A stretch of 64,000 bases of DNA, from NCBI GenBank assembly GCA_032622095.1, contig CP136068.1, positions 16,473,729 to 16,537,728 of the forward strand, given 5' to 3'. The notes under the pieces were generated by a model. That model did no database searches and was not told where the DNA came from. It saw only the letters and a list, made by a program, of their open reading frames with translations. The DNA is from Siphonodentalium dalli. Its lineage: Eukaryota; Mollusca; Scaphopoda; Gadilida; Siphonodentaliidae. A program made the translations under genes and the position numbers. Below, one piece after another: positions 1 to 64,000 of this stretch. The stretch's first letter is position 1. Each line of letters opens with the position of its first letter.

Positions 1-544
1 TCAAGGTTGGTCAGGTGGGGGTGTACGTATGGTTCAATGGTTGTCAGGTGGGGTGTACATATGTTTCAAGGGTTGTCAGGTGGGGTGTACAGATGGTTCA
101 AGGGTGGTCAGGTGGGGTGTACACATGGTTCAAGGGTGGTCAGGTGGGGTGTACATATTGTTCAAGGGTGGTCAGGTGGGGTGTACAGGTGGTTCAAGGG
201 TGGTCAGGTATGGTGTACATGTGGTTCAAGGGTGGTCAGTTGGGGTGTACAGATGGTTCAAGAGTGTTTAGGTGGGGTGTACAAGTGGTTCAAGGGTGGT
301 CAGGTGGGGTGTACATGTGGTTCAATGGTGGTCAGGTGGAGTGTACATGTGGTTCAAGGGTGGTCAGGTGGGGTGTACAGATGGTTCGAGGGTGGTCAGG
401 TGGGGTGTACAGGTGTTTCAAGACTGGTCAGGTGGGGTTTACAGGTGGTTCAAGGGTGGTCAGGTGGGGTGTACAGGTGGTTCATGGGTGGTCAGGTGGC
501 GTGTACATATGGTTCAAAGGTGGTCAGGTGGGGTGTACAGTTAG
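1..544. repeat. 32-bp minisatellite, about 17 copies
   Basis: Head-to-tail copies of a G/T-rich unit containing GTCAGGTGGGGTGTACA followed by GGTTCAAGGGTG. The GTCAGG word recurs at 75, 107 and 139, giving a 32-bp period. The array runs off the left edge of the window. All three plus frames stay open because the unit has no stop codon, and 32 is not a multiple of 3, so each frame cycles every 96 nt. I treat these reading frames as non-coding. Confidence 0.95.
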
Positions 545-688
545 AATACACGCATAGTGGCCGAGAGTACCAAATTTTCACCACAAGTGGAATTGTGGTT
601 TTAACCACGAGCCCTTTGGCGAGTGGTTAAAACCACAATACCACGAGTTGTGAAAATGTTGTACTCTCGGGTACTATGCGTGTATTTT
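542..688. repeat. foldback palindrome (hairpin MITE-like), about 147 bp
   Basis: Two arms of about 65 bp pair with each other. The left arm begins ATACACGCATAGT and contains GAGAGTAC and GTGGTTTTAACCAC. The right arm ends with GTACTCTCGGGTACTATGCG and TGTAT. A short centre near 612-622 separates them. It starts directly at the end of the minisatellite. Its architecture matches the foldback elements at 52169-52306 and 55148-55305, but the sequence is unrelated. Confidence 0.85.
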
Positions 689-1791
689 ATTTATGCCATA
701 ATTATTATTTTTGTAATTGTGTTCGCGAATTCAACTACCCCGCTATTTACGTTGAATGGGTATCCTCACCCATGCAGAGACACAAACGGGACGCTATAAG
801 GAATGTGCGTCACGCGTAGTGATGCTTACATTAACGTCATGACGTCATCCCATTTCTGAGCGATCAGTCACTTGGAATTATCATTCATATGTTTCCCAGT
901 TAATATAGCACTAACAAGCTACATTTGATTGAAATTCATGCAATTTTCCTCATATCTAATTGATATCATGACAACTTCCAATTTCATGTGACATATGAAC
1001 TATTTTGTTAACTCCGATGTAGTTCTACTATGGGTATACACGTTTAACACATGAAATTACGTTTGAAAATTTACACCCACTGTATACCCACAGTAGGGTG
1101 CAAAGATCAAATTTACAAAATAGGTGTTATATACACAATAGAACAGGCAATTGTGGTATAAAGATTGTTTTCATTATCGAAGGTTACACCTTAGTTGAGG
1201 CGATGGTTGTCTTGCTCATTTGCATAGCTGCGCAAAGGATGCCACATACAGCGAGATTATCAGTTTCAGAACAACATGACACCTCATCTACGAAAGAATA
1301 AATATGTCTAATGTTTTGGCATTTGGTAAACCATATATTGGTATGAGATTGTGTACAATGTGTGTCGTGTGGTAGCTAGTGGTAGCTAGTCACACCGAAA
1401 GTAAGGAATATGTTGATACCCTTAAAGTTAGGTTTTACACAATGTCTGTCACATTAATACATGTAACTACATATATGGAATATAAGTCGCTCAACACTAA
1501 AACATTGGCATTTCTGTCAGAGTGTGATTTAAAAAATGCAATTGCATTGCAGTATATTGTGCCAGTTATTCATGTGAGTAATGCGTTATGATTAACACTT
1601 TTTGAAGCTGGAAATAGGATCTTTTATTTCCTTTGCGAGTTTTACTCGTTATGGTGTCACGGATGTGGTATTCTCTTATTACCTTTGGAGGTATATTTGA
1701 AGCAGGGTCCCATGTAGTTTTGTGGATTTATTTTACATTTGACGCAATTTTGACTATGTGGACAGTCTTGACACCTGTTAGTCGTTCAATC
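689..1791. other. no gene recognised
   Basis: AT-rich sequence with only short, unconvincing open frames. I see no splice-flanked exon or repeat unit. It may hold the 3' end or LTR of the gypsy element that follows, but I could not find a matching direct repeat on the other side of that element. Confidence 0.5.
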
Positions 1792-2367
1792 TCACATTTC
1801 ATCGAAACGTTGAGCTGCGCCGTCATCTGGTATGATCGGCGGAGAAGAATTTGGTTGCTCGCAGTCAGCAGTCATGTTGTCATAAATATTGTCATTAACT
1901 TCTTGATCACTTTCCATGGGTCGATACTGTCGTAATGGATCGTTGTACAGTTTCAAACAGTTGGCGTGAACGTTCAAGTAGTTGTAACCCATTGTAAACT
2001 GTATGTGTCGTTTGGCCCCATTTCCGATATATGAAATGCGCCTGTTCATTTCTTGTATAATATTCTGGGGAGTCATTTCGGTTCTCCGAGATTGTGTCAG
2101 TTATTTTAAGATCAGATATTATAACCGATAGATGTTCTTTGTCAGCATGGCATATTTGGGAGTTATATCTGTTTCAATGGGTAATGTCATTTCGTCTCCA
2201 AGAATCATACGATATGGCGAAAACCCTGTTGTGGAAGATTGTGATTTACGTAGTCCCACCATTACACTTGGTAGTAGTTCCGGCCAGTTCGTTTGTTTCT
2301 GGTTGATGTATGTCCTCACATATTGTGCAGTTGGAGAATTGACCCTCTCACAAACATAATTAGACAT
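1792..2367 (-). pseudogene. integrase core C-terminus and tail
   Basis: The frame 2367-2119 reads QTNWPELLPSVMVGLRKS then TGFSPYRMILGDEM, a highly characteristic gypsy integrase segment after the catalytic core (the NWxELL and SPYxxxxG motifs). A second frame (2076-1792) carries the C-terminal tail with NRRISYIGNGAKRHIQF. The catalytic DDE residues upstream are not readable between 2590 and 2370. One frame break separates the two pieces. Confidence 0.78.
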
Positions 2368-2588
2368 CGAGTGGTATGCAGTGGTCTTGTGTTTGGTTAT
2401 CTGAAAAGTTCACATTAGGCGGACACAAGTTTTGAGCAGAAATTATGACGAGATATCTCATGGCACCATAGCGTGATAATTTCTATGTATAGCACTCGTG
2501 CTATTGTTGCAGGGTCCTGGCTTTTCGGTGAGCCAATTCAGGCCAGCGGGTTCTGGAATCTCAAAACAGTAGCGCATACCTGTATCAT

Positions 2589-2891
2589 TCAGGTATAGTG
2601 GGAGGAATTAATATGTCCATGTGCAATCGCTCGGATCTCTTTGATACCGGAATGGGGTGTAACGGATACATTTTTGGCCAGTAGATTTCGTTGTTTTAAT
2701 GCCAAATAACACTTGTTAAAACCTAGGTAAGATCCCCCGCGATGATATCGTATAATGCGTGCAGCACATCTAGGTAAGATCCCCCAGCGATGATATCGTA
2801 TAATGCGTGCAGCACATCTAGGTAAGATCCCCCCCGCGATGATATCGTATAATGCGTGCAGCACATCTGGTCGCAGGGATTTTGGTAGCAC
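2589..2891 (-). pseudogene. integrase zinc-binding region disrupted by a tandem triplication
   Basis: The frame begins LPKSLRPDVLHALYDIIAGG, matching the start of the integrase HHCC region, then repeats DII/IRYHR-like peptides before resuming with FNKCYLALKQRNLL. The repeated peptides come from the three 48-49 bp DNA repeats at 2722-2867. The expansion separates residues that would bind zinc. Confidence 0.65.
2722..2867. repeat. three tandem copies of a 48-49 bp unit
   Basis: Copies begin at about 2722, 2769 and 2818, each starting CTAGGTAAGATCCCCC and ending GCGTGCAGCACAT. They differ mainly in the length of the C run (C5 to C7), which shifts the frame between copies. They lie inside the gypsy integrase. 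Confidence 0.9.
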
Positions 2892-3314
2892 TAATTATTT
2901 GATGATCCGGTCAGATAATGATATCTTCTTTGTGCGCCTACAGTAAAAATTATACATTATTCCGTCCAGAATTGCACATTGTTGATAATCGGCTACTATG
3001 GAGTTATCTTCCATCGTGACAGTTTGCGATGAAGAATATAATCTGATAGAAGCTTTAAAACTTCGGACTGCTGTTGGAGATTAGCTATCTCAGCATGGGT
3101 GTTATTGGGTAATACAGGTATGATTGGTATGTCCGTGTTATCTAATACCGTTCCCACAGACAACATCTGTTGAAATTGCTTTCAGAAAATTCGCTGAGTT
3201 AGCATCATCTGCGATCTGTCAAATTCTATTACAGTCCATGGGGTTTCTTTTTGGCGAATTGATCTAATTTGTGAAGTGCTATTTACTTTCGGTTGAGGAG
3301 ATAACAGTGATTCT

Positions 3315-3566
3315 TCAGATTTGTTGTGGATTATCTTTGTATAATGCCGAATAGTGGATGCGGGATAAGGAGTTAGCATTTTGGTTTAATTTGCCAGCTG
3401 TGTATTCAATATCAAAGTTGTATATTTGTAATGTCAGCTCCCATCGAGCCAATCTTCCAGTGAGATCGTTTGCAGATTTTATGCCGTAGACAAGGCTCAA
3501 TGCTTCTCGGTCCGAGATTCCAAAATTAATTTCATTTGGTCGGAGCGCCCGTCCACCATAACACAT
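3315..3566 (-). pseudogene. RNase H remnant with internal deletion
   Basis: The frame opens with YGGRALRPNEINFGISDREAL and ends with IEYTAGKLNQNANSLSRI, the flanks of the Ty3/gypsy RNase H. Between GIK and LTGRLARW the segment expected to carry the TDH motif is missing without loss of frame, a deletion of roughly 25-30 residues judged from the usual family spacing. The enzyme cannot be active without that block. Confidence 0.75.
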
Positions 3567-3590
3567 TACTCGAAAGTATCCTTGTGAACT

Positions 3591-4203
3591 CTACTGGCAG
3601 AGAATAATGCCAATGACATATCCGATCGCATCAACTGTCAACTTGAATTGTTTAGTTGTATCTGGAAACGCCAATACTGGAGTGGTTGTGAGATAATGTT
3701 TGATTGCATTAAAAGCATCTTCGGCCTTTTCATTCCAAATGAAAGTGGTATTATTTTTAGAAGACTGTTTAGTGGATATGTATTGTGTGAATAACATTCA
3801 ATGAACCGTTGATACAATAGGGCTTCTCCGAGAAATGATTTGATTTCTTTGGCATTATTTGGACGCGGGAAATTTTGCACAATCGTCACTTTCCGATCAT
3901 TTGGAGAAATTCCATGTTTTTAGAGGGTATGTCCTGGATAGTCAACAGTTTTCTTTTGGATCAGGGCAATGTCATTTGGATGGTCGAAAACCTCTTGTAG
4001 AGCTCCCACATGAGAAGTAAATGAGCTGTTGAAAAGAATGATTTCTCGAAGTGAACAATAAATGTTTTCAAATTGAGTCCACGGAGAATGTGAGTTATTA
4101 TCATCTGAAATTGGATGCTTCCATTCCTGAGACCATAGCTAATCCTTTTGAATCGTGATGAAAGCTGTCTTTTCTTTGATCCGTCATCTAAAATGCATTG
4201 CAT
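3591..4203 (-). pseudogene. reverse transcriptase palm/thumb remnant
   Basis: The first frame (4203-3961) carries ISYGLRNGSIQFQ, the decayed RT motif normally reading as [FY]GL.NAP..FQ, then HILRGLN. The catalytic YxDD is not present. The next frame (3889-3638) carries FPRPNNAKEIKSFLG, the RT thumb signature, and the third (3797-3591) carries WNEKAEDAFNAIKHYL and VLAFPDTTKQF, the start of the RNase H region. At least two frameshifts separate these pieces. Confidence 0.78.
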
Positions 4204-4403
4204 GACACCTTGTCCAGCGTGCTAAATGTGGTTGGTTGAGATTCACCTATTACGTTAAAAACTTCGTGAAGATTTGGAATTGGAAAATTCAGTGGTTTGA
4301 TCACCACATTGACCCGGCGATAGTCGATCACTAATCCACGGACTGGTTGAGGGTTCAATTAAATCAGCATTTTGGAAATCTGCCAATTGTCTTTCAATTT
4401 CCT

Positions 4404-5246
4404 CTATAGCTTTGGGGGTAGTGCGATCAAAGCATTGACATGACGGGATATCATCGCCAGTGTCAATTTTAAATGGAGATATGTCGCATTTCCCGAGTTC
4501 ACTCTCAAGTCTTTTGCGAAGTCATGCCGATTTCTGACCAGCATGGCCGCAAGTTGAAATTTTTGAGATGGTGTTAACGTTGTGTTGTTATCAAGATCGA
4601 TGCCTAAGTCGTAAATTAGTTCCTGGTCAGTCAAATCAGTAGGTATTGCAGTCGTTATAAGTGTAGAGTTAATTGTATTGACATATGCCATTTTTCTTGT
4701 AATTCTTTTTAGGAATTTGTACAGGGTTTGGTGTTGGATTTAAAACTCGACAGACACTATTACCTCTAACAGAATGAACTAAAACCCTTGCACAAGCAAT
4801 ATAGTGCATGGAAACTGAATTGTTAAGTGGCTCAAGCATAACGGTTGATCCGTCCTTAATTTTAGATAAACGAACCAATATTAAAGACATATTATGTACT
4901 TGTTCGGGTGCGTGAAACTGATAAGTTAGTATTGAGGCGCTATGGCAAATGGAGGGATGTAACATTCTACTAACATCGCCACAATTTTGAATCAAATCGA
5001 CCGTACCACTCCATAGAAAACATCGTCAGAATTACGCTCAATTGTTAATATTTACTACTCGATTCGGGACGCATCTATCGGCGATAAACTAACGAAAACG
5101 ATTTCGCCATCGAGAGTCACTGCATTTAATTCGTATATAATATTGACGGTGTGTGTTGTCAATTTGGATATACTATTAGTAAAAAGTACTACTTTGAACA
5201 AGATTATTCTCCATTTGTATTTGATAACCATACCGGAGTGTTTCAC
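4404..5246 (-). pseudogene. gypsy protease-RT linker and RT N-terminus
   Basis: Three overlapping minus-strand frames (5246-5055, 4995-4669, 4691-4404) cover the segment between protease and RT palm. The last contains LTPSQKFQLAAMLVRNRHDFA, matching the region just before the RT fingers where Ty3/gypsy elements carry a leucine-rich helix and a DxFA-type motif. Frames change at about 5050 and 4690, so this is broken. The stretch 4879-5255 reappears at 48340-48694. Confidence 0.65.
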
Positions 5247-5383
5247 ATCACTTTAAGGTCTCAGCGTACGGTGGTATCACATAAGCATAATTGCATCGGT
5301 CGAACCCAACGCTTTCCTGAGCCATTAACTTTACCGAAGCTTCGCCAATATGGAATTTACGTTCGCCGATATCCACTGAGCAA

Positions 5384-5716
5384 TTATGGTCTCGTAAAGA
5401 AGTTTAAACCCAACATTACAGGATAGTGTATTATGGTAGACACATGGAACTTACAGCTGTAAATTTTATTAGCTATTTTGACGGGCAGATGTATTTGTCC
5501 AAGAATATTATGTGTTTCACCACCGATACCTAATATTGATTTTGGAGATGAGGGCAATACTGTGCAGTTTGATAGCTTATTTAGATGAGACTTTGATAAG
5601 CAAGACACATTAGCACCAGTGTCGACCAAGCATTTAGAATATACATTATTTATGGATGTTTTAATAAAATTATGAACCATTGAAATGATTGTGTTTAGAT
5701 GTGTGTTGCCAGTCAT
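5384..5716 (-). pseudogene. retropepsin-like aspartic protease of the gypsy element
   Basis: The frame contains the active-site motif VDTGANVSCLS near residues 31-41, a glycine-rich flap region (LGIGGETHN) and the terminal hydrophobic motif VMLGLNF, as in clan AA retroelement proteases that process Gag-Pol. The 110-residue segment is uninterrupted and is the best-preserved part of the element. It lies between the zinc knuckle and the RT, as expected. Without the rest of the polyprotein it is a relic. Confidence 0.8.
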
Positions 5717-5779
5717 GATTTATTTTGTTGTAGTTTGCTATTTTGACGTGCTCTGCAATCTTAAAAAATGTGGCCCTTT

Positions 5780-5977
5780 TTAAAACAAAAACCCACAAGT
5801 ATAGTTTAATACCCGACAATTTCTGCGTTCATGTTTGCCGCCACAGCCTGCGCATGGACGTAGTGTATGTATATTGTAATTAGTCTGAGGGTTTGTGCAA
5901 TGTTGTTTGTTATTATATTGTGATGATTTTTGAAGTTGGGGGAAATGCAGCTGCGAGAAAGTATCTGGAATAAACAA
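5780..5977 (-). pseudogene. Gag-like zinc-knuckle fragment
   Basis: The C-terminal part of a Gag-like protein: the readable segment ends with CAGCGGKHERRNC, a CxxCxxxHxxxxC knuckle. A second knuckle seems to begin just after it (TCGF), but the frame breaks within a run of T/A residues near 5783-5790 and meets a stop. Upstream residues are Asn/Gln-rich and not diagnostic. Zinc knuckles of this kind bind nucleic acid in retroelement Gag proteins. Confidence 0.7.
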
Positions 5978-6196
5978 AGCGAACTATACTGGGACCAAAA
6001 ACAAGAAAAAGACTGATTATAACGAACTTTGGAGGACTCATTATGCGAATATGCAGCGGGCGACATTGCTCGCTATGGCATATTAATTATGACAACCAAT
6101 TGTCACCAAACACCACCATATATAATTTTCACACCTACTATGCCATCGCTACTGTGATACGTGTGTCCGCAGCCAATATGCAGAATACACAGCATC

Positions 6197-6386
6197 CCAT
6201 GATTTCTAACTATTTTCTGATTAGTCTGTCAAGTTCTCAACCATCAAATTATCTAGTACTAGCTTTGTGTGACGGTCCGGTGGGGTGCAGTCGGGTGCGG
6301 TCGGGTTTTAGTAGGACCGCCCATGATTTCTAACTATTTTCTGATTAGTCTGTCAAGTTATCAACCATCAAATTATATAGTAATGA
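6197..6386. repeat. direct duplication, spacing about 125 bp
   Basis: A ~63-bp segment starting CATGATTTCTAACTATTTTC occurs at 6197 and again at 6322 with a few substitutions. The spacer holds a short GC-rich GGTGGGGTGCAGTCGGGTGC stretch. This looks like a local tandem duplication. Confidence 0.85.
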
Positions 6387-6389
6387 CAG

Positions 6390-9300
6390 GGTTACCCGGC
6401 GGTGCACAGGCTAAATTGACGTGAAACCCTCTTACGTGACATTTGGTAGGAATAGATAATACTCTTGTCCTCAAACTGTGTACTCTCATAAAGTGTATAT
6501 CCAAATGGCATCACACAATTTAATTATTATATGCATGGATTATAAGGTTTGTGGCTCACCTTGTCTGAGTTACTGTCATTTTGTTTATCACGATTAATTC
6601 GTCCCACCAATAAAGAAGTATCTATTTATTTATTTACAACTGCACTTACTTCAGATATTACCATTATTATTTTTGTTTAAAACGTACAAACGACGTGTTA
6701 GAAATCGACTGTTGTTTTTATTAAATATTTGTTATTGGGATCAAAACATGAACACCATAAACACATTACTTCGCAAAAATAAAAGACGACAAATTGGGTT
6801 TTACACCGAGATGTATAACTCAATCGAGTGGGTTAGAGTAACATTTTGAGGACACCTGTTTATCATATCTCCACAAATATACAGGTGATTTAAAGACATG
6901 TCCCGGTGCTCATATGTTCATTGTGCAATAATTGATAATTATTCTCAGTTTAAAAGAAATGTTGTTATATATATAGGCTATACACAAGTGCCCGACAGAT
7001 CAATATTTTTAGTTGTTTATGTTAGGATAGGAAAGAAATCCTCTGCATCGTGTAGATGTACCCTTGTTATGTGTCAGTATTGGAGGATATGAAAAGCCAT
7101 GTGCTACTGATTGTATTTTCTTTTATCTCGGAAGAAACTATTTTTGATTGCACACTTTGACTACTATGACTAATATTTATGTTTCACAAACATTGTTGCA
7201 TCCGGGTAAGGGTGAAAATCCACACAACAGCTCCCTCCATCTCTCCGCTATTACCCGAAGCAAATATCACTAATAATGGTCTGTGTGACGATCTGCCTTT
7301 CTGTCTTTGTCAAAGTCTGCATATGTCACATCCTTCAAAAGGCGACACGTTCTTATGCACTATGCCTTGCAAGGATTGATTTTTCTACAAATAATATATT
7401 CCTTATTGATTTGTTAATTACAGAATGAAGCAAAATGTAGTCGCGATTGCTCGACTGTAACTTAAAATAACAAAAGAACAAAACAATATTTGTCACGTTA
7501 ATGTCGATGTTACATATACTAGAGATAGGGATATCAAAGGCAAGCGTTTTTATATTTTGGTCATATTTGGATTTTTCCAAACGTATGTCCAAAATGGTTA
7601 TGCCACACACGAATACAATTCAATAATCAAACTACCATTTCTCTTCAACAATTTTAGACTCGTTTTCAACATGTTACGTAAGTAAAAATCGTAGATGCAA
7701 ATAACGTGTGCATAGAAAGTCCAACAATCGAAATATTGTAGTTGTTGTTGAACTCAGATACGTCATTCCTCTGTCTGATATTTGAACATGGTGCCGATGT
7801 GCGCATGCGCATAATCCAAGTATGTGGGTCAACACAGGATATGATTACAGCATAAACTCCAAAATATCTTTCAGATCGCCCACTGGTTAAACACATCGTG
7901 GTTGGTGTTGTGATACACTCAAAACATGGTAAAACAACGAAATTGGTGTTATCGTCAACAGCGATGCTTCCACGCGCAGGGAACCTATGGGTCATGGGTC
8001 TCCTGTTCCCACAGGCTATTTGTCGCATATCAAGCGGGTGGGGATAAGAAAATTATTAAACATCAGTACACATATAAATAAAATCCCAGCTCCGACATCA
8101 GACCATTCCCGAGTTACAATAAATTGAAAGCTCTTCTGTGTTGGATGTGAGAAACAGACATTAGTTGACAGCATTAGTTGTCATTAGCATATGTGAAAAT
8201 AATAGCTGAAAAACGCTCATTCTCTGAATGTATACATTACGAGGGGCCCACGAAAAAACACTTTACAGCGATTTATGGATTTGGACTTATTTTTGTGTGT
8301 GTGCACAATCGAGGACATTAATTCCCTGTTTGTCTTGAAAATAATCATGTGGTCAGTGGAGGCACATGTAGCCTATGTGTTCCATTATATACACAAATCT
8401 TTAATATTCATCTACAGTATTCGCATAAATTGTCATGGGTTATAAATAATGAGTTTTTCTCGCAAATTATATACTAAAACTGGCATTAGAAAAATACTTT
8501 ATACCTTGAAACATACAGTTCTCTTGAGAATCTGTTTACTCACTGACATTTCAACGAGCAAAACATATATATGCATTGTCGGCACTCGATTCGAATATTT
8601 GTAACCAAATTCTAAGTTACGTTTAAATCGATCGAAACAGGAAAAAAACACATAAAGACAACAAACAATTCCGAAAACAGGGAGACTTGACTTGACACTA
8701 CTCGGTTGAATCTATGAACAACAATCATGATGCGGCACCAGTGACGTGGCGAAAGGGAAGTGGTGTCTCATGCACCCCCAACTTTGGTAATTTTTTTCAA
8801 TAGTTGGAAATATCATGCCTGACACAATATTTGTTGGAAATTTCATACCAACACTATGTTGAAATTGGTCTTGTAGTTTAAAGCTCGTGGGGTTGGTCTG
8901 GTTCAAAAGAGAGGAGTGGCTGCAATTGGAAATTCCATTGTGGACCCCAGCAACGTAGACCCTATAGGCACGTCCCTGTTCGGTATATACTAAATAGTTT
9001 TGGACTGCTGATAGTCCATTATTCATTTGTTTGTCTGGCCTAAACTGACGCGACACATAGTGAATGATGAGCTCGCTTTCGCTACAAGTAATCACTTTGT
9101 GATCACAGTAATCCGCTTCAAGACTTCACACAGTTATGTACACAGATCTGCAACAATGTAAACGTCTCCTAAGGGGCGGAAATCACACATCGCGTCAATC
9201 ACAGTTTATTTTGCCTGTAACAATGACTACCGGGCATAGAATGACAGTAATCCATTTCCCATACCCTAACTGATTTTGTATAATATTATGGCATTGTATT

Positions 9301-10140
9301 GTATTCTCTGTGTAATGTTATACGTCAGTCATCATACGTTTCTTTATCCAAGCATACCGTGATAAATGATTCGGGTGCAATGAAAGACAAAAAAATGAAC
9401 GGCATTGAATTAATTGGATTTAGATAGGAGTATCTCTACACATGTCAGATGGGTCTACGTTATGCTCTTAATTACATCCCATTTACTAGTATTATATGTT
9501 TCGTGTCACATGCATATATGCAATGCGGCGTTGACAGAAATGAACCACTACTTTCCGGTGAGAAAACAAGATAATTAACAGCGCGCTCTAGTGGCCGACT
9601 AGAAGGGAGGTAATAACACTAATTTATTGTAACGCGGGAATGGTATATTTGTTCGGGTGTTTGTGGAAATTTGTTTTGCACTAAAGAAGCTATTAATGTG
9701 TACAAAATTATCCGGTTATACTAATGACTATAGAATTGAACATTTCCACAACCGATTAACGTAGAGTTGTCGTGTTACAACATGCGACAAGTGAAACGCT
9801 ATACACCTACATGTACATCAAAACACATTGATAGATTCCATAAAATTATAAAACGTTCCGTTTCGGGTTTGAACACATTCTATAATATGAAACGCCCATC
9901 GCCTTTGCAATGTAGACGACAACCGTGTGACGGGTGGATATTCAAGTTCACGAAGTGTATCGGTAATCTTCAATTAGTGTGGCTAATTCAATATTTTTGC
10001 CAGGTGAAAGAAAATATATCATGCACGGAATGAATAGCTGTTCGTCAAGTAATAGCCTCGTGCACATGCGTATGGAAACGTCCAAGTAGTAGTTTATGCA
10101 ATGCTATTCGTATCCAATCGCATATGTTTTTAGACCCGAA
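6390..10140. other. no supported gene; possible coding relic at 8028-7666 (minus)
   Basis: The stretch is mainly AT-rich unique sequence. A minus-strand frame at 8028-7666 (120 codons) contains cysteine-rich text such as VVLPCFECITTPTTMC and AVIISCVDPHTW that looks more protein-like than chance, but no family is recognised and no good splice sites flank it. A second minus frame at 9095-8712 has no recognisable motif. No RNA gene was seen. Confidence 0.4.
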
Positions 10141-10307
10141 ACAAAACAAGACCAGTTTTAAGAGTTTATACATACACAGATCTCTGTCGGCCGTTCTTCT
10201 CTTCATTGACTTTCAAAATTGCGACTTACATCCAAATCCAGAAGCCGATGTACGCAGAGACTGTGATTAAGAAGCGAAACATTTTCTCTTGATTGGATAT
10301 AAAAATA

Positions 10308-10368
10308 ATGGATTCCAAATATGTGTTTTATGTGTTTTTATCAGTGTTATTTGGCAGTACGTGCACAG
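10308..10368 (+). CDS. exon 1: signal peptide
   Basis: ATG at 10308 opens MDSKYVFYVFLSVLFGSTCT, a short N-terminal stretch with a hydrophobic core and small residues near a likely cleavage site. The exon ends ACAG before a consensus GTGAGT donor (10369-10374), phase 1, which fits the phase-1 acceptor of the Ig exon at 39814. No TATA box is obvious in the ~150 bp upstream. Distance to the next exon is the main doubt; a nearer alternative first exon was sought on the plus strand and not found. Confidence 0.55.
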
Positions 10369-13300
10369 GTGAGTTTGGATTTTAAAAGCTGTTAAACAGT
10401 TGAATGTAATTGAGACCACCTTTGAGATAATATGATAATAGGTATATGGTAGTAAACCAAATAATATTAGGGTTTGACCGATACCGATACGAAATACATA
10501 GAAAACAGTTAAGTGGTTTGGATTAAAAATGGCGAATGAGGTACATATACAATTTTGGTGGACAAATACAAAACTATTACGGCGAGTAATACGTATTCTG
10601 GCTCACGATATAATATGATCGTACACGACACGTAATGGAGCAACCACCAAGTTGATCATTAAGTTCAACGTTACAATAATTATATGATGTACCATACAGG
10701 GTACTGCATGTGCTACACCACTCGGAGAAATGTCTGTGTCGTCACACAAATACCATGCTATAACTTGGATTAATATATTCGTAATCGTATATAGTCACCA
10801 ATAGCCGGGTTACTACCGTAGTAACGGACATTGCCCATCTAGTGAACTATTCAAACCCAGCATTGAAATCATGGTTATGATCAGTCCAAACGTATGAGTA
10901 AAGTTCGAACATAAGATAATAATAGCTGAGAACCTGGTGCGAATTTAACTGTGGTGGGGCCTCACGCATATCTACCCCTGCACGTCAGAAAAGAAAAGTA
11001 GCTTGAGGATGGAAGTGAACCATCATCCCACAGTGAAATCAACCAGGCCTGTTGGGTTTGAATAGTTCACTAGATAGGCAATGTCGGGTACTACGGTAGT
11101 AACCCGGCTGTTGGTGACTATATACGATTACGAATATATCAATTCAAGTTCTAACATGGTATTTTAGTGTGATGACACAGACATTTCTCCGAGTGGTGTA
11201 GCACATGTAGTACCCTGTATGTATATATACATATATATATATATATCACAGCAGAAGTTTCCTTAGAATTAATGGATGGAAATGGAATGCCTCTAATATT
11301 TGTATTATTTGAGTCGGACATAGATTACCTTAGCTGCAGGCAATCAATGCAATACGTGTAAACTATGTAGAAAAAGAAATTATTGAATAAAGTGTAGTGA
11401 ATATGATGCGTCACTTTAATATTTGAGTCGGACATAGCTTACCTTACCTGAAGGCTATCAATGCAATAAGTGATGTAGAAACAGAAATTATTGAATGAAG
11501 TGTAATGAATATGAAGCGTCATTTTAATGCAATATCGATTGGGAGGAAGAGAAATGTCACTTTAATAGTTAACAATGATATACATATATAATTATAGATT
11601 ATCCCCATTGAAGACGATCAATGCAATGACCAGTGTAGAAATGGAAAAAAATGTTGCCTGAATGAATCGATGTGTGAACATAAAGTCTCACTTTAATGAA
11701 ATGTTGAGATGATGGAATCAACGATGAATTTGCAATTTCTGTAATGATGATATTGGTTCACATACCGGTATACATGTATATGCAGCTGAAAATGTGAATT
11801 GACTGAAATGTAATTATGAAAGTGTCAATGACACTGTAACTCAATGAGGAAAGGGAATAATTTCATGTGTTACAGTTAATGGAGCGATTAGGAATGTGGA
11901 AAGTTGAAAGGCCTAGTTATGCAAATATTAAAATCCAAGATGGCCGCGACAGCCATCGTTTTTTTTGCCAAATGACACAAAAAAGACTCCTTCCTATTTA
12001 CATGTCATTGTTAATATCCTTCACAAATTTCATGATGATCGGACAAAAGATACGAGCTGTAGCCCGTGTCAAAGGATTTAGTCGTGTAAAGAGTAAAATA
12101 CAAGATGGCTGCTGGCGACCAGGTTTCTTGGTTGAATTCAAAATGAACCTTTTCCCATCTACATGTAATTGTTAACATCCATTACAAATCTCATGATGAT
12201 TGGACCAAAGATTCGACTTGTAGCCCTTGACAAAGAATTTAGTCATGCAAAGAGTATAATCCAAGATGGCTGCTGGCGGCCATGTTTTTGGCCGAACAAC
12301 CCCAAAATTACTCATTTCCCATCTAAATGTCCATTTTAACATCCATGACAAATTTAATAATGATCCGACAAAAGATACGACCTGTTGCCCGTGCTAATGG
12401 ATTGAATTTTGAAATCCAAGATGACCGCTGCCGGCCTTGTTTTCTGGCCAAATGACCCCAAAATGACTCACTCCCATCCACATGTCAACATCAACATTCA
12501 TGACAAATTTCATAATGATCCAAAGTAAGGACCTGTAGCCTGTGCCAAAGGATTTAGTCATGCAAAGAGTAAAATCCAAGATGGCTGCTGGTGGCCATGT
12601 TTTTTGGTCAAACTACCCCAAAATGACTCGTTCACATCTACATGTCAATGTCATCTACATGTCAATAGCGATGACAAATATCATAATGATATGACCAAAT
12701 GTACAAACTAGAGCCTGTGCTGAAGGATTTAGTCAAGCAAAGAGTTAAATCCAAGATGTATTTTGGCCAAATGACCACAAAACAGCTCGTTCCCATCTAC
12801 ATGTCATTGTTAACACCAATGACAAATTTCATAAAGATCCGACCAAAGCTACGACCAGCAGCCCGCGTCATGCAAAGAGTAAAATCCAAGATGGCTGCTG
12901 GCGGCAATGTTTTTTGGCCGAACGACCCCAAAATGGCTCGTTCCCATCTGCCTGTCATTATAAACATCCATGACAAATTTCATGATAATCAGACGAACAG
13001 TATGACCTGTAGACCACGCGAATTGATTTAATTTTGAAATCCAAGATGGCTGCCAGCGGCCATGTTTTTTGGCCGAATGACCCCAAAATGACTCGTTCCC
13101 ATCTACATGTCAATGTCAACATTCCTTACAAATTTCATAATGATCTGACCAAAGGTACGACCTGTAGCCTGTGCCAAAGGATTTAGTCATGCATAGAGTG
13201 AAATCCAAGATGGCTGCTGGCGGCCATGATTTTTTGTCTGAATGACCCCAAAATGATTCTTTCCAATCTACATGTCATTGTTAACATCCATGACAAATTT

Positions 13301-16300
13301 CATGAAGATCCTACCAAAGCTACGACCTGTAGCCCGCGCCAAAGGATTTAGTCATGCAAAGAGTAAAATCAAAGATGGCTGCTGGCAGCCATGTTTTTTG
13401 GTGGAACAACCACAAAATGACTCATTAACATCCATGATAAATTTCATGATGATCAGACAAACAGTAAGACATGTAGACCGCGCCAATCGATTTAATTTTG
13501 AAATCCAATATGGCTGTCAGCCGCCATGTTTTTTGGCCAATGACCCAAAATGACCTGTTCCCATCTACATGTCAATGTCAACATTCATGACAAATTTGAT
13601 AAAGATCAGACCAAAGGTACGACCTGTAGCCCGCGCCAAAGGAAATTGTTGACGGACACACACACGCACACATGGACGTCGTTGAGCTAATAATGAATAT
13701 GTGATGTGTCGCTTTTAATGAATTGGCAATGAAAGCAGTATCGAAAGGGTCACTGCGGTGGAGTTACGATACATGCCGTTAGGTTATGATACACGGTCTA
13801 CAGCCGTACAGGTATTAGCGGGTTGTCACACCAGACGTTGAAGAAAATTATGATATATGTCCATGAGGATCTTTTTAAAGATTGGGTAAGTGTTGGCGCT
13901 GGGTATAGCTGTTAAAACAGTCACATCCGTTAAAACCGCCATAAACAGAATTAATATTATAAACAAACCTTGTTCTTATACCAATCATAAATACATGTAT
14001 CACATTAATTTCAGCATGTTGTTATGTTAGTACTTTGTGTTACATTGTATGTAAGCAAACGTCATTTTATGTAAACAAACAGTACATCTACATGTATGTA
14101 AAGAGTATGCGATAAGCAAAACACTCAACACCGAGTAGACCCCCACTGCATATACATGTATATGAAATTTTGTTAGAAATACCACCGTTATTTCACGCCT
14201 TTAGATTAGGCTAATTTGGGGACATTTTGGGGGACAGAGGTGATAGGTTTGAGTGAGGGGGGGTACCCCCTTGTGACTATTGGGGGTACTTTTTAAAGTA
14301 AACCTAAAATGGGGGCTGTCTGGTTGTTCTGAAGCATATGAAAGGTGAAAGAAATGAACCAATGGCCCCATATCATGTCCTGGCAACTTGGGCTTATATC
14401 AGCATTCAGAAAGTTATGTTACATGTACCCTTATATTTTCAAGTTTTGTAGGTCACAATTTATTGAATATTGGGAATATTGGATCATTTGACATCAACAA
14501 AGCCATTTTATAGATGTACGGTGCTTGAAAGTTCACCAATCAGTTCACCAACACACTGATTATGGGTATTTCCAATTAAAATTTAATTTAATCCAAGTTA
14601 AATCGCATAATCAAAGTAATTAATGGCTGAACATCACCAACTTCAACTGTGGAATCTGACCCAATGCCTCCCATACAGAGATGCCTCAGCTGAATGAGGT
14701 TCCCAGAGGGTGAATTTGGTGATGCTAGCCCTCTGGGGACCTCATTCCGCAAATGTCAGCCACACTAAATTCAGACTTGGGGACCGCCCACCTCTACTAG
14801 TAGTTCTATTGATAATTCATATGTTAACCCTTCATTTACTAAATGCTTATTGACAAGTAGATGTTGTGGGAAGTGTTCAGATAAAGTCGTTTGTTGAACT
14901 TTTCTGAACATTTCAAACCAATTAATATATATCCTTCTACACATGTACATGTATGTATTATCTGTTAGTCTGTTGTCATCTGCTTGCATTTCCTGAACAC
15001 CCCTCTGAATGAATAATAGATCATTCAAATAAATTCTTTTTTACTTGGTAGGAGAATCCATTTAGTAAAGAAAGGGTTATATCAAATTTTCGCTACGATA
15101 AGGCAGCAATGATTCATAGCCCCTACAATTCAGTGGAATCATGAACTTATTTACAACATACCGCATTACCGGTATAGCCATTTAATAAGCTAAATCTCCG
15201 ATTTTTGTGTTGAATGGGTCACCATGAATCACTCTCAACCTAATCAATCACCACGGTGTTTTGCTTATCGCTCACTATTTACATGCTGTATATATACAAA
15301 CGCTCCGCTCACACAAAGTGTTTTGCGGAAAATAACGCATTCTTAATATGATCATTATTCTACATGTATACTATTAGGATATTATTGAGGAAACTTTCAT
15401 AATTTGGTAACTGTTATTTATAAATTATTACTTATTACATGTACATATGTACATGTACACATACCGGTACATGTATACCGGCAGACTTTCATCTTTAGAA
15501 AATGTAGGCGCGCAGAGTCCCGCTCGCTGGGTTTTGGCCAGGCGCGCGGTTTCTATCAAGATAAAATAAACAGCGGAAATACATTCATAAATGCCGCGTA
15601 AATTGAATTTGTTTACTCACGGTCGATGTCCAGTGAATCTCTTTGATGGTTTAACACTGCTTAATCCGCTATCCATAAGCACAAGTGAATGTTACACACT
15701 ATGTTTTATATTCTACATGCTCCTATATTAAATGTAATTCATAATAATTAATACGGAATCAATTTAATACTCAGACTCCAAGCTGACAGAATAAATATCA
15801 ACATCTCCCGGCCACGTGGTCTCGATTTGATTTTCGAGGAATTTATGTGACGTCATAAGCCATACCGGTACATAGAAATGTATTTTTAGCTTCGAATCAT
15901 TCAGTCTCAGACATATAGTGCATTTGACACGTCACACCGTGTGACCTCGTCTGGGTAGACACTGATAATAGCGTTATCAGGTTCGCTCTCTGTATTTGGC
16001 CTAGGTGCGCAATCGATCGCTCGCTGGTTTTCAGTTTTAGCCGTGCGATGGTGCGCAAGAGCGATCGCGCGCCTCAAAAATGAAAGTCTGTACCGGTACA
16101 CTTAGCTGATGTGCCTGACTTCATCCGGGCTCTTTAGTGAACAACGTTGCCAACCGGTATACATGTACAATGTATGAGTATATATCGAGGTCGCAGTCAA
16201 GGACACAGTCGCATATGAAATTGGACCCACCCATATAGTTCCCGGGATCAAAGTAGGCCTTTGGTACATTAATACCAAATTTTAGTCAGATCAGTCGTGC

Positions 16301-19300
16301 AGTTTTCAAGTCTATAACACACAGAGACAGAAGTTCTATGTACCTACATGTATATGAGCGAGGTCATGGTCAAGGACATGGTCACTCATGAAATTGGACC
16401 CCCCCCCATTTCCGGGATCAAAGTAGACATACAATACATGTACCCCGCTGGACAAAACAAGTATCCATTGGCACCGCAGTGTATTTGCTGTTCGGCTGCG
16501 GTGTCAGAGTTTGTAACTGCAGTTGAGCACCGCAGACGAACGGCAAGTACATTGCGGCCAAACAGCAAGTTCACTGCGGCCGAAAGGCAACTACCCTCAC
16601 GGTCGAATGGCATGTACACCGTGGTTAGATTTCTGGTTTGTATTGTCTTTTTTCAGTTTGATGAAAGTACACCGTGGCAAATACACCATGCCGAATGGCA
16701 ATTACATCACGACCCAACTGTTAGCCGGTGGCGCCGCGGTGTAGTTGCATTTCAGCTGCGGTGGCAATGCTAACCGCACCGCAGTTAAGTGGTCCCACAC
16801 ACAGACAAAATTTCTACATTGGGAATGCACTACATTGTACACCGCGGCTCCACTGGCTAACTACATTTGGGCTGCGGTGTACTTGCCACAAAAACCACGA
16901 CTGATCACAAATGAACAAAGGATGAAAACAAACGACCAACAATAAACACGACGACAAACTACCAAGGACGAAAAACGACAGACGACAACCAAACACGAAT
17001 GACGACAAACACACCGACTGTGACACTGATGACCAACGAATGACCACGACAAATTGTCAAATGATCAAAAATGATTAAATGAAATAATAATCAAAATTTA
17101 ATTTTTAATTTAAAGCAAACAGACCTACCTTTAAAAAAATCTTGGATTTGGAGAAGAATGTCTCCAGGAGCACGCATTGTGCTGTTGTGTTCACAATTTC
17201 AATATAAGATAGGAAATTTCCTACTCCGCTGTCAAAATTATGGTCAGTCCCCACATGACATACTACATTGCAACATGTGTGCGTCACCACTACATATAAC
17301 CACAATATATTTCACCCAATTCATGTGGTGTGCTGTCACAGAATCGGAAAATTTGGTGGTAGCAATGTTTCGACAATATTTACATTTAACCAGACTAATG
17401 GTTAAATGAGGGTCTGTCTCATCAGGTATGTAACCCCTCCATGTATACATAAGTAGACCACATGTTCTGTGTCAGCGCAGAACACGTCGGCATGCATTTA
17501 TGATGCATACTTCAATTATGCCAAACTGTTTTTGCCAAGCTACACCTTTCTGGGGTGTCCGTACTCCATTATTTGCGAGTATGTCCGACGTTATAACCTG
17601 TGTATATCAGGATTTAGTTATTCAAGGGTGTATAACCCACTCAAATTATGTGCAATTTGCGAGTATGTCTCCGAAACCTGTGTATAGCAGGATTTAGTAA
17701 ATCACGGGTGTTGTTCCATTTTGTGAGAATTTTCACACACTCCCGTGAATTGTTTGTTCGAGTTGATTTAATATCTAACTGGAACTCAGTTTTACGCATA
17801 GTCCCAACAAACAAGCTGGTGGGGTTCACGCCTCTCACTAATATAATTGATCACCTTAACATAAAGAGAGCTTTGTTTATTCCACTCATCAGCTGGATCA
17901 AGCCACTCGTTCACGCCCTGTGGGGATGTTTTACGAGGTGCGGTCTGCCTTTTAAGTGTCAAGTCATTAAAATGGCATCGATAAACCCTGTCACGATCCG
18001 TGCCTCGATAGATTGACTACTGCCTGTATACACCAATTTGCTGATAAGTAATGTCAGATTCCCACACATGTGAAATTTGGTTCGACTTTTAAAATTCCAA
18101 TCTATCGATGTATGATATAGAATTTCCTGGTTTGTGCTGTTATCCCAGTCGCAACTTCTGCACACGTTCCACCTCGGTATAATGTGTATGTATGCTATAC
18201 TCGTTTGATAGAGATGATTTCTCCCAGATTTCGGCCCCTTTTATAAATAATGCTAGGTTTAGAGTCAGCAGAACCCGCCTTTAAACGGCTAGAATCAGAA
18301 ATCATGTTCCAATATTTTCCCAGTGTTCTTGATAAATTATTCGAACCTTTATGATATGTTGTCGTGAGCAAGACATTGTGTATGCCCTGTTTCGTACCCA
18401 TTTCGTTCCTCGTCAGGTAGGAATTTCGATCTGTGAATTTAATATCAGCCATATATTGTTGAATTTCTGAGCCAGAGTATCCTCGTTTCCGTAGTTTTAC
18501 CACAAATATATCCCTCCTGGCAATAAAGTCCGATTCATTATTGCAATTTCTCAGATATCGTATACATTCCCCTCGTACAAACGACCTAAAATTGTTGGTA
18601 GGGTGGTTAGAAGATCTGTGTAGATATTGAAAAGCTTCAGTTTGTTTAATATGACATTTACAGTCCAATTTGTTACTACTGTCAAAGTTCAGTCCCTTAT
18701 ATATGTCCAAATCCAAAAAGGCAGCCTCTTTTTCGCTGATATCATAAGTAAACTTTAAGAGATCGTGCATAGAATTTGCAATCTTAAAAAGTAGCATAGC
18801 CTCGTCCTTAGAGCCATGGAATAATATGATTCCGTCATCACGAAACCGTTTATGCAATAATATCTTGTTTTTATGTGGAAATTGATCCAGAATTTTCCAT
18901 ATATGTGCATGTATGGCAATGTCACTTATTTCTGGTGACGGTATGCTTCCCATCGGTACCCCTACTATTTGTCTGTAGCTTTTTCCATTAAATGTGAACT
19001 CATTTTTGGTGAGTAATAATTGAGTAAGCTCAAGCAACTCGTCCGTACTCGGACGTTGAGTATTATAGACAATGTTTGCGTTATTGTCCAATTCAATTCT
19101 GAGAGCATCAATAATTTCATCAAATTTCAGATTCGTATATAGGCTCGTGATATCATATGTTACGATCAGTACATCATTCGGGAATTCCCTTTCTTCCAGT
19201 ATTTTTATGAGGTCAGGAGTATTCCTCAAGTGTGTTGGTTGTGTTTTAGTTATTGGTAGCAGAAAATAATCCAGAAACCGCCCGAGTTTCTCGGTCGCCC

Positions 19301-22300
19301 CTCCACAGTGCGCTATTATCGGCATTCCAGGTACATGTATATCCACATTCGTATCATTAAAGGCGGGATCAATTGACTCCAAAATATGTCCAACTTTATG
19401 GATTTTAGGAAGCAAGTATAAATACGGAATTTTTATTTTATCCGATCTGTTAAATAAGTACTTATATGTACATTCGTCTATTGATTTAGACTCGTATAGT
19501 TTGTGTACGGCTGTAAGTTCGCATTGATGGGCTTCCAACATAGAGATCTCCGGAATTTCTTCATAATGTATGCCGTCATTCAGTTGGCGTAATCCTGCAG
19601 AGATATAATCTGTTTTATTTAACACACATGTGGTGTTATTTTTATCTGCTTTGAGTATTATAATATCCTCATTGTTTCTCAATTTTTTCACAGACTTTTT
19701 CATATCTATTGTAAGGTTATTGGCCACCATGGGTTGATAGTTAGATATATTCATTTTGGTAGCAAAAATGTAGTTCTCCAGGGTATTATTTCCCATTGGT
19801 GGGCTGAATTCTTTCTTTGTTAGAAAGGGGTGACGCTCACGTGATCCTTTTGTCATCAAAGCCTCAGAAAATAAGAACCTCAGTCGCATGTTGCGTTCGA
19901 ATCGACGAAAATCCGTCATTATGTGTGTAGGTTTAATATGTGGGCTTGGTATAAATTTTAGACCCAGTGCCAATACTAATATTTCATCTGGTTCAAGTCT
20001 GTAGCTTGAACGATTTCGGATAAAGATTTTAGCCGAGTCGACTTTGAAATCTTTGGATTTGGCTATTTTAGATTTAGCACAAATTTTCTGAATTTTAATC
20101 TGTTTATTCCTTGTTTTCCTTTTTCTGTTGAATCGTCTGCTCGCCATAATCGTTACCATACAGCGTTTATTTTAAAAGCAAACGTTTACCCGTCTGGGGT
20201 ACAAAGTGTAGTTGGTTAGACGGATAGGCAGTGTGTCTCAATACACGTATACCCGTATTGGGTAGTAATTAGTGTATATAGTCAGCCGTATAGGCAATGA
20301 AGCTCTGTCGAAACCGGTCGGGTCTAGAAATAGACTGGTGATCATTAGTACAGTGGTTTGGTGTACTATCAAAGTGGGGCAAATAGAATTTGAAACCGCC
20401 CATTTTCATGTCACGTGGCCAAAAGTGACATATTCGTCTCGCGCATCAAGAGCTATGTATATAATTTATGCCGATCATAAATCATAGAACTGCGACTCAA
20501 ACTCTATTGTGTCTGAACATGCTTATTTAACGAGGTTTGATGACAATGGATATATATATACCTGGACACTGAGTGAAAACCATGCAGCGGACATTCACAT
20601 ATCGCATTTCTGATCTAATGTGAACCCATTCCGTTTCTATTGTGTATAATAACCATGTACCTCATAAGCACGAGATAACATATAAGAAGGGTCGAGATAT
20701 ACCAAGACATGTACTGAATATACATTTTATTTATAACACATTCCATATGTAATAACAAAATTATGAAGCACTGTGTCATGTGTGCACTGTTATATTGTTC
20801 TCACTGTGTAGGAAAGTATCTTCCATTCCTGTTCCCCCTGTGGTCCTCTCGGAATCTACTAGAATTGTTGTATCTCGGGCGTTTCCCGTTGTGTCCGTTT
20901 TGGTGACTGCGCACGCTAGAGTTAGGGTTCACTAGTTCCCTCCGGAATTCAGTCAGTTTGTTAGTGTATTTATTATTGATACTTCTAGTTCCTGCGACGA
21001 TTTCCTTCCTAGCACCACCACTTTGCGGGTGATTAATTGGTAGTTCCAATAACGCACTCTTAGTAATGTCTGATAAACCAGCATTCATCACGCTTATCTC
21101 CGCCTCCAATTTTTCTAATACGGTTCGTGATGACGTGTTTTGGCTTTCTTTCACTAGGTCATCTATATCAGGCTGCAACTTTCCCTTCGTTGCTTCGTCT
21201 CCAAAGTTCAATCTTTTGCACGTCACCTGTATTAGCGGATCAACCGTGCTCCCTTCAGCGAGGGATTCCACCACATGAGCCTTGAGTGTCAGTAACGGTT
21301 GACGTTTCTGCGCCAATCCTTCAAATAAGTCCAGGGTGTTCTGAATTAACGATTTAGAGTTCACCTGTAGTTGACCACTTGGTATGTTATCAACCTCCAC
21401 ATTGTAGTCCAATTCCTCTCCGATTTCAGATTTCATCTCCGCATTTGCCATGGTAAAATAATTTCAGTGTATAGATCAAGTATTCCGCAATGACTGGGCA
21501 TAATTTTGTTAACGAATTCTTATAGGGATACTGCTCCGTATATTTGGTAGCCAATCAGTTAGCTGGCAAGTGCTGGGCATAGGGTATCACGCTGTGCCAT
21601 CATGTAATAATCTTAACATGCCTTCGTATGGTAGCCTTGGTTACATTATGCAACAAGTTTAGCGTCTTGGTCTTATCGGTATTAAAGACGGTGACATTTT
21701 TATGAGTAGAATAATCTGTATCTCGGCCATTTCCAGGTAAAATATTTTATTTTTCTTGGACTTCTAAGGATCGAGTCAGTTCAGTGTTTAGATTGAATAA
21801 AGAGCGTTTGTTCGACAATATTTCACCGTTTACATCAATATTTCACCCAATGTTCGGGTATGTTGAAAGTCGAGATTTGGTATACACCCATCATCTGCAC
21901 GTCAAGGTGCCCCAATTTATTTGGAATATTAGGGAGTATAGCTATAATGATAATATAGCTGTATATGTACTGTGTCATCTAAGCTACAAGTTCAATATAA
22001 GAAAAGGTTCACATTAGATCGGAAATGCGATATGCGAATGTCCGCTGCATGGTTTTCACTCAGTGTCCAGGTATATATATATATCCATTGTCATCAAACC
22101 TCGTTAAATAAGCATGTTCAGACACAAGTTTGAGTCGCAGTATTATGATTTATGATCGGCATAAATTATATACATAGCTCTTGATGCGCGAGACGAATAT
22201 GTCACTTTAGGCCACGTGACATGAAAATGGGCGGTTTCAAATTCTATTTGCCCCACTTTGATAGTACACCAAACCACTGTACTAATGATCACCAGTCTAT

Positions 22301-25300
22301 TTCTAGACCAGACGGGTAAACGTTTGCTTTTCGTCGATTCGAACGCAACATGCGACTGAGGTTCTTATTTTCTGAGGCTTTGATGACAAAAGGATCACGT
22401 GAGCGTCACCCCTTTCTAACAAAGAAAGAATTCAGCCCACCAATGGGAATTAATACCCTGGAGAACTACATTTTTGCTACCAAAATGAATATATCTAACT
22501 ATCAACCCATGGTGGCCAATAACCTTACAAAAGATATGAAAAAGTCTGTGAAAAAATTGAGAAACAATGAGGATATTATAATACTCAAAGCAGATAAAAA
22601 CTAGAATGCACTCATAGAGATGCCGACTTGCGCAAAGCTACCGATATTATACACTGTAGGGATGCAGGAAGGTACATGTATGTCGGGTGGGTAGTCCGAG
22701 AGGCAAAAAATCATATTTTTTACAACCTCATACAAATGTTTTACTAAAGACCTTTTGTGCTCATATTTAACATTTTAACAGTTTAAAACTTATTATAGCT
22801 GCAAAAACACCTTATTTATGTTACTGGACCCGTATATGGGCTTTATTGGAGGTGACATAAAGCTGACATGTTGCATATGGGACGGTGAGGTGAAAAACTT
22901 CCTTCCCGGCACCCTTCGAAAGAAGCTTCGAGAAATGTAAAACTGAAATAAATAAACTTTTACTCATGTAACTACCTGTAGGACTTTTAAACCTAGATCA
23001 ATGTGTGCATGGAAAAGAGCGAGCAGCTCTCAAACATTAATGTGACTATCAATGGCTAGAAAATAACGTTCATCAGTGCATCAAGCTAATCAATGAATTA
23101 TTTGCATGTTTTATATCAACTCAGATGAATATGTTGATCTCACAACACCTACATGTACAGTTTGACATAGTGACTGCTTGTCATTTTGTATAAAGAAGAT
23201 GTTCCAGTAGACAAGTTGTATCAAATAATGGTAGATAATGTGCTGGTTGACAGACTAATCAATCTGGAATTAGTTAGAAATTGTGTCTATCCTGCACAAC
23301 GACCTAGGTTTGCAGATACACCTATCAGCAATTTATAAAATAATATTTCCAATTGCATCCTGGCAAATACATGTATCCTCTCTAGATACCGGTATGTATT
23401 TATTTCCAAAATATGTCAACTCTAGTTGAATTGAAGCTTAACAACTGATATGTCATGGATATGTCTACATAACATCAACAGTGACTCGAAAGTCAAGATT
23501 GAGTTCACTGTCCTGAGATGTTATGAGCTTAAAATGTGTTAGAGCCAAATAGCCAAAACACATGTTCGGTTCGTGTAATAGCTTGCTGGTGGAAATGATA
23601 CCTCACTGGATATACGGGTAGGGTTCTCTATTCCGAAGGTTCGCTATTCCGAAGGTTCACTAATCCGAAGGTTCACTAATCCGAAGGTTCACTAATCCGA
23701 AGGTTCACTATTCCGAAGGTTCACTATTCCGAAGGTTTTCTATTATGCGAGTTTTTAGCCAGAAATGAATCAAAATTTGCGCCCCCGTACATTTATACAC
23801 CCCAATCTAATATCTAATTTGTCCCAGATGTCGGTTATTAATAGCAAGAAGACAGTATCAGTTTATCATTTTAATATTATAGAAAGTTGAAAACACAATG
23901 ACTGAAATAAACTACGAGTTAGAGATGCATTCTACCCGAACTGGCAATCTGTACTTGAAAGAAACATCAACATTAAAATCAATACAAAGTCAGAATTGCA
24001 GTTAGGTCCATTCATCGGTATTCTGCTATACAGTAAGTTATAGCGCTCCAGTATTGATTGACCGTAAGAGCCCCACTGTTATAGTCCGCCTTTAGCATTT
24101 GGGACATTATATTAATCAAAATAACTACTATGTAAATCATTTATAAATCAGATAATTTATTGAAGTTATATAGACGTAAAATAACACTTCCTAAAATATG
24201 TCGTTTTAGTCCTCAGCCGATAGACGACATATATGTCGTTCTACTCGCCAAAGGGTTAAATCTCAAGGAAACCCACGAAAACAAAAATCACATTTATTTT
24301 TTTAATGTTTTAAGTTATTTCCTTCATAAAAAGTCTTCGTACTAAAGAACCCTCTCAATATACTTTAGAATATAGAATTAACTTTTAAAATAACAAAAAC
24401 CTTCGGAATAGTGAACCTTCGGATTAGTGAACCTTCGGATTAGTGAACCTTCGGAATAGCGAACCTTCGGAATAGAGACATGTTCCCGGATATACAGGGG
24501 ATATGCTGGGAGATGTATCATTTGTTTTTGTAAAATTGGATGCATATGCCTTATACTAGTGTTTTATGTGCAACTATCAACTGCTGATGGGTTACTGACT
24601 TACTGTATAAGTGTATTTGTTCACTATATTGATGCGTTAGAATTTCCATTTAGCAGATTGGAATTTTACCACACATGAAGAACTATAGCATACTCTCATC
24701 ACACGTTGACTTGGAAACTCCATTGAATGGATATGTATGTGGTAGACATATGCCTATCAGCCCATATTGAAAGACAAAAATATTTACTTGTATATTCCAT
24801 TTTATTTTAATTAAACAGCTTCAGAAACAGATGAAACTGTCGTTTGGTATAAAGGAGATAATTTCCCAGTTATGTGAGTGATATCAGTAGGGTTTAATGC
24901 GGATTTTAGACATAAAATTAGTGAAATGCCAGATGCAAAAAAACAGCAACCTTTCTGCAATTTTTTTTACTTGGGCTTGGGCTACAGAGGCTAACATTTT
25001 GAAAATTCCCGTGGCATCCTCATACATGTACTCCCCCAAACCTCTAACTTTTGATGTATTAGACTTAACCCAAATATTACACAGTAAAAATAAAAAATTT
25101 AATTAAAAATTGTTTATGAATAGAACCTGGTGCAAAATGGAACAGTGGAGGTTTCGGGCAATTTCACCTCCTCACAATACAAACCGTTAATAAAACCATG
25201 CATACATGTAGCTCGAAGACGAGTATGACTCGCCACACAGTAACATTTCACCAGGCTCTGTTCATAAACTTAAGTGAATTCACAACTCTTTGAACTCAAG

Positions 25301-28300
25301 ATATAATATGAGCATACGCTAGCGTAATTAACGAACCACAGCTAAAACACACGCATAAGCTCAGTCTGAGTAAACTCATACCTAAATATTCATTACAACA
25401 TTGAATATTAGGTCTGACGGATAACATCGCTATCTCATTTCCAAGTCCTCGGGATTCCGTAATCTGATTGATTGCGTAAATTATTTTCCGTCCAATGAAA
25501 CCGCATGGGTTAATAAACAAGTGTTAGTGGGCGGAGACTACCATAATGTCACCTCTTAATATAGTAACAGAGTCGGCATTTCTCCGATCGAAAGCGATGC
25601 TTGCAAATACAACAGACAGAAAAAATGGCTTCGAAATTATATATTCGGTACGATTCGGATTAATTTGAAGGATTTGCTAGACCTGATAGATAGGCCTGCG
25701 CATGGTACCAACTTGGCCTCCCATAAATATAAATAGAACTCACTCATGTCCGTGTATTTGATTTACTTTATTGGTTTGCAAATCAAATTATTTGTCGTAA
25801 AAAAAGTCATCTGAAAGTTAAACACCGAGGAAATGACTTAATTTTATGCTTTTAAATAGTTCTAAAGCATCATTTTTGATGACGACCTTATTTTTTGCTC
25901 TCGGATGCAGCTTTCCGGTTGATGCAGCGAGTTCATCTCCCGAAAAAGAATAGTCGCACACACGACAAATATTATCTTCTGTCAGTTTATGTCGCGACAC
26001 GGGCCATTGTTATTGGGAAGCACAACAGATAACACGTGGGGACACCTGTCAATCATCGATGTATTTTTTTAAATCCGTGACGTCATTTTGGGGAAGCTCT
26101 TCGCTGAATAGAAATGGTTTTCGCGACATTAGCTCCAGACTCTATATTTCAAATACAGAGTCGACGTTCACCCAGACTGGCATAAGCTAGGATATATCTG
26201 CCTTTTTTAAATCTTATAAAAATAACTTCATACATTCATATCCCCATCAAATAAGATTCAATTAGCCCTTAAGTCGTGGTATGATTAATTACACTTCAGA
26301 CATGCACAATGGTTCATTAAATTTCGTATATCAATTAGGCCAATCACACATCAGTGCTAAGCTTGCCATGATTATTCGACTAACCTTCGGCAGGTGTGCA
26401 TGGTAGTCGACGGTTATTTACTTTCGTCGACTAATCGCCCAAACGGGGGGGGGGGCGGTATGGTTGTATATTTAAGCAGTACTATGCGCAAATACAATGC
26501 CTGGAAGTAAAAGTTAACAGTGTATATAGCACAATTTACCACCCGACAGCCTGTTCTGTCGCCACTTCTGATGCGGCTTCCTTTGATAACGCAACCGACG
26601 TTTGGCGGTCATCTTCAACGAGTTTGGTGTGCCTTTGATGTGTTACAGGCTTGCCATTGTTTATATATTATGTTTAACTGTAAACGTATCTTCCTATGGA
26701 TCTGTAATTAGCGATCATCATATCCAAAATGGACATGCATGGGACTGCATCTATATTTCTTTTTTTCAAATTTCATACTGTAAAATAATTGACAAAGTCA
26801 CAAAGTTCGCGGGACATGGAATGTTCAGTGTTACTAGACAGTTACTAGACAAAGTGCCGAAATACATACCGGTACATGTACATGTATCGGTGTAACAGGA
26901 TATCTCCCCCTGGATATCTCCCCTCCCCCACCCTGGATATCGCCCCCCCCCATATATGACTAACAAATCATTTCACTCATTTGATATTGTTTGACCCTGA
27001 ATTGGCCAGAATTATTTTTTTTTTATGATTTAATATTGTTTTTTATATTTCAATTTTTTCTTTTCAAATGTCCAGGCTTGATATATATATGACTATATAA
27101 AGCAAAATAAGCGATAAAACCATAAGATGATTTTTTTGTCATGATGGTGCTGGGTGGGGGAGATATCCTGCAGAAGTAAATTTCTCGCTGTTTGATGACT
27201 ACCGGTATATAAAGCAATAAAATGATAAGGTGATTTTTTTTGTCATGTACATGTAGGTGCTGGGTGGCGGGGGGGGGGGATACTGGTATCCTGACCTGGA
27301 CATCTGACCGCCCCAACCCAAACCCTGACTCAAACAACTTTTTCTCCGAAGAAGTTAATTTCTTGCTGTTTCATGACTGTATAAAGCAAAATAAGCAATA
27401 AAACCATAAGATGAGTTTTTGTCATGTACATGTACATGTAGGTGCTGGGTTGTGGGAAGATATCCTGACCTGGACATCCCCCCATAAAACCATAAGATGA
27501 GTTTTTTGTCATGTAGGTGCTGGTGGGGGGGGGGGGGGAGATATCCTAACCTGGACATTTCCCACCACCCCAAACCCTGACTCAAACAACTTTTTCTTGG
27601 AAAAAGTTTCTTTCTCACTGTTTCATGACTATATAAAGCAAAATAAGCGATAAAACTATAAGATGATTTGTTTGTCATGTTGGTGCTGGGTGGGGGGGAT
27701 ATCATAACCTGGACATCTCTCCCCCCCAAACCATGACTCAAATAACGTTTTCACAAAAGAAATTAATTTCTCGCTGTTTCATGGGTGGGGGGAGATATCC
27801 TGACCTGGACATCTTCTCCCACCCCAAACCCTGACGCGAACAATTTTTCTCAGAAGTAAATTTCTCGCTGTTTGATGTCAGACTACATGTATATAAAGCA
27901 ATAAAATGATAAGGTGATTTTTTTTGTCATGTAGGTGCTGGGTTGGGGGGGGTGAAATACTGGTATCCTGACCTGGACATCTCACCGCCCCAACCCAAAC
28001 CCTGACTCAAACAACTTTTTCTCCGAAGAAGTTAATTTCTTGCTGTTTCATGACTATATAAAGCAATAAAACCATAAGATGATTTTTTTGTCATGTACAT
28101 GTAGGTGCTGGGTCGGGGAAGATATCAAGACCTGGACAATTAAATACAAATAAATTTAAATCTCAAAAGTCATTTTTCTGGCCATTTCGGGATTAAACTA
28201 TGAAAAGTGTGAAAAAAATAATTGTCACTTGAGAAAATAAAATTTAAAGAAAAAAAATATATTAAATCTCCAAAAAAAAAATTCTGGCCATTTCAGGGTC

Positions 28301-31300
28301 AAACAATATCAAATGAGTGAAATTATTTTTTAGTCATATATGGGGGGGGGGGGGGAGATATCCAGGGTGGGGGAGATATCCTGGGGGAGATGATGTGGTA
28401 CACCGGTATCCATGCCAAATTTCATCGCAGTCAGTGCTGAAATGTGGATGGCTTGATGTACATGCATATGGAACATACCACTATGATCAAAGTCATTGAC
28501 TTGAAAAATGGGGTGATAGCCCAGTAATGACCACAGTATAACCGGTTGTATTACTGTATCCACAGCAGTATCAAAATGGGAACTCCGGTGGAGTTACGGT
28601 ACCATTTGGTTATGATACCACGGTCGTCACACCAAAAATTGAAGAAAATAATATGTCCATGAGGATCTTGTTAAAGATACGGTAAGTGTTGCCGGTGGGT
28701 ACATGTACATGTATACATGTATATTGTACATGTATGGTTAAAATAGTCACATCGGTTAAAACCGCCATAAACAGAAATATTATACATGTATTATAGACAA
28801 ACCTTGTTCTTAAACAAATCATAAATATTGTGTAAATTGCGGCATGTTATTGGCATGTTAGTACCCTGTGTTATGTAAACAAACGCCATGTTATGTAAAC
28901 AAACAGTACATGTACATAAAAAGTATGTGATAAGCAAAACACTCAACACTAAGGAGAAGCCCACTTTTTGAACTTTTGTTAGAAATGCACACATAGCTAT
29001 ATCATAGAGATGCCGACTTGCGCAAAGCTACCGATATTATACACTGTATGGATGCAGGAAGGTATGTTGGGGTGGGTAGTCCGAGAAAGGTTGCTGTTTT
29101 TTTGCATCTGGCATTTCACTAATTTTATGTCTAAAATCCGCATAAAACCCTACTGATATCACTCACATAACTGGGAAATTATGAGCACAAAAGGTCTTTA
29201 GTAAAACATTTGTATGAGGTTGTACAAAATATGATAGCTATACCGGTATGTTGTAAACAACTTGGTGGCATTTCTAACAAAAGTTCAGTTACATACATGT
29301 AGTGGCGGTCTCCACCGTGTTGAGTGTTTTGCTTATTGCATACTCTGTATGTACCGGTACTGTTTGTTTACATAACATGGCATTTGTTTAAATAACACTA
29401 GACTCACAGAGTACTAACATGACAATAACATGCTGCAATTTACACTATACATTTATGAATGGTATGTACATGTATACATGTAAGAACAAGGTATCCTGAT
29501 CTGGACATTTCCCCCCCCAAACCCTGACTCAAAAAACTTTTTCTCATAAGAAGTTAATTTCTCGCTGTTTCATGACTATATAAAGCAAAACAAGCAATAA
29601 ATCCATACAATGATTTATTTGTCATGTAGGTGCTGGGTGGGGGGGGGGAGATATCCTGACCTGGACATATCCCCCCCCACCCCAAACCCTGACTCAAACA
29701 TCTTTCTCATGGAGAAGCTAATTTCTCGCTGTTTCATTACTGTCTATATAAAGCAAAATAAGCGATAAAACCATAAGATGATTTTTTTGTCATGTAGGTG
29801 CTGGGTGGGGATGTGGGTGGAATATCCAAGCCTGGACGTTTGAAAGAAAAGAAAAAAATTGAATTAAAAAAAAACATTTTTCTGGTCATTTCATGAACAG
29901 ACAATCAAATTCGTGAAAACACTAATTTTGTCACTTTTGTTTTAATAAATAAAAAAAAAATTTAATCTCAAAAAACATTTTTCTGGCCATTTCAGAACCA
30001 AACGATATCATATGAGTGAAATTATTTTTTAGTCGTACATGGGGGGGGAAATATCCAGGGTGGGGGGAGATATCCTAGGACATCCCCCCCCCGGGGGAAC
30101 ATACCCAGGGGGGGAGATGACGTGTTACACCGGTACTAGTACATGTAACTAAATGTATCGGTACATGTATGACAATTTAGCCAACAACTATAGCTATCCT
30201 TAATGTAATTGGCCACCGATAACGTGGTGTCACCTCGGTAATTTATGTACTGTGGTAACATACTGTGGTAACCACTAACCACCAACACTGCTGCATAAAG
30301 GTTACCACTTCAAACCATGATGGATCAAAGAGAAATGTCACAACATTAAACATGTTACTAAAAATCATGTACACTTTTTGTGAATTTGACATGAACATGT
30401 TTTCAGTGTAATCTTCCAGCTGATAGCACACTGTGAACTGTACACGACTTTGAAGTTGCCCACATTGTTTCAGCTGTCAAATTATAAACTCCACCCATCG
30501 CCTGGTATCTGGCCGCATTGATTGGCATTACACATGGAAGTACTTATGAACATCAAGTGATTCCCCTTAAATTAATATACCGGAATAAGAAATGAACAGC
30601 AGTTTTAATGTGGTCATGGGAATTTGACCGCAACAAAAAATTTGCTGGATTTTTATCGCTGTCAAAACCCATGACAACGTTGAATCCACCATTTAGATCT
30701 TTCTCAAAAGTTAAACTATACCGGTATGTACATGTACATGTATACCGTATCTGGATCATTATGCCTCCATATTGCCTTTGTTGGCGGGGCGCTACTTAAA
30801 ACAATACCGTAACGCGCCCAGCACATGAATTACATGTACTTGTGTTGGCTGTTGCATACACATGTACCGGTACACGTATGTACATATGCAGGAACGTGAC
30901 TATAGCTAGAGTAGGGCCATGGGAATCGGGTATTGAATCGGGTAACCGTAGTCAATGTCAACATCATAAAGTGGGCCTTAAAATAATAAAAGCACATTTA
31001 TGATTCGCGACAGAATAGCCAAACAGGCTACGTTATAAATAAATATATCATTATTCTGCTGCTGGCCGCAAAATAACCATTATCAGTCCAAAGACTATTA
31101 CGCTGCTAGCGGCAGGGCTTATATTTCTACGGTAGATTCTCGCAAATTACCGTGGATTCTAGTGAAAAAGTATATATGGATTCTCGCAAATCCAGATGAG
31201 ATATATGCGATATACATAGCGTGTTAGCAACACCAAATTCATCCCCTGGGGACCTCATTCTGCAAATGTGTATGCCCTGAGTGGCATAATAAGATTGTCT

Positions 31301-34300
31301 CTTTATCCCACCAGTAGCGGAAAATTAGCCACAGCCACTCTTCTTCAATGAGGAAATATCGTACATGTACCCCGCTCGACAAAACAAGTGTCCATTGGCA
31401 CCGCGGTGTATTTGCCGTTCGGCCGTGGTGCCAGAGTTTGTAACTGCAGTTGAGCACCGCGGCCGAACTGCAAGTACACTGCGGCCGAATGGCAAGTACA
31501 CCATGGTCGAAAGGCAACTATCCTGCTCGACAAAACAAGTGTCCATCTAACCGCGGTGCTGTTAGCGTTGCCACCGTGGCTGAAATGCAACTACACTGCG
31601 GCTCCACCGGCTAACTACAGTTGGGCCGCGGTGTACTTGCCGTTCGGCCATGGTGTAATTGCCGCGGTGTACATGTACGTTCATTAAACTGAAAAAAGAC
31701 GATACTAACCAGAAATCTAACCACGGTGTACATGCCGTTCGGCTGCGGTGTAGTTGCCTTTCGGCCGCAGTGTACTTGCTGTTGGGCCACGGTGTACTTG
31801 CCGTTCGGCCGCGGTGCTCAACTGCAGTTACAAACTCTGACACCGCGGCCGAACAGCAAATACACTGCGGTGCCAATGGACACTTGTTTTGTCCAGCGGG
31901 GTACAACGCGGTCGAATTCACCGTGGTTAGATTTCAGGTTTGTATCATCTTTTTTCAGTTTAATGAACGTACCGGTACACCGTGGCAACTACACCATGGC
32001 CGAATGGCAAGTACACTGCGGCCCAACCGTATTTAGCAGTTGGAGCCGCAGTGAAGTTGCATTTTGGCCGCTGTGGCAATGCTAACTGCACCGCGGTTAA
32101 GTGGACACTTGTTTTGTCCAGCAGGGTACCTACTACTGTACTAGTAGTTGGCTAGTATCTCATAAATATTCATCAAATTACATGTGAGAATTTTCTCGAA
32201 ATCATTTAAAATGTGCATTTAGGCTATAGGCTATAAAAGTTCTATTAAAACCGAAATAGTCAGATAGTTTTCCCCATTTCCGAATGATTTAGATTTTCAC
32301 AGCATTTGATTTGTGGTGAATTTTCTCTCAAATTGTGTGATAATTACAAGAAATCCGACTTACCTAACTCAGAATTAATAACACGAAGAGTTCCAATAGC
32401 CGTAAATAGGAATTGTAACAGTAACATCCCTTAATTAATTTAAACGATGTGTAATTTCAGAATTTGGAACAGAAAACAGTCAACAAACATGACCTCTTTC
32501 ACAGAGCGCTGCGACTAAACAAACAACATCTCCGTCAGCTGTCCATGACCTTGTCTTATCTTCGTAAATTCCTGTGCTAAGTATCGCAGCACCTCTGATT
32601 CGGTTGAGCCATAGTTAAATTGATTTCATGAAGTCTGAATTTCATACGATTATCAGACATACATGTAATCAGTAATTCAGTAAATTCACACTCATTCAGC
32701 CGCGGATATGATTGAAATTTCCGACTTCAATGCTTCGTAAAAATTACTGGAACAATAACGCATGCGCGTTGGCCTCATTTTCAGCTTCCGTTATCTCGGT
32801 TATATTCCCGGAAGGACAAATAAACAGACAAATAAACAGACAAATAAACAGACAAAGATTCGAACCGAAAACATTACTTGCGTCCAGCATGGACTGGCGC
32901 AAGTAATAACACCACATGTGTGTTAAATAAAACAGATTATATCTCTGAAGGATTAACCCAACTGAATGACGGCATACATTATGAAGAAATTCCGGAGATC
33001 TCTGTGTTGGAAGCCCATCAATGCGTACTTACAGCCGTACACAAACTATACGAGTCTAATTCAATAGACGAATGTACATATAAGTACTTATTTAACAGAT
33101 CGGATAAAATAAAAATTCCGTATTTATACTTGCTTCCTAAAATCCATACACACTATACATACCCACACGATACATACCCACACAATATATACCACCACTT
33201 TACATACCCACGCTATACATACCCACACTATACATACCCACATTATACATACCCACACTATACATACCCACACTATACACACTCACACGATACATACCAC
33301 CACTATACATAACCACGCTTACATAACCCCACTATACATACCCAGGATACATACCCCCACGATAGCTACCCACTATACATACCCACTATACATACCCACG
33401 ATGCATACCCACACTAATCATACCCACACGATAAATACCCCACGATACATACCCATGGTGATGTGTGTATCCATGTAGTCTACTTTCTCATGGTTGTTTG
33501 TGACATATTTACTTTCTGAATATCTGATCCCAGTTATGGGAGTAATTTCACATCATTAATGACTAGATAACAACACAAAATGAATTCCCATATACCTATT
33601 TGTTCATTACACTTTCAATCGGCCTACCATTTTATGAAATTAAATTACAATTGATAAATGATAAGAATGTTGATCTAATCTATGATTATGTAGTGGGTGG
33701 TAAAACAATGTCAGATGGGTCAGAAGCCACCAGAGAGCCACTTTAAGCTTCCAATGTTAGAAAATTTTCCCGGGGGACGACCCCCGGACCCCCCCCATAG
33801 AGATGGGGCTACCCCCTCTCGTGCTCTCCCCCACCGACGCCTTCGGCGTCGGGTCATCGCTTCGCGATGAATGGTTATACCCCCCAATAAAATTTGCTTG
33901 CTACGCCCCTGATTGGAGTGTCGGCTCTGTATACATCTCACTGCCTGCACAGTTGGCTCTAAACCATATATTAGTAATAATACAAGAAAACTAAGATGCA
34001 TGCATCAGGTCGGCCGTGAACTATCTATACCATAGAATTGTTGTAGCTATCGATTATACATTTTGGAACACCTGTCTGTATGTATGTGTGTATGCATGAA
34101 TGCATGTGTGTATGTGTTATAGACTCTAACACTGCTCGACTGATCCGACTCGGATTTGGTATTTAACGTGTCAACTTGACCTCGCTCATAGGCATGTTTA
34201 TGGACCTTGACCGATCCGACTAAAAATTTGTGTGTAGGACTACTTCGATCCCGGGAGCAATATGGACGGGTCCAATTTCACGTGGGACCATGTTCTCGAA

Positions 34301-37300
34301 CGTGCTGATGTATGCATGTTTCTGGACTATTTGGACGGGTCAAATCTTGATCCCGACCTGACTTTGACATTCAAAAAGATCAATTCAAGGTCAAATCTGG
34401 TAAAACGGAAGTATTTCAACGAAATATAATACCTACTGTTACTTTTGTCCCAGGAGTGTTTCGGGTGGGTCAAATTATGACCCTGACCTGATCTTGACAT
34501 TCAAAATTGTCAATTCAAGGTCAAATCGGGTAAAGCAGGGCGGATTTCGACGGGTACTTTTGTCGTGCCTTTTGTCCGGGGAGTGTTTTGGATGGGTCAA
34601 ATCGTGACCCGACATGACGTTCACCTTTAAAATGGTCAATTCAAGGTTAATTCGCGCAATTCTCCGAAAATCAGAGGGGAACATATCTGTATCAATATTA
34701 CCATACGGGTCATTAAAATAGATACGACGAAACAAATTTTGAAGGGTGCATGGTATCAGGTAAATTTTTATATTTCAAATGATGACAGGAATGCGGAAAG
34801 TTGAAGTACCTACGTAATACTGGCTATCCGAATGAAGAGATATACATGTATATAAAAACCAAAATAGAAGATGACTGCTGGCGGCAATGTTTTCCAAAAA
34901 AATTCAAAGCATTCGATAGCTCCCATCTAGGTGTCAGCCCGAAGATCAATATAAAGTGTGGTGACTATCAGATGAGGGATATGACTGTACAGTTGCTAAA
35001 CAATTCAGTCACGCAAAAGAGGATCAAACAGTAAGATACCAAATTGCTGCCTGTGGTAATGTTTTTTAACGAAATTCGGGAAAATTAGATTACTCTCACC
35101 CTGGTTATCCAGAAGATCATTGTGGAATCTGGTGACGATCGGACAAGGGGTGTCGTCTGTAGGATCAACCAAATTATTTAGCCATAAAAATAGTAAAATT
35201 CAAGATCACCGCTGGCAGTGATGTCCTCACAAGGACAGCTTGAGAACAAAACATGGCTCACATCTAGCGGTGACCCAAACTATCCACATGAGAAAAAGTT
35301 CTCCAATAAAAGCTGGCTGCAGGGGGCGCCATTTGATTCAAATTCGAAATTTAACAGGGTGTACTGCTTGTGGCCATGTTTTCCCCGCAAATTTGATAGA
35401 CTGATGGACAAAACCACTGAATCCGTTGAATCAATATACATGTATACATGGATTCATTTATATGCATTGTTATACACAGTACTGGTATATACAGGTACTG
35501 AAAATAACAATATTACTAGTATACACAAAATAAACCATATATCATGGCTATGGGTTCTAATATCCGAATATGACAGCTGATAACTTGGTGTGAATTGAAG
35601 AGTGGTGGTGTCTCAAGCATATCTAACCCTCCACGTTAGAAAACATGCCATTAAATGTCATAAGTATAATCTAGCTTGAGGACAGAAGTTATCCATAAAA
35701 CCCCCCTTAATTCAACCAGGTCCTCGCGCGATGTATGGTCGATTACATGATGATCTAGGGGGTTTAGAATTGTTGTATAAAAACAGCACTGCATGTAAAT
35801 ATAAAATAAAATAGTGCTACATCTTATTACAGATTATTGCCATATATAATCAGTGACTATACAGACAGTCTGACAAAATAAAGTTTCAGTGACACTCTAT
35901 CCGAAGAGGGGAATAATTCCATCTGTTACAGTCAATGGAGCAATTATGAATCTGGAAAGGTGAAATTTCTAAGTAATACTAGATATCGACATGACGCGAT
36001 AACATATAACGTAAATGCAATATGGCCGCTGGCGACCATTTTTTCCTATAAAATTAAAAAATATATTTGATAGCTCTCATCTGATAGATCAATATCAAGA
36101 TAAATATGAAGTTTAGTGATGATCGGATGAGTGAAGTGGACTGTGCTAAACGGTTTAGTAATGCTTAAAAAGATTTTTACCTTAATATTTTTATGTTCAC
36201 TTTATAAACTTCACTGAGTCATCTTTGTCATGTATTGAGTTTGATATCTTTTGTTAACAGTTTATAAATCATGTATGTCTCATGTTTGTTATTTTAATTT
36301 ATGTGTTTATTATCATTAAATAAAGTTGCATTCCTTAAAAAGATTCTTACCTCAATGTTTTTATGTTCACTTTATAAACTCCACTGAGTCATCTTTGTCA
36401 TGTATTGAATTTGATATCTTTTGTTAACAGTTTATAAATTATGTATGTCTCGTGTTCGTTATTATATTATATACACTTTATAGTGTGTTTCAGAACGAAA
36501 ACAAAATGAATAAAATCAACAAATTTGTAAATTTAAAAACAATTCAAACGTTGTTGTATTCCATGTCCCAGCCCGGACATATACACCAAATTTCAATAAT
36601 ATCCATTGAGAAACAACGGACCAAACGCCATATAACACCCCGTATGCATCTTTTATTCCGAGTTGGCCTTTTATTCCGAGTTGGCACGCGCCGATTTGGG
36701 CGAGTTAGCCCTGAGGCGAGTACGCCGATTCCGACACCTTTTCTATTTGCAGCAGGTTAAGTTTACGCGTAATTTAATTTACAAAGTTCCCCAATTGTTA
36801 TCGTAAATAGAGCGACCTTATTTGACAGAGAATGTCTCTTTTATTGATTATAAAGTTGCTATACATTAAAAACGACAATTCACATGCTCGTTCAAGCACA
36901 GTAGTCTATTTACCCCATGTTAAAGGACATCCACAAATACTTAATCACGCTAACTTACTGCCGAATGTTTTACACGACAACTGTTAACATATTTGGGCTG
37001 AATTCATCTGACGCGGTATTATTCCTCAAAATAAACAAAAAAACCATCGTTACTTGGAAATGTAGTTTGGGCTAACATTTACATAAATCCTCCACATCAT
37101 TATTCCGACACACACGTCAGATGAAAAACTCACATGAAGTAACCGGCCAAATTGGCCGAAATGACATAGCTCATTGAAATAGATTGACACGGCCAAGATT
37201 GTTGGTGGCTTTTGGGTAATTGGGTTCTGCTTCTCGCCTGGTGGATGCTGGCTCAAGCTATGCACTATTTTTGTGTGCGCAAAGCTTTATTTATTGGGAA

Positions 37301-40300
37301 AGGTGTAATTCGTGACTGCATGGATGTACAAATAGACCAATAGGCTGGCTCCAGCTATGAACTATTTTTTTGTGCGCAAAGCTTTATTTATTGGGAAAGG
37401 TGTAATTCGTGACTGCAGAGGTGTGTGTTGTTTCGTGTTTGTGTACACTACCTTTCATGTATGTCGTCGGAGCTCTCGTGACACAATACTAATTTATTTA
37501 TTTAATTTACCGAATTAGTGAAGTTACCTAAGAAATATTCATTGTTTCAATTAAAATGATTCAAACATGTGACGTAATAACTGATAATATTACAGCTGAA
37601 AATTTGCAGACTAGTCTGCATCATTAATTAAAACAAATTAATAAAGCTAGCTAGCAACCATTGAACGTTCTATTTTTAAATATATTATTTGTGTTATGTA
37701 GGAAGAGGGTGACTTTAGTCATACTTTAATAATATAATATATTTGAGTGCATTAATTATAAATGGGTCTTAAATCATCAGATATGATAATTAATAGAGTG
37801 TTTAGACCATTGAATTAAACAAATTTATTCACAATATTGCACAATAAATATTAATGTTCTTATTGCTGTGTTAATCGGTATGAGTTAGGCTTTAATGATA
37901 CTGAAATTTTGAGAAAAGATAATTAATGCGATTAATTAACATACATTGTGCATTAAATTGAGATCAGATAAATTTGATGATGCTTTGATGTAATTAATTT
38001 TTGTATAATACAACAATTGATGTTTTTTTAATGACCATTAAACCACAAACATTCAATTGCTAGAAATTTTAATGACCAATGTCATTACAAGGTTATTACA
38101 TTTTAATAAATTAAGTACCATTTAATGGTTTCATTAAATACACCACAAACACGAATTAATTAGGTGTTTTAATGAAATAATGACATTTTAATGCACATTT
38201 ACAGAGTTTTTGATGAACAATGCTTGCAGTAGTGATATTCTGATATATATTTTATTGAGTTCTGCAAAATTCGTTTAGCTAACTCGTTGCCGACGGTGGA
38301 TAGTTATATATCGCTCGAGCTTCAACTCATTCGAAAAAAGGTTATCGATTAAGATGCCAGTTGTGTTTAGTCTATATACATAGCGTCACTTGTAAAACAC
38401 ACACTATGTTAGTATGGTAAGTGAGGATCTATATATCTCCTAAATACTCGCTTTACTCCCTAACTGCGTCACATTTCCTCTCTTTTGTTATACATGTATA
38501 CGCACAATTAACATTCATGTAGATATCGTTCATATTTTCTTGATTTGTTGCGCGACCATTTAGTTGCAAACTTTCATATTTGGATGTTGTAGAATTCCAT
38601 GACTGAGATAAGACGCCAGCCTGTGTCTCACAATACCCTGCATAATTATGAAGACAGGCATTCATCATAAGTATATAGCATCTGCAATTACGTATAATGT
38701 TGTGTTTTTGTACTCTAATGTAAATGGCATTCGAGGAGTGAAGGCAATAGCTAACAATTTGAAATACAACAATTTGAAACACAAAAGATGTGTTTATCAG
38801 ACCTCAGGATTGGATTTCAGTTCCAGTGTCACGTTTATAAGACAACGCTTAAAGGTTATGTTGTCACTTGAGACAAATAAATATATGGAACACCATACAT
38901 ATAACCGACATCATGACGCAAAAACATATACTGAGAGGTCTATAGTCATACTCAGCTAACGCCCGTAGAGATCATATTCCACCAGTAGAAAACCTTACAA
39001 CTTTTTGAAGTTTTGTCAGGGAACCTTATAAAGTCGAACGATAACGTGGGAATATATTTCTTAGTTATTATCTGTTCCTTGATAATGAACTTCACTGTTG
39101 AAACTCGAAATTGCGTAACTTTATGAGATGATTTCGCTATAAATACTGAATTAATTGCCGAGGATAAATTCCATAATTGTAAGCAACGCAAACCAAAATC
39201 GTCCACAAAGTCACTTAAATCGTCCTGGAAACCTAGCCACTGTTATCGGGAACTGAGCAGCAATCCACCGACGAGGCTCGATTTCGTCAGCGACTACAAA
39301 TCGAACACTCTAACCATTGAGCTACTGAGTTTCGCGAGTTTTTAGGCACACAAGCTCTGATGTGCCGTGGCGGCATGCATTGGCCGATCGCGCCCTGCTC
39401 TACACGGTGCATCTGTATCGTATGGAGCGGGATGTACTCTGCCATGGTACCTGGTGATGTGGTATGGCAGGGCTGGTACATGGGAGTAAGGGTGTATACT
39501 CATTGTAGTTGGTAGTTATGGGATCTTAAAGTAATGTACGTAGCTGTAGTTTGCTACCTGCTACTGTGGATGAAAATATTGCTATGCACGAGTACAATTA
39601 CTTGGTTTAGTAGACAATGCACTTGATTGATTGAGCTCTTGTGCCTCCATGTTACGATTTAAAATATTTTTGAACTATTCGTATATAATTCGAAAAATTC
39701 GCTATTTTGCAAATAAAGTTCGAATATTCGAATACAATTTTCGAGCGAATACTGAATATTACATGCATTTACTCTTCAGTCATGAAAGCATGTCGACTGT
39801 TAATTTGTTACAGCTAATGCAGTATGGACCTCAGCAGGAAATAATTACACAACTTGTCAGGGTGTCAATATTACTCTGAAATGGCGATTCAGTCAGACGA
39901 CAATGGATGCTCAATGGTTCAAAGATGGTAGCGGCAACCGAATTGCTGTTCTCTTCAATAAAGATCCGACTGTTCTACCTACAATTAAACCTGACAGAAT
40001 TGAGTTTGTTGGAGACACACAGTCGGGGAATGCTGATATAAAGATAGTTAATTCTGTTAAAGCTGACTCGGGAATCTATACTGTAACTGTTACAGAAGTG
40101 CCTTCAGGTGTACTTCTGTTCGGAACATCTACCGTCACAGTGTTGGGTGAGTGTTGCTGTCATAATTGTTCCATGTGATTTTGGGAATTTGTGATATGGT
40201 CCATGCAGGTGTCGATACGCTATATGATCCTATATGAGGGCAACACATCCCTTTGGTGTATGCATGATGCATATACATCGCTGTTACCCGGTATTCAGGA

Positions 40301-43300
40301 TTTATACCCACGTCTGATATGGTATTAAGGATTGATAACCACGTCTGATATGGTATTAAGGATTTATAACCACGTCTGATATGGTATTAAGGATTTATAA
40401 CCACGTCTGAATTGGTATTAAGGATTTATAACCGCGTCTGCTATGGTATTAAGGATTTATAACCGCGTCTGATATGGTATTAAGGATTTATAACCGCGTC
40501 TGATATGGTATTAAGGATTTATAACCGCGTCTGATATGGTATTAAGGATTTATAACCGCGTCTGATATGGTATTAAGGATTTATAACCACGTCTGATATG
40601 GTATTAAGGATTTATAACCACGTCTGATATGGTATTAAGGATTTATAACCACGTCTGATATGGTATTAAGGATTTATAACCACGTCTGAATTGGTATTAA
40701 GGATTTATAACCGCGTCTGATATGGTATTAAGGATTTATAACCGCGTCTGATATGGTATTAAGGATTTATAACCGTGTCTGATATGGTATTAAGGATTTA
40801 TAACCACGTCTGATATGGTATTAAGGATTTATAACCGCGTCTGATATGGTATTAAGGATTTATAACCACGTCTGATATGGTATTAAGGATTTATAACCGC
40901 GTCTGATATGGTATTAAGGATTTATAACCGCGTCTGATATGGTATTAAGGATTTATAACCACGTCTTATATGGTATTAAGGATTTATACCCACGTCTGAT
41001 ATGGTATTAAGGATTTATAACCACGTCTGATATGGTATTAAGGATTTATACCCACGTCTGATATGGCTTCAAATAAAAGGCTGGTACGTGACTTTGTTGC
41101 GACAAATTGTGGTATTTGACTGGAGCGTTTTAGCCATTTTTCCTTTTCAAGGTCTCGTTCGGTTGGTCGTCCGCTATACAAATTTGTTTGATCGTGACAG
41201 CGGAAATAGAGTAATAATTGAATTATATAATTATGTAGCTATCGGGACTTTTCTCTTATATGTGGTAAAGTTTAGCAGATTACTATTGATAGAAGTGGTA
41301 ATTTCTTAACTAGATATTCACTCCTAACTGGTATTCAGTTTTCTGTCTATGCACCCTCTGTTAGCTGCATGGTATTGGGGATTACATGATCATATAGTTT
41401 AGTCTGCATTGGAAGTGCATAGATAGTAGTATACACACCATACAACTATATTGTGGTAATCCTGGTGCATCATGCGTGTATATAGTTGGCTATTAACACA
41501 GATACAAAGAACATTGGTGGTGTATTTTGTTTGTAGTTTACACCACAAACATTTGCATCCTGCCTGCACAGCAACTACAATTTGTACCACGACCCCAAAT
41601 TCCGTGCAGTGCTCTCTACGTTATCACTGCGATGTAGCACTGCCACAAGGATGGTACTTTGTTGACCGATACATCTATTTTTACATACAGTCAGAACTAT
41701 ATTTAGTCACCTATTATCTTATTTTGACCACCAAAAGTTTGAAATAAAGGTACTTCTTTCGGTATTGATAAAAACAATATGAACTCAGCCAGACATCGAC
41801 AATTTAAATCCTAATATATAAGAACTAAGAACAGGTAAGAAATCCTTTCCAAAAGTCCATTTTGGTATCTCAGCGGAGCGATGGGGTATAACTCTGTCTG
41901 GAGCTTGTCACGACCCGATCACCGACTTACACCACAGTGTGCATGAACTGAAGCACTAATTTGTACGCGTTTTCATAGTACTGTATTCGAAGCGAAGAAA
42001 TATCCTAATTAAATTTCGCGCAACGACTTTTCAAACAACTATCGTTCCGTATCTGGATAAAAAAAGCAAATCGAACACGAGTTTCATAGAACTTTTTGGT
42101 TGATAATCTTTAACCCTTTCTGTGCTAAATATATTCTCCAAGTCAGGTAAAAAGTGTACATCGGAATCGTCTATTATTGATTGGAGGGATGTTAATGTGA
42201 ATTTAGACGACAGATAAATAAAAGAGTCCTATTTATTGAGGGAAATGTTTAAATAATAAGCTCAAGATAGGACCTGCATGGTCGTTTGTTGAACTTATTA
42301 TCTGAACATGTCCTTTTTGGATAAATACTCGTCAGTCATGCTTCAGAATAGAAAGGGTTAAATTATGATACGAAAACACATCAGAATTAGCATATCTATT
42401 TCGATAGGTTTAAAGTATTCTTCAGGGAGGGTCTCAATTTGGGGTGTCTATCTTGGATTTTCCAACGACACCCCTATATTCAACCGACATTTTCAAGTTT
42501 GAGAAATTCTATTTGTTTCCCTTTGGTAATAAATTTCAAAGTAGTACTTCAAACTTACCCAATATTGGAAATTTCCAACCTAACACTCCAAAATGTTGAT
42601 AATTTGTACTTGATTGCCATTTCAGACAAATCTTTTTTTAACTAAAGTGGGAAGATATTTTGATGTAAAGAATAAATTTGGCACTAGCTACCGTTGGAAA
42701 ATCAAACTATAACTATATTAGGAATTCACCCTAATTTGGATTTTTTGGAAATTCCCCATAACGTTGTGCCAGACATGATCTTTCCAAAGTTGACATTGGG
42801 GAGCTGGTGAGGGGAGACAACTTCCCTGTTTCTGTTTCACCAAAGGAGAAACTACCGAGGAGCTCATTTATCTTCAACTTGTTTTGTATTTTCTTTGGCA
42901 GTTGCACCCGCCGGCTTAAGCGTGACAGGTACCGGACATAATCGGACATGTCAACTAACATCGGCAGGAGAACCTGCTGTTGACTTGTACTGGAAGGTTC
43001 GTATTCATAATTATTTCTGCACCACGTTCTCTTCTATTGAAACTAAAATAACAATAAATCGACAAAAGTAACAACTTACATGTATATTGACTTAAAATAC
43101 ATGTGATGTGTGTATTCAATTAATCAAACTAATAAGCGAATTATGAAAATAATTACGTTATTGACTATTCTCAATCGATCACACCAAATTGAGTGTTTCA
43201 TATCACGTTAACCCTTTCTATACTAACAAGTAATTCTCGAGTAGTTCATTTAGACCATGTTAAGACAATAAGTTATTATCTGGAAATTTCCCACCAAGGA

Positions 43301-46300
43301 ATAAGAATCCTTTTATATTATGTATCCTTCTATATCGCATGTAACCTTATGCTGTTTGTGTACATTGCTCTCTTCTACCACTTTCAGCATATGTATGGTC
43401 AATTTCTTATCATACTCATCAGTATTAGTACGTAATTTAGCAAGGGCCCTATTCTCTTGTGAACCTGTTAGTCCGAGTTTTGACTTATAATTCAGCTTTA
43501 CGTTTTGTTCATGACAGTATATATCCATCCTGCTTTTGAATTCGTTTGGCCCCTCGATGTACATCACTTTTTCTGGCAGATTGTTTCATGGTTACACAAC
43601 TCTATATTGATGAAGGTGTATTTCCGAAGTCTCTGGTGGAGCTATAGTCATCGCTCCCCGTCCATCATCCGTCCATCCATCCATCCATCCACCCTTCAAC
43701 ATTTTCTTCTCCGGAACAATAATACTGAATGAGTTTATATTGCGCTTAGATGTTCCCTCGGTGACTCACATTCAGATTTGTTCAGATGATTTTACTGTGT
43801 CAAGCAGTTACAAAGCCAGGCCCATAACTCTTTCCCTCCATAGAAATATTAAAAAGACATCTCAAATATTCATATTTGGTATTAAGTGTTCTGTGGTGAC
43901 TGGGGTTCAGGTTTGTTCAAATGAGGTCACTGGGTCAGCCAGGGACAAACCCCACCCCCCGAATTGCCACATTTGGAATATTTCTAACGTAAGAATGATG
44001 TCATATTGGAAATTCCCAACGGTTAGAGAGTTTGAAGTACCAGTTGTAAAATATATAGATTGGTTAGGAGTCGACTGGCTATAATTAGAAATTGCAAGTT
44101 GAACACCCTCTGCCCCCTGTATGTCAAAGATGATCCTCTAGCTATGTGATTTGACAAGTACTGACTCCAGTAGTCTTCAGAGTCGCAGTCTTCTTTGCAT
44201 TTAAAGTCAGGTGAGCACTCCACAGTCATTGACTGTCTTGCCTTTGAGATGATCATGGAATGTCAGTACTCAAATATCTTTTTTCTTTGTTTACCACTTT
44301 AGTTGGTGTGATTCTGCATCTGTTGTTGTCATGTTATATGTTGTTGCATAGCAGTTGTTCACACACTTCTCCGGGTGGAAGCTTAGAAGCCACTTCTCCG
44401 ATCATTGATGTAGAGATTACATATCTTCTTCGAGGATCTTCGTGTATATCTGCCCTTTGCTTATTTTTCCTGAACTCCTTCCAGACAGTTATAAACCCAT
44501 TCCAATTTATACTTCTATAAATGGGTGAAAGAGTACATTTATATAGTAAAGTAATGGTTAAATATTTTGCTCTTCATTGGCAGGACGGTAGTGGAAATAA
44601 GATAGTGGGACCCACCACTACATTGGACCTCAACACACCAGAAAGTATCTTCGATGGAACGTACGGATGCTGCATGTCAGGCAAACCAGTCCAATGTTAT
44701 AGTGGAGCATCATCATCCACTGATTACTGTGTCACTGTAACCATAGGTGAGTGACATAAAAAGCATCTTGCATATGTCCTTTGCACTGGTAATGTATGCT
44801 TATCAGAAGAACTGGTCAAGATTTGCGGAACCGGAAGCACAGATGGTCGCATTAGCACAGTAGGCAAAGGGAGAGACGCACGTTTTGCATATATCCATCC
44901 AAAATGGCAAGATATTCTCAACAAAGAATTTCTCTGAATATATCTGGCGAAAAATCTTGAATTTCACATATTATCATCCTCAGTGTAAAGAGAATCTGAG
45001 CAATTAACAAGAGTCGATAAAACAATGGATTTTAATATATTTGAGAGATTGAAAGTATTATTTTCATTTTTTGTCACTTTCGGCTCCAATAACTGCTATA
45101 ATAATTAATAAATTCACACAACACTCCAGTCCAAATAGCTTATTGTCTTAGCTCTATGAGAGGTGGCTTCATTTGTATCACAATGTTGAGTTAGATTTTG
45201 AATTGCATCATATAGCATCATACCCCATATATTGTGGTGAAGAATAAAGCAGTCACAAATATTCCAGCCGGATGGAAAGAAATGTTGATATGCTGGGTGG
45301 TTCACTCAAGCACAAGCAGGGAGCAGATCAACTGGAATTATGCCATGCTGTTAAGAGATGTTGGTCAGATTTAACTTGTCTATGACACAGAACTCATTTC
45401 AGCCCAACTTTCCATTGACCTCTGGCACGGCATGAACATTCTAAAATATAGAACATGCTTTATGGGTATTTGCCTTTGTAATTGGCATTGATAATAATGA
45501 TTAAATTTCATGAATTAAGAAAAAATAAGTCAATTCTCATGATCTGCAGATGTGATATAATGGATATATGAACTGCACTTTTGAAAAAATAGAATTTACA
45601 GAAGTTCTTGGTACCGGAAAACAGCGAAATTTTTAATATTTGTATGCCATAAAAGTAAAGTAAATGACGTTATAATATCCAATGGGTGGATAGTTCTTAA
45701 ATATTGTGTCACATTAATCGCTTATAGCAAATTTCACAAAGAAATTATGGACAGATTTTGAGAAATTCCATTTTATATACCAGGAACTGTTGGCAAAACG
45801 TGCGTCGGACCCTCAAACGACACGCTGACTACCATGTACAGAGCGGCAGTCAATTTCAAACTTATAATCCACCCTTGGTTGCAAAGCGCAGTTTGCTGTG
45901 AGTAGGAAGACAGTCTGCGTGTTCAAATGCTGGTGCTGTGCACACGACGGTGCTAGGTTGTTGCCGCCGGATCAGGTGGCAATCTGTATACTACACATAC
46001 ATGTACCCGATGTATTATGTGCACATAAATGAACTAAACAAAACAAGACACAGCCTTTACTGTATCATGCCGGGTATACAAGCAAAACGTGTTACGTTAA
46101 TCGCTTCAATTGGATACTTTATCTTGTAGCTACTAACAGTGCGTTCTGATTGGTCCTATACTTACCAGGATGGGTTCATTACGTTGCAAATTAACCCATT
46201 ATCATTACTTTTAACATGCTGCATTACCATTACTTTGATAACAGATAAATAATGCATTACATTTACCGTTACTATCGAAATTTATGCATTAATGTTATTA

Positions 46301-48998
46301 TTAGTTTCAGTGTGTTAGATTTAAACTTAAAAAAATTAAACTGTTTGTGGTATCGCTGTATAACACGTCCCAGGTTCTTTAACACTAAGTCGGCAACTCT
46401 CAGTCATAGACATTTATTATACACGTATATAATACTTAACATCAGGCAGCCACGGAGAACACATAATCATAGCTACCACGACGAAGAGTTCGTCGTGGAT
46501 AGCTTTACCTAAAAGTGGAAGATAGAATTCAGAGTCGGGCGAGTCTAGGCTCTGTCCAGAATATATATGCCAAGGGTCAACGACCTGAAGAGTCAATGAA
46601 CCGGCCTCTACTCCCATGTCTAATAGATTAGCGACCCGTGAGTGAATAGTCGCGAGATCATTCACCCAGAGGTTGCTAACCAACCTGAATAGATCATGTA
46701 TACGCCAGGACGATAACCCTTCTTAATAATAGTTTTAACCATACTCACGCCATCTCAATAGCTGGAAGTGTTACATAACTCTTATCACCCTTTTCAACAT
46801 TTTTGTCCTAAGACAAAAAACTTGATGATTCCGTGATAGAGATCCAAACTATCCCATTGGGAATATGGATAGCTCTGAAAATACATGTAACACAATAACA
46901 CACAAGTTCCTAACACAGGAATGTCATACTCCGGAAGTTCGTTAATCGAGTGAAATCGTTGATATAAGGGAATTGTTCTGAAACAGAGGAATGTCATAAT
47001 CCTAGAATAAGCTTTGGTTCTGCAGAGTCGGTTCTGATCCAGCGTTGAAAGTTAATGGTGCCTCTCCCTATTAACCCCGTTTGTCGTGGCTATATTCCGA
47101 ATAATCGGTTGATCCAGATCCAGCATTGGAAGTTAATGGTGCCTATCACTATATTCGATGTAATCCAGCATTGGAGAATAACGGTGCTTTTCCCGGTCAT
47201 TCCCGTACGTCCTAAACATGTCCTAAATAATCGCGTTGTTTCGGTATGAAAATTGGTTAAATTTCAACTTGACCTTGAATTCGGGCGTAAATATTGGTAA
47301 AGGATCAATATGTGTTAATATGTAGGGTATGACTTCCCGTCATAGCTTTATCGCCTTCTATCGATACGAAAGTTGATTAAATATCAACTTTATCTTGAAT
47401 TCGGGCATAAATTGGTTAAGGGGTCAATATATTGATGCTCTATAACATAAACGTTTACAAAATCATTGGCAACGACGTGTCAAATCTCGTCGTTCGTGTC
47501 ACATCACTATCCAAATTAACCTGGAACGCCATATTAAACATAATTTGTGGGTATCGAATTTAACAACTATGGAATATTTAATTAAAATATTATATTGTGA
47601 ATTCGTTCCAAGATAATCCGGCTGATACATTCAAATAAATCCCTTAGTTATTCGAAGCTTTCAAGAATCATCCCTGCCCCAATCAAGGATTGTGGTCGAA
47701 AATATTATAATTCAAGCCTGTACAGGATACAATTGTGACAGGAACTTGTTCAACCTTTGGCTTGAGAAACATAAACTACTAAATTATGGATGAAAAATGG
47801 GGGGGGGGGTATCACTCTTTTTAATTTCAACGCTGTACCTGCATTAATATTTTTCGAAATCAATTAAAACTCGTGAAAAATAGCAACATATATCAGACAT
47901 GATTTATTCATTTCGGTATCCATGAAAGAAGACATGTTTTTGATCGGCCTGAAATTTCTTGATAGCAGTTAGTTTGATAATGGCCTATAACTACCTCCTT
48001 TGTCTCGCCTATTGAAATGGACCGATCAATGATTGGTGCGACCATGTAAAATACATGGAATACAGGGGTTTTGCATACATAAATAACATACAAGTGTGTA
48101 TCCACCCTATGCACCTATTTGTTTTTGGTTTACTTCAAACACGAGAATAAGTGACTAGAATATATAGTGTCCTCCGTTCGGCGCGAGTAGTTTTATCTGC
48201 TTGAGGAGCGGTAAAACGTATATTTTTCACCCATCGATAAACGTCCCATAATCATGCCAGACAGCACGTTTACCAATATTCTAATTTACACCTACTGAAC
48301 AATCATGTTATAGACACATTCAAGAATCTACCGAAAAGTTAAAGACATATTATGGACTTGTTTGGGAACATGAAACTGACCAGTTAGTATTTAGACGCCA
48401 TGCCAACTGGTTGAATGTAGCTTTCTATTAACATAGCCGACAATCTGAAGTAAATCAACTGTACCACTCCATATAAATCGTCATCCGTACTACGCTCAAA
48501 TGTAAATATTTACATCTCGATTCGGAACGCAACTATCGGCGACAAACTTACGAAAAATAATTTCACAACCGAGTGTCACTGCATTTCATCACTATATACA
48601 AATGACGGTGTGTGTTGTGAAAAATAGCTACTTTGAGTAAGATTATTCAACGTTTCTATATGGTCACCCAACTGGAGTGTTTCACATCACTTTATTGAAC
48701 TGGTATATATCCTTATGGAAATTCAACTATCTTTAGAAAGAGATGGTTAATGTATACCAATGTATTCGGAGTATTCATGATGCGTTTATGTCATGCTTTT
48801 TTATATTTATTGCAATTATGTTTCATTAATACAGTAGTTTTTTGAAAATATACAGTTTAGACTATATTCAACGTCTTCTATCATAATGTTTCATCATCCA
48901 CAGGTGTGTCCGGAGGAGCGATAGCTGGAATTTCTATTTCATGCGTTCTTGGTTGTGTCTTTATTGGTCTTCTGTGGCAGTTGCATATAATAAAATGA
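10308..48998 (+). CDS. two-Ig-domain type I membrane protein, five exons (gene model)
   Basis: Exons 10308-10368, 39814-40146, 42902-42996, 44584-44746 and 48904-48998 join into one 747-nt frame (248 residues and TGA). Junction phases run 1, 1, 0, 1, and every intron starts GT and ends AG. The protein has a signal peptide, a V-like Ig domain, a second Ig domain, one membrane segment and the tail QLHIIK. Phase-1 borders around domains are typical of extracellular Ig genes. The architecture suggests a cell-surface recognition or adhesion protein; with almost no cytoplasmic tail it would need a partner to signal. NxT glycosylation sites occur at NYT, NIT and NRT. Introns are 29.4, 2.8, 1.6 and 4.2 kb. 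The weakest links are the distant first exon and the GTTCGT donor of exon 3. Extra or alternative exons may exist. No orthologue was recognised. Confidence 0.65.
10690..11230. mobile_element. non-autonomous element with ~175-bp terminal inverted repeats
   Basis: Arm 10690-10862 (from ACCATACAGGGTACTGCATG) is the inverse of 11050-11230, which ends CATGTAGTACCCTGTATG. The arms match over roughly 170 bp with scattered changes, including TAGCCGGGTTACTACCG and its complement. The central ~190 bp contains GAACCTGGTGCGAATTTAAC, which is related to 35575-35725 and weakly to 25120-25270. There is no coding capacity. Confidence 0.88.
11215..11247. repeat. (TA)n microsatellite
   Basis: A short GTATATATAC...TATATATATAT run at the right edge of the inverted-repeat element. 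Confidence 0.85.
11290..11705. repeat. degenerate tandem repeat, 3 copies, period about 115-170 bp
   Basis: Copies share TTTGAGTCGGACATAG, CAATCAATGCAATA, GAAATTATTGAAT and GTCACTTTAAT. The first two are close, and the third (11590-11700) is diverged and lacks the start. Confidence 0.75.
11925..13655. repeat. ~160-bp satellite, about 11 copies
   Basis: The CCAAGATGGCTGCTGGCGGC word recurs at about 11936, 12103, 12261, 12417, 12578, 12752, 12888, 13043, 13207, 13371 and 13506. Other conserved blocks are GACCCCAAAATGACTCGTTC, CCCATCTACATGTCA, CATGACAAATTTCAT and AAAGGATTTAGTCATGC. It ends in an ACACACACGCACACA run. Open frames across it are repeats of the unit, not genes. Diverged relatives lie at 34790-35400 and 35930-36150. 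Confidence 0.92.
13737..14165 (+). mobile_element. repeat family T, copy 1
   Basis: The segment from GGTGGAGTTACGATAC to AAGCAAAACACTCAACACCG is strongly similar to 28566-28995 (same orientation) and, in part, to 29255-29490 (inverted). Shared words include GTCCATGAGGATCTT, AACCGCCATAAACAG and GTAAACAAACAGTACAT. An AGATTGGGTAAGTG splice-donor-like string is part of the repeat, not an exon. No coding potential. Confidence 0.85.
14166..15470. other. no supported gene; 18-bp-stem hairpin at 14694-14747
   Basis: AATGAGGTTCCCAGAGGG pairs with CCCTCTGGGGACCTCATT across a ~18-nt loop. The second arm recurs at 31240-31270 (CCTGGGGACCTCATTCTGC), so this is probably a dispersed repeat. A minus-strand frame 15028-14771 (85 codons, MQADDNRLTDNTY...) has no recognised domain and is left as unproven. 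Confidence 0.5.
15475..16105. mobile_element. possible TIR element, ~40-bp terminal inverted repeats
   Basis: The left end ACCGGCAGACTTTCATCTTT continues to GGCGCGC, and the right end GCGCGCCTCAAAAATGAAAG continues to TCTGTACCGG, so the two are inverted with several mismatches. GCTCGCTGG-type words occur near both ends. The target duplication is unclear. A minus-strand ATG frame ending at a GTGAGT donor (15673-15621) lies inside, but I do not regard it as established. Confidence 0.5.
16177..16427 (+). repeat. direct repeat, two ~80-bp copies
   Basis: Copies at 16177-16257 and 16350-16427 share GAAATTGGACCC, GGGATCAAAGTAG and TCAAGGACA. A related inverted segment occurs near 34180-34290 (CGGGTCCAATTTCACGTG). 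Confidence 0.75.
16428..16880. mobile_element. CCGCGG-module repeat element
   Basis: The element starts GTACCCCGCTGGACAAAACA and consists of a ~25-bp module in both orientations (consensus like CACCGCGGCCGAACGGCAAG). The same element, better preserved, lies at 31366-31905. The GC-rich module lacks stops, so long frames open on both strands; I treat these as artefacts of the repeat. Its right terminus is truncated near 16800. Confidence 0.82.
16900..17060. repeat. ACGAC-rich low-complexity sequence
   Basis: Irregular reiteration of ACGACAA/AACGACC words on the plus strand with almost no T. This opens a Ser/Cys/Val-rich frame on the minus strand that is not credible as a gene. Confidence 0.75.
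17565..17720. repeat. tandem duplication at the 3' flank of the Penelope-like copy
   Basis: Two ~70-bp copies share TTTGCGAGTATGTC, AACCTGTGTATA and CAGGATTTAGT at about 17572 and 17657. They lie just beyond the endonuclease remnant, where the element's 3' end is expected. Confidence 0.8.
17830..18180 (-). pseudogene. GIY-YIG-like endonuclease remnant of the Penelope-like element
   Basis: Downstream of the RT stop and in another frame, the minus strand reads WNVCRSCDWDN, NFKSRTKFHMC and then VYTGSSQSIEARI. This resembles the Cys-rich linker and the [YV]xG...R core of the GIY-YIG nuclease that follows RT in canonical Penelope-like elements. Further residues continue in a third frame (HFNDLTLKRQ) before stops. 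The domain is therefore present but detached and broken. Assignment rests on position and a short motif. Confidence 0.55.
18195..20159 (-). CDS. Penelope-like element reverse transcriptase
   Basis: An uninterrupted 654-codon frame. The N-terminus is lysine/arginine-rich, followed by EPDEILVLALGLKFIPSP, the conserved pre-RT motif of Penelope-like elements. Then come YLLPKIHK (fingers), VTYDITSLYTNL (motif A with catalytic Asp), GVPMGSIPSPE (motif B), KRFRDDGIILFHG (motif C, the catalytic DD), FTYDISEKEAAFLDLDIYKG and a thumb-like C-terminus ending GRNLGEIISIKRV. The protein copies RNA into DNA for retrotransposition. Start could be 20159 or the internal ATG at 20147 (MASRR). The stop at 18197-18195 cuts off the endonuclease, which lies downstream in another frame, so the copy is probably immobile unless the truncation is real biology. 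A second copy is split between 22325-22600 and 32905-33148. Hosted in intron 1 of the Ig gene, antisense to it. Confidence 0.9.
   Translation of the reverse strand: MVTIMASRRFNRKRKTRNKQIKIQKICAKSKIAKSKDFKVDSAKIFIRNRSSYRLEPDEILVLALGLKFIPSPHIKPTHIMTDFRRFERNMRLRFLFSEALMTKGSRERHPFLTKKEFSPPMGNNTLENYIFATKMNISNYQPMVANNLTIDMKKSVKKLRNNEDIIILKADKNNTTCVLNKTDYISAGLRQLNDGIHYEEIPEISMLEAHQCELTAVHKLYESKSIDECTYKYLFNRSDKIKIPYLYLLPKIHKVGHILESIDPAFNDTNVDIHVPGMPIIAHCGGATEKLGRFLDYFLLPITKTQPTHLRNTPDLIKILEEREFPNDVLIVTYDITSLYTNLKFDEIIDALRIELDNNANIVYNTQRPSTDELLELTQLLLTKNEFTFNGKSYRQIVGVPMGSIPSPEISDIAIHAHIWKILDQFPHKNKILLHKRFRDDGIILFHGSKDEAMLLFKIANSMHDLLKFTYDISEKEAAFLDLDIYKGLNFDSSNKLDCKCHIKQTEAFQYLHRSSNHPTNNFRSFVRGECIRYLRNCNNESDFIARRDIFVVKLRKRGYSGSEIQQYMADIKFTDRNSYLTRNEMGTKQGIHNVLLTTTYHKGSNNLSRTLGKYWNMISDSSRLKAGSADSKPSIIYKRGRNLGEIISIKRV
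20316..20640. repeat. inverted repeat arm 1 (leader of minus-strand Penelope-like copy)
   Basis: From GTCTAGAAATAGACTGG to CACATATCGCATTTC it is the inverse of 22008-22318, with about 95 percent apparent identity. Differences include a TCTATT present only here, near 20500. It lies 5' of the RT frame and probably represents the element's leader or pseudo-LTR. Confidence 0.9.
20801..21451 (-). CDS. unrecognised 216-codon ORF upstream of the Penelope-like RT (possible ORF1)
   Basis: A clean minus-strand frame with ATG at 21451. The N-terminus is acidic (MANAEMKSEIGEELDYNVEV). The middle is Leu-, Glu- and Lys-rich with heptad-like stretches (VLEKLEAEISVMNAGLSDI), suggesting helix or coiled coil. 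The C-terminal ~40 residues are Arg/Asn/Gly-rich (NGHNGKRPRYNNSS, DHRGNRNGRYFPTQ) like a nucleic-acid-binding tail. It lies between the two inverted leader repeats and ahead of the RT in the same orientation. By analogy with ORF1 proteins of other retroelements it could package RNA, but no homologue is recognised and membership in the element is inferred from position. Confidence 0.6.
   Translation of the reverse strand: MANAEMKSEIGEELDYNVEVDNIPSGQLQVNSKSLIQNTLDLFEGLAQKRQPLLTLKAHVVESLAEGSTVDPLIQVTCKRLNFGDEATKGKLQPDIDDLVKESQNTSSRTVLEKLEAEISVMNAGLSDITKSALLELPINHPQSGGARKEIVAGTRSINNKYTNKLTEFRRELVNPNSSVRSHQNGHNGKRPRYNNSSRFREDHRGNRNGRYFPTQ
21452..22007. other. unique core between inverted repeat arms, no gene
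   Basis: AT-rich spacer upstream of the 216-codon ORF. It may contain the promoter for that ORF, but no core element can be named. It contains one ATG frame on the plus strand without protein-like features. Confidence 0.4.
22008..22318. repeat. inverted repeat arm 2 (leader of plus-strand Penelope-like copy)
   Basis: Inverse of 20316-20640. It is followed directly by GACGGGTAAACGTTTGCTTTT, which is the end of the RT leader, and then by RT coding sequence. The segment equivalent to 20185-20315 is missing here. Confidence 0.9.
22325..22600 (+). pseudogene. Penelope-like RT fragment, 5' part of split copy
   Basis: Nearly identical to the minus-strand RT from DFRRFERN through KADKN (84 codons from the internal ATG at 22350). 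The start codon and first ~85 codons are deleted: leader sequence ending TTTGCTTTT is fused to TTTTCGTCGATTC, sharing a short T run at the join. The reading frame continues in 32905-33148 after a 10.3-kb interruption. Confidence 0.92.
22601..22775 (+). mobile_element. repeat family U, segments A and C
   Basis: Segment A (GATGCCGACTTGCGCAAAGC to GTGGGTAGTCCGAGA) recurs at 29009-29095. Segment C (CAACCTCATACAAATG to CTTTTGTGCTCAT) recurs inverted at 29175-29230. It abuts the break in the Penelope-like copy exactly, so it marks the left edge of the inserted block. Confidence 0.85.
22776..23618. other. no gene recognised
   Basis: Unique AT-rich sequence between family U segments and the tandem-ended TIR element. 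It contains a short TCATCAGTGCATCAAGC stretch and scattered TACATGTA, and no exon-like features. Confidence 0.4.
23619..24486. mobile_element. 868-bp TIR element whose termini are 16-bp tandem repeats
   Basis: The left end is six to seven copies of GAAGGTTCACTAATCC-like units (23626-23745). The right end holds five copies in inverse orientation (GGATTAGTGAACCTTC, 24397-24478). The flanks are near-identical: GGATATACGGG before 23619 and GGATATACAGGG after 24486, a probable ~10-bp target duplication. The interior is AT-rich and non-coding. It fits a non-autonomous DNA transposon. Confidence 0.88.
24487..24859. other. no supported gene; weak Ig-like exon candidate at 24819-24873
   Basis: The acceptor-like AATTAAACAG is followed by a frame reading TDETVVWYKGD, which looks like an Ig C strand, and a GTGAGT donor. 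The donor end is part of repeat family U and the phases (1 to 2) do not fit the known exons, so it is not included in the gene model. Confidence 0.3.
24860..24960 (+). mobile_element. repeat family U, segment B
   Basis: AATTTCCCAGTTATGTGAG through CCAGATGCAAAAAAACAGC matches the inverse of 29090-29175. In that copy, B is joined directly to C, whereas here about 2.1 kb intervenes. Confidence 0.85.
24961..25817. other. repeat-derived sequence, no gene
   Basis: 25120-25270 contains GAACCTGGTGCAAAATGG and CACCAGGCTCTGTTCAT, related to the core of the element at 10690-11230. 25300-25345 (ATGAGCATACGCTAGCGTAA) has a diverged relative at 49440-49485. No coding exon recognised. Confidence 0.5.
25818..26000 (-). 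CDS. short ORF with CxxC motif, possible first exon or transposon fragment
   Basis: A minus-strand ATG frame of 60 codons: MSRHKLTEDNICRVCDYSF, then a basic stretch, ending KSIKLSHFLGV. The CRVCxxS start resembles zinc-binding N-termini seen in RAG1-like and other transposon-encoded proteins, but only one CxxC is present. It may be truncated. No splice donor matches well. Low certainty. Confidence 0.25.
   Translation of the reverse strand: MSRHKLTEDNICRVCDYSFSGDELAASTGKLHPRAKNKVVIKNDALELFKSIKLSHFLGV
26001..26892. other. no gene recognised; G-run at 26447
   Basis: AT-rich with a ten-base G run near 26447-26456. Small ATG frames on the plus strand at 26520-26890 overlap each other and carry no motif. 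Confidence 0.45.
26893..28412. mobile_element. G-run element with inverted ends and internal ~170-bp tandem repeats
   Basis: The left end is GTGTAACAGGATATCTCCCC then CACCCTGGATATCGCCCCCC and CATATATGACTAACA. The right end (28200-28412) is its inverse, ending GGGGGAGATGATGTGGTACA. Inside, a unit containing CCTGACCTGGACAT, CCCTGACTCAAACAAC, TCTCGCTGTTTCATGAC, TATAAAGCAAAATAAGCG and GTCATGTAGGTGCTGGGT recurs about seven times. Each unit carries a G or C run of 7-13 bases. No protein is plausible. Confidence 0.82.
28566..28995 (+). mobile_element. repeat family T, copy 2
   Basis: Closely similar to 13737-14165 (CCGGTGGAGTTACGGTACC to AAGCAAAACACTCAACAC). Together with the inverted copy at 29255-29490 it forms arms around a family U core. 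Confidence 0.85.
28999..29245 (+). mobile_element. repeat family U, rearranged copy (A, inverted B, inverted C)
   Basis: Segment A is in the same orientation as at 22601. Segments B and C follow in inverse orientation and are contiguous. Relative to 22601-24960 this is A with an inversion of C..B and without the ~2.1-kb middle. Confidence 0.82.
29255..29490 (-). mobile_element. repeat family T, inverted partial copy
   Basis: GCATTTCTAACAAAAGTTCA through GAGTGTTTTGCTTATTGC, CTGTTTGTTTACATAACATG and TAAGAACAAGG is the inverse of 28800-28995. Confidence 0.8.
29491..30140. mobile_element. second G-run element, right part
   Basis: Two to three internal units like those at 27130-28140 are followed by the right terminus (CTGGCCATTTCAGAACCAAA to GGGGAGATGACGTGTTACAC). 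The left end is absent, probably replaced by the family T/U complex. Confidence 0.8.
30141..30589. other. no gene recognised
   Basis: Contains TACATGTA/ACCGGTAC words and a short GTGGTAACATACTGTGGTAA duplication near 30250. No exon-like structure. Confidence 0.4.
30590..30696. repeat. foldback element related to 52169-52306, centre deleted
   Basis: AATGAACAGCAGTTTTAATG then GTGGTCATGGGAATTTGACC at the left, and GTCAAAACCCATGACAACGT then TGAATCCACCATTTA at the right. Both arms match the 52-kb foldback, but the inner ATGAACCCC/GGGGTTCAT part is missing. Confidence 0.85.
30697..31365. other. no gene; short shared repeat at 31220-31276
   Basis: 31220-31276 (CACCAAATTCATCCCCTGG, GGACCTCATTCTGCAAATG) is related to 14715-14755. 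The remainder is unique AT-rich DNA. Confidence 0.45.
31366..31905. mobile_element. 540-bp CCGCGG-module TIR element
   Basis: The left terminus GTACCCCGCTCGACAAAACA then GTGTCCATTGGCACC is mirrored by GGTGCCAATGGACACTTG ending CCAGCGGGGTAC at 31905. Between them ~25-bp modules such as GTGTACTTGCCGTTCGGCCG alternate in both orientations. Long open frames on both strands arise from this stop-free composition. A second, partial copy follows. Confidence 0.88.
31906..32130. mobile_element. partial CCGCGG-module copy
   Basis: Continues from the previous element with ACCGTGGTTAGATTTCAGG (as at 16618) and ends GGACACTTGTTTTGTCCAGC at 32125. It corresponds to the right half of the 16428-16800 copy. 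Confidence 0.82.
32131..32815. other. mostly unique sequence; contains one minus-strand exon candidate
   Basis: AT-rich sequence without repeats I recognise. The only protein-like feature is the candidate signal-peptide exon at 32427-32364 described separately. Confidence 0.4.
32364..32427 (-). CDS. candidate signal-peptide exon of an unidentified minus-strand gene
   Basis: The minus-strand ATG at 32427 opens MLLLQFLFTAIGTLRVINSE then L, followed by a phase-1 junction at TTAG and a consensus GTAAGT donor. This has the same layout as the signal exon at 10308 (hydrophobic leader, phase-1 donor). No following exon on the minus strand could be identified, so it may be chance or a relic of an inverted paralogue. 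Confidence 0.3.
32816..32904 (+). repeat. 12-bp tandem repeat and terminal hairpin at right edge of inserted block
   Basis: ACAAATAAACAG is repeated three to four times (32816-32856). The last 35 bp contain ATTACTTGCG and CGCAAGTAAT as an inverted pair ending precisely where the Penelope-like RT sequence resumes. A short tandem tail of this kind is common at retroposon 3' ends. Confidence 0.75.
32905..33148 (+). pseudogene. Penelope-like RT fragment, 3' part of split copy
   Basis: The frame resumes at NTTCVLNKTDYIS, exactly the residue after KADKN where 22600 stops, and continues to YLYLLPKIH. It is nearly identical to the 18195-20159 copy with about five replacements in 70 residues. It is then cut off by a (TACATACCCACAC)n-like array. 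Confidence 0.92.
33149..33465. repeat. ACTATACATACCCAC-type minisatellite
   Basis: Imperfect 12-16 bp copies such as CACTATACATACCCA and ACGATACATACCC. It begins at the truncation point of the Penelope-like fragment. Confidence 0.9.
33466..33725. other. no gene recognised
   Basis: Short unique AT-rich segment. Confidence 0.4.
33726..33915. mobile_element. short GC-rich repeat, probable transposon end
   Basis: Contains CCCGGGGGACGACCCCCGG, a near-perfect hairpin, then CGACGCCTTCGGCGTCG and ATCGCTTCGCGATGA, two further small hairpins, ending TACGCCCCTGATTGG. This type of GC-rich tail is familiar from dispersed repeats of marine invertebrates. The family is not named. Confidence 0.5.
34075..34120. 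repeat. TGTATGTG/TGCATGAA microsatellite-like stretch
   Basis: Irregular TGTATGTATGTGTGTATGC followed by ATGAATGCATGTGTG. Confidence 0.75.
34315..34680. repeat. ~125-bp tandem repeat, three copies
   Basis: Copies at about 34322, 34455 and 34580 share GGGTCAAAT, GACCTGAC, TTGACATTCAAAA and TCAATTCAAGGT. The first is preceded by a related inverted block at 34180-34290. Confidence 0.85.
34790..35420. repeat. diverged relatives of the ~160-bp satellite
   Basis: Words such as GATGACTGCTGGCGGCAATG, GTGACGATCGGACAAG and AAGATCACCGCTGGCAG recur with about 160-220 bp spacing, as in 11925-13655, but are heavily mutated. A plus-strand frame at 35218-35580 crosses it and is not convincing. Confidence 0.6.
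35575..35725. repeat. repeat related to the core of the 10690-11230 element
   Basis: GATAACTTGGTGTGAATTG, TCTCAAGCATATCTAACCC and CCACGTTAGAAAACATGCC parallel 10928-11050, without the flanking inverted arms. Confidence 0.7.
35930..36150. repeat. further diverged ~160-bp satellite copy
   Basis: GTCAATGGAGCAATTATGAA resembles 11875-11895, and GCAATATGGCCGCTGGCGAC resembles the satellite core. Confidence 0.6.
36171..36462 (+). repeat. direct duplication, two ~120-bp copies
   Basis: TTTTTATGTTCACTTTATAA, CACTGAGTCATCTTTGTCAT and TTTGTTAACAGTTTATAAAT occur at 36190-36290 and 36358-36460, period about 170 bp. ATTAAATAAAGTTGC between them resembles a polyadenylation signal or retroposon tail. Confidence 0.88.
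36463..37250. other. no gene recognised
   Basis: Includes a short tandem TTTTATTCCGAGTTGGC (twice, 36652-36685). Small frames on both strands have no motif. Confidence 0.4.
37250..37422 (+). repeat. direct duplication, two ~72-bp copies
   Basis: GTGCGCAAAGCTTTATTTAT followed by TGGGAAAGGTGTAATTCGTG occurs at 37275 and 37370, about 95 bp apart and nearly identical. Confidence 0.9.
37423..38479. other. AT-rich, no gene
   Basis: 37600-38240 is extremely AT-rich with scattered TTAATGACC and ATTAATTA words in both orientations. Possibly decayed transposon sequence. Confidence 0.45.
38459..38665 (-). CDS. candidate minus-strand exon with tyrosine motifs
   Basis: After an acceptor-like AATTATGCAG the minus strand reads GYCETQAGVLSQSWNS, then SKYESLQLNGRATNQ and ENMNDIYMNVN to a stop at 38459. 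SKYESL fits the ITIM-like pattern [SIVL]xYxx[LIV], and YMNV resembles SH2-binding tails. It could be a cytoplasmic tail exon of a receptor gene on the minus strand, but no membrane exon was found upstream. Could be chance. Confidence 0.25.
39262..39332 (-). ncRNA. tRNA-derived SINE head or tRNA pseudogene
   Basis: The minus strand carries TAGCTCAATGG (39324-39314), a perfect pol III A-box, and about 25 bp later GACGAAATCGAGCCTCGTC, a T-arm/B-box-like hairpin. The A-to-B distance is a little short and the T loop enlarged, so a functional tRNA is unlikely. A SINE head is the best reading. Its 3' body is not identified. Confidence 0.5.
39660..39775. repeat. TTCGAA-rich degenerate stretch
   Basis: TTCG/CGAA words cluster irregularly (ATTCGAAAAATTCGC, GTTCGAATATTCGAATAC) immediately upstream of exon 2. 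It resembles a low-complexity repeat. Confidence 0.6.
39814..40146 (+). CDS. exon 2: V-like immunoglobulin domain lacking canonical cysteines
   Basis: The acceptor TTGTTACAG precedes a 333-nt symmetrical phase 1-1 exon ending at GTGAGT (40147). It encodes about 110 residues: a B-strand-like ITLKWRF in which Trp occupies the usual Cys position, a C-strand DAQWFKDGSGNRI, and an F-strand KADSGIYTVTV in which Thr replaces the usual Cys. A lone Cys (TTCQG) precedes the B strand. D-x-G-x-Y is the classical V/I-set signature. Ig domains without the core disulfide are known in the CD2 and CEACAM families, but no orthology is implied. NYT and NIT are potential N-glycosylation sites. Confidence 0.85.
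40285..41066. repeat. 31-bp minisatellite in intron 2, about 25 copies
   Basis: The unit is TGGTATTAAGGATTTATAAC followed by CACGTCTGATA. Most copies differ only by A/G in ACCACG versus ACCGCG. A rarer TCTGAATTGG variant appears at 40409 and 40688, 279 bp (nine units) apart, pointing to a nine-unit block duplication. Confidence 0.97.
41067..42901. other. rest of intron 2, no gene
   Basis: Unique AT-rich sequence. 42420-42760 contains TTTGGAAATTTCC-like words and may be a decayed repeat. The polypyrimidine tract TTTTGTATTTTCTTTGGCAG precedes exon 3. Confidence 0.5.
42902..42996 (+). CDS. exon 3: first half of Ig domain 2
   Basis: The acceptor TTCTTTGGCAG precedes a 95-nt exon (phase 1 to 0) encoding APAGLSVTGTGHNRTCQLTS and then EPAVDLYWK. 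It holds the B-strand Cys (RTCQL) and C-strand Trp (YWK) of an Ig domain. The donor is GTTCGT, a weak GT site, but the break after YWK pairs exactly with DGSGNKI in the next exon, mirroring WFKDGSGNRI in domain 1. NRT is a potential glycosylation site. Confidence 0.78.
43313..43567 (-). pseudogene. LINE reverse-transcriptase C-terminal fragment
   Basis: The minus frame VMYIEGPNEFKSRMDIYCHE followed by QNVKLNYKSKLGL has the form of the extreme C-terminus of many non-LTR retrotransposon ORF2 proteins (...V...N.FK.RLD.YW..Q...). Only about 80 codons remain, in intron 3 of the Ig gene. Family assignment is uncertain. Confidence 0.5.
43660..43694. repeat. (ATCC)n microsatellite
   Basis: CATCCGTCCATCCATCCATC followed by CATCCACCC. 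Confidence 0.9.
43740..43975. mobile_element. dispersed repeat (GTGACTCACATTCAGATTTG family)
   Basis: Two related segments here contain TTCAGATTTGTTCAGATGA and TTCAGGTTTGTTCAAATGAG followed by GTCACTGGGTCAG. The inverse is found at 59215-59395 (CCCAGTGACCTCATTTGAAC), in the intron of the minus-strand gene. Confidence 0.75.
44584..44746 (+). CDS. exon 4: second half of Ig domain 2
   Basis: The acceptor CATTGGCAG precedes a 163-nt exon (phase 0 to 1) ending at GTGAGT. It encodes DGSGNKIVGPTTTLDL, then FDGTYGCCMSG, where Y-G-C supplies the canonical F-strand Cys, and TDYCVTVTI. Additional cysteines (CCM, QCYSG, DYC) could form a second disulfide within the domain. Together with exon 3 it completes an Ig fold interrupted by a phase-0 intron after the C strand. 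Confidence 0.82.
44747..48339. other. intron 4 left part: small repeats, no gene
   Basis: 46468-46500 holds a hairpin with stem CCACGACGAA/TTCGTCGTGG. 47035-47215 contains three diverged copies around CCAGCATTGGAAGTTAATGG. 47225-47415 contains two copies of a block with TTGAATTCGGGC and GGTCAATAT about 120 bp apart. 47792-47801 is a ten-base G run. A minus-strand frame 46683-46417 has no known domain. Confidence 0.55.
48340..48694 (-). pseudogene. second Ty3/gypsy fragment (protease-RT linker)
   Basis: Collinear with 4879-5255: shared strings include AAAGACATATTATG, TGTACCACTCCATA, GACGGTGTGTGTTGT and GGAGTGTTTCACATCACTTT. Indels and substitutions are numerous and no frame is open. It lies just upstream of exon 5, in intron 4. 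Confidence 0.85.
48904..48998 (+). CDS. exon 5: transmembrane segment and short tail
   Basis: The acceptor CATCATCCACAG precedes a phase-1 exon encoding SGGAIAGISISCVLGCVFIG then LLWQLHIIK and TGA at 48996-48998. This is a single hydrophobic helix of about 22 residues after a small Gly/Ala-rich stalk, leaving only about six cytoplasmic residues. It is a typical final exon for a type I membrane protein. No clear AATAAA signal was found close downstream. Confidence 0.78.
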
Positions 48999-49594
48999 AT
49001 AGCGGGCCGGATGGAGGGTAAGAAGCTGGCGATATGTTGGATTGGTCTAATACGTATAGTCGTGTTAGATGCTATGACATATCACGCCGTTGTAATGCAT
49101 AATGCATAATGTAGAGGAAAGACTGATCGTGCAGATTCGAAGCATTCAACCTCATAGAGCATCTGACATCCATACAAAATGGGATAATATTCTATTTGCG
49201 TGGGTCATGCTCTAACTTGTATTCGAAATAGTGTTGCCATCACTGCAAACAGTGCTTACAAAGGCTCGCCTTGATTGGTCAATCAGGTCTGGTACATCCT
49301 GAATTCCACTATTATAGTTGTATTCCCCTATTCTGGTGGTATATGACCATTACCGTTTTTTATGAATTTGACAAAAGAGGGATAATCCAAAGCCATATTT
49401 CACACCATTTATTCGAAATCAGTGATCACGCTAATTTTGTAATATGAACATAAGCTAGCTTAATTAACGAACCAAAGCTGAACAACATTGGTGCCCGTTT
49501 GGTGGGGTGGGGCGTTTAACAATTTATGTGGTCACTCAACCAGTAAAACTTATTTTGTGACATGGCATAGCGGCTGAAATGACGATAAACCTTT
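48999..49594. other. 3' flank of Ig gene, no polyA site recognised
   Basis: Presumed 3' UTR. No clear AATAAA before the LINE fragment. 49440-49485 resembles 25305-25345. Confidence 0.4.
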
Positions 49595-50032
49595 ATTAAC
49601 CGACCAACATGGATGTTCCAGCTTAAAAAAAAGTCAATAAGAATTCTCAACAATAAAAAATATAATTCACACACTGACCCCCTCTTCAGTAGTAATAACA
49701 TATTAAAATTAAATGACATTTACAAACTTGGAATATCCCTTTTAATGTTAGACTGGAGAAATGATAGACTGCCTCCATCGTTTAAATTCTACTTTGCAAT
49801 TAATCAAGGGAACACTCGTCAAAAGGGATTGTTCAAAATCGCCAAATCACGAATCAAATCGCTTGACTCCTTTCCAACTTTTAAATTTCCTGCCATATGG
49901 AATGACTTAAACAAAAAGCTTCGAGAAGAGCCCTTTCGGAAGATATTCAGGAGAAAGTTCATTAGTGAATGTATTAGTTCCTATCCCACTGAAGCTACTT
50001 GTACAAATCCATATTGCCCGGAATGTCCATAA
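49595..50032 (+). pseudogene. non-LTR retrotransposon (LINE) ORF2 C-terminal fragment
   Basis: The 139-codon frame reads KKKSIRILNNKKYNSHTDPL, then FSSNNILKLNDIYKL, the characteristic region after the RT thumb in jockey/CR1-like ORF2 proteins, and further on FPAIWNDLNKKLRE. The 5' RT palm is absent, so this is a truncated 3' remnant. ATG usage is not meaningful. Confidence 0.75.
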
Positions 50033-50639
50033 TAATATCCCCATCAATTATGTATATATACATGTATCATATAAATGTTCATGGCTCTCGTGCCATATTA
50101 TTCATCTACACCAATGACATTTCCCGTCGTACATTGCTCTAGCTAATGTATGCACTGCATGAAAAGCGAGATTTATAAAATATAAATGTCGCATAAATGT
50201 AGGACCCTAAATTTATGCATGCATTTATGCATATTAAATTCGCCTTTATACAAAAATATAAATCTCGCATTTATATTTTTAAATCTCGCATAAATTTCGC
50301 ATTAATTTATCTCATTACTGTAACCAACGGCGGGTTTAATTCTTGGCCCATAATTTAATTACTACCATGTGGATATGTGAGAAATGTATCATTAACACGA
50401 GCTAACGGCTGGATACAGGCTTCTTTGTCTGCCAACAACGTACGCTAATGCGAAGACGTCTGTGAATGAGATGGGAACTCATTTTACCAAGGGTAAGTTA
50501 ACACATATGTGGCTATGAAATGAAGGTATTTCACAATTTATGTTGCCGATTCATTCTTTCATCAATTCGCAGCGTGATCGACACATGTCAAAATTAATAT
50601 TTGATTATACAGAGACGTCGGAATAAGGTTATTCTATAG
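50033..50639. other. AT-rich repeat-like stretch, no gene
   Basis: 50165-50310 reiterates AAATCTCGCATAAAT and TTTATGCAT words in both orientations. The remainder is unique. Confidence 0.5.
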
Positions 50640-51765
50640 CGTGAAAATGTGGTTTTGTGAGAGTGATTCCACCCTTAGCCAGATCACAAATAAAATGCCG
50701 TACATTACAATTAAATATTTTGCTAAACAGGCTAAAATATCGCGTAAAATGTGGAGTTGGAAGCGAGATTTCACCCTTGGCTATGCCACATATAAATTCA
50801 TTGTACAATATATCCATGATGTAATCCCGTTTTGAAGTTTAATCGCGTAAAATTGCAATTGTGGTCATGGAAGGGTGATATCACCCTTTGCCAGCATCAC
50901 ATATAAATTCATTGTACAATATATCCATGATGTAATCCCGTTTTGAAGTTATAATCGTATAAAACTGTGATCATTGAAGGGTGATATCACCCTTTGCCAT
51001 TTCACATATAAATTCATGGTACAATATATCCATGATGTAATCCCGATTTCGAAGTTTTAATCGCGTAAAATTGTGGTCATGGAAGGGTGATATCAGTATC
51101 ACCTTTTGCCATATCGCATATAACTCAATTGTACAGTAAGTCCATGATGCAATCCCGTTTTGAAGTTTGAATCGCGTAAAATTGCAATTGTGGTCATGGA
51201 AGTGTGATATCACCCTTTGCCAGCATCACATATAAATTCATTGTAAAATATATCCATGATGTAATCCCGTTTTGAATATTTTAATCGGATAAAATTGTGA
51301 TCATGGAAGGGTGATATCACCCTTTTCCATTTCACATATAAATTCATTGTGCAATATTTCCATGATGTAATCCCGTTTCGAAGTTTTAATCGCGTAATAT
51401 TGTGGTCATGTGAGTGTGATATCAGTTTCACCCTTTGCCATATCACATATAAATCAATTGTACAGTAAGTCCATGATGCAATCCCGTTTTGAAGTTTGAA
51501 TCGCGTAAAATTGCCATTGTGGTCATGGAAGGGTGATATCACCCTTTACCATATCACATATAAATCCATTGTACAGTTAATCCATGATGTAATCCCGTTT
51601 TGAAGATTGAATAGAGTAAAATTGTGGTGATGGAAGTGTGATATCACGCTTTGCCATATCGCATATAAATTAATTGTACAATAAATCAGTGATGTAACAT
51701 AATTTTGAAGTTTTAATCCCGTAAAATTGTGTTCCTTGAAGGGCGATATCACTTTTTAGCAGAAA
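50640..51765. repeat. ~110-bp satellite with trimeric higher-order pattern
   Basis: Ten copies contain TCCATGATGTAATCCCGTTT, GAAGTTTTAATCGCGTAAAA, TGGTCATGGAAGGGTGATAT and CACATATAAATTCATTGTAC, spaced 104-113 bp. Variants recur every third unit: GCCAGCATCACATA at about 50892 and 51220, and CAGTAAGTCCATGATGC at about 51132 and 51462, a ~328-bp higher-order repeat. Confidence 0.93.
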
Positions 51766-52168
51766 AAAAAATTCTTATTTTAGTTTTAATATTTTATCGT
51801 TTATACTTATTTCCCATGCGATCACTTAATTATTTAATTTTTATTCTTTATTGCAGAGACTACGAAAATTGATGACGGCAAGATACAACTATGACACAAA
51901 GTGCCATGTCCAAGTAGTTCATATTATATTTGGGACTCGTATAACCAACAATAGGGCAGCATTTTGTTGGCAAATTACTACACATGGAGATACCAGAATC
52001 AGGGCGACACATGTGTATATGTATAGTTAGATCTTCACAATCATCCGTGTCGCCTTATATGCTGGTTACAAGCCAAATGTCACCATGCAATGAATAAATT
52101 CCAGTTGTTGGTTCATCGTGCTAATTTGCTATGTCGTTGGTTCATCGTGCTAATTTACATAAGAAATG
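51766..52168. other. no gene recognised
   Basis: Contains a duplicated TTGGTTCATCGTGCTAATTT (52108 and 52137). Otherwise unique. Confidence 0.45.
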
Positions 52169-52306
52169 AACGGCGGTTTCAATGTGGTCATGGGATTTTG
52201 ACCGCGAGAAAAATTCAGCAAACTGCATGAACCCCAAAGGGGTTCATGCGGAGTTTGCTAATTTTTGATCGCGGTCAAAACCCATGACCACGTTGAATCC
52301 GCCGTT
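52169..52306. repeat. foldback palindrome, 138 bp
   Basis: AACGGCGGTTTCAATGTGGT pairs with ACCACGTTGAATCCGCCGTT at the ends, TGACCGCGA with the inverse region TCGCGGTCA, and CATGAACCCC with GGGGTTCATG around an AAA centre at 52237-52239. A related copy without the centre is at 30590-30696. Confidence 0.92.
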
Positions 52307-52359
52307 TATTATTTATATTTATATACTTACGCTCTTTAAAACTCTTCTCCAAATATGTC

Positions 52360-52560
52360 CGTTATCTCGTCAAAAACACTTTTTCAAATATCTCCGTTAT
52401 TTCGTTTATAAAAATAATTTCCTATTTCTATATTTCGCTCTATATTTCGCCCTATTTCGCTATTTCGTTGTATTTTCCTATTTCGATTTTTCGTACTATT
52501 TCGCTGTATTTTCATATTTCGCTTTTTCGTTGTATTTCATATTTCGATAATTCGCTATAT
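52360..52560. repeat. TATTTCGC-type low-complexity repeat
   Basis: Irregular CTATTTCGCTATTTCG, TATTTTCCTATTTCG words. The plus frame through it is Phe/Tyr-rich and not a gene. Confidence 0.75.
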
Positions 52561-52774
52561 TTGACATATGAGATATGGGATTATGTGATAACCAACATTA
52601 TGATAGTCAATCGAACATCTCGTGCCACCCGTGCTCGCGATTAGATGCCACTAGTCATCCAATCGTGATCTTTCGAACCTCGATTACATATTGTGTGCTA
52701 TCAAATCCTTGGCGTATTGGCTGACTAGATACTCAAGCAGTCGGTAATGTCCGACAATCCCCGGTGATTTCCGG

Positions 52775-52852
52775 GACCAATGTGTTCATACACCTATGAA
52801 CGACATTGGAAGTGACGTCACGTTACGTTCATAGGTTTATGAACGCATTGAA
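52775..52852. repeat. imperfect inverted repeat
   Basis: TGTTCATACACCTATGAACG and CGTTCATAGGTTTATGAACG flank a GTGACGTCAC core. Confidence 0.75.
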
Positions 52853-53126
52853 TAATGGGGCGTGTCTACCGTAACGCTATGGGGAAATCGGAAGAGATAT
52901 TAGGGGTATGTAAATATAGTTAAGTAAATGTTCCATTATCTTGTTTTCGAAAGTTCTCATTTTAGCCGGGCTTTGGGTAACTAATAAAGAGATTTGACAA
53001 AAACGGTGTCTTTATGAATTATTAATATTGGCTTCGCTGGTGCCTGAACAACGACGTGAATAGCCATTTTGATAATATATGGTCGGTTTGTATCCACCAA
53101 TACAGCCAATGTTATAATGGCCGATT

Positions 53127-53639
53127 TTGTCAAGTAATCAAGTCCGTAAAAAAATCGACAAAAGCTATGTACCGACTTCTGCAATGGTCATCTGGCAAGG
53201 TAAGTGTGGGAGGAAGGTGAATAATCTAAGAGACTGTTTCAATGAATGTGCAACTAAGTACCCAGAGCCTAGTGGCATTATTATTCATCTGGGCTCAAAT
53301 AATGTCATTGACACACCCAGGTTGGAATTGTTTGGCATGATTAAAGATGAAATTTAATACACTATTAATACATTTCCAAACTGATTTGTACTGTATATTG
53401 GCATGTTACAGAGATTCTGCTGGGAAGGTGCCAAGTCAATCCGGGCTATCGAGCACAAGAGAGACAAGCTTAACTCTGATATTAGGATTTTGATACGGGA
53501 TCTAAATATGTTTTTGGTAGATCATAACGAAATTCACCATGATGATCAAACCCTCTACTGCGGTAAGGTTCACCTCTCACCAAAAGGCAACAGATTGTTC
53601 CTGAAAGGCATTTCAGAGACTGTTAAATTGATTGTATAA
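53127..53639 (+). pseudogene. SGNH-hydrolase-like domain with two in-frame stops
   Basis: One frame carries GIIIHLGSNNVID (block with G-x-N), then after TAA at 53355 and TGA at 53388 continues in the same frame with MLQRFCWEGAKSIRAIEHKR, DLNMFLVDHNEIHHDDQT and YCGKVHLSPKGNRLFL. The last motif matches the DxVHLS-type C-terminal block holding the catalytic His of SGNH/GDSL esterases (the Asp position reads Gly-Lys here). Such domains occur as modules in invertebrate transposons. The N-terminal Ser block is not visible. Broken by stops, hence a relic. Confidence 0.6.
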
Positions 53640-54961
53640 CTTTTGTCTGTCGGCTATATACGGTTGTTTTTCTCGCTTTAACACTCTGAGTTGAGTTAGG
53701 CTCCAAATCAGTGAGTCTGAGATCACTTGTTCTCCCGGTGGATCAGAAATTTCAAGTTAGGTTAGGCTACGGTTCTTTTTCTCGGTTTAACATGTTCCGT
53801 TGCTGCTGCTTCTTCTTTCTTTCCTTCAGTGCTGATGAATGGATGGTCCTGAATTATACTGTGCAGCAGGAGATGCTAGTTTCAACCAACGTCACCATGC
53901 AGCAATGGCTGAGTTGTTGGCAATAATTCTTCAGAGTTATCAGAACATAAGTATAGTTTCCACTAAGAGTATGGCCAGAGTGTTTTCTTACTATAATTTA
54001 ACGAATGCCTGATCTATTTCTGAAAGTTAATTTGAATATTTTGTCTTTTTTTTTTTAAACAATAACATTCTTCATGCATCAGTGCCTAGATGCCCATGAA
54101 GAATTGAACAATATACACCAAGATATAATATATTTATAAAAGTCTTTTGGCAAATATGAATTTAAAAAAAAAAGTATCTCAATTTCAGTCCATGCAAATT
54201 ACCTTTTGACTAAATTAAATTAAAAGTTGTCAACTTGTGACTAATTCAAAGTTGTCAATTTGTGACTAGGCACAAGCGGTATTCTCTGGACATCACCATG
54301 CTACTTAGATTATGTTGCGTAACTTGATAAAACTTTATTATTTGAAATCTTCCTTTCAAACCATAGATGATAATTCATTCATAATTGGTGGAAATCATAT
54401 TACTAATAAACTAGATTGAAAGATGTTCAACAATTTTAAAGAATTCATTATACCTGATTTTGCGGACGATAATTTGTTTATCCTCAATTTAAGCATCACG
54501 TATCAAGGAATGAATGTTTGAGTGTGTGCACTTAAGATGTGTGTGTTTGATATTGTACTATATCAAACCTAACTAACACATATAAACGTCATTGACTGAC
54601 TTGACTTTCTTTATAATTCCTTACGCAATGTGTATATGTGATTCCCAGCTGGTATGCCTCTCACCCTGACCACAATTCCTGACCGGTGGGGAAGGGAATT
54701 GACAACCTGACTAAGAATTGACTTAACAGTGGTGGCTTAATGCATACTGCTTACTATGAATCATTATCCTTTGTTAGATCTTGACAACATCAAGATCTAA
54801 CTAAGGATATCAATTCACAGTTAACAAAAAATATTCTGTTGTGGCTACTGATAATTTAACTGCCAATTTACATTATTTGCCTCAAATAAAACCAAAATAA
54901 ATTTTTATTACACGCTTGTTCCTAGAAGTACAGTGTTATTGCTGTTCCATATTTACAAATC
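53640..54961. other. no supported gene
   Basis: A plus frame at 53711-53926 ends VSTNVTMQQWLSCWQ, faintly like the N-terminal helix of tyrosine recombinases that often accompany SGNH modules in transposons, but it is too short to claim. The remainder is AT-rich. Confidence 0.4.
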
Positions 54962-54983
54962 CGTATGGAACGTACGTTCCATA
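54962..54983. repeat. perfect 22-bp palindrome
   Basis: The half-site GTATGGAACGT is followed immediately by its exact complement. It stands alone, about 165 bp before a larger foldback. Confidence 0.9.
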
Positions 54984-55147
54984 CGCATCTCTATGACGTA
55001 ACATGACGAACATGACGTTCGCCTCAACCATGAAACTGGAACTATTTAAATAAAAGAATCATCACACATGACAAACACGCCCTATATGAGCCTAAATAAT
55101 TCCTGTATTTTTAATGAACGGATTCTAGGTCGAGAAGCGTGTAATAA

Positions 55148-55305
55148 ACACAGAACGACATGATGTGTAAATGTGTTTGTCGATACGGCACTCGTTCTGT
55201 CGTGGAAGGATAGAACTCGAGGCGCAAGCGCCTCTCGTTCTATCTTTCCGCGACAGAACTCGTGCCGTATCGACAAACACATTTGCACATCGTGTCGTTC
55301 TGTGT
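55148..55305. repeat. foldback palindrome, 158 bp
   Basis: Arms of about 78 bp, from ACACAGAACGACATGATGTG to CGTGTCGTTCTGTGT, meet at a GAGGCGCAAGCGCCTC centre. About eight mismatches. Because of the symmetry, both strands encode near-identical short peptides (MCLSIRHxFCRG), which are not evidence of a gene. Confidence 0.95.
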
Positions 55306-56919
55306 ATGTATCAGCCTATGACAAACTTAATAGCATTGATGTGCCTGATTTATTAAAACATCCACTTTCGACTCAAAGATGAAGAGGTGCATGTTGGTCA
55401 GGTTTGTTCAGCATGAATACCGCTTAAACCTATCAGCATTTCACAAACCTGAAGTGCAGATGAGTGCTAGGGCCCACTCTCATCAGTTGTTGAGAGTGTA
55501 TCTTCCAATTAAAGGGGAAGACATGCTGACAACTATTTAACACTCTTCTCTATTTCTCATAAACCTATTGCGAGACAATGCATTTTCTATTTAACGAAAT
55601 AACTGTCATTTTCAAACTGGAATCTATATATATGAATCTTTGTTGAATTTATATTCATTAGTGAATTATTTATTAAGTTCAATATCTATCCCACATGATT
55701 ATATCTGAATCAACGTGGATGTATTTCCCATATATACTAATTATACTTAGGAGGTGTTGGTGGCATTTATACATGTAGTAAAATACTTGGGACATGGGAG
55801 CAGTAACCTTGAACACTTTAATACTTAGTGTCGAACATATATCAGGAGTATATTGACATTCATGAACATCCTACCAGGTTGTTTACCTGGTAGAAATGAA
55901 CGACAGTATTTGTAAACTGATAATTGAGTCTTGGAGATACTCAAGGGCCGAATAAAAATCATTTTGCTAGTAACTGATATCGCTCATACCTGCATAGGAG
56001 ACCTCAGTAGATAACCGCAGTCTACTACAGTATAAAATTGCCCAAAACGTATTATTTATCATCATTTTGTTCAACAAAGTATGGCTGGATTGTCAAATAT
56101 CTTAACATCCAAAGCCACTTGATTTTAGAGTTATCCATCTTCATCTGAAATTTGTTCCAAGACCATCGTCGGCTAGACAAATATTCGCCAGGCCGCCAAA
56201 AATCACTTATCTCGAGAAATAACTAATTTAAAAAATCGGTATCTGATCACTCTGAAATTTTATGGGTGGGTTCCTCGACTTGACTTTAATCCTGAAGACT
56301 GATTGACTCTTCAAACTGGAGGTTTTCACTTTTCCCGTTTCCAAAACTAACAAATATCTCACTTGATTTTGTTTTCAGATGCAAACGTTTGCTATGCCTG
56401 TTAGACCAATGGATGACAGAAAACATTAACTGAAGACTAACTTGGGATGAACAGGAAATAAAAAGAGACATTTGTGTTACAGCATGCATTTAAATTGTAT
56501 CAATATATGTTATCTGAATATCTTAATGCCGGAAATCAATGCCGGTTCAATATAAATCAATCAACATTATTAGTGCCTTTGTCATGAACCCTACCTTACC
56601 GAATAGGAGATGTTAATACACCCTTGTTATGCCCCCACAGAAGGAAGGGTATATTAGTAGAGACCGTCATCATTTTGTCCATCTGTAACATGCATATTTG
56701 TTTTTTATTTCGTCCATTCATTTTTACCAGCCTCAGAATTACAGCACTTGTTTGACTTGATTCTGAATTTTGTCTCTGTATGAAATGTTCAACTTGTACC
56801 TAGGGTTTAATAACATTTGGTTATATTTGACATATTGATAGCCTATCTTAAGGGGAATGGATACACAGTTCTTGGATTTATAAAATAAAAAAAACCAAAA
56901 ACATCCATTGCCCACTATC
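55306..56919. other. no supported gene
   Basis: 55869-55894 is a small hairpin (CTACCAGGTTGTTTACCTGG). A minus frame 56489-56286 ends FGNGKSENLQFEESISLQ, and a plus ATTTTGTTTTCAG acceptor at 56388 opens a 16-codon frame; neither is convincing. 56625-56700 resembles a dispersed GAAGGAAGGGTATATTAG repeat. Confidence 0.4.
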
Positions 56920-58470
56920 TAAACTAACTAATCTCTATGACTAGTTATAGTGACTAATGTAACTAGCTAGATATATCTTCCACCCTTGTTAGACACATGG
57001 ACTATTCTAACTTGCATACTATATATACTAGCCACCATAGCTAGCCATATTAATAGTTATAACATAGATAGACTGATTAATATATTTGACTAGCTATAGT
57101 GACTAATGTAACTAGCTCGATATAGTTTCCAAACCTGCTAGATAACAAGGTAGATTCTACATTGCTGGCTATATATACTAGCCACCATAGCTAGCCATAT
57201 TGCTAGTTATAACCTCCTAGATGTACTGACTAATCTCTATGACTAGCTATAGTACCTAATGTAACTAGCTAGATATAGTTTCCAACATTGCTAGATACAG
57301 GGTCAATTCTAAATTGCTGGATATGTATACTAGCCACTATAGCTAGCCATATTGGTAGTTATAACCTCCTATATAGACTGACTATTGTCTATGACTAGCT
57401 ATAGTGACTAATGTAATTATCTAGATATAGTTTCCAACATTGCTAGATACAGGGTCAATTCTAAATTGCTGGATATGTATACTAGCCACTATAGCTAGCC
57501 ATATTGGTAGTTATAACCTCCTATATAGACTGACTATTCTCTATGACTAGCTATAGTGACTAATGTAATTATCTAGATATAGTTTCCAACTTTGCTACAT
57601 ACAGGGTCAATTCTATATTGCTGGCTATATATACTAGCCACCATTGCTAGCCATGTTGCTAGTTATAACCTCCTAGATTGACTGACTAATCTCTGTGACT
57701 AGCTATAGTGGCTAATGTAACTAGCTAGATATAGTTTCCAACATTGCTAGATACAGGGTCAATTCTAAATTGCTGGCTATATATACTAGCCACCATAGCT
57801 AGCCATATTGGTAGCTAGATCATCCTAGATAGACTGACTATTCTCTATGACTAGCTATAGTGACTAATGTAAATATCTAGATATAGTTTCCAACTTTGCT
57901 AGATACAGGGTCTATTCTAAATTGCTGGCTATATATACTAGCCACCATTGCTAGCCATATTGCTAGTTATAACCTCCTAGATGTACTGACTAATCTCTAT
58001 GACTAGCTATAGTACCTAATGTAACTAGCTAGATATAGTTTCCAACATTGCTAGATACAGGGTCAATTCTAAATTGCTGGCTATGTATACTAGCCACTAT
58101 AGCTAGCCATATTGGTAGTTATAACCTCCTATATAGACTGACTATTCTCTATGACTAGCTATAGTGACTAATGTAATTATCTAGATATAGTTTCCAACTT
58201 TGTAAAATACAGGGTCTATTCTAAATTGCTGGCTATATATACTAACCACCATAGCTAGCCATATTGCTAGTTATAACCTCCTAGATTGACTGACTAATAT
58301 ATGTGACTAGCTATAGTGGCTAATGTAACTAGCTAGATATAGTTTCCACCATTGCTAGATACAGGGTCTATTCTCTGGCTAGATAGACTGGCCACCATAG
58401 CTAATAAAACTGGGCAATATTACTTCCTATATAGACTAACCATAACTAGCTATAGTGACTAATGTAAATG
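56920..58470. repeat. CTAG-rich ~152-bp satellite, about ten copies
   Basis: The unit contains GACTAGCTATAGTGACTAAT, GTAACTAGCTAGATATAG, TTTCCAACATTGCTAGATAC, AGGGTCAATTCTAAATTGCT and TATACTAGCCACCATAGCTA. GACTAGCTATAG recurs every 150-153 bp from 57090 to 58305. It ends about 120 bp past the stop of the minus-strand gene. Confidence 0.96.
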
Positions 58471-58590
58471 GTAGTCACCCAGTGACCATCTATATTATCT
58501 AGTGACATTGCTGTTATTCTAAACACCATTACATACATGGCACATTCTGTGTGAGACAAAATAACAATAGGAATATATAGGTTCAACAAA

Positions 58591-58721
58591 TTATTTATGT
58601 ATAAAAAATAGTTGAATAGCCCTTGAGCTATCTATGACACATTTGAAATGTTTGGGCTCAATAAGCTCTTTAGTCGTGACTATTACTCTGCCCTCATGTG
58701 GCCTGAAGCAGTTGTTTATAT
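58591..58721 (-). CDS. minus-strand gene, terminal exon E
   Basis: The acceptor ATGTATCTTCAG opens a phase-1 exon: INNCFRPHEGRVIVTTKELI, EPKHFKCVIDSSRAIQLF, then FIHK and TAA. No consensus polyA signal before the satellite; AATAAT overlaps the stop. The true end could be an internal donor, but none is evident. Confidence 0.55.
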
Positions 58722-60901
58722 CTGAAGATACATTAAAATTATAACTAGATAAATCATAGAAATAAAATACTCAAGGGATAGAAATTATATTATAACTAGG
58801 GGATTGCCCGTCAAAATGACGGGTATATAAATGTTATTCGTTACTTTCTGCTCTCCGCGGCCATGAACACATTATTATTTATATATTAGCAATTGATTGG
58901 TCACACTTCTCTTTCACCGGAGGCGCGTGGGAACACTTTATTGAACTAAAGCTGTATTTAGGCCGTGGTCCAAATTTGGTCTACATTGCACGCATGGCTG
59001 AAAAGTACTAAGCGCGCCAAAAGCGTGACCGAGTTATACACATACAAACACAAACAGACGACGGTTTTTATATATATAGATGTTTAAAGTTTGATGACAA
59101 TTTTAAATTTCACTATTATAGTTAAAACTTCACAAACTTTTTTCCTGAAAGTTAATATGTCTCCCTAAAAAAGTAACAAATTGTTGACAGAATAAATGCT
59201 ACACTGTTTTTTATTATGTCACTGGCTCTGCTCGCATTCACCCAGTGACCTCATTTGAACAAATCTGAACCATAGTCACACAAGGACCCTTTATACCAAA
59301 TATGAAGCCATTGGGTTAGTTATGGTCCTTGCTTTACAACTATTTGACCTGGTGACCTCATTTGAACAAATCGTCTCAGGTGAGCTAAAAATGTCGTTTG
59401 CATAATAAGAATCATATAACTTACCCCTGATACATCTCTCAAAGTCAATGACAATCAGGACATCTCTATTTGGCTCTGTAAGTGTTAGACAAGAATATAG
59501 CTATCTATCTACACACATCTATCACATGTATAATCATCCTTCTATCCTGATTTATGAACATAATTCACAATCATTTAAATTCAACTTTGGTATAACTAAA
59601 TTGAAAGTGGATAAAGTTTCACTCTAATACCCCTAGAAACATAAATGAATGATACAAATTTTAAGTGTTATGCTTTCGAGCAAAATTTGTTCCCTAGGCA
59701 TACCAAAATCATTTAAATGTGGCAAATTCCCACCATTTAATGGGGAAGTTGGGGAAGCATAACATAAAATATATGTTATGTAACATATGTTGATATTCAA
59801 GATTTATAACTCAATCGGATATTTTATGATATTTTTAGCGATAGTACAATCATTGCAATGTACTTACCACGTTCACAATTCCTTGATTCCTGCATGTGGA
59901 TATGCCTTCTGTGTATAAGCTTCAGTCCCTAAAACGAGCAAACGTCTTATAACATAACTGATATAATGAATTTTAATGAGTAATTAACAATTTTGAAGCA
60001 ACTTTAAACTAAAAATGAAGTAGGTGTACCTACCACTGACGGGAGTTGCGTCCAGAGGGGTTCAACTAGAGGACCCTTGCAATTTATCGGCCCCTTCGGG
60101 CACCCCTTAACATATTTAGGTCATATAAAGAGAGTTGTCGGGTCTCCCCACACACCCCAACCTAATGCAAAATTGTCAACCCTGGTCCCATGCCATTTCT
60201 CGACACAGGTCAACAAAACACAAATTGACCCCACCCCCAATAATACTCAAAAACACATTGGTAACTGAACAAATACAACATGTGCCCAGTTTAATGCACC
60301 GGATAAGTTGATAATACAATGCTTTGGAACTTCCCCTTTCAAACGGTATATATTTCATATACCGGCCAAAATATCTGTATGTGATCTGGGGGTTCGAAAA
60401 TTAAGTTGGCCTAAGGGCCTTTAAGTATCATACTAAAGCAATATAATCTCACTGAAACTCAGAAACAATTGAAAACAAGAGCTGTACATGATAGAAGCTA
60501 GTAAATGCTGAATGCACTGTATTGAATCACACATCACAATTATTTGATATAAAAAGACCATTCTGCAAATCTAGTCTTTGATATTATTAGATACCGTACA
60601 TGTTAGGCTATGTCAAGCATTCAAATTATTGGGCATTGTGATATTCATAATTGTTGACAAATGGATGAATGTCAACTGTTTAATGAACTGCATGTTTTAA
60701 TCACCATACATGCAAATCATGCTTTTTTCCTGAAACAAACGTGGTTATTATATACATTTAAATTACATGTATCACAATAGTGATGGCCTAGCAATAATGA
60801 TGTCAGGTTACCTTCATCAACTGTCAACATTTGAAAATTGTCATCACCATGCCTCAGGATCTTTAATACAAGTATTGCCAAATCTGATAAATAGATAACA
60901 C
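58591..60901 (-). CDS. 3' end of an unrecognised multi-exon gene (five exons, gene model)
   Basis: Exons 60901-60812 (90 nt), 60065-60034 (32), 59928-59868 (61), 59475-59425 (51) and 58721-58591 (131, ending TAA) join in one frame of 120 residues plus stop. Phases are 1, 0, 1, 1, every intron is GT-AG, and donors include two perfect GTAAGT sites. The peptide runs YLSDLAILVLKILRHGDDNF, QMLTVDE, EPLWTQLPSVG, LKLIHRRHIHMQESRNCER, PNRDVLIVIDFERCIR, NNCFRPHEGRVIVTTKELIE, KHFKCVIDSSRAIQLF. The alternating hydrophobic strand DVLIVIDFE and helix-like first exon suggest a globular intracellular protein. No family is recognised. The 5' exons are not found and may lie beyond the LINE at 62-63.5 kb. Introns hold two dispersed repeats. 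Confidence 0.55.
58795..59088 (+). mobile_element. non-autonomous retroposon-like repeat in intron of the minus-strand gene
   Basis: It begins CTAGGGGATTGCCCGTCAAA with an internal CCCGTCAAAATGACGGG hairpin and ends ACAAACAGACGACGG then TTTTTATATATATAGATG. The TATATATAGAT tail and the CCCG start resemble widespread 3' ends of RTE-like or SINE repeats in invertebrates. The family name is not certain. Confidence 0.55.
59215..59395. mobile_element. dispersed repeat, inverse of the 43740-43975 family
   Basis: CACCCAGTGACCTCATTTGA appears twice (CCTGGTGACCTCATTTGAAC at 59347), with TATACCAAATATGAAGCCAT between them. Confidence 0.75.
59425..59475 (-). CDS. minus-strand gene, exon D
   Basis: The acceptor AACACTTACAG and donor GTAAGT bound a 51-nt symmetrical phase-1 exon encoding PNRDVLIVIDFERCIR. 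Strong splice sites on both sides. Confidence 0.68.
59868..59928 (-). CDS. minus-strand gene, exon C
   Basis: The acceptor CTCGTTTTAG and donor GTAAGT bound 61 nt (phase 0 to 1) encoding GLKLIHRRHIHMQESRNCER. The other two frames contain stops. Confidence 0.55.
60034..60065 (-). CDS. minus-strand gene, exon B (32 nt)
   Basis: A micro-exon between GGTCCTCTAG and GTAGGT, phase 1 to 0, encoding EPLWTQLPSV. It is needed to reconcile the phases of exons A and C. This is the weakest member of the chain because of its size. Confidence 0.42.
60812..60901 (-). CDS. minus-strand gene, exon A
   Basis: The acceptor AAAAACTGTAG precedes 90 nt, symmetrical phase 1-1, encoding VIYLSDLAILVLKILRHGDD then NFQMLTVDE. 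The donor GTAACC is a sub-optimal GT site. The helix-like LAILVLKIL and acidic GDD turn are plausible protein. Confidence 0.6.
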
Positions 60902-60977
60902 CTACAGTTTTTGTTTGAATACCAATATTATTTATCAGATAAATCAACAAAATCAATCACAGTTTTATATATATATG

Positions 60978-61075
60978 CAGCCCTTGAAATTGGCCACGGA
61001 AATGAGCAACATATGGCCTCTAACATGCCACAGCATTAAATTTGCCATGGGAAATGTTTCCTAATTTCGAGGGCT
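60978..61075. repeat. hairpin MITE-like repeat
   Basis: AGCCCTTGAAATTGGCCACG and the inverse ending CTAATTTCGAGGGCT bracket about 60 bp that also pairs partially (GGCCTC, GCCATGGGAAA). Confidence 0.7.
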
Positions 61076-61092
61076 AATACATGTAACGTTAT

Positions 61093-61200
61093 TTAAGAAA
61101 TGGATGTTGATTTGCTTGCACAATGCATTCCATAGAGTACGGATGCAAGTTGGTCTGACATTTTGTGTGGAACGCAAAATCAACATCCATTACTTATATT
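61093..61200. repeat. imperfect inverted repeat, ~108 bp
   Basis: TAAGAAATGGATGTTGATTT and AAATCAACATCCATTACTTA face each other around a unique centre. Confidence 0.72.
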
Positions 61201-62130
61201 TACACTCAAATGACAGATGCGCCCATTCCAACGTTATTTTCGTAGCTCGGTGCGGGTTGCGTCGACACAAAAATGGATGAAAGTTGGGGTCAGCGTGCGA
61301 TGTCATGTGAAGTAATATCGACCAAACAAAATCCTACATTCATGTTCCATGTACAGTACGAATGCATGTGTGAGTGTAAATATTAAACTCTTATTATTAT
61401 GCCTGTCAGGGCATCTTGATCTATCTAATTTCTATTCTGATGAGTAACGGATTAATCAGATCTGGCAAATGTGAGAATACAGCTACTATAGCTGTATTCA
61501 GCTATATATTCTACTTTCAAACCAGATAATAAACTAGAGGCCCTAATTTGCGAATCAAATTAGGGTCACCCTATTATACAGTCACTATCAGTATCATACT
61601 ATCAACCAATTATAGAAACCTTACTTAATTATGTTCTGATAAAGTGTAAGTGTTGCAATTTATCGACAGCAATTTTGATAATTAATTGCCATTTCAAATC
61701 AGGCATACCAGCTGCGAAAATTGAAAATAAACACTCAATTTTCATTAAAAAGTCAATCTAAAAGAGCAAACTTTATGATGTGTGTGTGCCAGTGATCCAG
61801 ACGACCAGAGGAATTTCTATGGGCACTCCGCAAGATCACTGTTCCTGAAGATTACCAAATTAAAGGCGCAGGCAAAATGACTGTAATTTAAATTAGCAAT
61901 TTTAGGGCTGGTTAAGTGGGAATTTTGAATTCACGAATGTCCTTCAAAGGCTTCTTGTCAGCATAGTGACAGAAATAAAAGTGACTGAAAACTGAAAATT
62001 TACTACTAAAATGAATGGCCATTGTCCACCTGAGAATGAGACTACATGTAGTTTAAATTTATGACATGTTTACACTGTGACTTACAGGTTTATTTGTAAT
62101 GTAACAAAATAATAAGAATTACATTACTAA
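61201..62130. other. no supported gene; hairpin at 61540-61565
   Basis: CCCTAATTTGCGAATCAAATTAGGG-type hairpin within a CTAGAGGCCCTAATTTG repeat. Two minus-strand stretches near 61970 and 61710 look faintly exon-like but lack donors of suitable phase. Confidence 0.45.
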
Positions 62131-63534
62131 TTAGCCATACAAACATCTGTATCTGTCTGTATCTGTATGTAGTTCGGTGTAGTAGCCTTGATTTGGCTGT
62201 AGGTTCACCGTTGGACGAATTAAGCTGTCAATGTTGTTATTGATGTTGTATTACATGCTCTGTCCATATCCTCCAGGTGGTTCCATTCGATGATTGTTTT
62301 CACAAAGAATGAGTTCTTATATTGAGCCGTGTTTGTCCTTGTTGTTTCGTAAGAAAGTTAGTTGGTACACTCACGTGACTCAATAATGTTTGTTGTCTCA
62401 AATCCTGGGAATTTTTTAGCAGTGATTTTTCGTTTGTCCTTGCTTCTTGGTGTTAATATGTCATGTGTATGGATAGCCGGAACCGACCCCTCTACTATCT
62501 TACTAAACAGTGTCATCGTTTTCACTTCTCTTATCTTCTTTGGCGTTAACCCTTCTGTTTCCATCAATTCTGTGACTGCACCTTTTTCACTGATTTTGTA
62601 ATTGCTGGTAATGAATCTTGCAGCTTTTTTTCTGTACCCTTTCGATGTTGTCGATGTCCTTCTGCAAGTATGGATACCATATTTCTGCCCCGTATTCGAG
62701 TGTAGATCTTACCATGGACTCGTATGCCAGTTTATTGTGTTTCTTATCGGCTTTGCTGAAGTTTCGTTTAAGGAATCCCAAGGTGTTGTTGGCTCTTTTG
62801 GCAATTTTATTTTGCATGGGATGACCAGGTTAGGTTGTTGGTAAAAGTCAGTCCTAGATATGGTATTTCATCTACTGACTGAAGAATGTGATTGTCTAGT
62901 TGGTACATGTGGGTTGATTTGCCCTTTGTAGACATGGTGTAGGATTGTTTTGCATTGAAAAGCATCCCCTTGGTCGGCCCATTTTTCTAACGGGGAGAGG
63001 TCTTTCTGTAGTGCATGGTGGTCTGACTGGTCTCTGACCTCTCTATAGAGGAGGCAATTGTCTACAAATAGTTTTACCTCTGAGGTTATGGCTTTCGGTA
63101 GGTCGTTCACATGATAAAGGAATAGTAGTGGTCCCAGTACTAATCCCTGTGGTACTCCGGACTCCACGGGTACGTTTGGTGACACTTCTCCTTCGAGTAC
63201 CACTCTCATCTCTCCCATTTGTGGGTTGTGCCAATTATGCCATAATTCTGCAGCTTGTATAGGAGGCCCTTGTCACTGTGTGGCACTGTATCGAAGGCCT
63301 TTGAAAAGTCAAGGATGGCTATACATGTATCTGTTTGTATGTTTTTGTTAGATCATCTGTGACATTGACTAGCTGTGTGTCGCATGGGTGGCCAGATCTG
63401 GAACCGTGGTTTTTGTCGGTCAGTATCTTATGTTCATCCAGGTGGTCTCTTTTGTGCCTACAGATGATGTGTTCTAGAATTTTGCAGGGTACCGATGTGA
63501 GTGAGACTGGGCGGTAGTTTTAACATAGTATTAA
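62131..63534 (-). pseudogene. degenerate LINE (jockey/CR1-like) reverse transcriptase
   Basis: Reading the minus strand: CKILEHIICRHKRDHLDEHK followed by ILTDKNHG (RT block 2), a decayed LDFSKAFDTVPH block, ESGVPQGLVLGPLLFLYHVN and DLPKAI (the PQG block), then KLFVDNCLLYR, where the catalytic FADD is changed to FVDN. Further on come RANNTLGFLKRNFSK, STLEYGAEIWYPYLQKDIDN and EGLTPKKIREVKTMTLFSKI, the ORF2 C-terminal signature, ending with FFVKTIIEWNHL near 62270. Several frameshifts and the lost catalytic Asp show it is dead. The 5' part (endonuclease) is missing. Confidence 0.85.
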
Positions 63535-64000
63535 TTTACTCACATCCTGTTTGAATATACACCCAAAGACGTACTAACCGTATATATCTGAATTCATCAT
63601 TGCATGAATTTATTATTAATCTAGTATTTATTTATAATTTATTAAAACCCCGCAAAGTTCCCTCGTAACTAACTGCCTTAAAAACAATCTGCGCGCTAAG
63701 AAGGTAAATAAGACAGCGCCGGAAGTTAACGGCGGGTGCTATGGCGCACACATCGAGTTATCGTTCCTGAATGGCATAACCGCATTTCAAGATATCCCGA
63801 GTTGCGTGAGGATAACTACATTACATAGGATGTTTATCTTTGTTTAGGGTCTAAGTGCGACCCCAATGTTGAATACGTTAGAGTTCCAGGAGTTGTTGAC
63901 ACCTCCAATGTTTAACGTTGTTTAAGAGGGTCTGAGTGCACCACCGCAGCAAATTGTTTGGAATTTGTGGACATGTCACATATCTGATGTTTATAATTTT
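63535..64000. other. no gene recognised
   Basis: AT-rich, with a repeated GTCTAAGTGCGACCCCAATG/GTCTGAGTGCACCACCGCAG pair (63849 and 63931) and shared AATGTTGAATACGTT/AATGTTTAACGTTG words. No exon seen. Confidence 0.45.

Follow-up and report, generated by a model that had tools for sequence, protein, structure and literature searches.

Gene structure at the locus

The analysed window is a stretch of 64,000 nucleotides (C8:16473729-16537728), and the genome searched with it comprised 2.23 Gb in nine contigs. It carries a gene of five plus-strand exons with a span of 38.7 kb (Table 1). All four introns are of the GT-AG type, and a check of the joined frame gave phases 1-1-0-1 and a spliced frame of 747 nt, corresponding to 248 aa plus the TGA. 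The first-pass annotation had proposed these five exons and an exact 248-residue frame, and both are borne out by the joined frame and the intron borders. The architecture which it had assigned, with a signal peptide, two Ig domains, a membrane helix and a six-residue tail, is backed by many paralogs, the second Ig domain being called from its pattern and from family conservation.

The exons were also said to agree beyond chance, and this holds: there is a single exon-1 candidate upstream on the plus strand, and collinear relatives are found genome-wide. A chance assembly of exons was therefore rejected. Like its family, the gene has a collinear exon 1, Ig1 exon, exon 3, exon 4 and membrane exon on one strand. 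A full five-exon paralog, with the same order, was found at C8:17860355-17928999, and no other single observation supports the gene model as strongly. The comparisons within the genome raise the predicted protein-coding gene from plausible to well supported. Three family profiles detected no further Ig-like exons of the family in the window.

Table 1 Exons and flanking blocks of the gene (positions in the window) and collinear relatives elsewhere in the genome (contig:Mb, given as Ig1/exon 3/exon 4).
Feature	Position	Strand	Description
5' block (upstream region, exon 1, start of intron 1)	8804..10432	+	82-92% identity to C8:15.31, 16.63 and 17.86 Mb (blastn of L044, L045, L046)
Exon 1	10308..10368	+	ATG and signal peptide MDSKYVFYVFLSVLFGSTCT; phase 1 at end
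Exon 2	39814..40146	+	all of Ig domain 1 (V-set type, canonical cysteine pair lacking); phases 1-1
Exon 3	42902..42996	+	Ig domain 2, N-side half (APAGLSV...TCQLTSAGEPAVDLYWK); phases 1-0
Exon 4	44584..44746	+	Ig domain 2, C-side half (YGCC...C...YC); phases 0-1
Exon 5	48904..48998	+	membrane helix, tail QLHIIK (six residues), TGA stop 48996-48998
Probable 3' untranslated region	49019..49442	+	49019-49430 88% identical to C8:16.71 Mb paralog; homology ends at 49442
Collinear relative	C8:17.879/17.883/17.923		Ig1/exon 3/exon 4
Collinear relative	C7:188.975/188.985/188.986		Ig1/exon 3/exon 4
Collinear relative	C8:47.266/47.263/47.262	-	Ig1/exon 3/exon 4
Collinear relative	C8:46.258/46.255/46.254	-	Ig1/exon 3/exon 4
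Collinear relative	C8:10.481/10.478/10.472	-	Ig1/exon 3/exon 4
Collinear relative	C8:11.098/11.095/11.025	-	Ig1/exon 3/exon 4
Collinear relative	C3:117.028/117.063/117.067		Ig1/exon 3/exon 4
Collinear relative	C5:13.129/13.127/13.121	-	Ig1/exon 3/exon 4
Collinear relative	C8:141.473/141.482/141.484		Ig1/exon 3/exon 4

First Ig domain and the gene family

One V-set domain is encoded in full by exon 2, with a Pfam score of 34.1 bits (cut-off 26), and all 25 aligned relatives of this exon matched V-set at E 0.01 or better. The canonical B-F cysteine pair is absent, being replaced by Trp (LKW) in strand B and Val (YTV) in strand F, both here and in nearly all relatives. The latter follow the pattern LxW in B and YTV in F, and mostly retain one upstream cysteine. 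V-set domains lacking this pair are a known exception in the Ig superfamily, so membership in it stands. Single-sequence folding of exon 2 failed (mean pLDDT 35.7), and the assignment of the V-set fold therefore rests on the sequence profiles.

Searching the genome with exon 2 gave 37 matches, including itself, the others having 39-55% protein identity. Reciprocal searches with two distant members recovered essentially the same 37-38 places, showing that the Ig1 family is closed and countable. It has ~38 Ig1 exons, nearly all stop-free, located mostly on C8 and C3, with some on C2, C5, C6 and C7. The gene reads as one member of a lineage-specific Ig-superfamily (IgSF) expansion. This family of ~38 Ig1 exons, several members of which have longer tails, was absent from the first-pass annotation, and in the literature searched we found no description of an IgSF family of ~38 V exons.

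Many Ig1 exons form near-identical pairs, 0.5-1.4 Mb apart: C3:116.59(-)/117.49(+), C8:15.35/16.71, C8:46.26/47.27 and C8:10.43/10.96, one set being inverted. With many such pairs, there are fewer distinct genes than Ig1 matches. The pairs may have arisen by recent segmental duplication, or may be haplotypes left uncollapsed in the assembly; such haplotypes, if present, may change the counts, not the gene model.

Second Ig domain

Exons 3 and 4 had ten matches each in the genome, including themselves. The order Ig1, exon 3, exon 4 on one strand recurs at nine other loci (Table 1), with some near-duplicates among them. The second domain shows a C...W...C and YxC pattern, plus extra invariant cysteines across the exon 4 matches, with five cysteines conserved. 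Pfam gave no match for this sequence when the second domain was searched alone, and for one relative it gave Ig_2 at E 0.033, below the cut-off. The domain was therefore called from the C...W...YxC pattern and family conservation, and we infer that it is a cysteine-rich, C2-like Ig domain. A DNA search with the flanks of exon 4 recovered, besides itself, only a dispersed repeat.

Signal exon

The 151 bases around exon 1 had 11 matches in the genome, including itself. Those copies that were read retain the ATG, the donor GTGAGTTT and a length of 61 bases. All matches (11/11) lie 19-116 kb upstream of an Ig1 exon on the same strand; a random point has a ~0.001 chance of being so placed, the 11 copies not being independent of each other. 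We also scanned for an ATG with a hydrophobic open stretch and a GTRAGT donor in phase 1. The exon at 10308 was the sole plus-strand candidate in 1-39813, and the whole minus strand, used as control, gave one. Compared with L044, exon 1 had 6 non-synonymous to 0 synonymous differences, small numbers whose direction fits a loosely constrained signal peptide.

A second type of signal exon (type B, MDPTYVMFVF/MVPTYVMFVF) was seen at C8:16397880, 16607838 and 15302793 (L049, L047; at 15302793 it is known from its position alone). It lies 12-86 kb upstream of a copy of the exon-1 type described above (type A) in three C8 clusters, one of them that of this gene. Type-B exons are possibly alternative first exons, or belong to extra genes with an undetected V exon.

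Membrane exon, tail and 3' region

The helix (residues 220-242) has zero charged residues and the tail has no Tyr. Three possible N-glycosylation sites were found in the protein (31, 39 and 145). A paralog of exon 5 (L068, C8:16713186-16713875), from the copy nearest to this gene, matched over 686 bases at 81%, and a different Ig1 exon lies ~7.5 kb upstream of it. At the equivalent place (C8, 16.7135 Mb) it encodes GLSGGEIALIVIVCCFIIGIVVGASIWKYRGNHR*, that is a helix and a tail of ~seven residues (KYRGNHR). Between the two copies, the block 48926-49018, covering the portion of exon 5 that encodes helix and tail plus the next 20 bases, diverges fast: its identity is 63%, with 14 gapped positions, against 90% for the intron and 3' flanks (Fisher p = 2e-9). 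The TGA at 48996 comes ~20 bases before the TAA of L068, and the alignment reads as a net length difference in the block that shifts the frame. This fast divergence could mean relaxed constraint on exon 5. The short tail seems to characterise a subgroup, as judged from its two known members, between which the exact stop differs.

Splicing to a longer tail through the donor-like GGTAAGA at ~49018 was considered and found irrelevant to the protein, because the TGA precedes it in frame. As the TGA lies before any later donor, a longer tail from downstream splicing would require exon 5 to be skipped or replaced.

Other paralogs have tails of ~30 (L053), ~75 (L057, L063) and ~65 residues (L065), and those of L054 and L055 are probably spliced. 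The longer tails of L057 (942-1250), L063 (1501-1845) and L065 (1501-1790) share a motif like APVTGANDxDV, and their end regions have N(P/S)S(F/C)IGN and no visible ITIM or ITAM. Inspection by eye of the longer paralog tails read gave no obvious ITIM or ITAM.

Selection and similarity between copies

In exon 2, compared with nine relatives, third codon positions were the least conserved, and synonymous exceeded non-synonymous differences per site; identities at the three codon positions were 0.62/0.67/0.44 against L003. The same was found for exon 4 (0.65/0.69/0.38 against L033). Both patterns show purifying selection at the protein level on exons 2 and 4. Among recent family pairs dN was mostly lower than dS, with L012/L015 reversed.

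Similarity to other copies is unevenly distributed along the gene. In DNA, the 5' block matches both the C8:15.3 Mb and the 16.6-16.7 Mb copies, and for a 3' block at ~48368-49442 (80%) a match was found only at C8:16.71 Mb. At those C8:15.3 and 16.6-16.7 Mb copies the protein identity of the Ig1 exon is only 42-43%, and the introns do not align. Similar ends around a diverged middle mean that the central part of the gene is old, whereas its ends are recent or have been homogenised. The simplest reading of these mosaic ends would be gene conversion or recombination between copies.

Other elements in the window

Intron 1 contains, at 18195-20171 (-), an open frame of 658 residues which by eye looks like a Penelope-type reverse transcriptase, with no Pfam match; truncated copies of it lie at 22320-22604 (+) and 32848-33100 (+). 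A neighbouring frame of 220 residues at 20801-21463 (-) also had no Pfam match. At 2119-5719 (-) lie broken pieces of an LTR retrotransposon; they include an aspartyl protease and a fragment weakly resembling RNase H. Intron 4 has a piece of a dispersed repeat (44867-45000), for which a first look at the genome gave ~1,700 candidates. Tandem arrays, with unit lengths in brackets, occupy 1-540 (32 bp), 40290-41066 in intron 2 (31 bp), 50739-51752 (111/329 bp) and 56923-58374 (152 bp).

Comparison with known Ig-superfamily systems

The nearest solved chains by sequence, among the matches listed and with weak E-values, include JAML, CAR and CD276, which are adhesion or co-stimulatory Ig proteins. 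JAML, at E 1.8e-7 with the Ig1 profile, and CAR, at E 0.003-0.005, were best or near-best among the matches listed. The gene resembles the CTX/JAM type (JAML, CAR) in having a V-set domain, a putative C2-like domain and one helix, the sequence matches being partial and weak. It differs from CTX/JAM/CAR in that its V domain lacks the canonical disulfide and is contained in one exon, and in its tail of six residues.

In the CD2/CD58/CD48 (SLAM) group, a disulfide-free V domain sits atop a C2 domain that has extra cysteines and two disulfides, and CD48 and CD58 are ligands with no tails or tiny ones. The likeness to the gene is one of design, a disulfide-free V domain above a cysteine-rich, C2-like domain, here with five conserved cysteines. 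No CD2/SLAM member was matched by sequence among the solved chains listed (40, and the best 60), and the resemblance is likely convergence.

Among invertebrate systems, the Hydractinia Alr family (41 genes, with V-set and I-set domains; PMC11999971) is, by description, a lineage-specific IgSF family of similar size, although presumably from another phylum. The oyster CgIgIT2, proposed to act in immunity, is likewise a membrane IgSF protein of an invertebrate; it has five Ig domains and an ITAM tail (PMC11999971), whereas the gene described here has two Ig domains and no ITAM. Mollusc FREPs (PMC7588048) likewise form a multigene family with one or two IgSF domains, and they are defined by a C-terminal fibrinogen domain; in this gene the second Ig domain is instead followed by a membrane helix and then the TGA.

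Proposed working mode and alternative readings

We think it probable that this is a real gene of a lineage-specific IgSF family whose product acts passively, as ligand, adhesion partner or decoy. The exon-1 peptide would send the chain into the secretory path, and the single helix of exon 5 would hold it at the cell surface. There, the outer V-set domain may contact a ligand or counter-receptor, either in fluid or borne by another cell, with the cysteine-rich second domain as a putative membrane-proximal spacer. The cytoplasmic part of the protein, of six residues, contains no tyrosine, and the helix is uncharged. By itself the protein would therefore be unable to signal, and it shows no site where an adaptor bearing a charge could dock. 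It might instead be read by receptors of an opposing cell, possibly by its longer-tailed family relatives. Immune recognition, self recognition and tissue adhesion are candidate roles; a possible immune or adhesion relation was also put forward in the first-pass annotation.

Dependence on a partner for signalling, which the first-pass annotation had suggested, found no support, because the helix has no charged residue, and ITAM-adaptor partners usually need one. A ligand, an adhesion molecule or a decoy would fit the short tail just as well. A ligand-binding receptor whose signal passes through an adaptor chain associated with it would agree with the very short, motif-free tail, and the tailed family members indicate that signalling members exist or existed. 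Still, we regard such a receptor as unlikely: Lys, Arg, Asp and Glu are missing from the helix, as they are from that of L068 except for an edge Glu, and the longer tails, read by eye, lacked obvious ITIMs or ITAMs. Helices free of charge can still pair laterally, which makes partner signalling possible; the uncharged helix and tyrosine-free tail favour a ligand, adhesion or decoy role over it.

The ends of the gene invite two further readings. The true first exon could be another one, for example the type-B MVPTYVMFVF exon that lies beyond the window, 86 kb upstream of 10308 (C8:16397880), or the two exons could serve as alternative starts; the three C8 clusters in which a type-B copy is followed by a type-A copy and then by a single detected Ig1 exon would suit this. 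We consider it quite unlikely, since the exon at 10308 is the nearest and has the right phase and strand, and in the C8:17.86 Mb gene a type-A exon 1 lies 18.7 kb before Ig1, with no closer alternative found. At the other end, the frame of exon 5 might have slipped in a decaying copy, possibly expressed and losing function, which now ends early at TGA 48996. The low identity and gaps of 48926-49018 between conserved flanks, the frame-shifting length difference from L068, the donor-like GTAAGA after the stop, and the longer tails in most other readable family members all point that way. Decay is nevertheless improbable: exons 1-4 have no stop or frameshift, exons 2 and 4 keep their excess of third-position differences, the helix is intact, and the frame of L068 is also short-tailed. 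The passive ligand, adhesion or decoy protein is thus the reading that we retain.

Significance

As one gene, the locus is ordinary. It is an example of a gene with five exons and a transposon-filled 29-kb first intron that could be read correctly from raw sequence. By analogy with an allorecognition or diversified immune system, the family might further be a recombining recognition repertoire, in which old, strongly diverged V cassettes are combined with similar ends, and tail-less members serve as ligands or decoys for tailed ones. The shared ends would then be the signal exon with the promoter, and the helix exon with the 3' region. We put this forward tentatively and hold it doubtful. If the mosaic reading is true, the family would merit testing as a candidate system by which a presumed lophotrochozoan recognizes individuals or pathogens.
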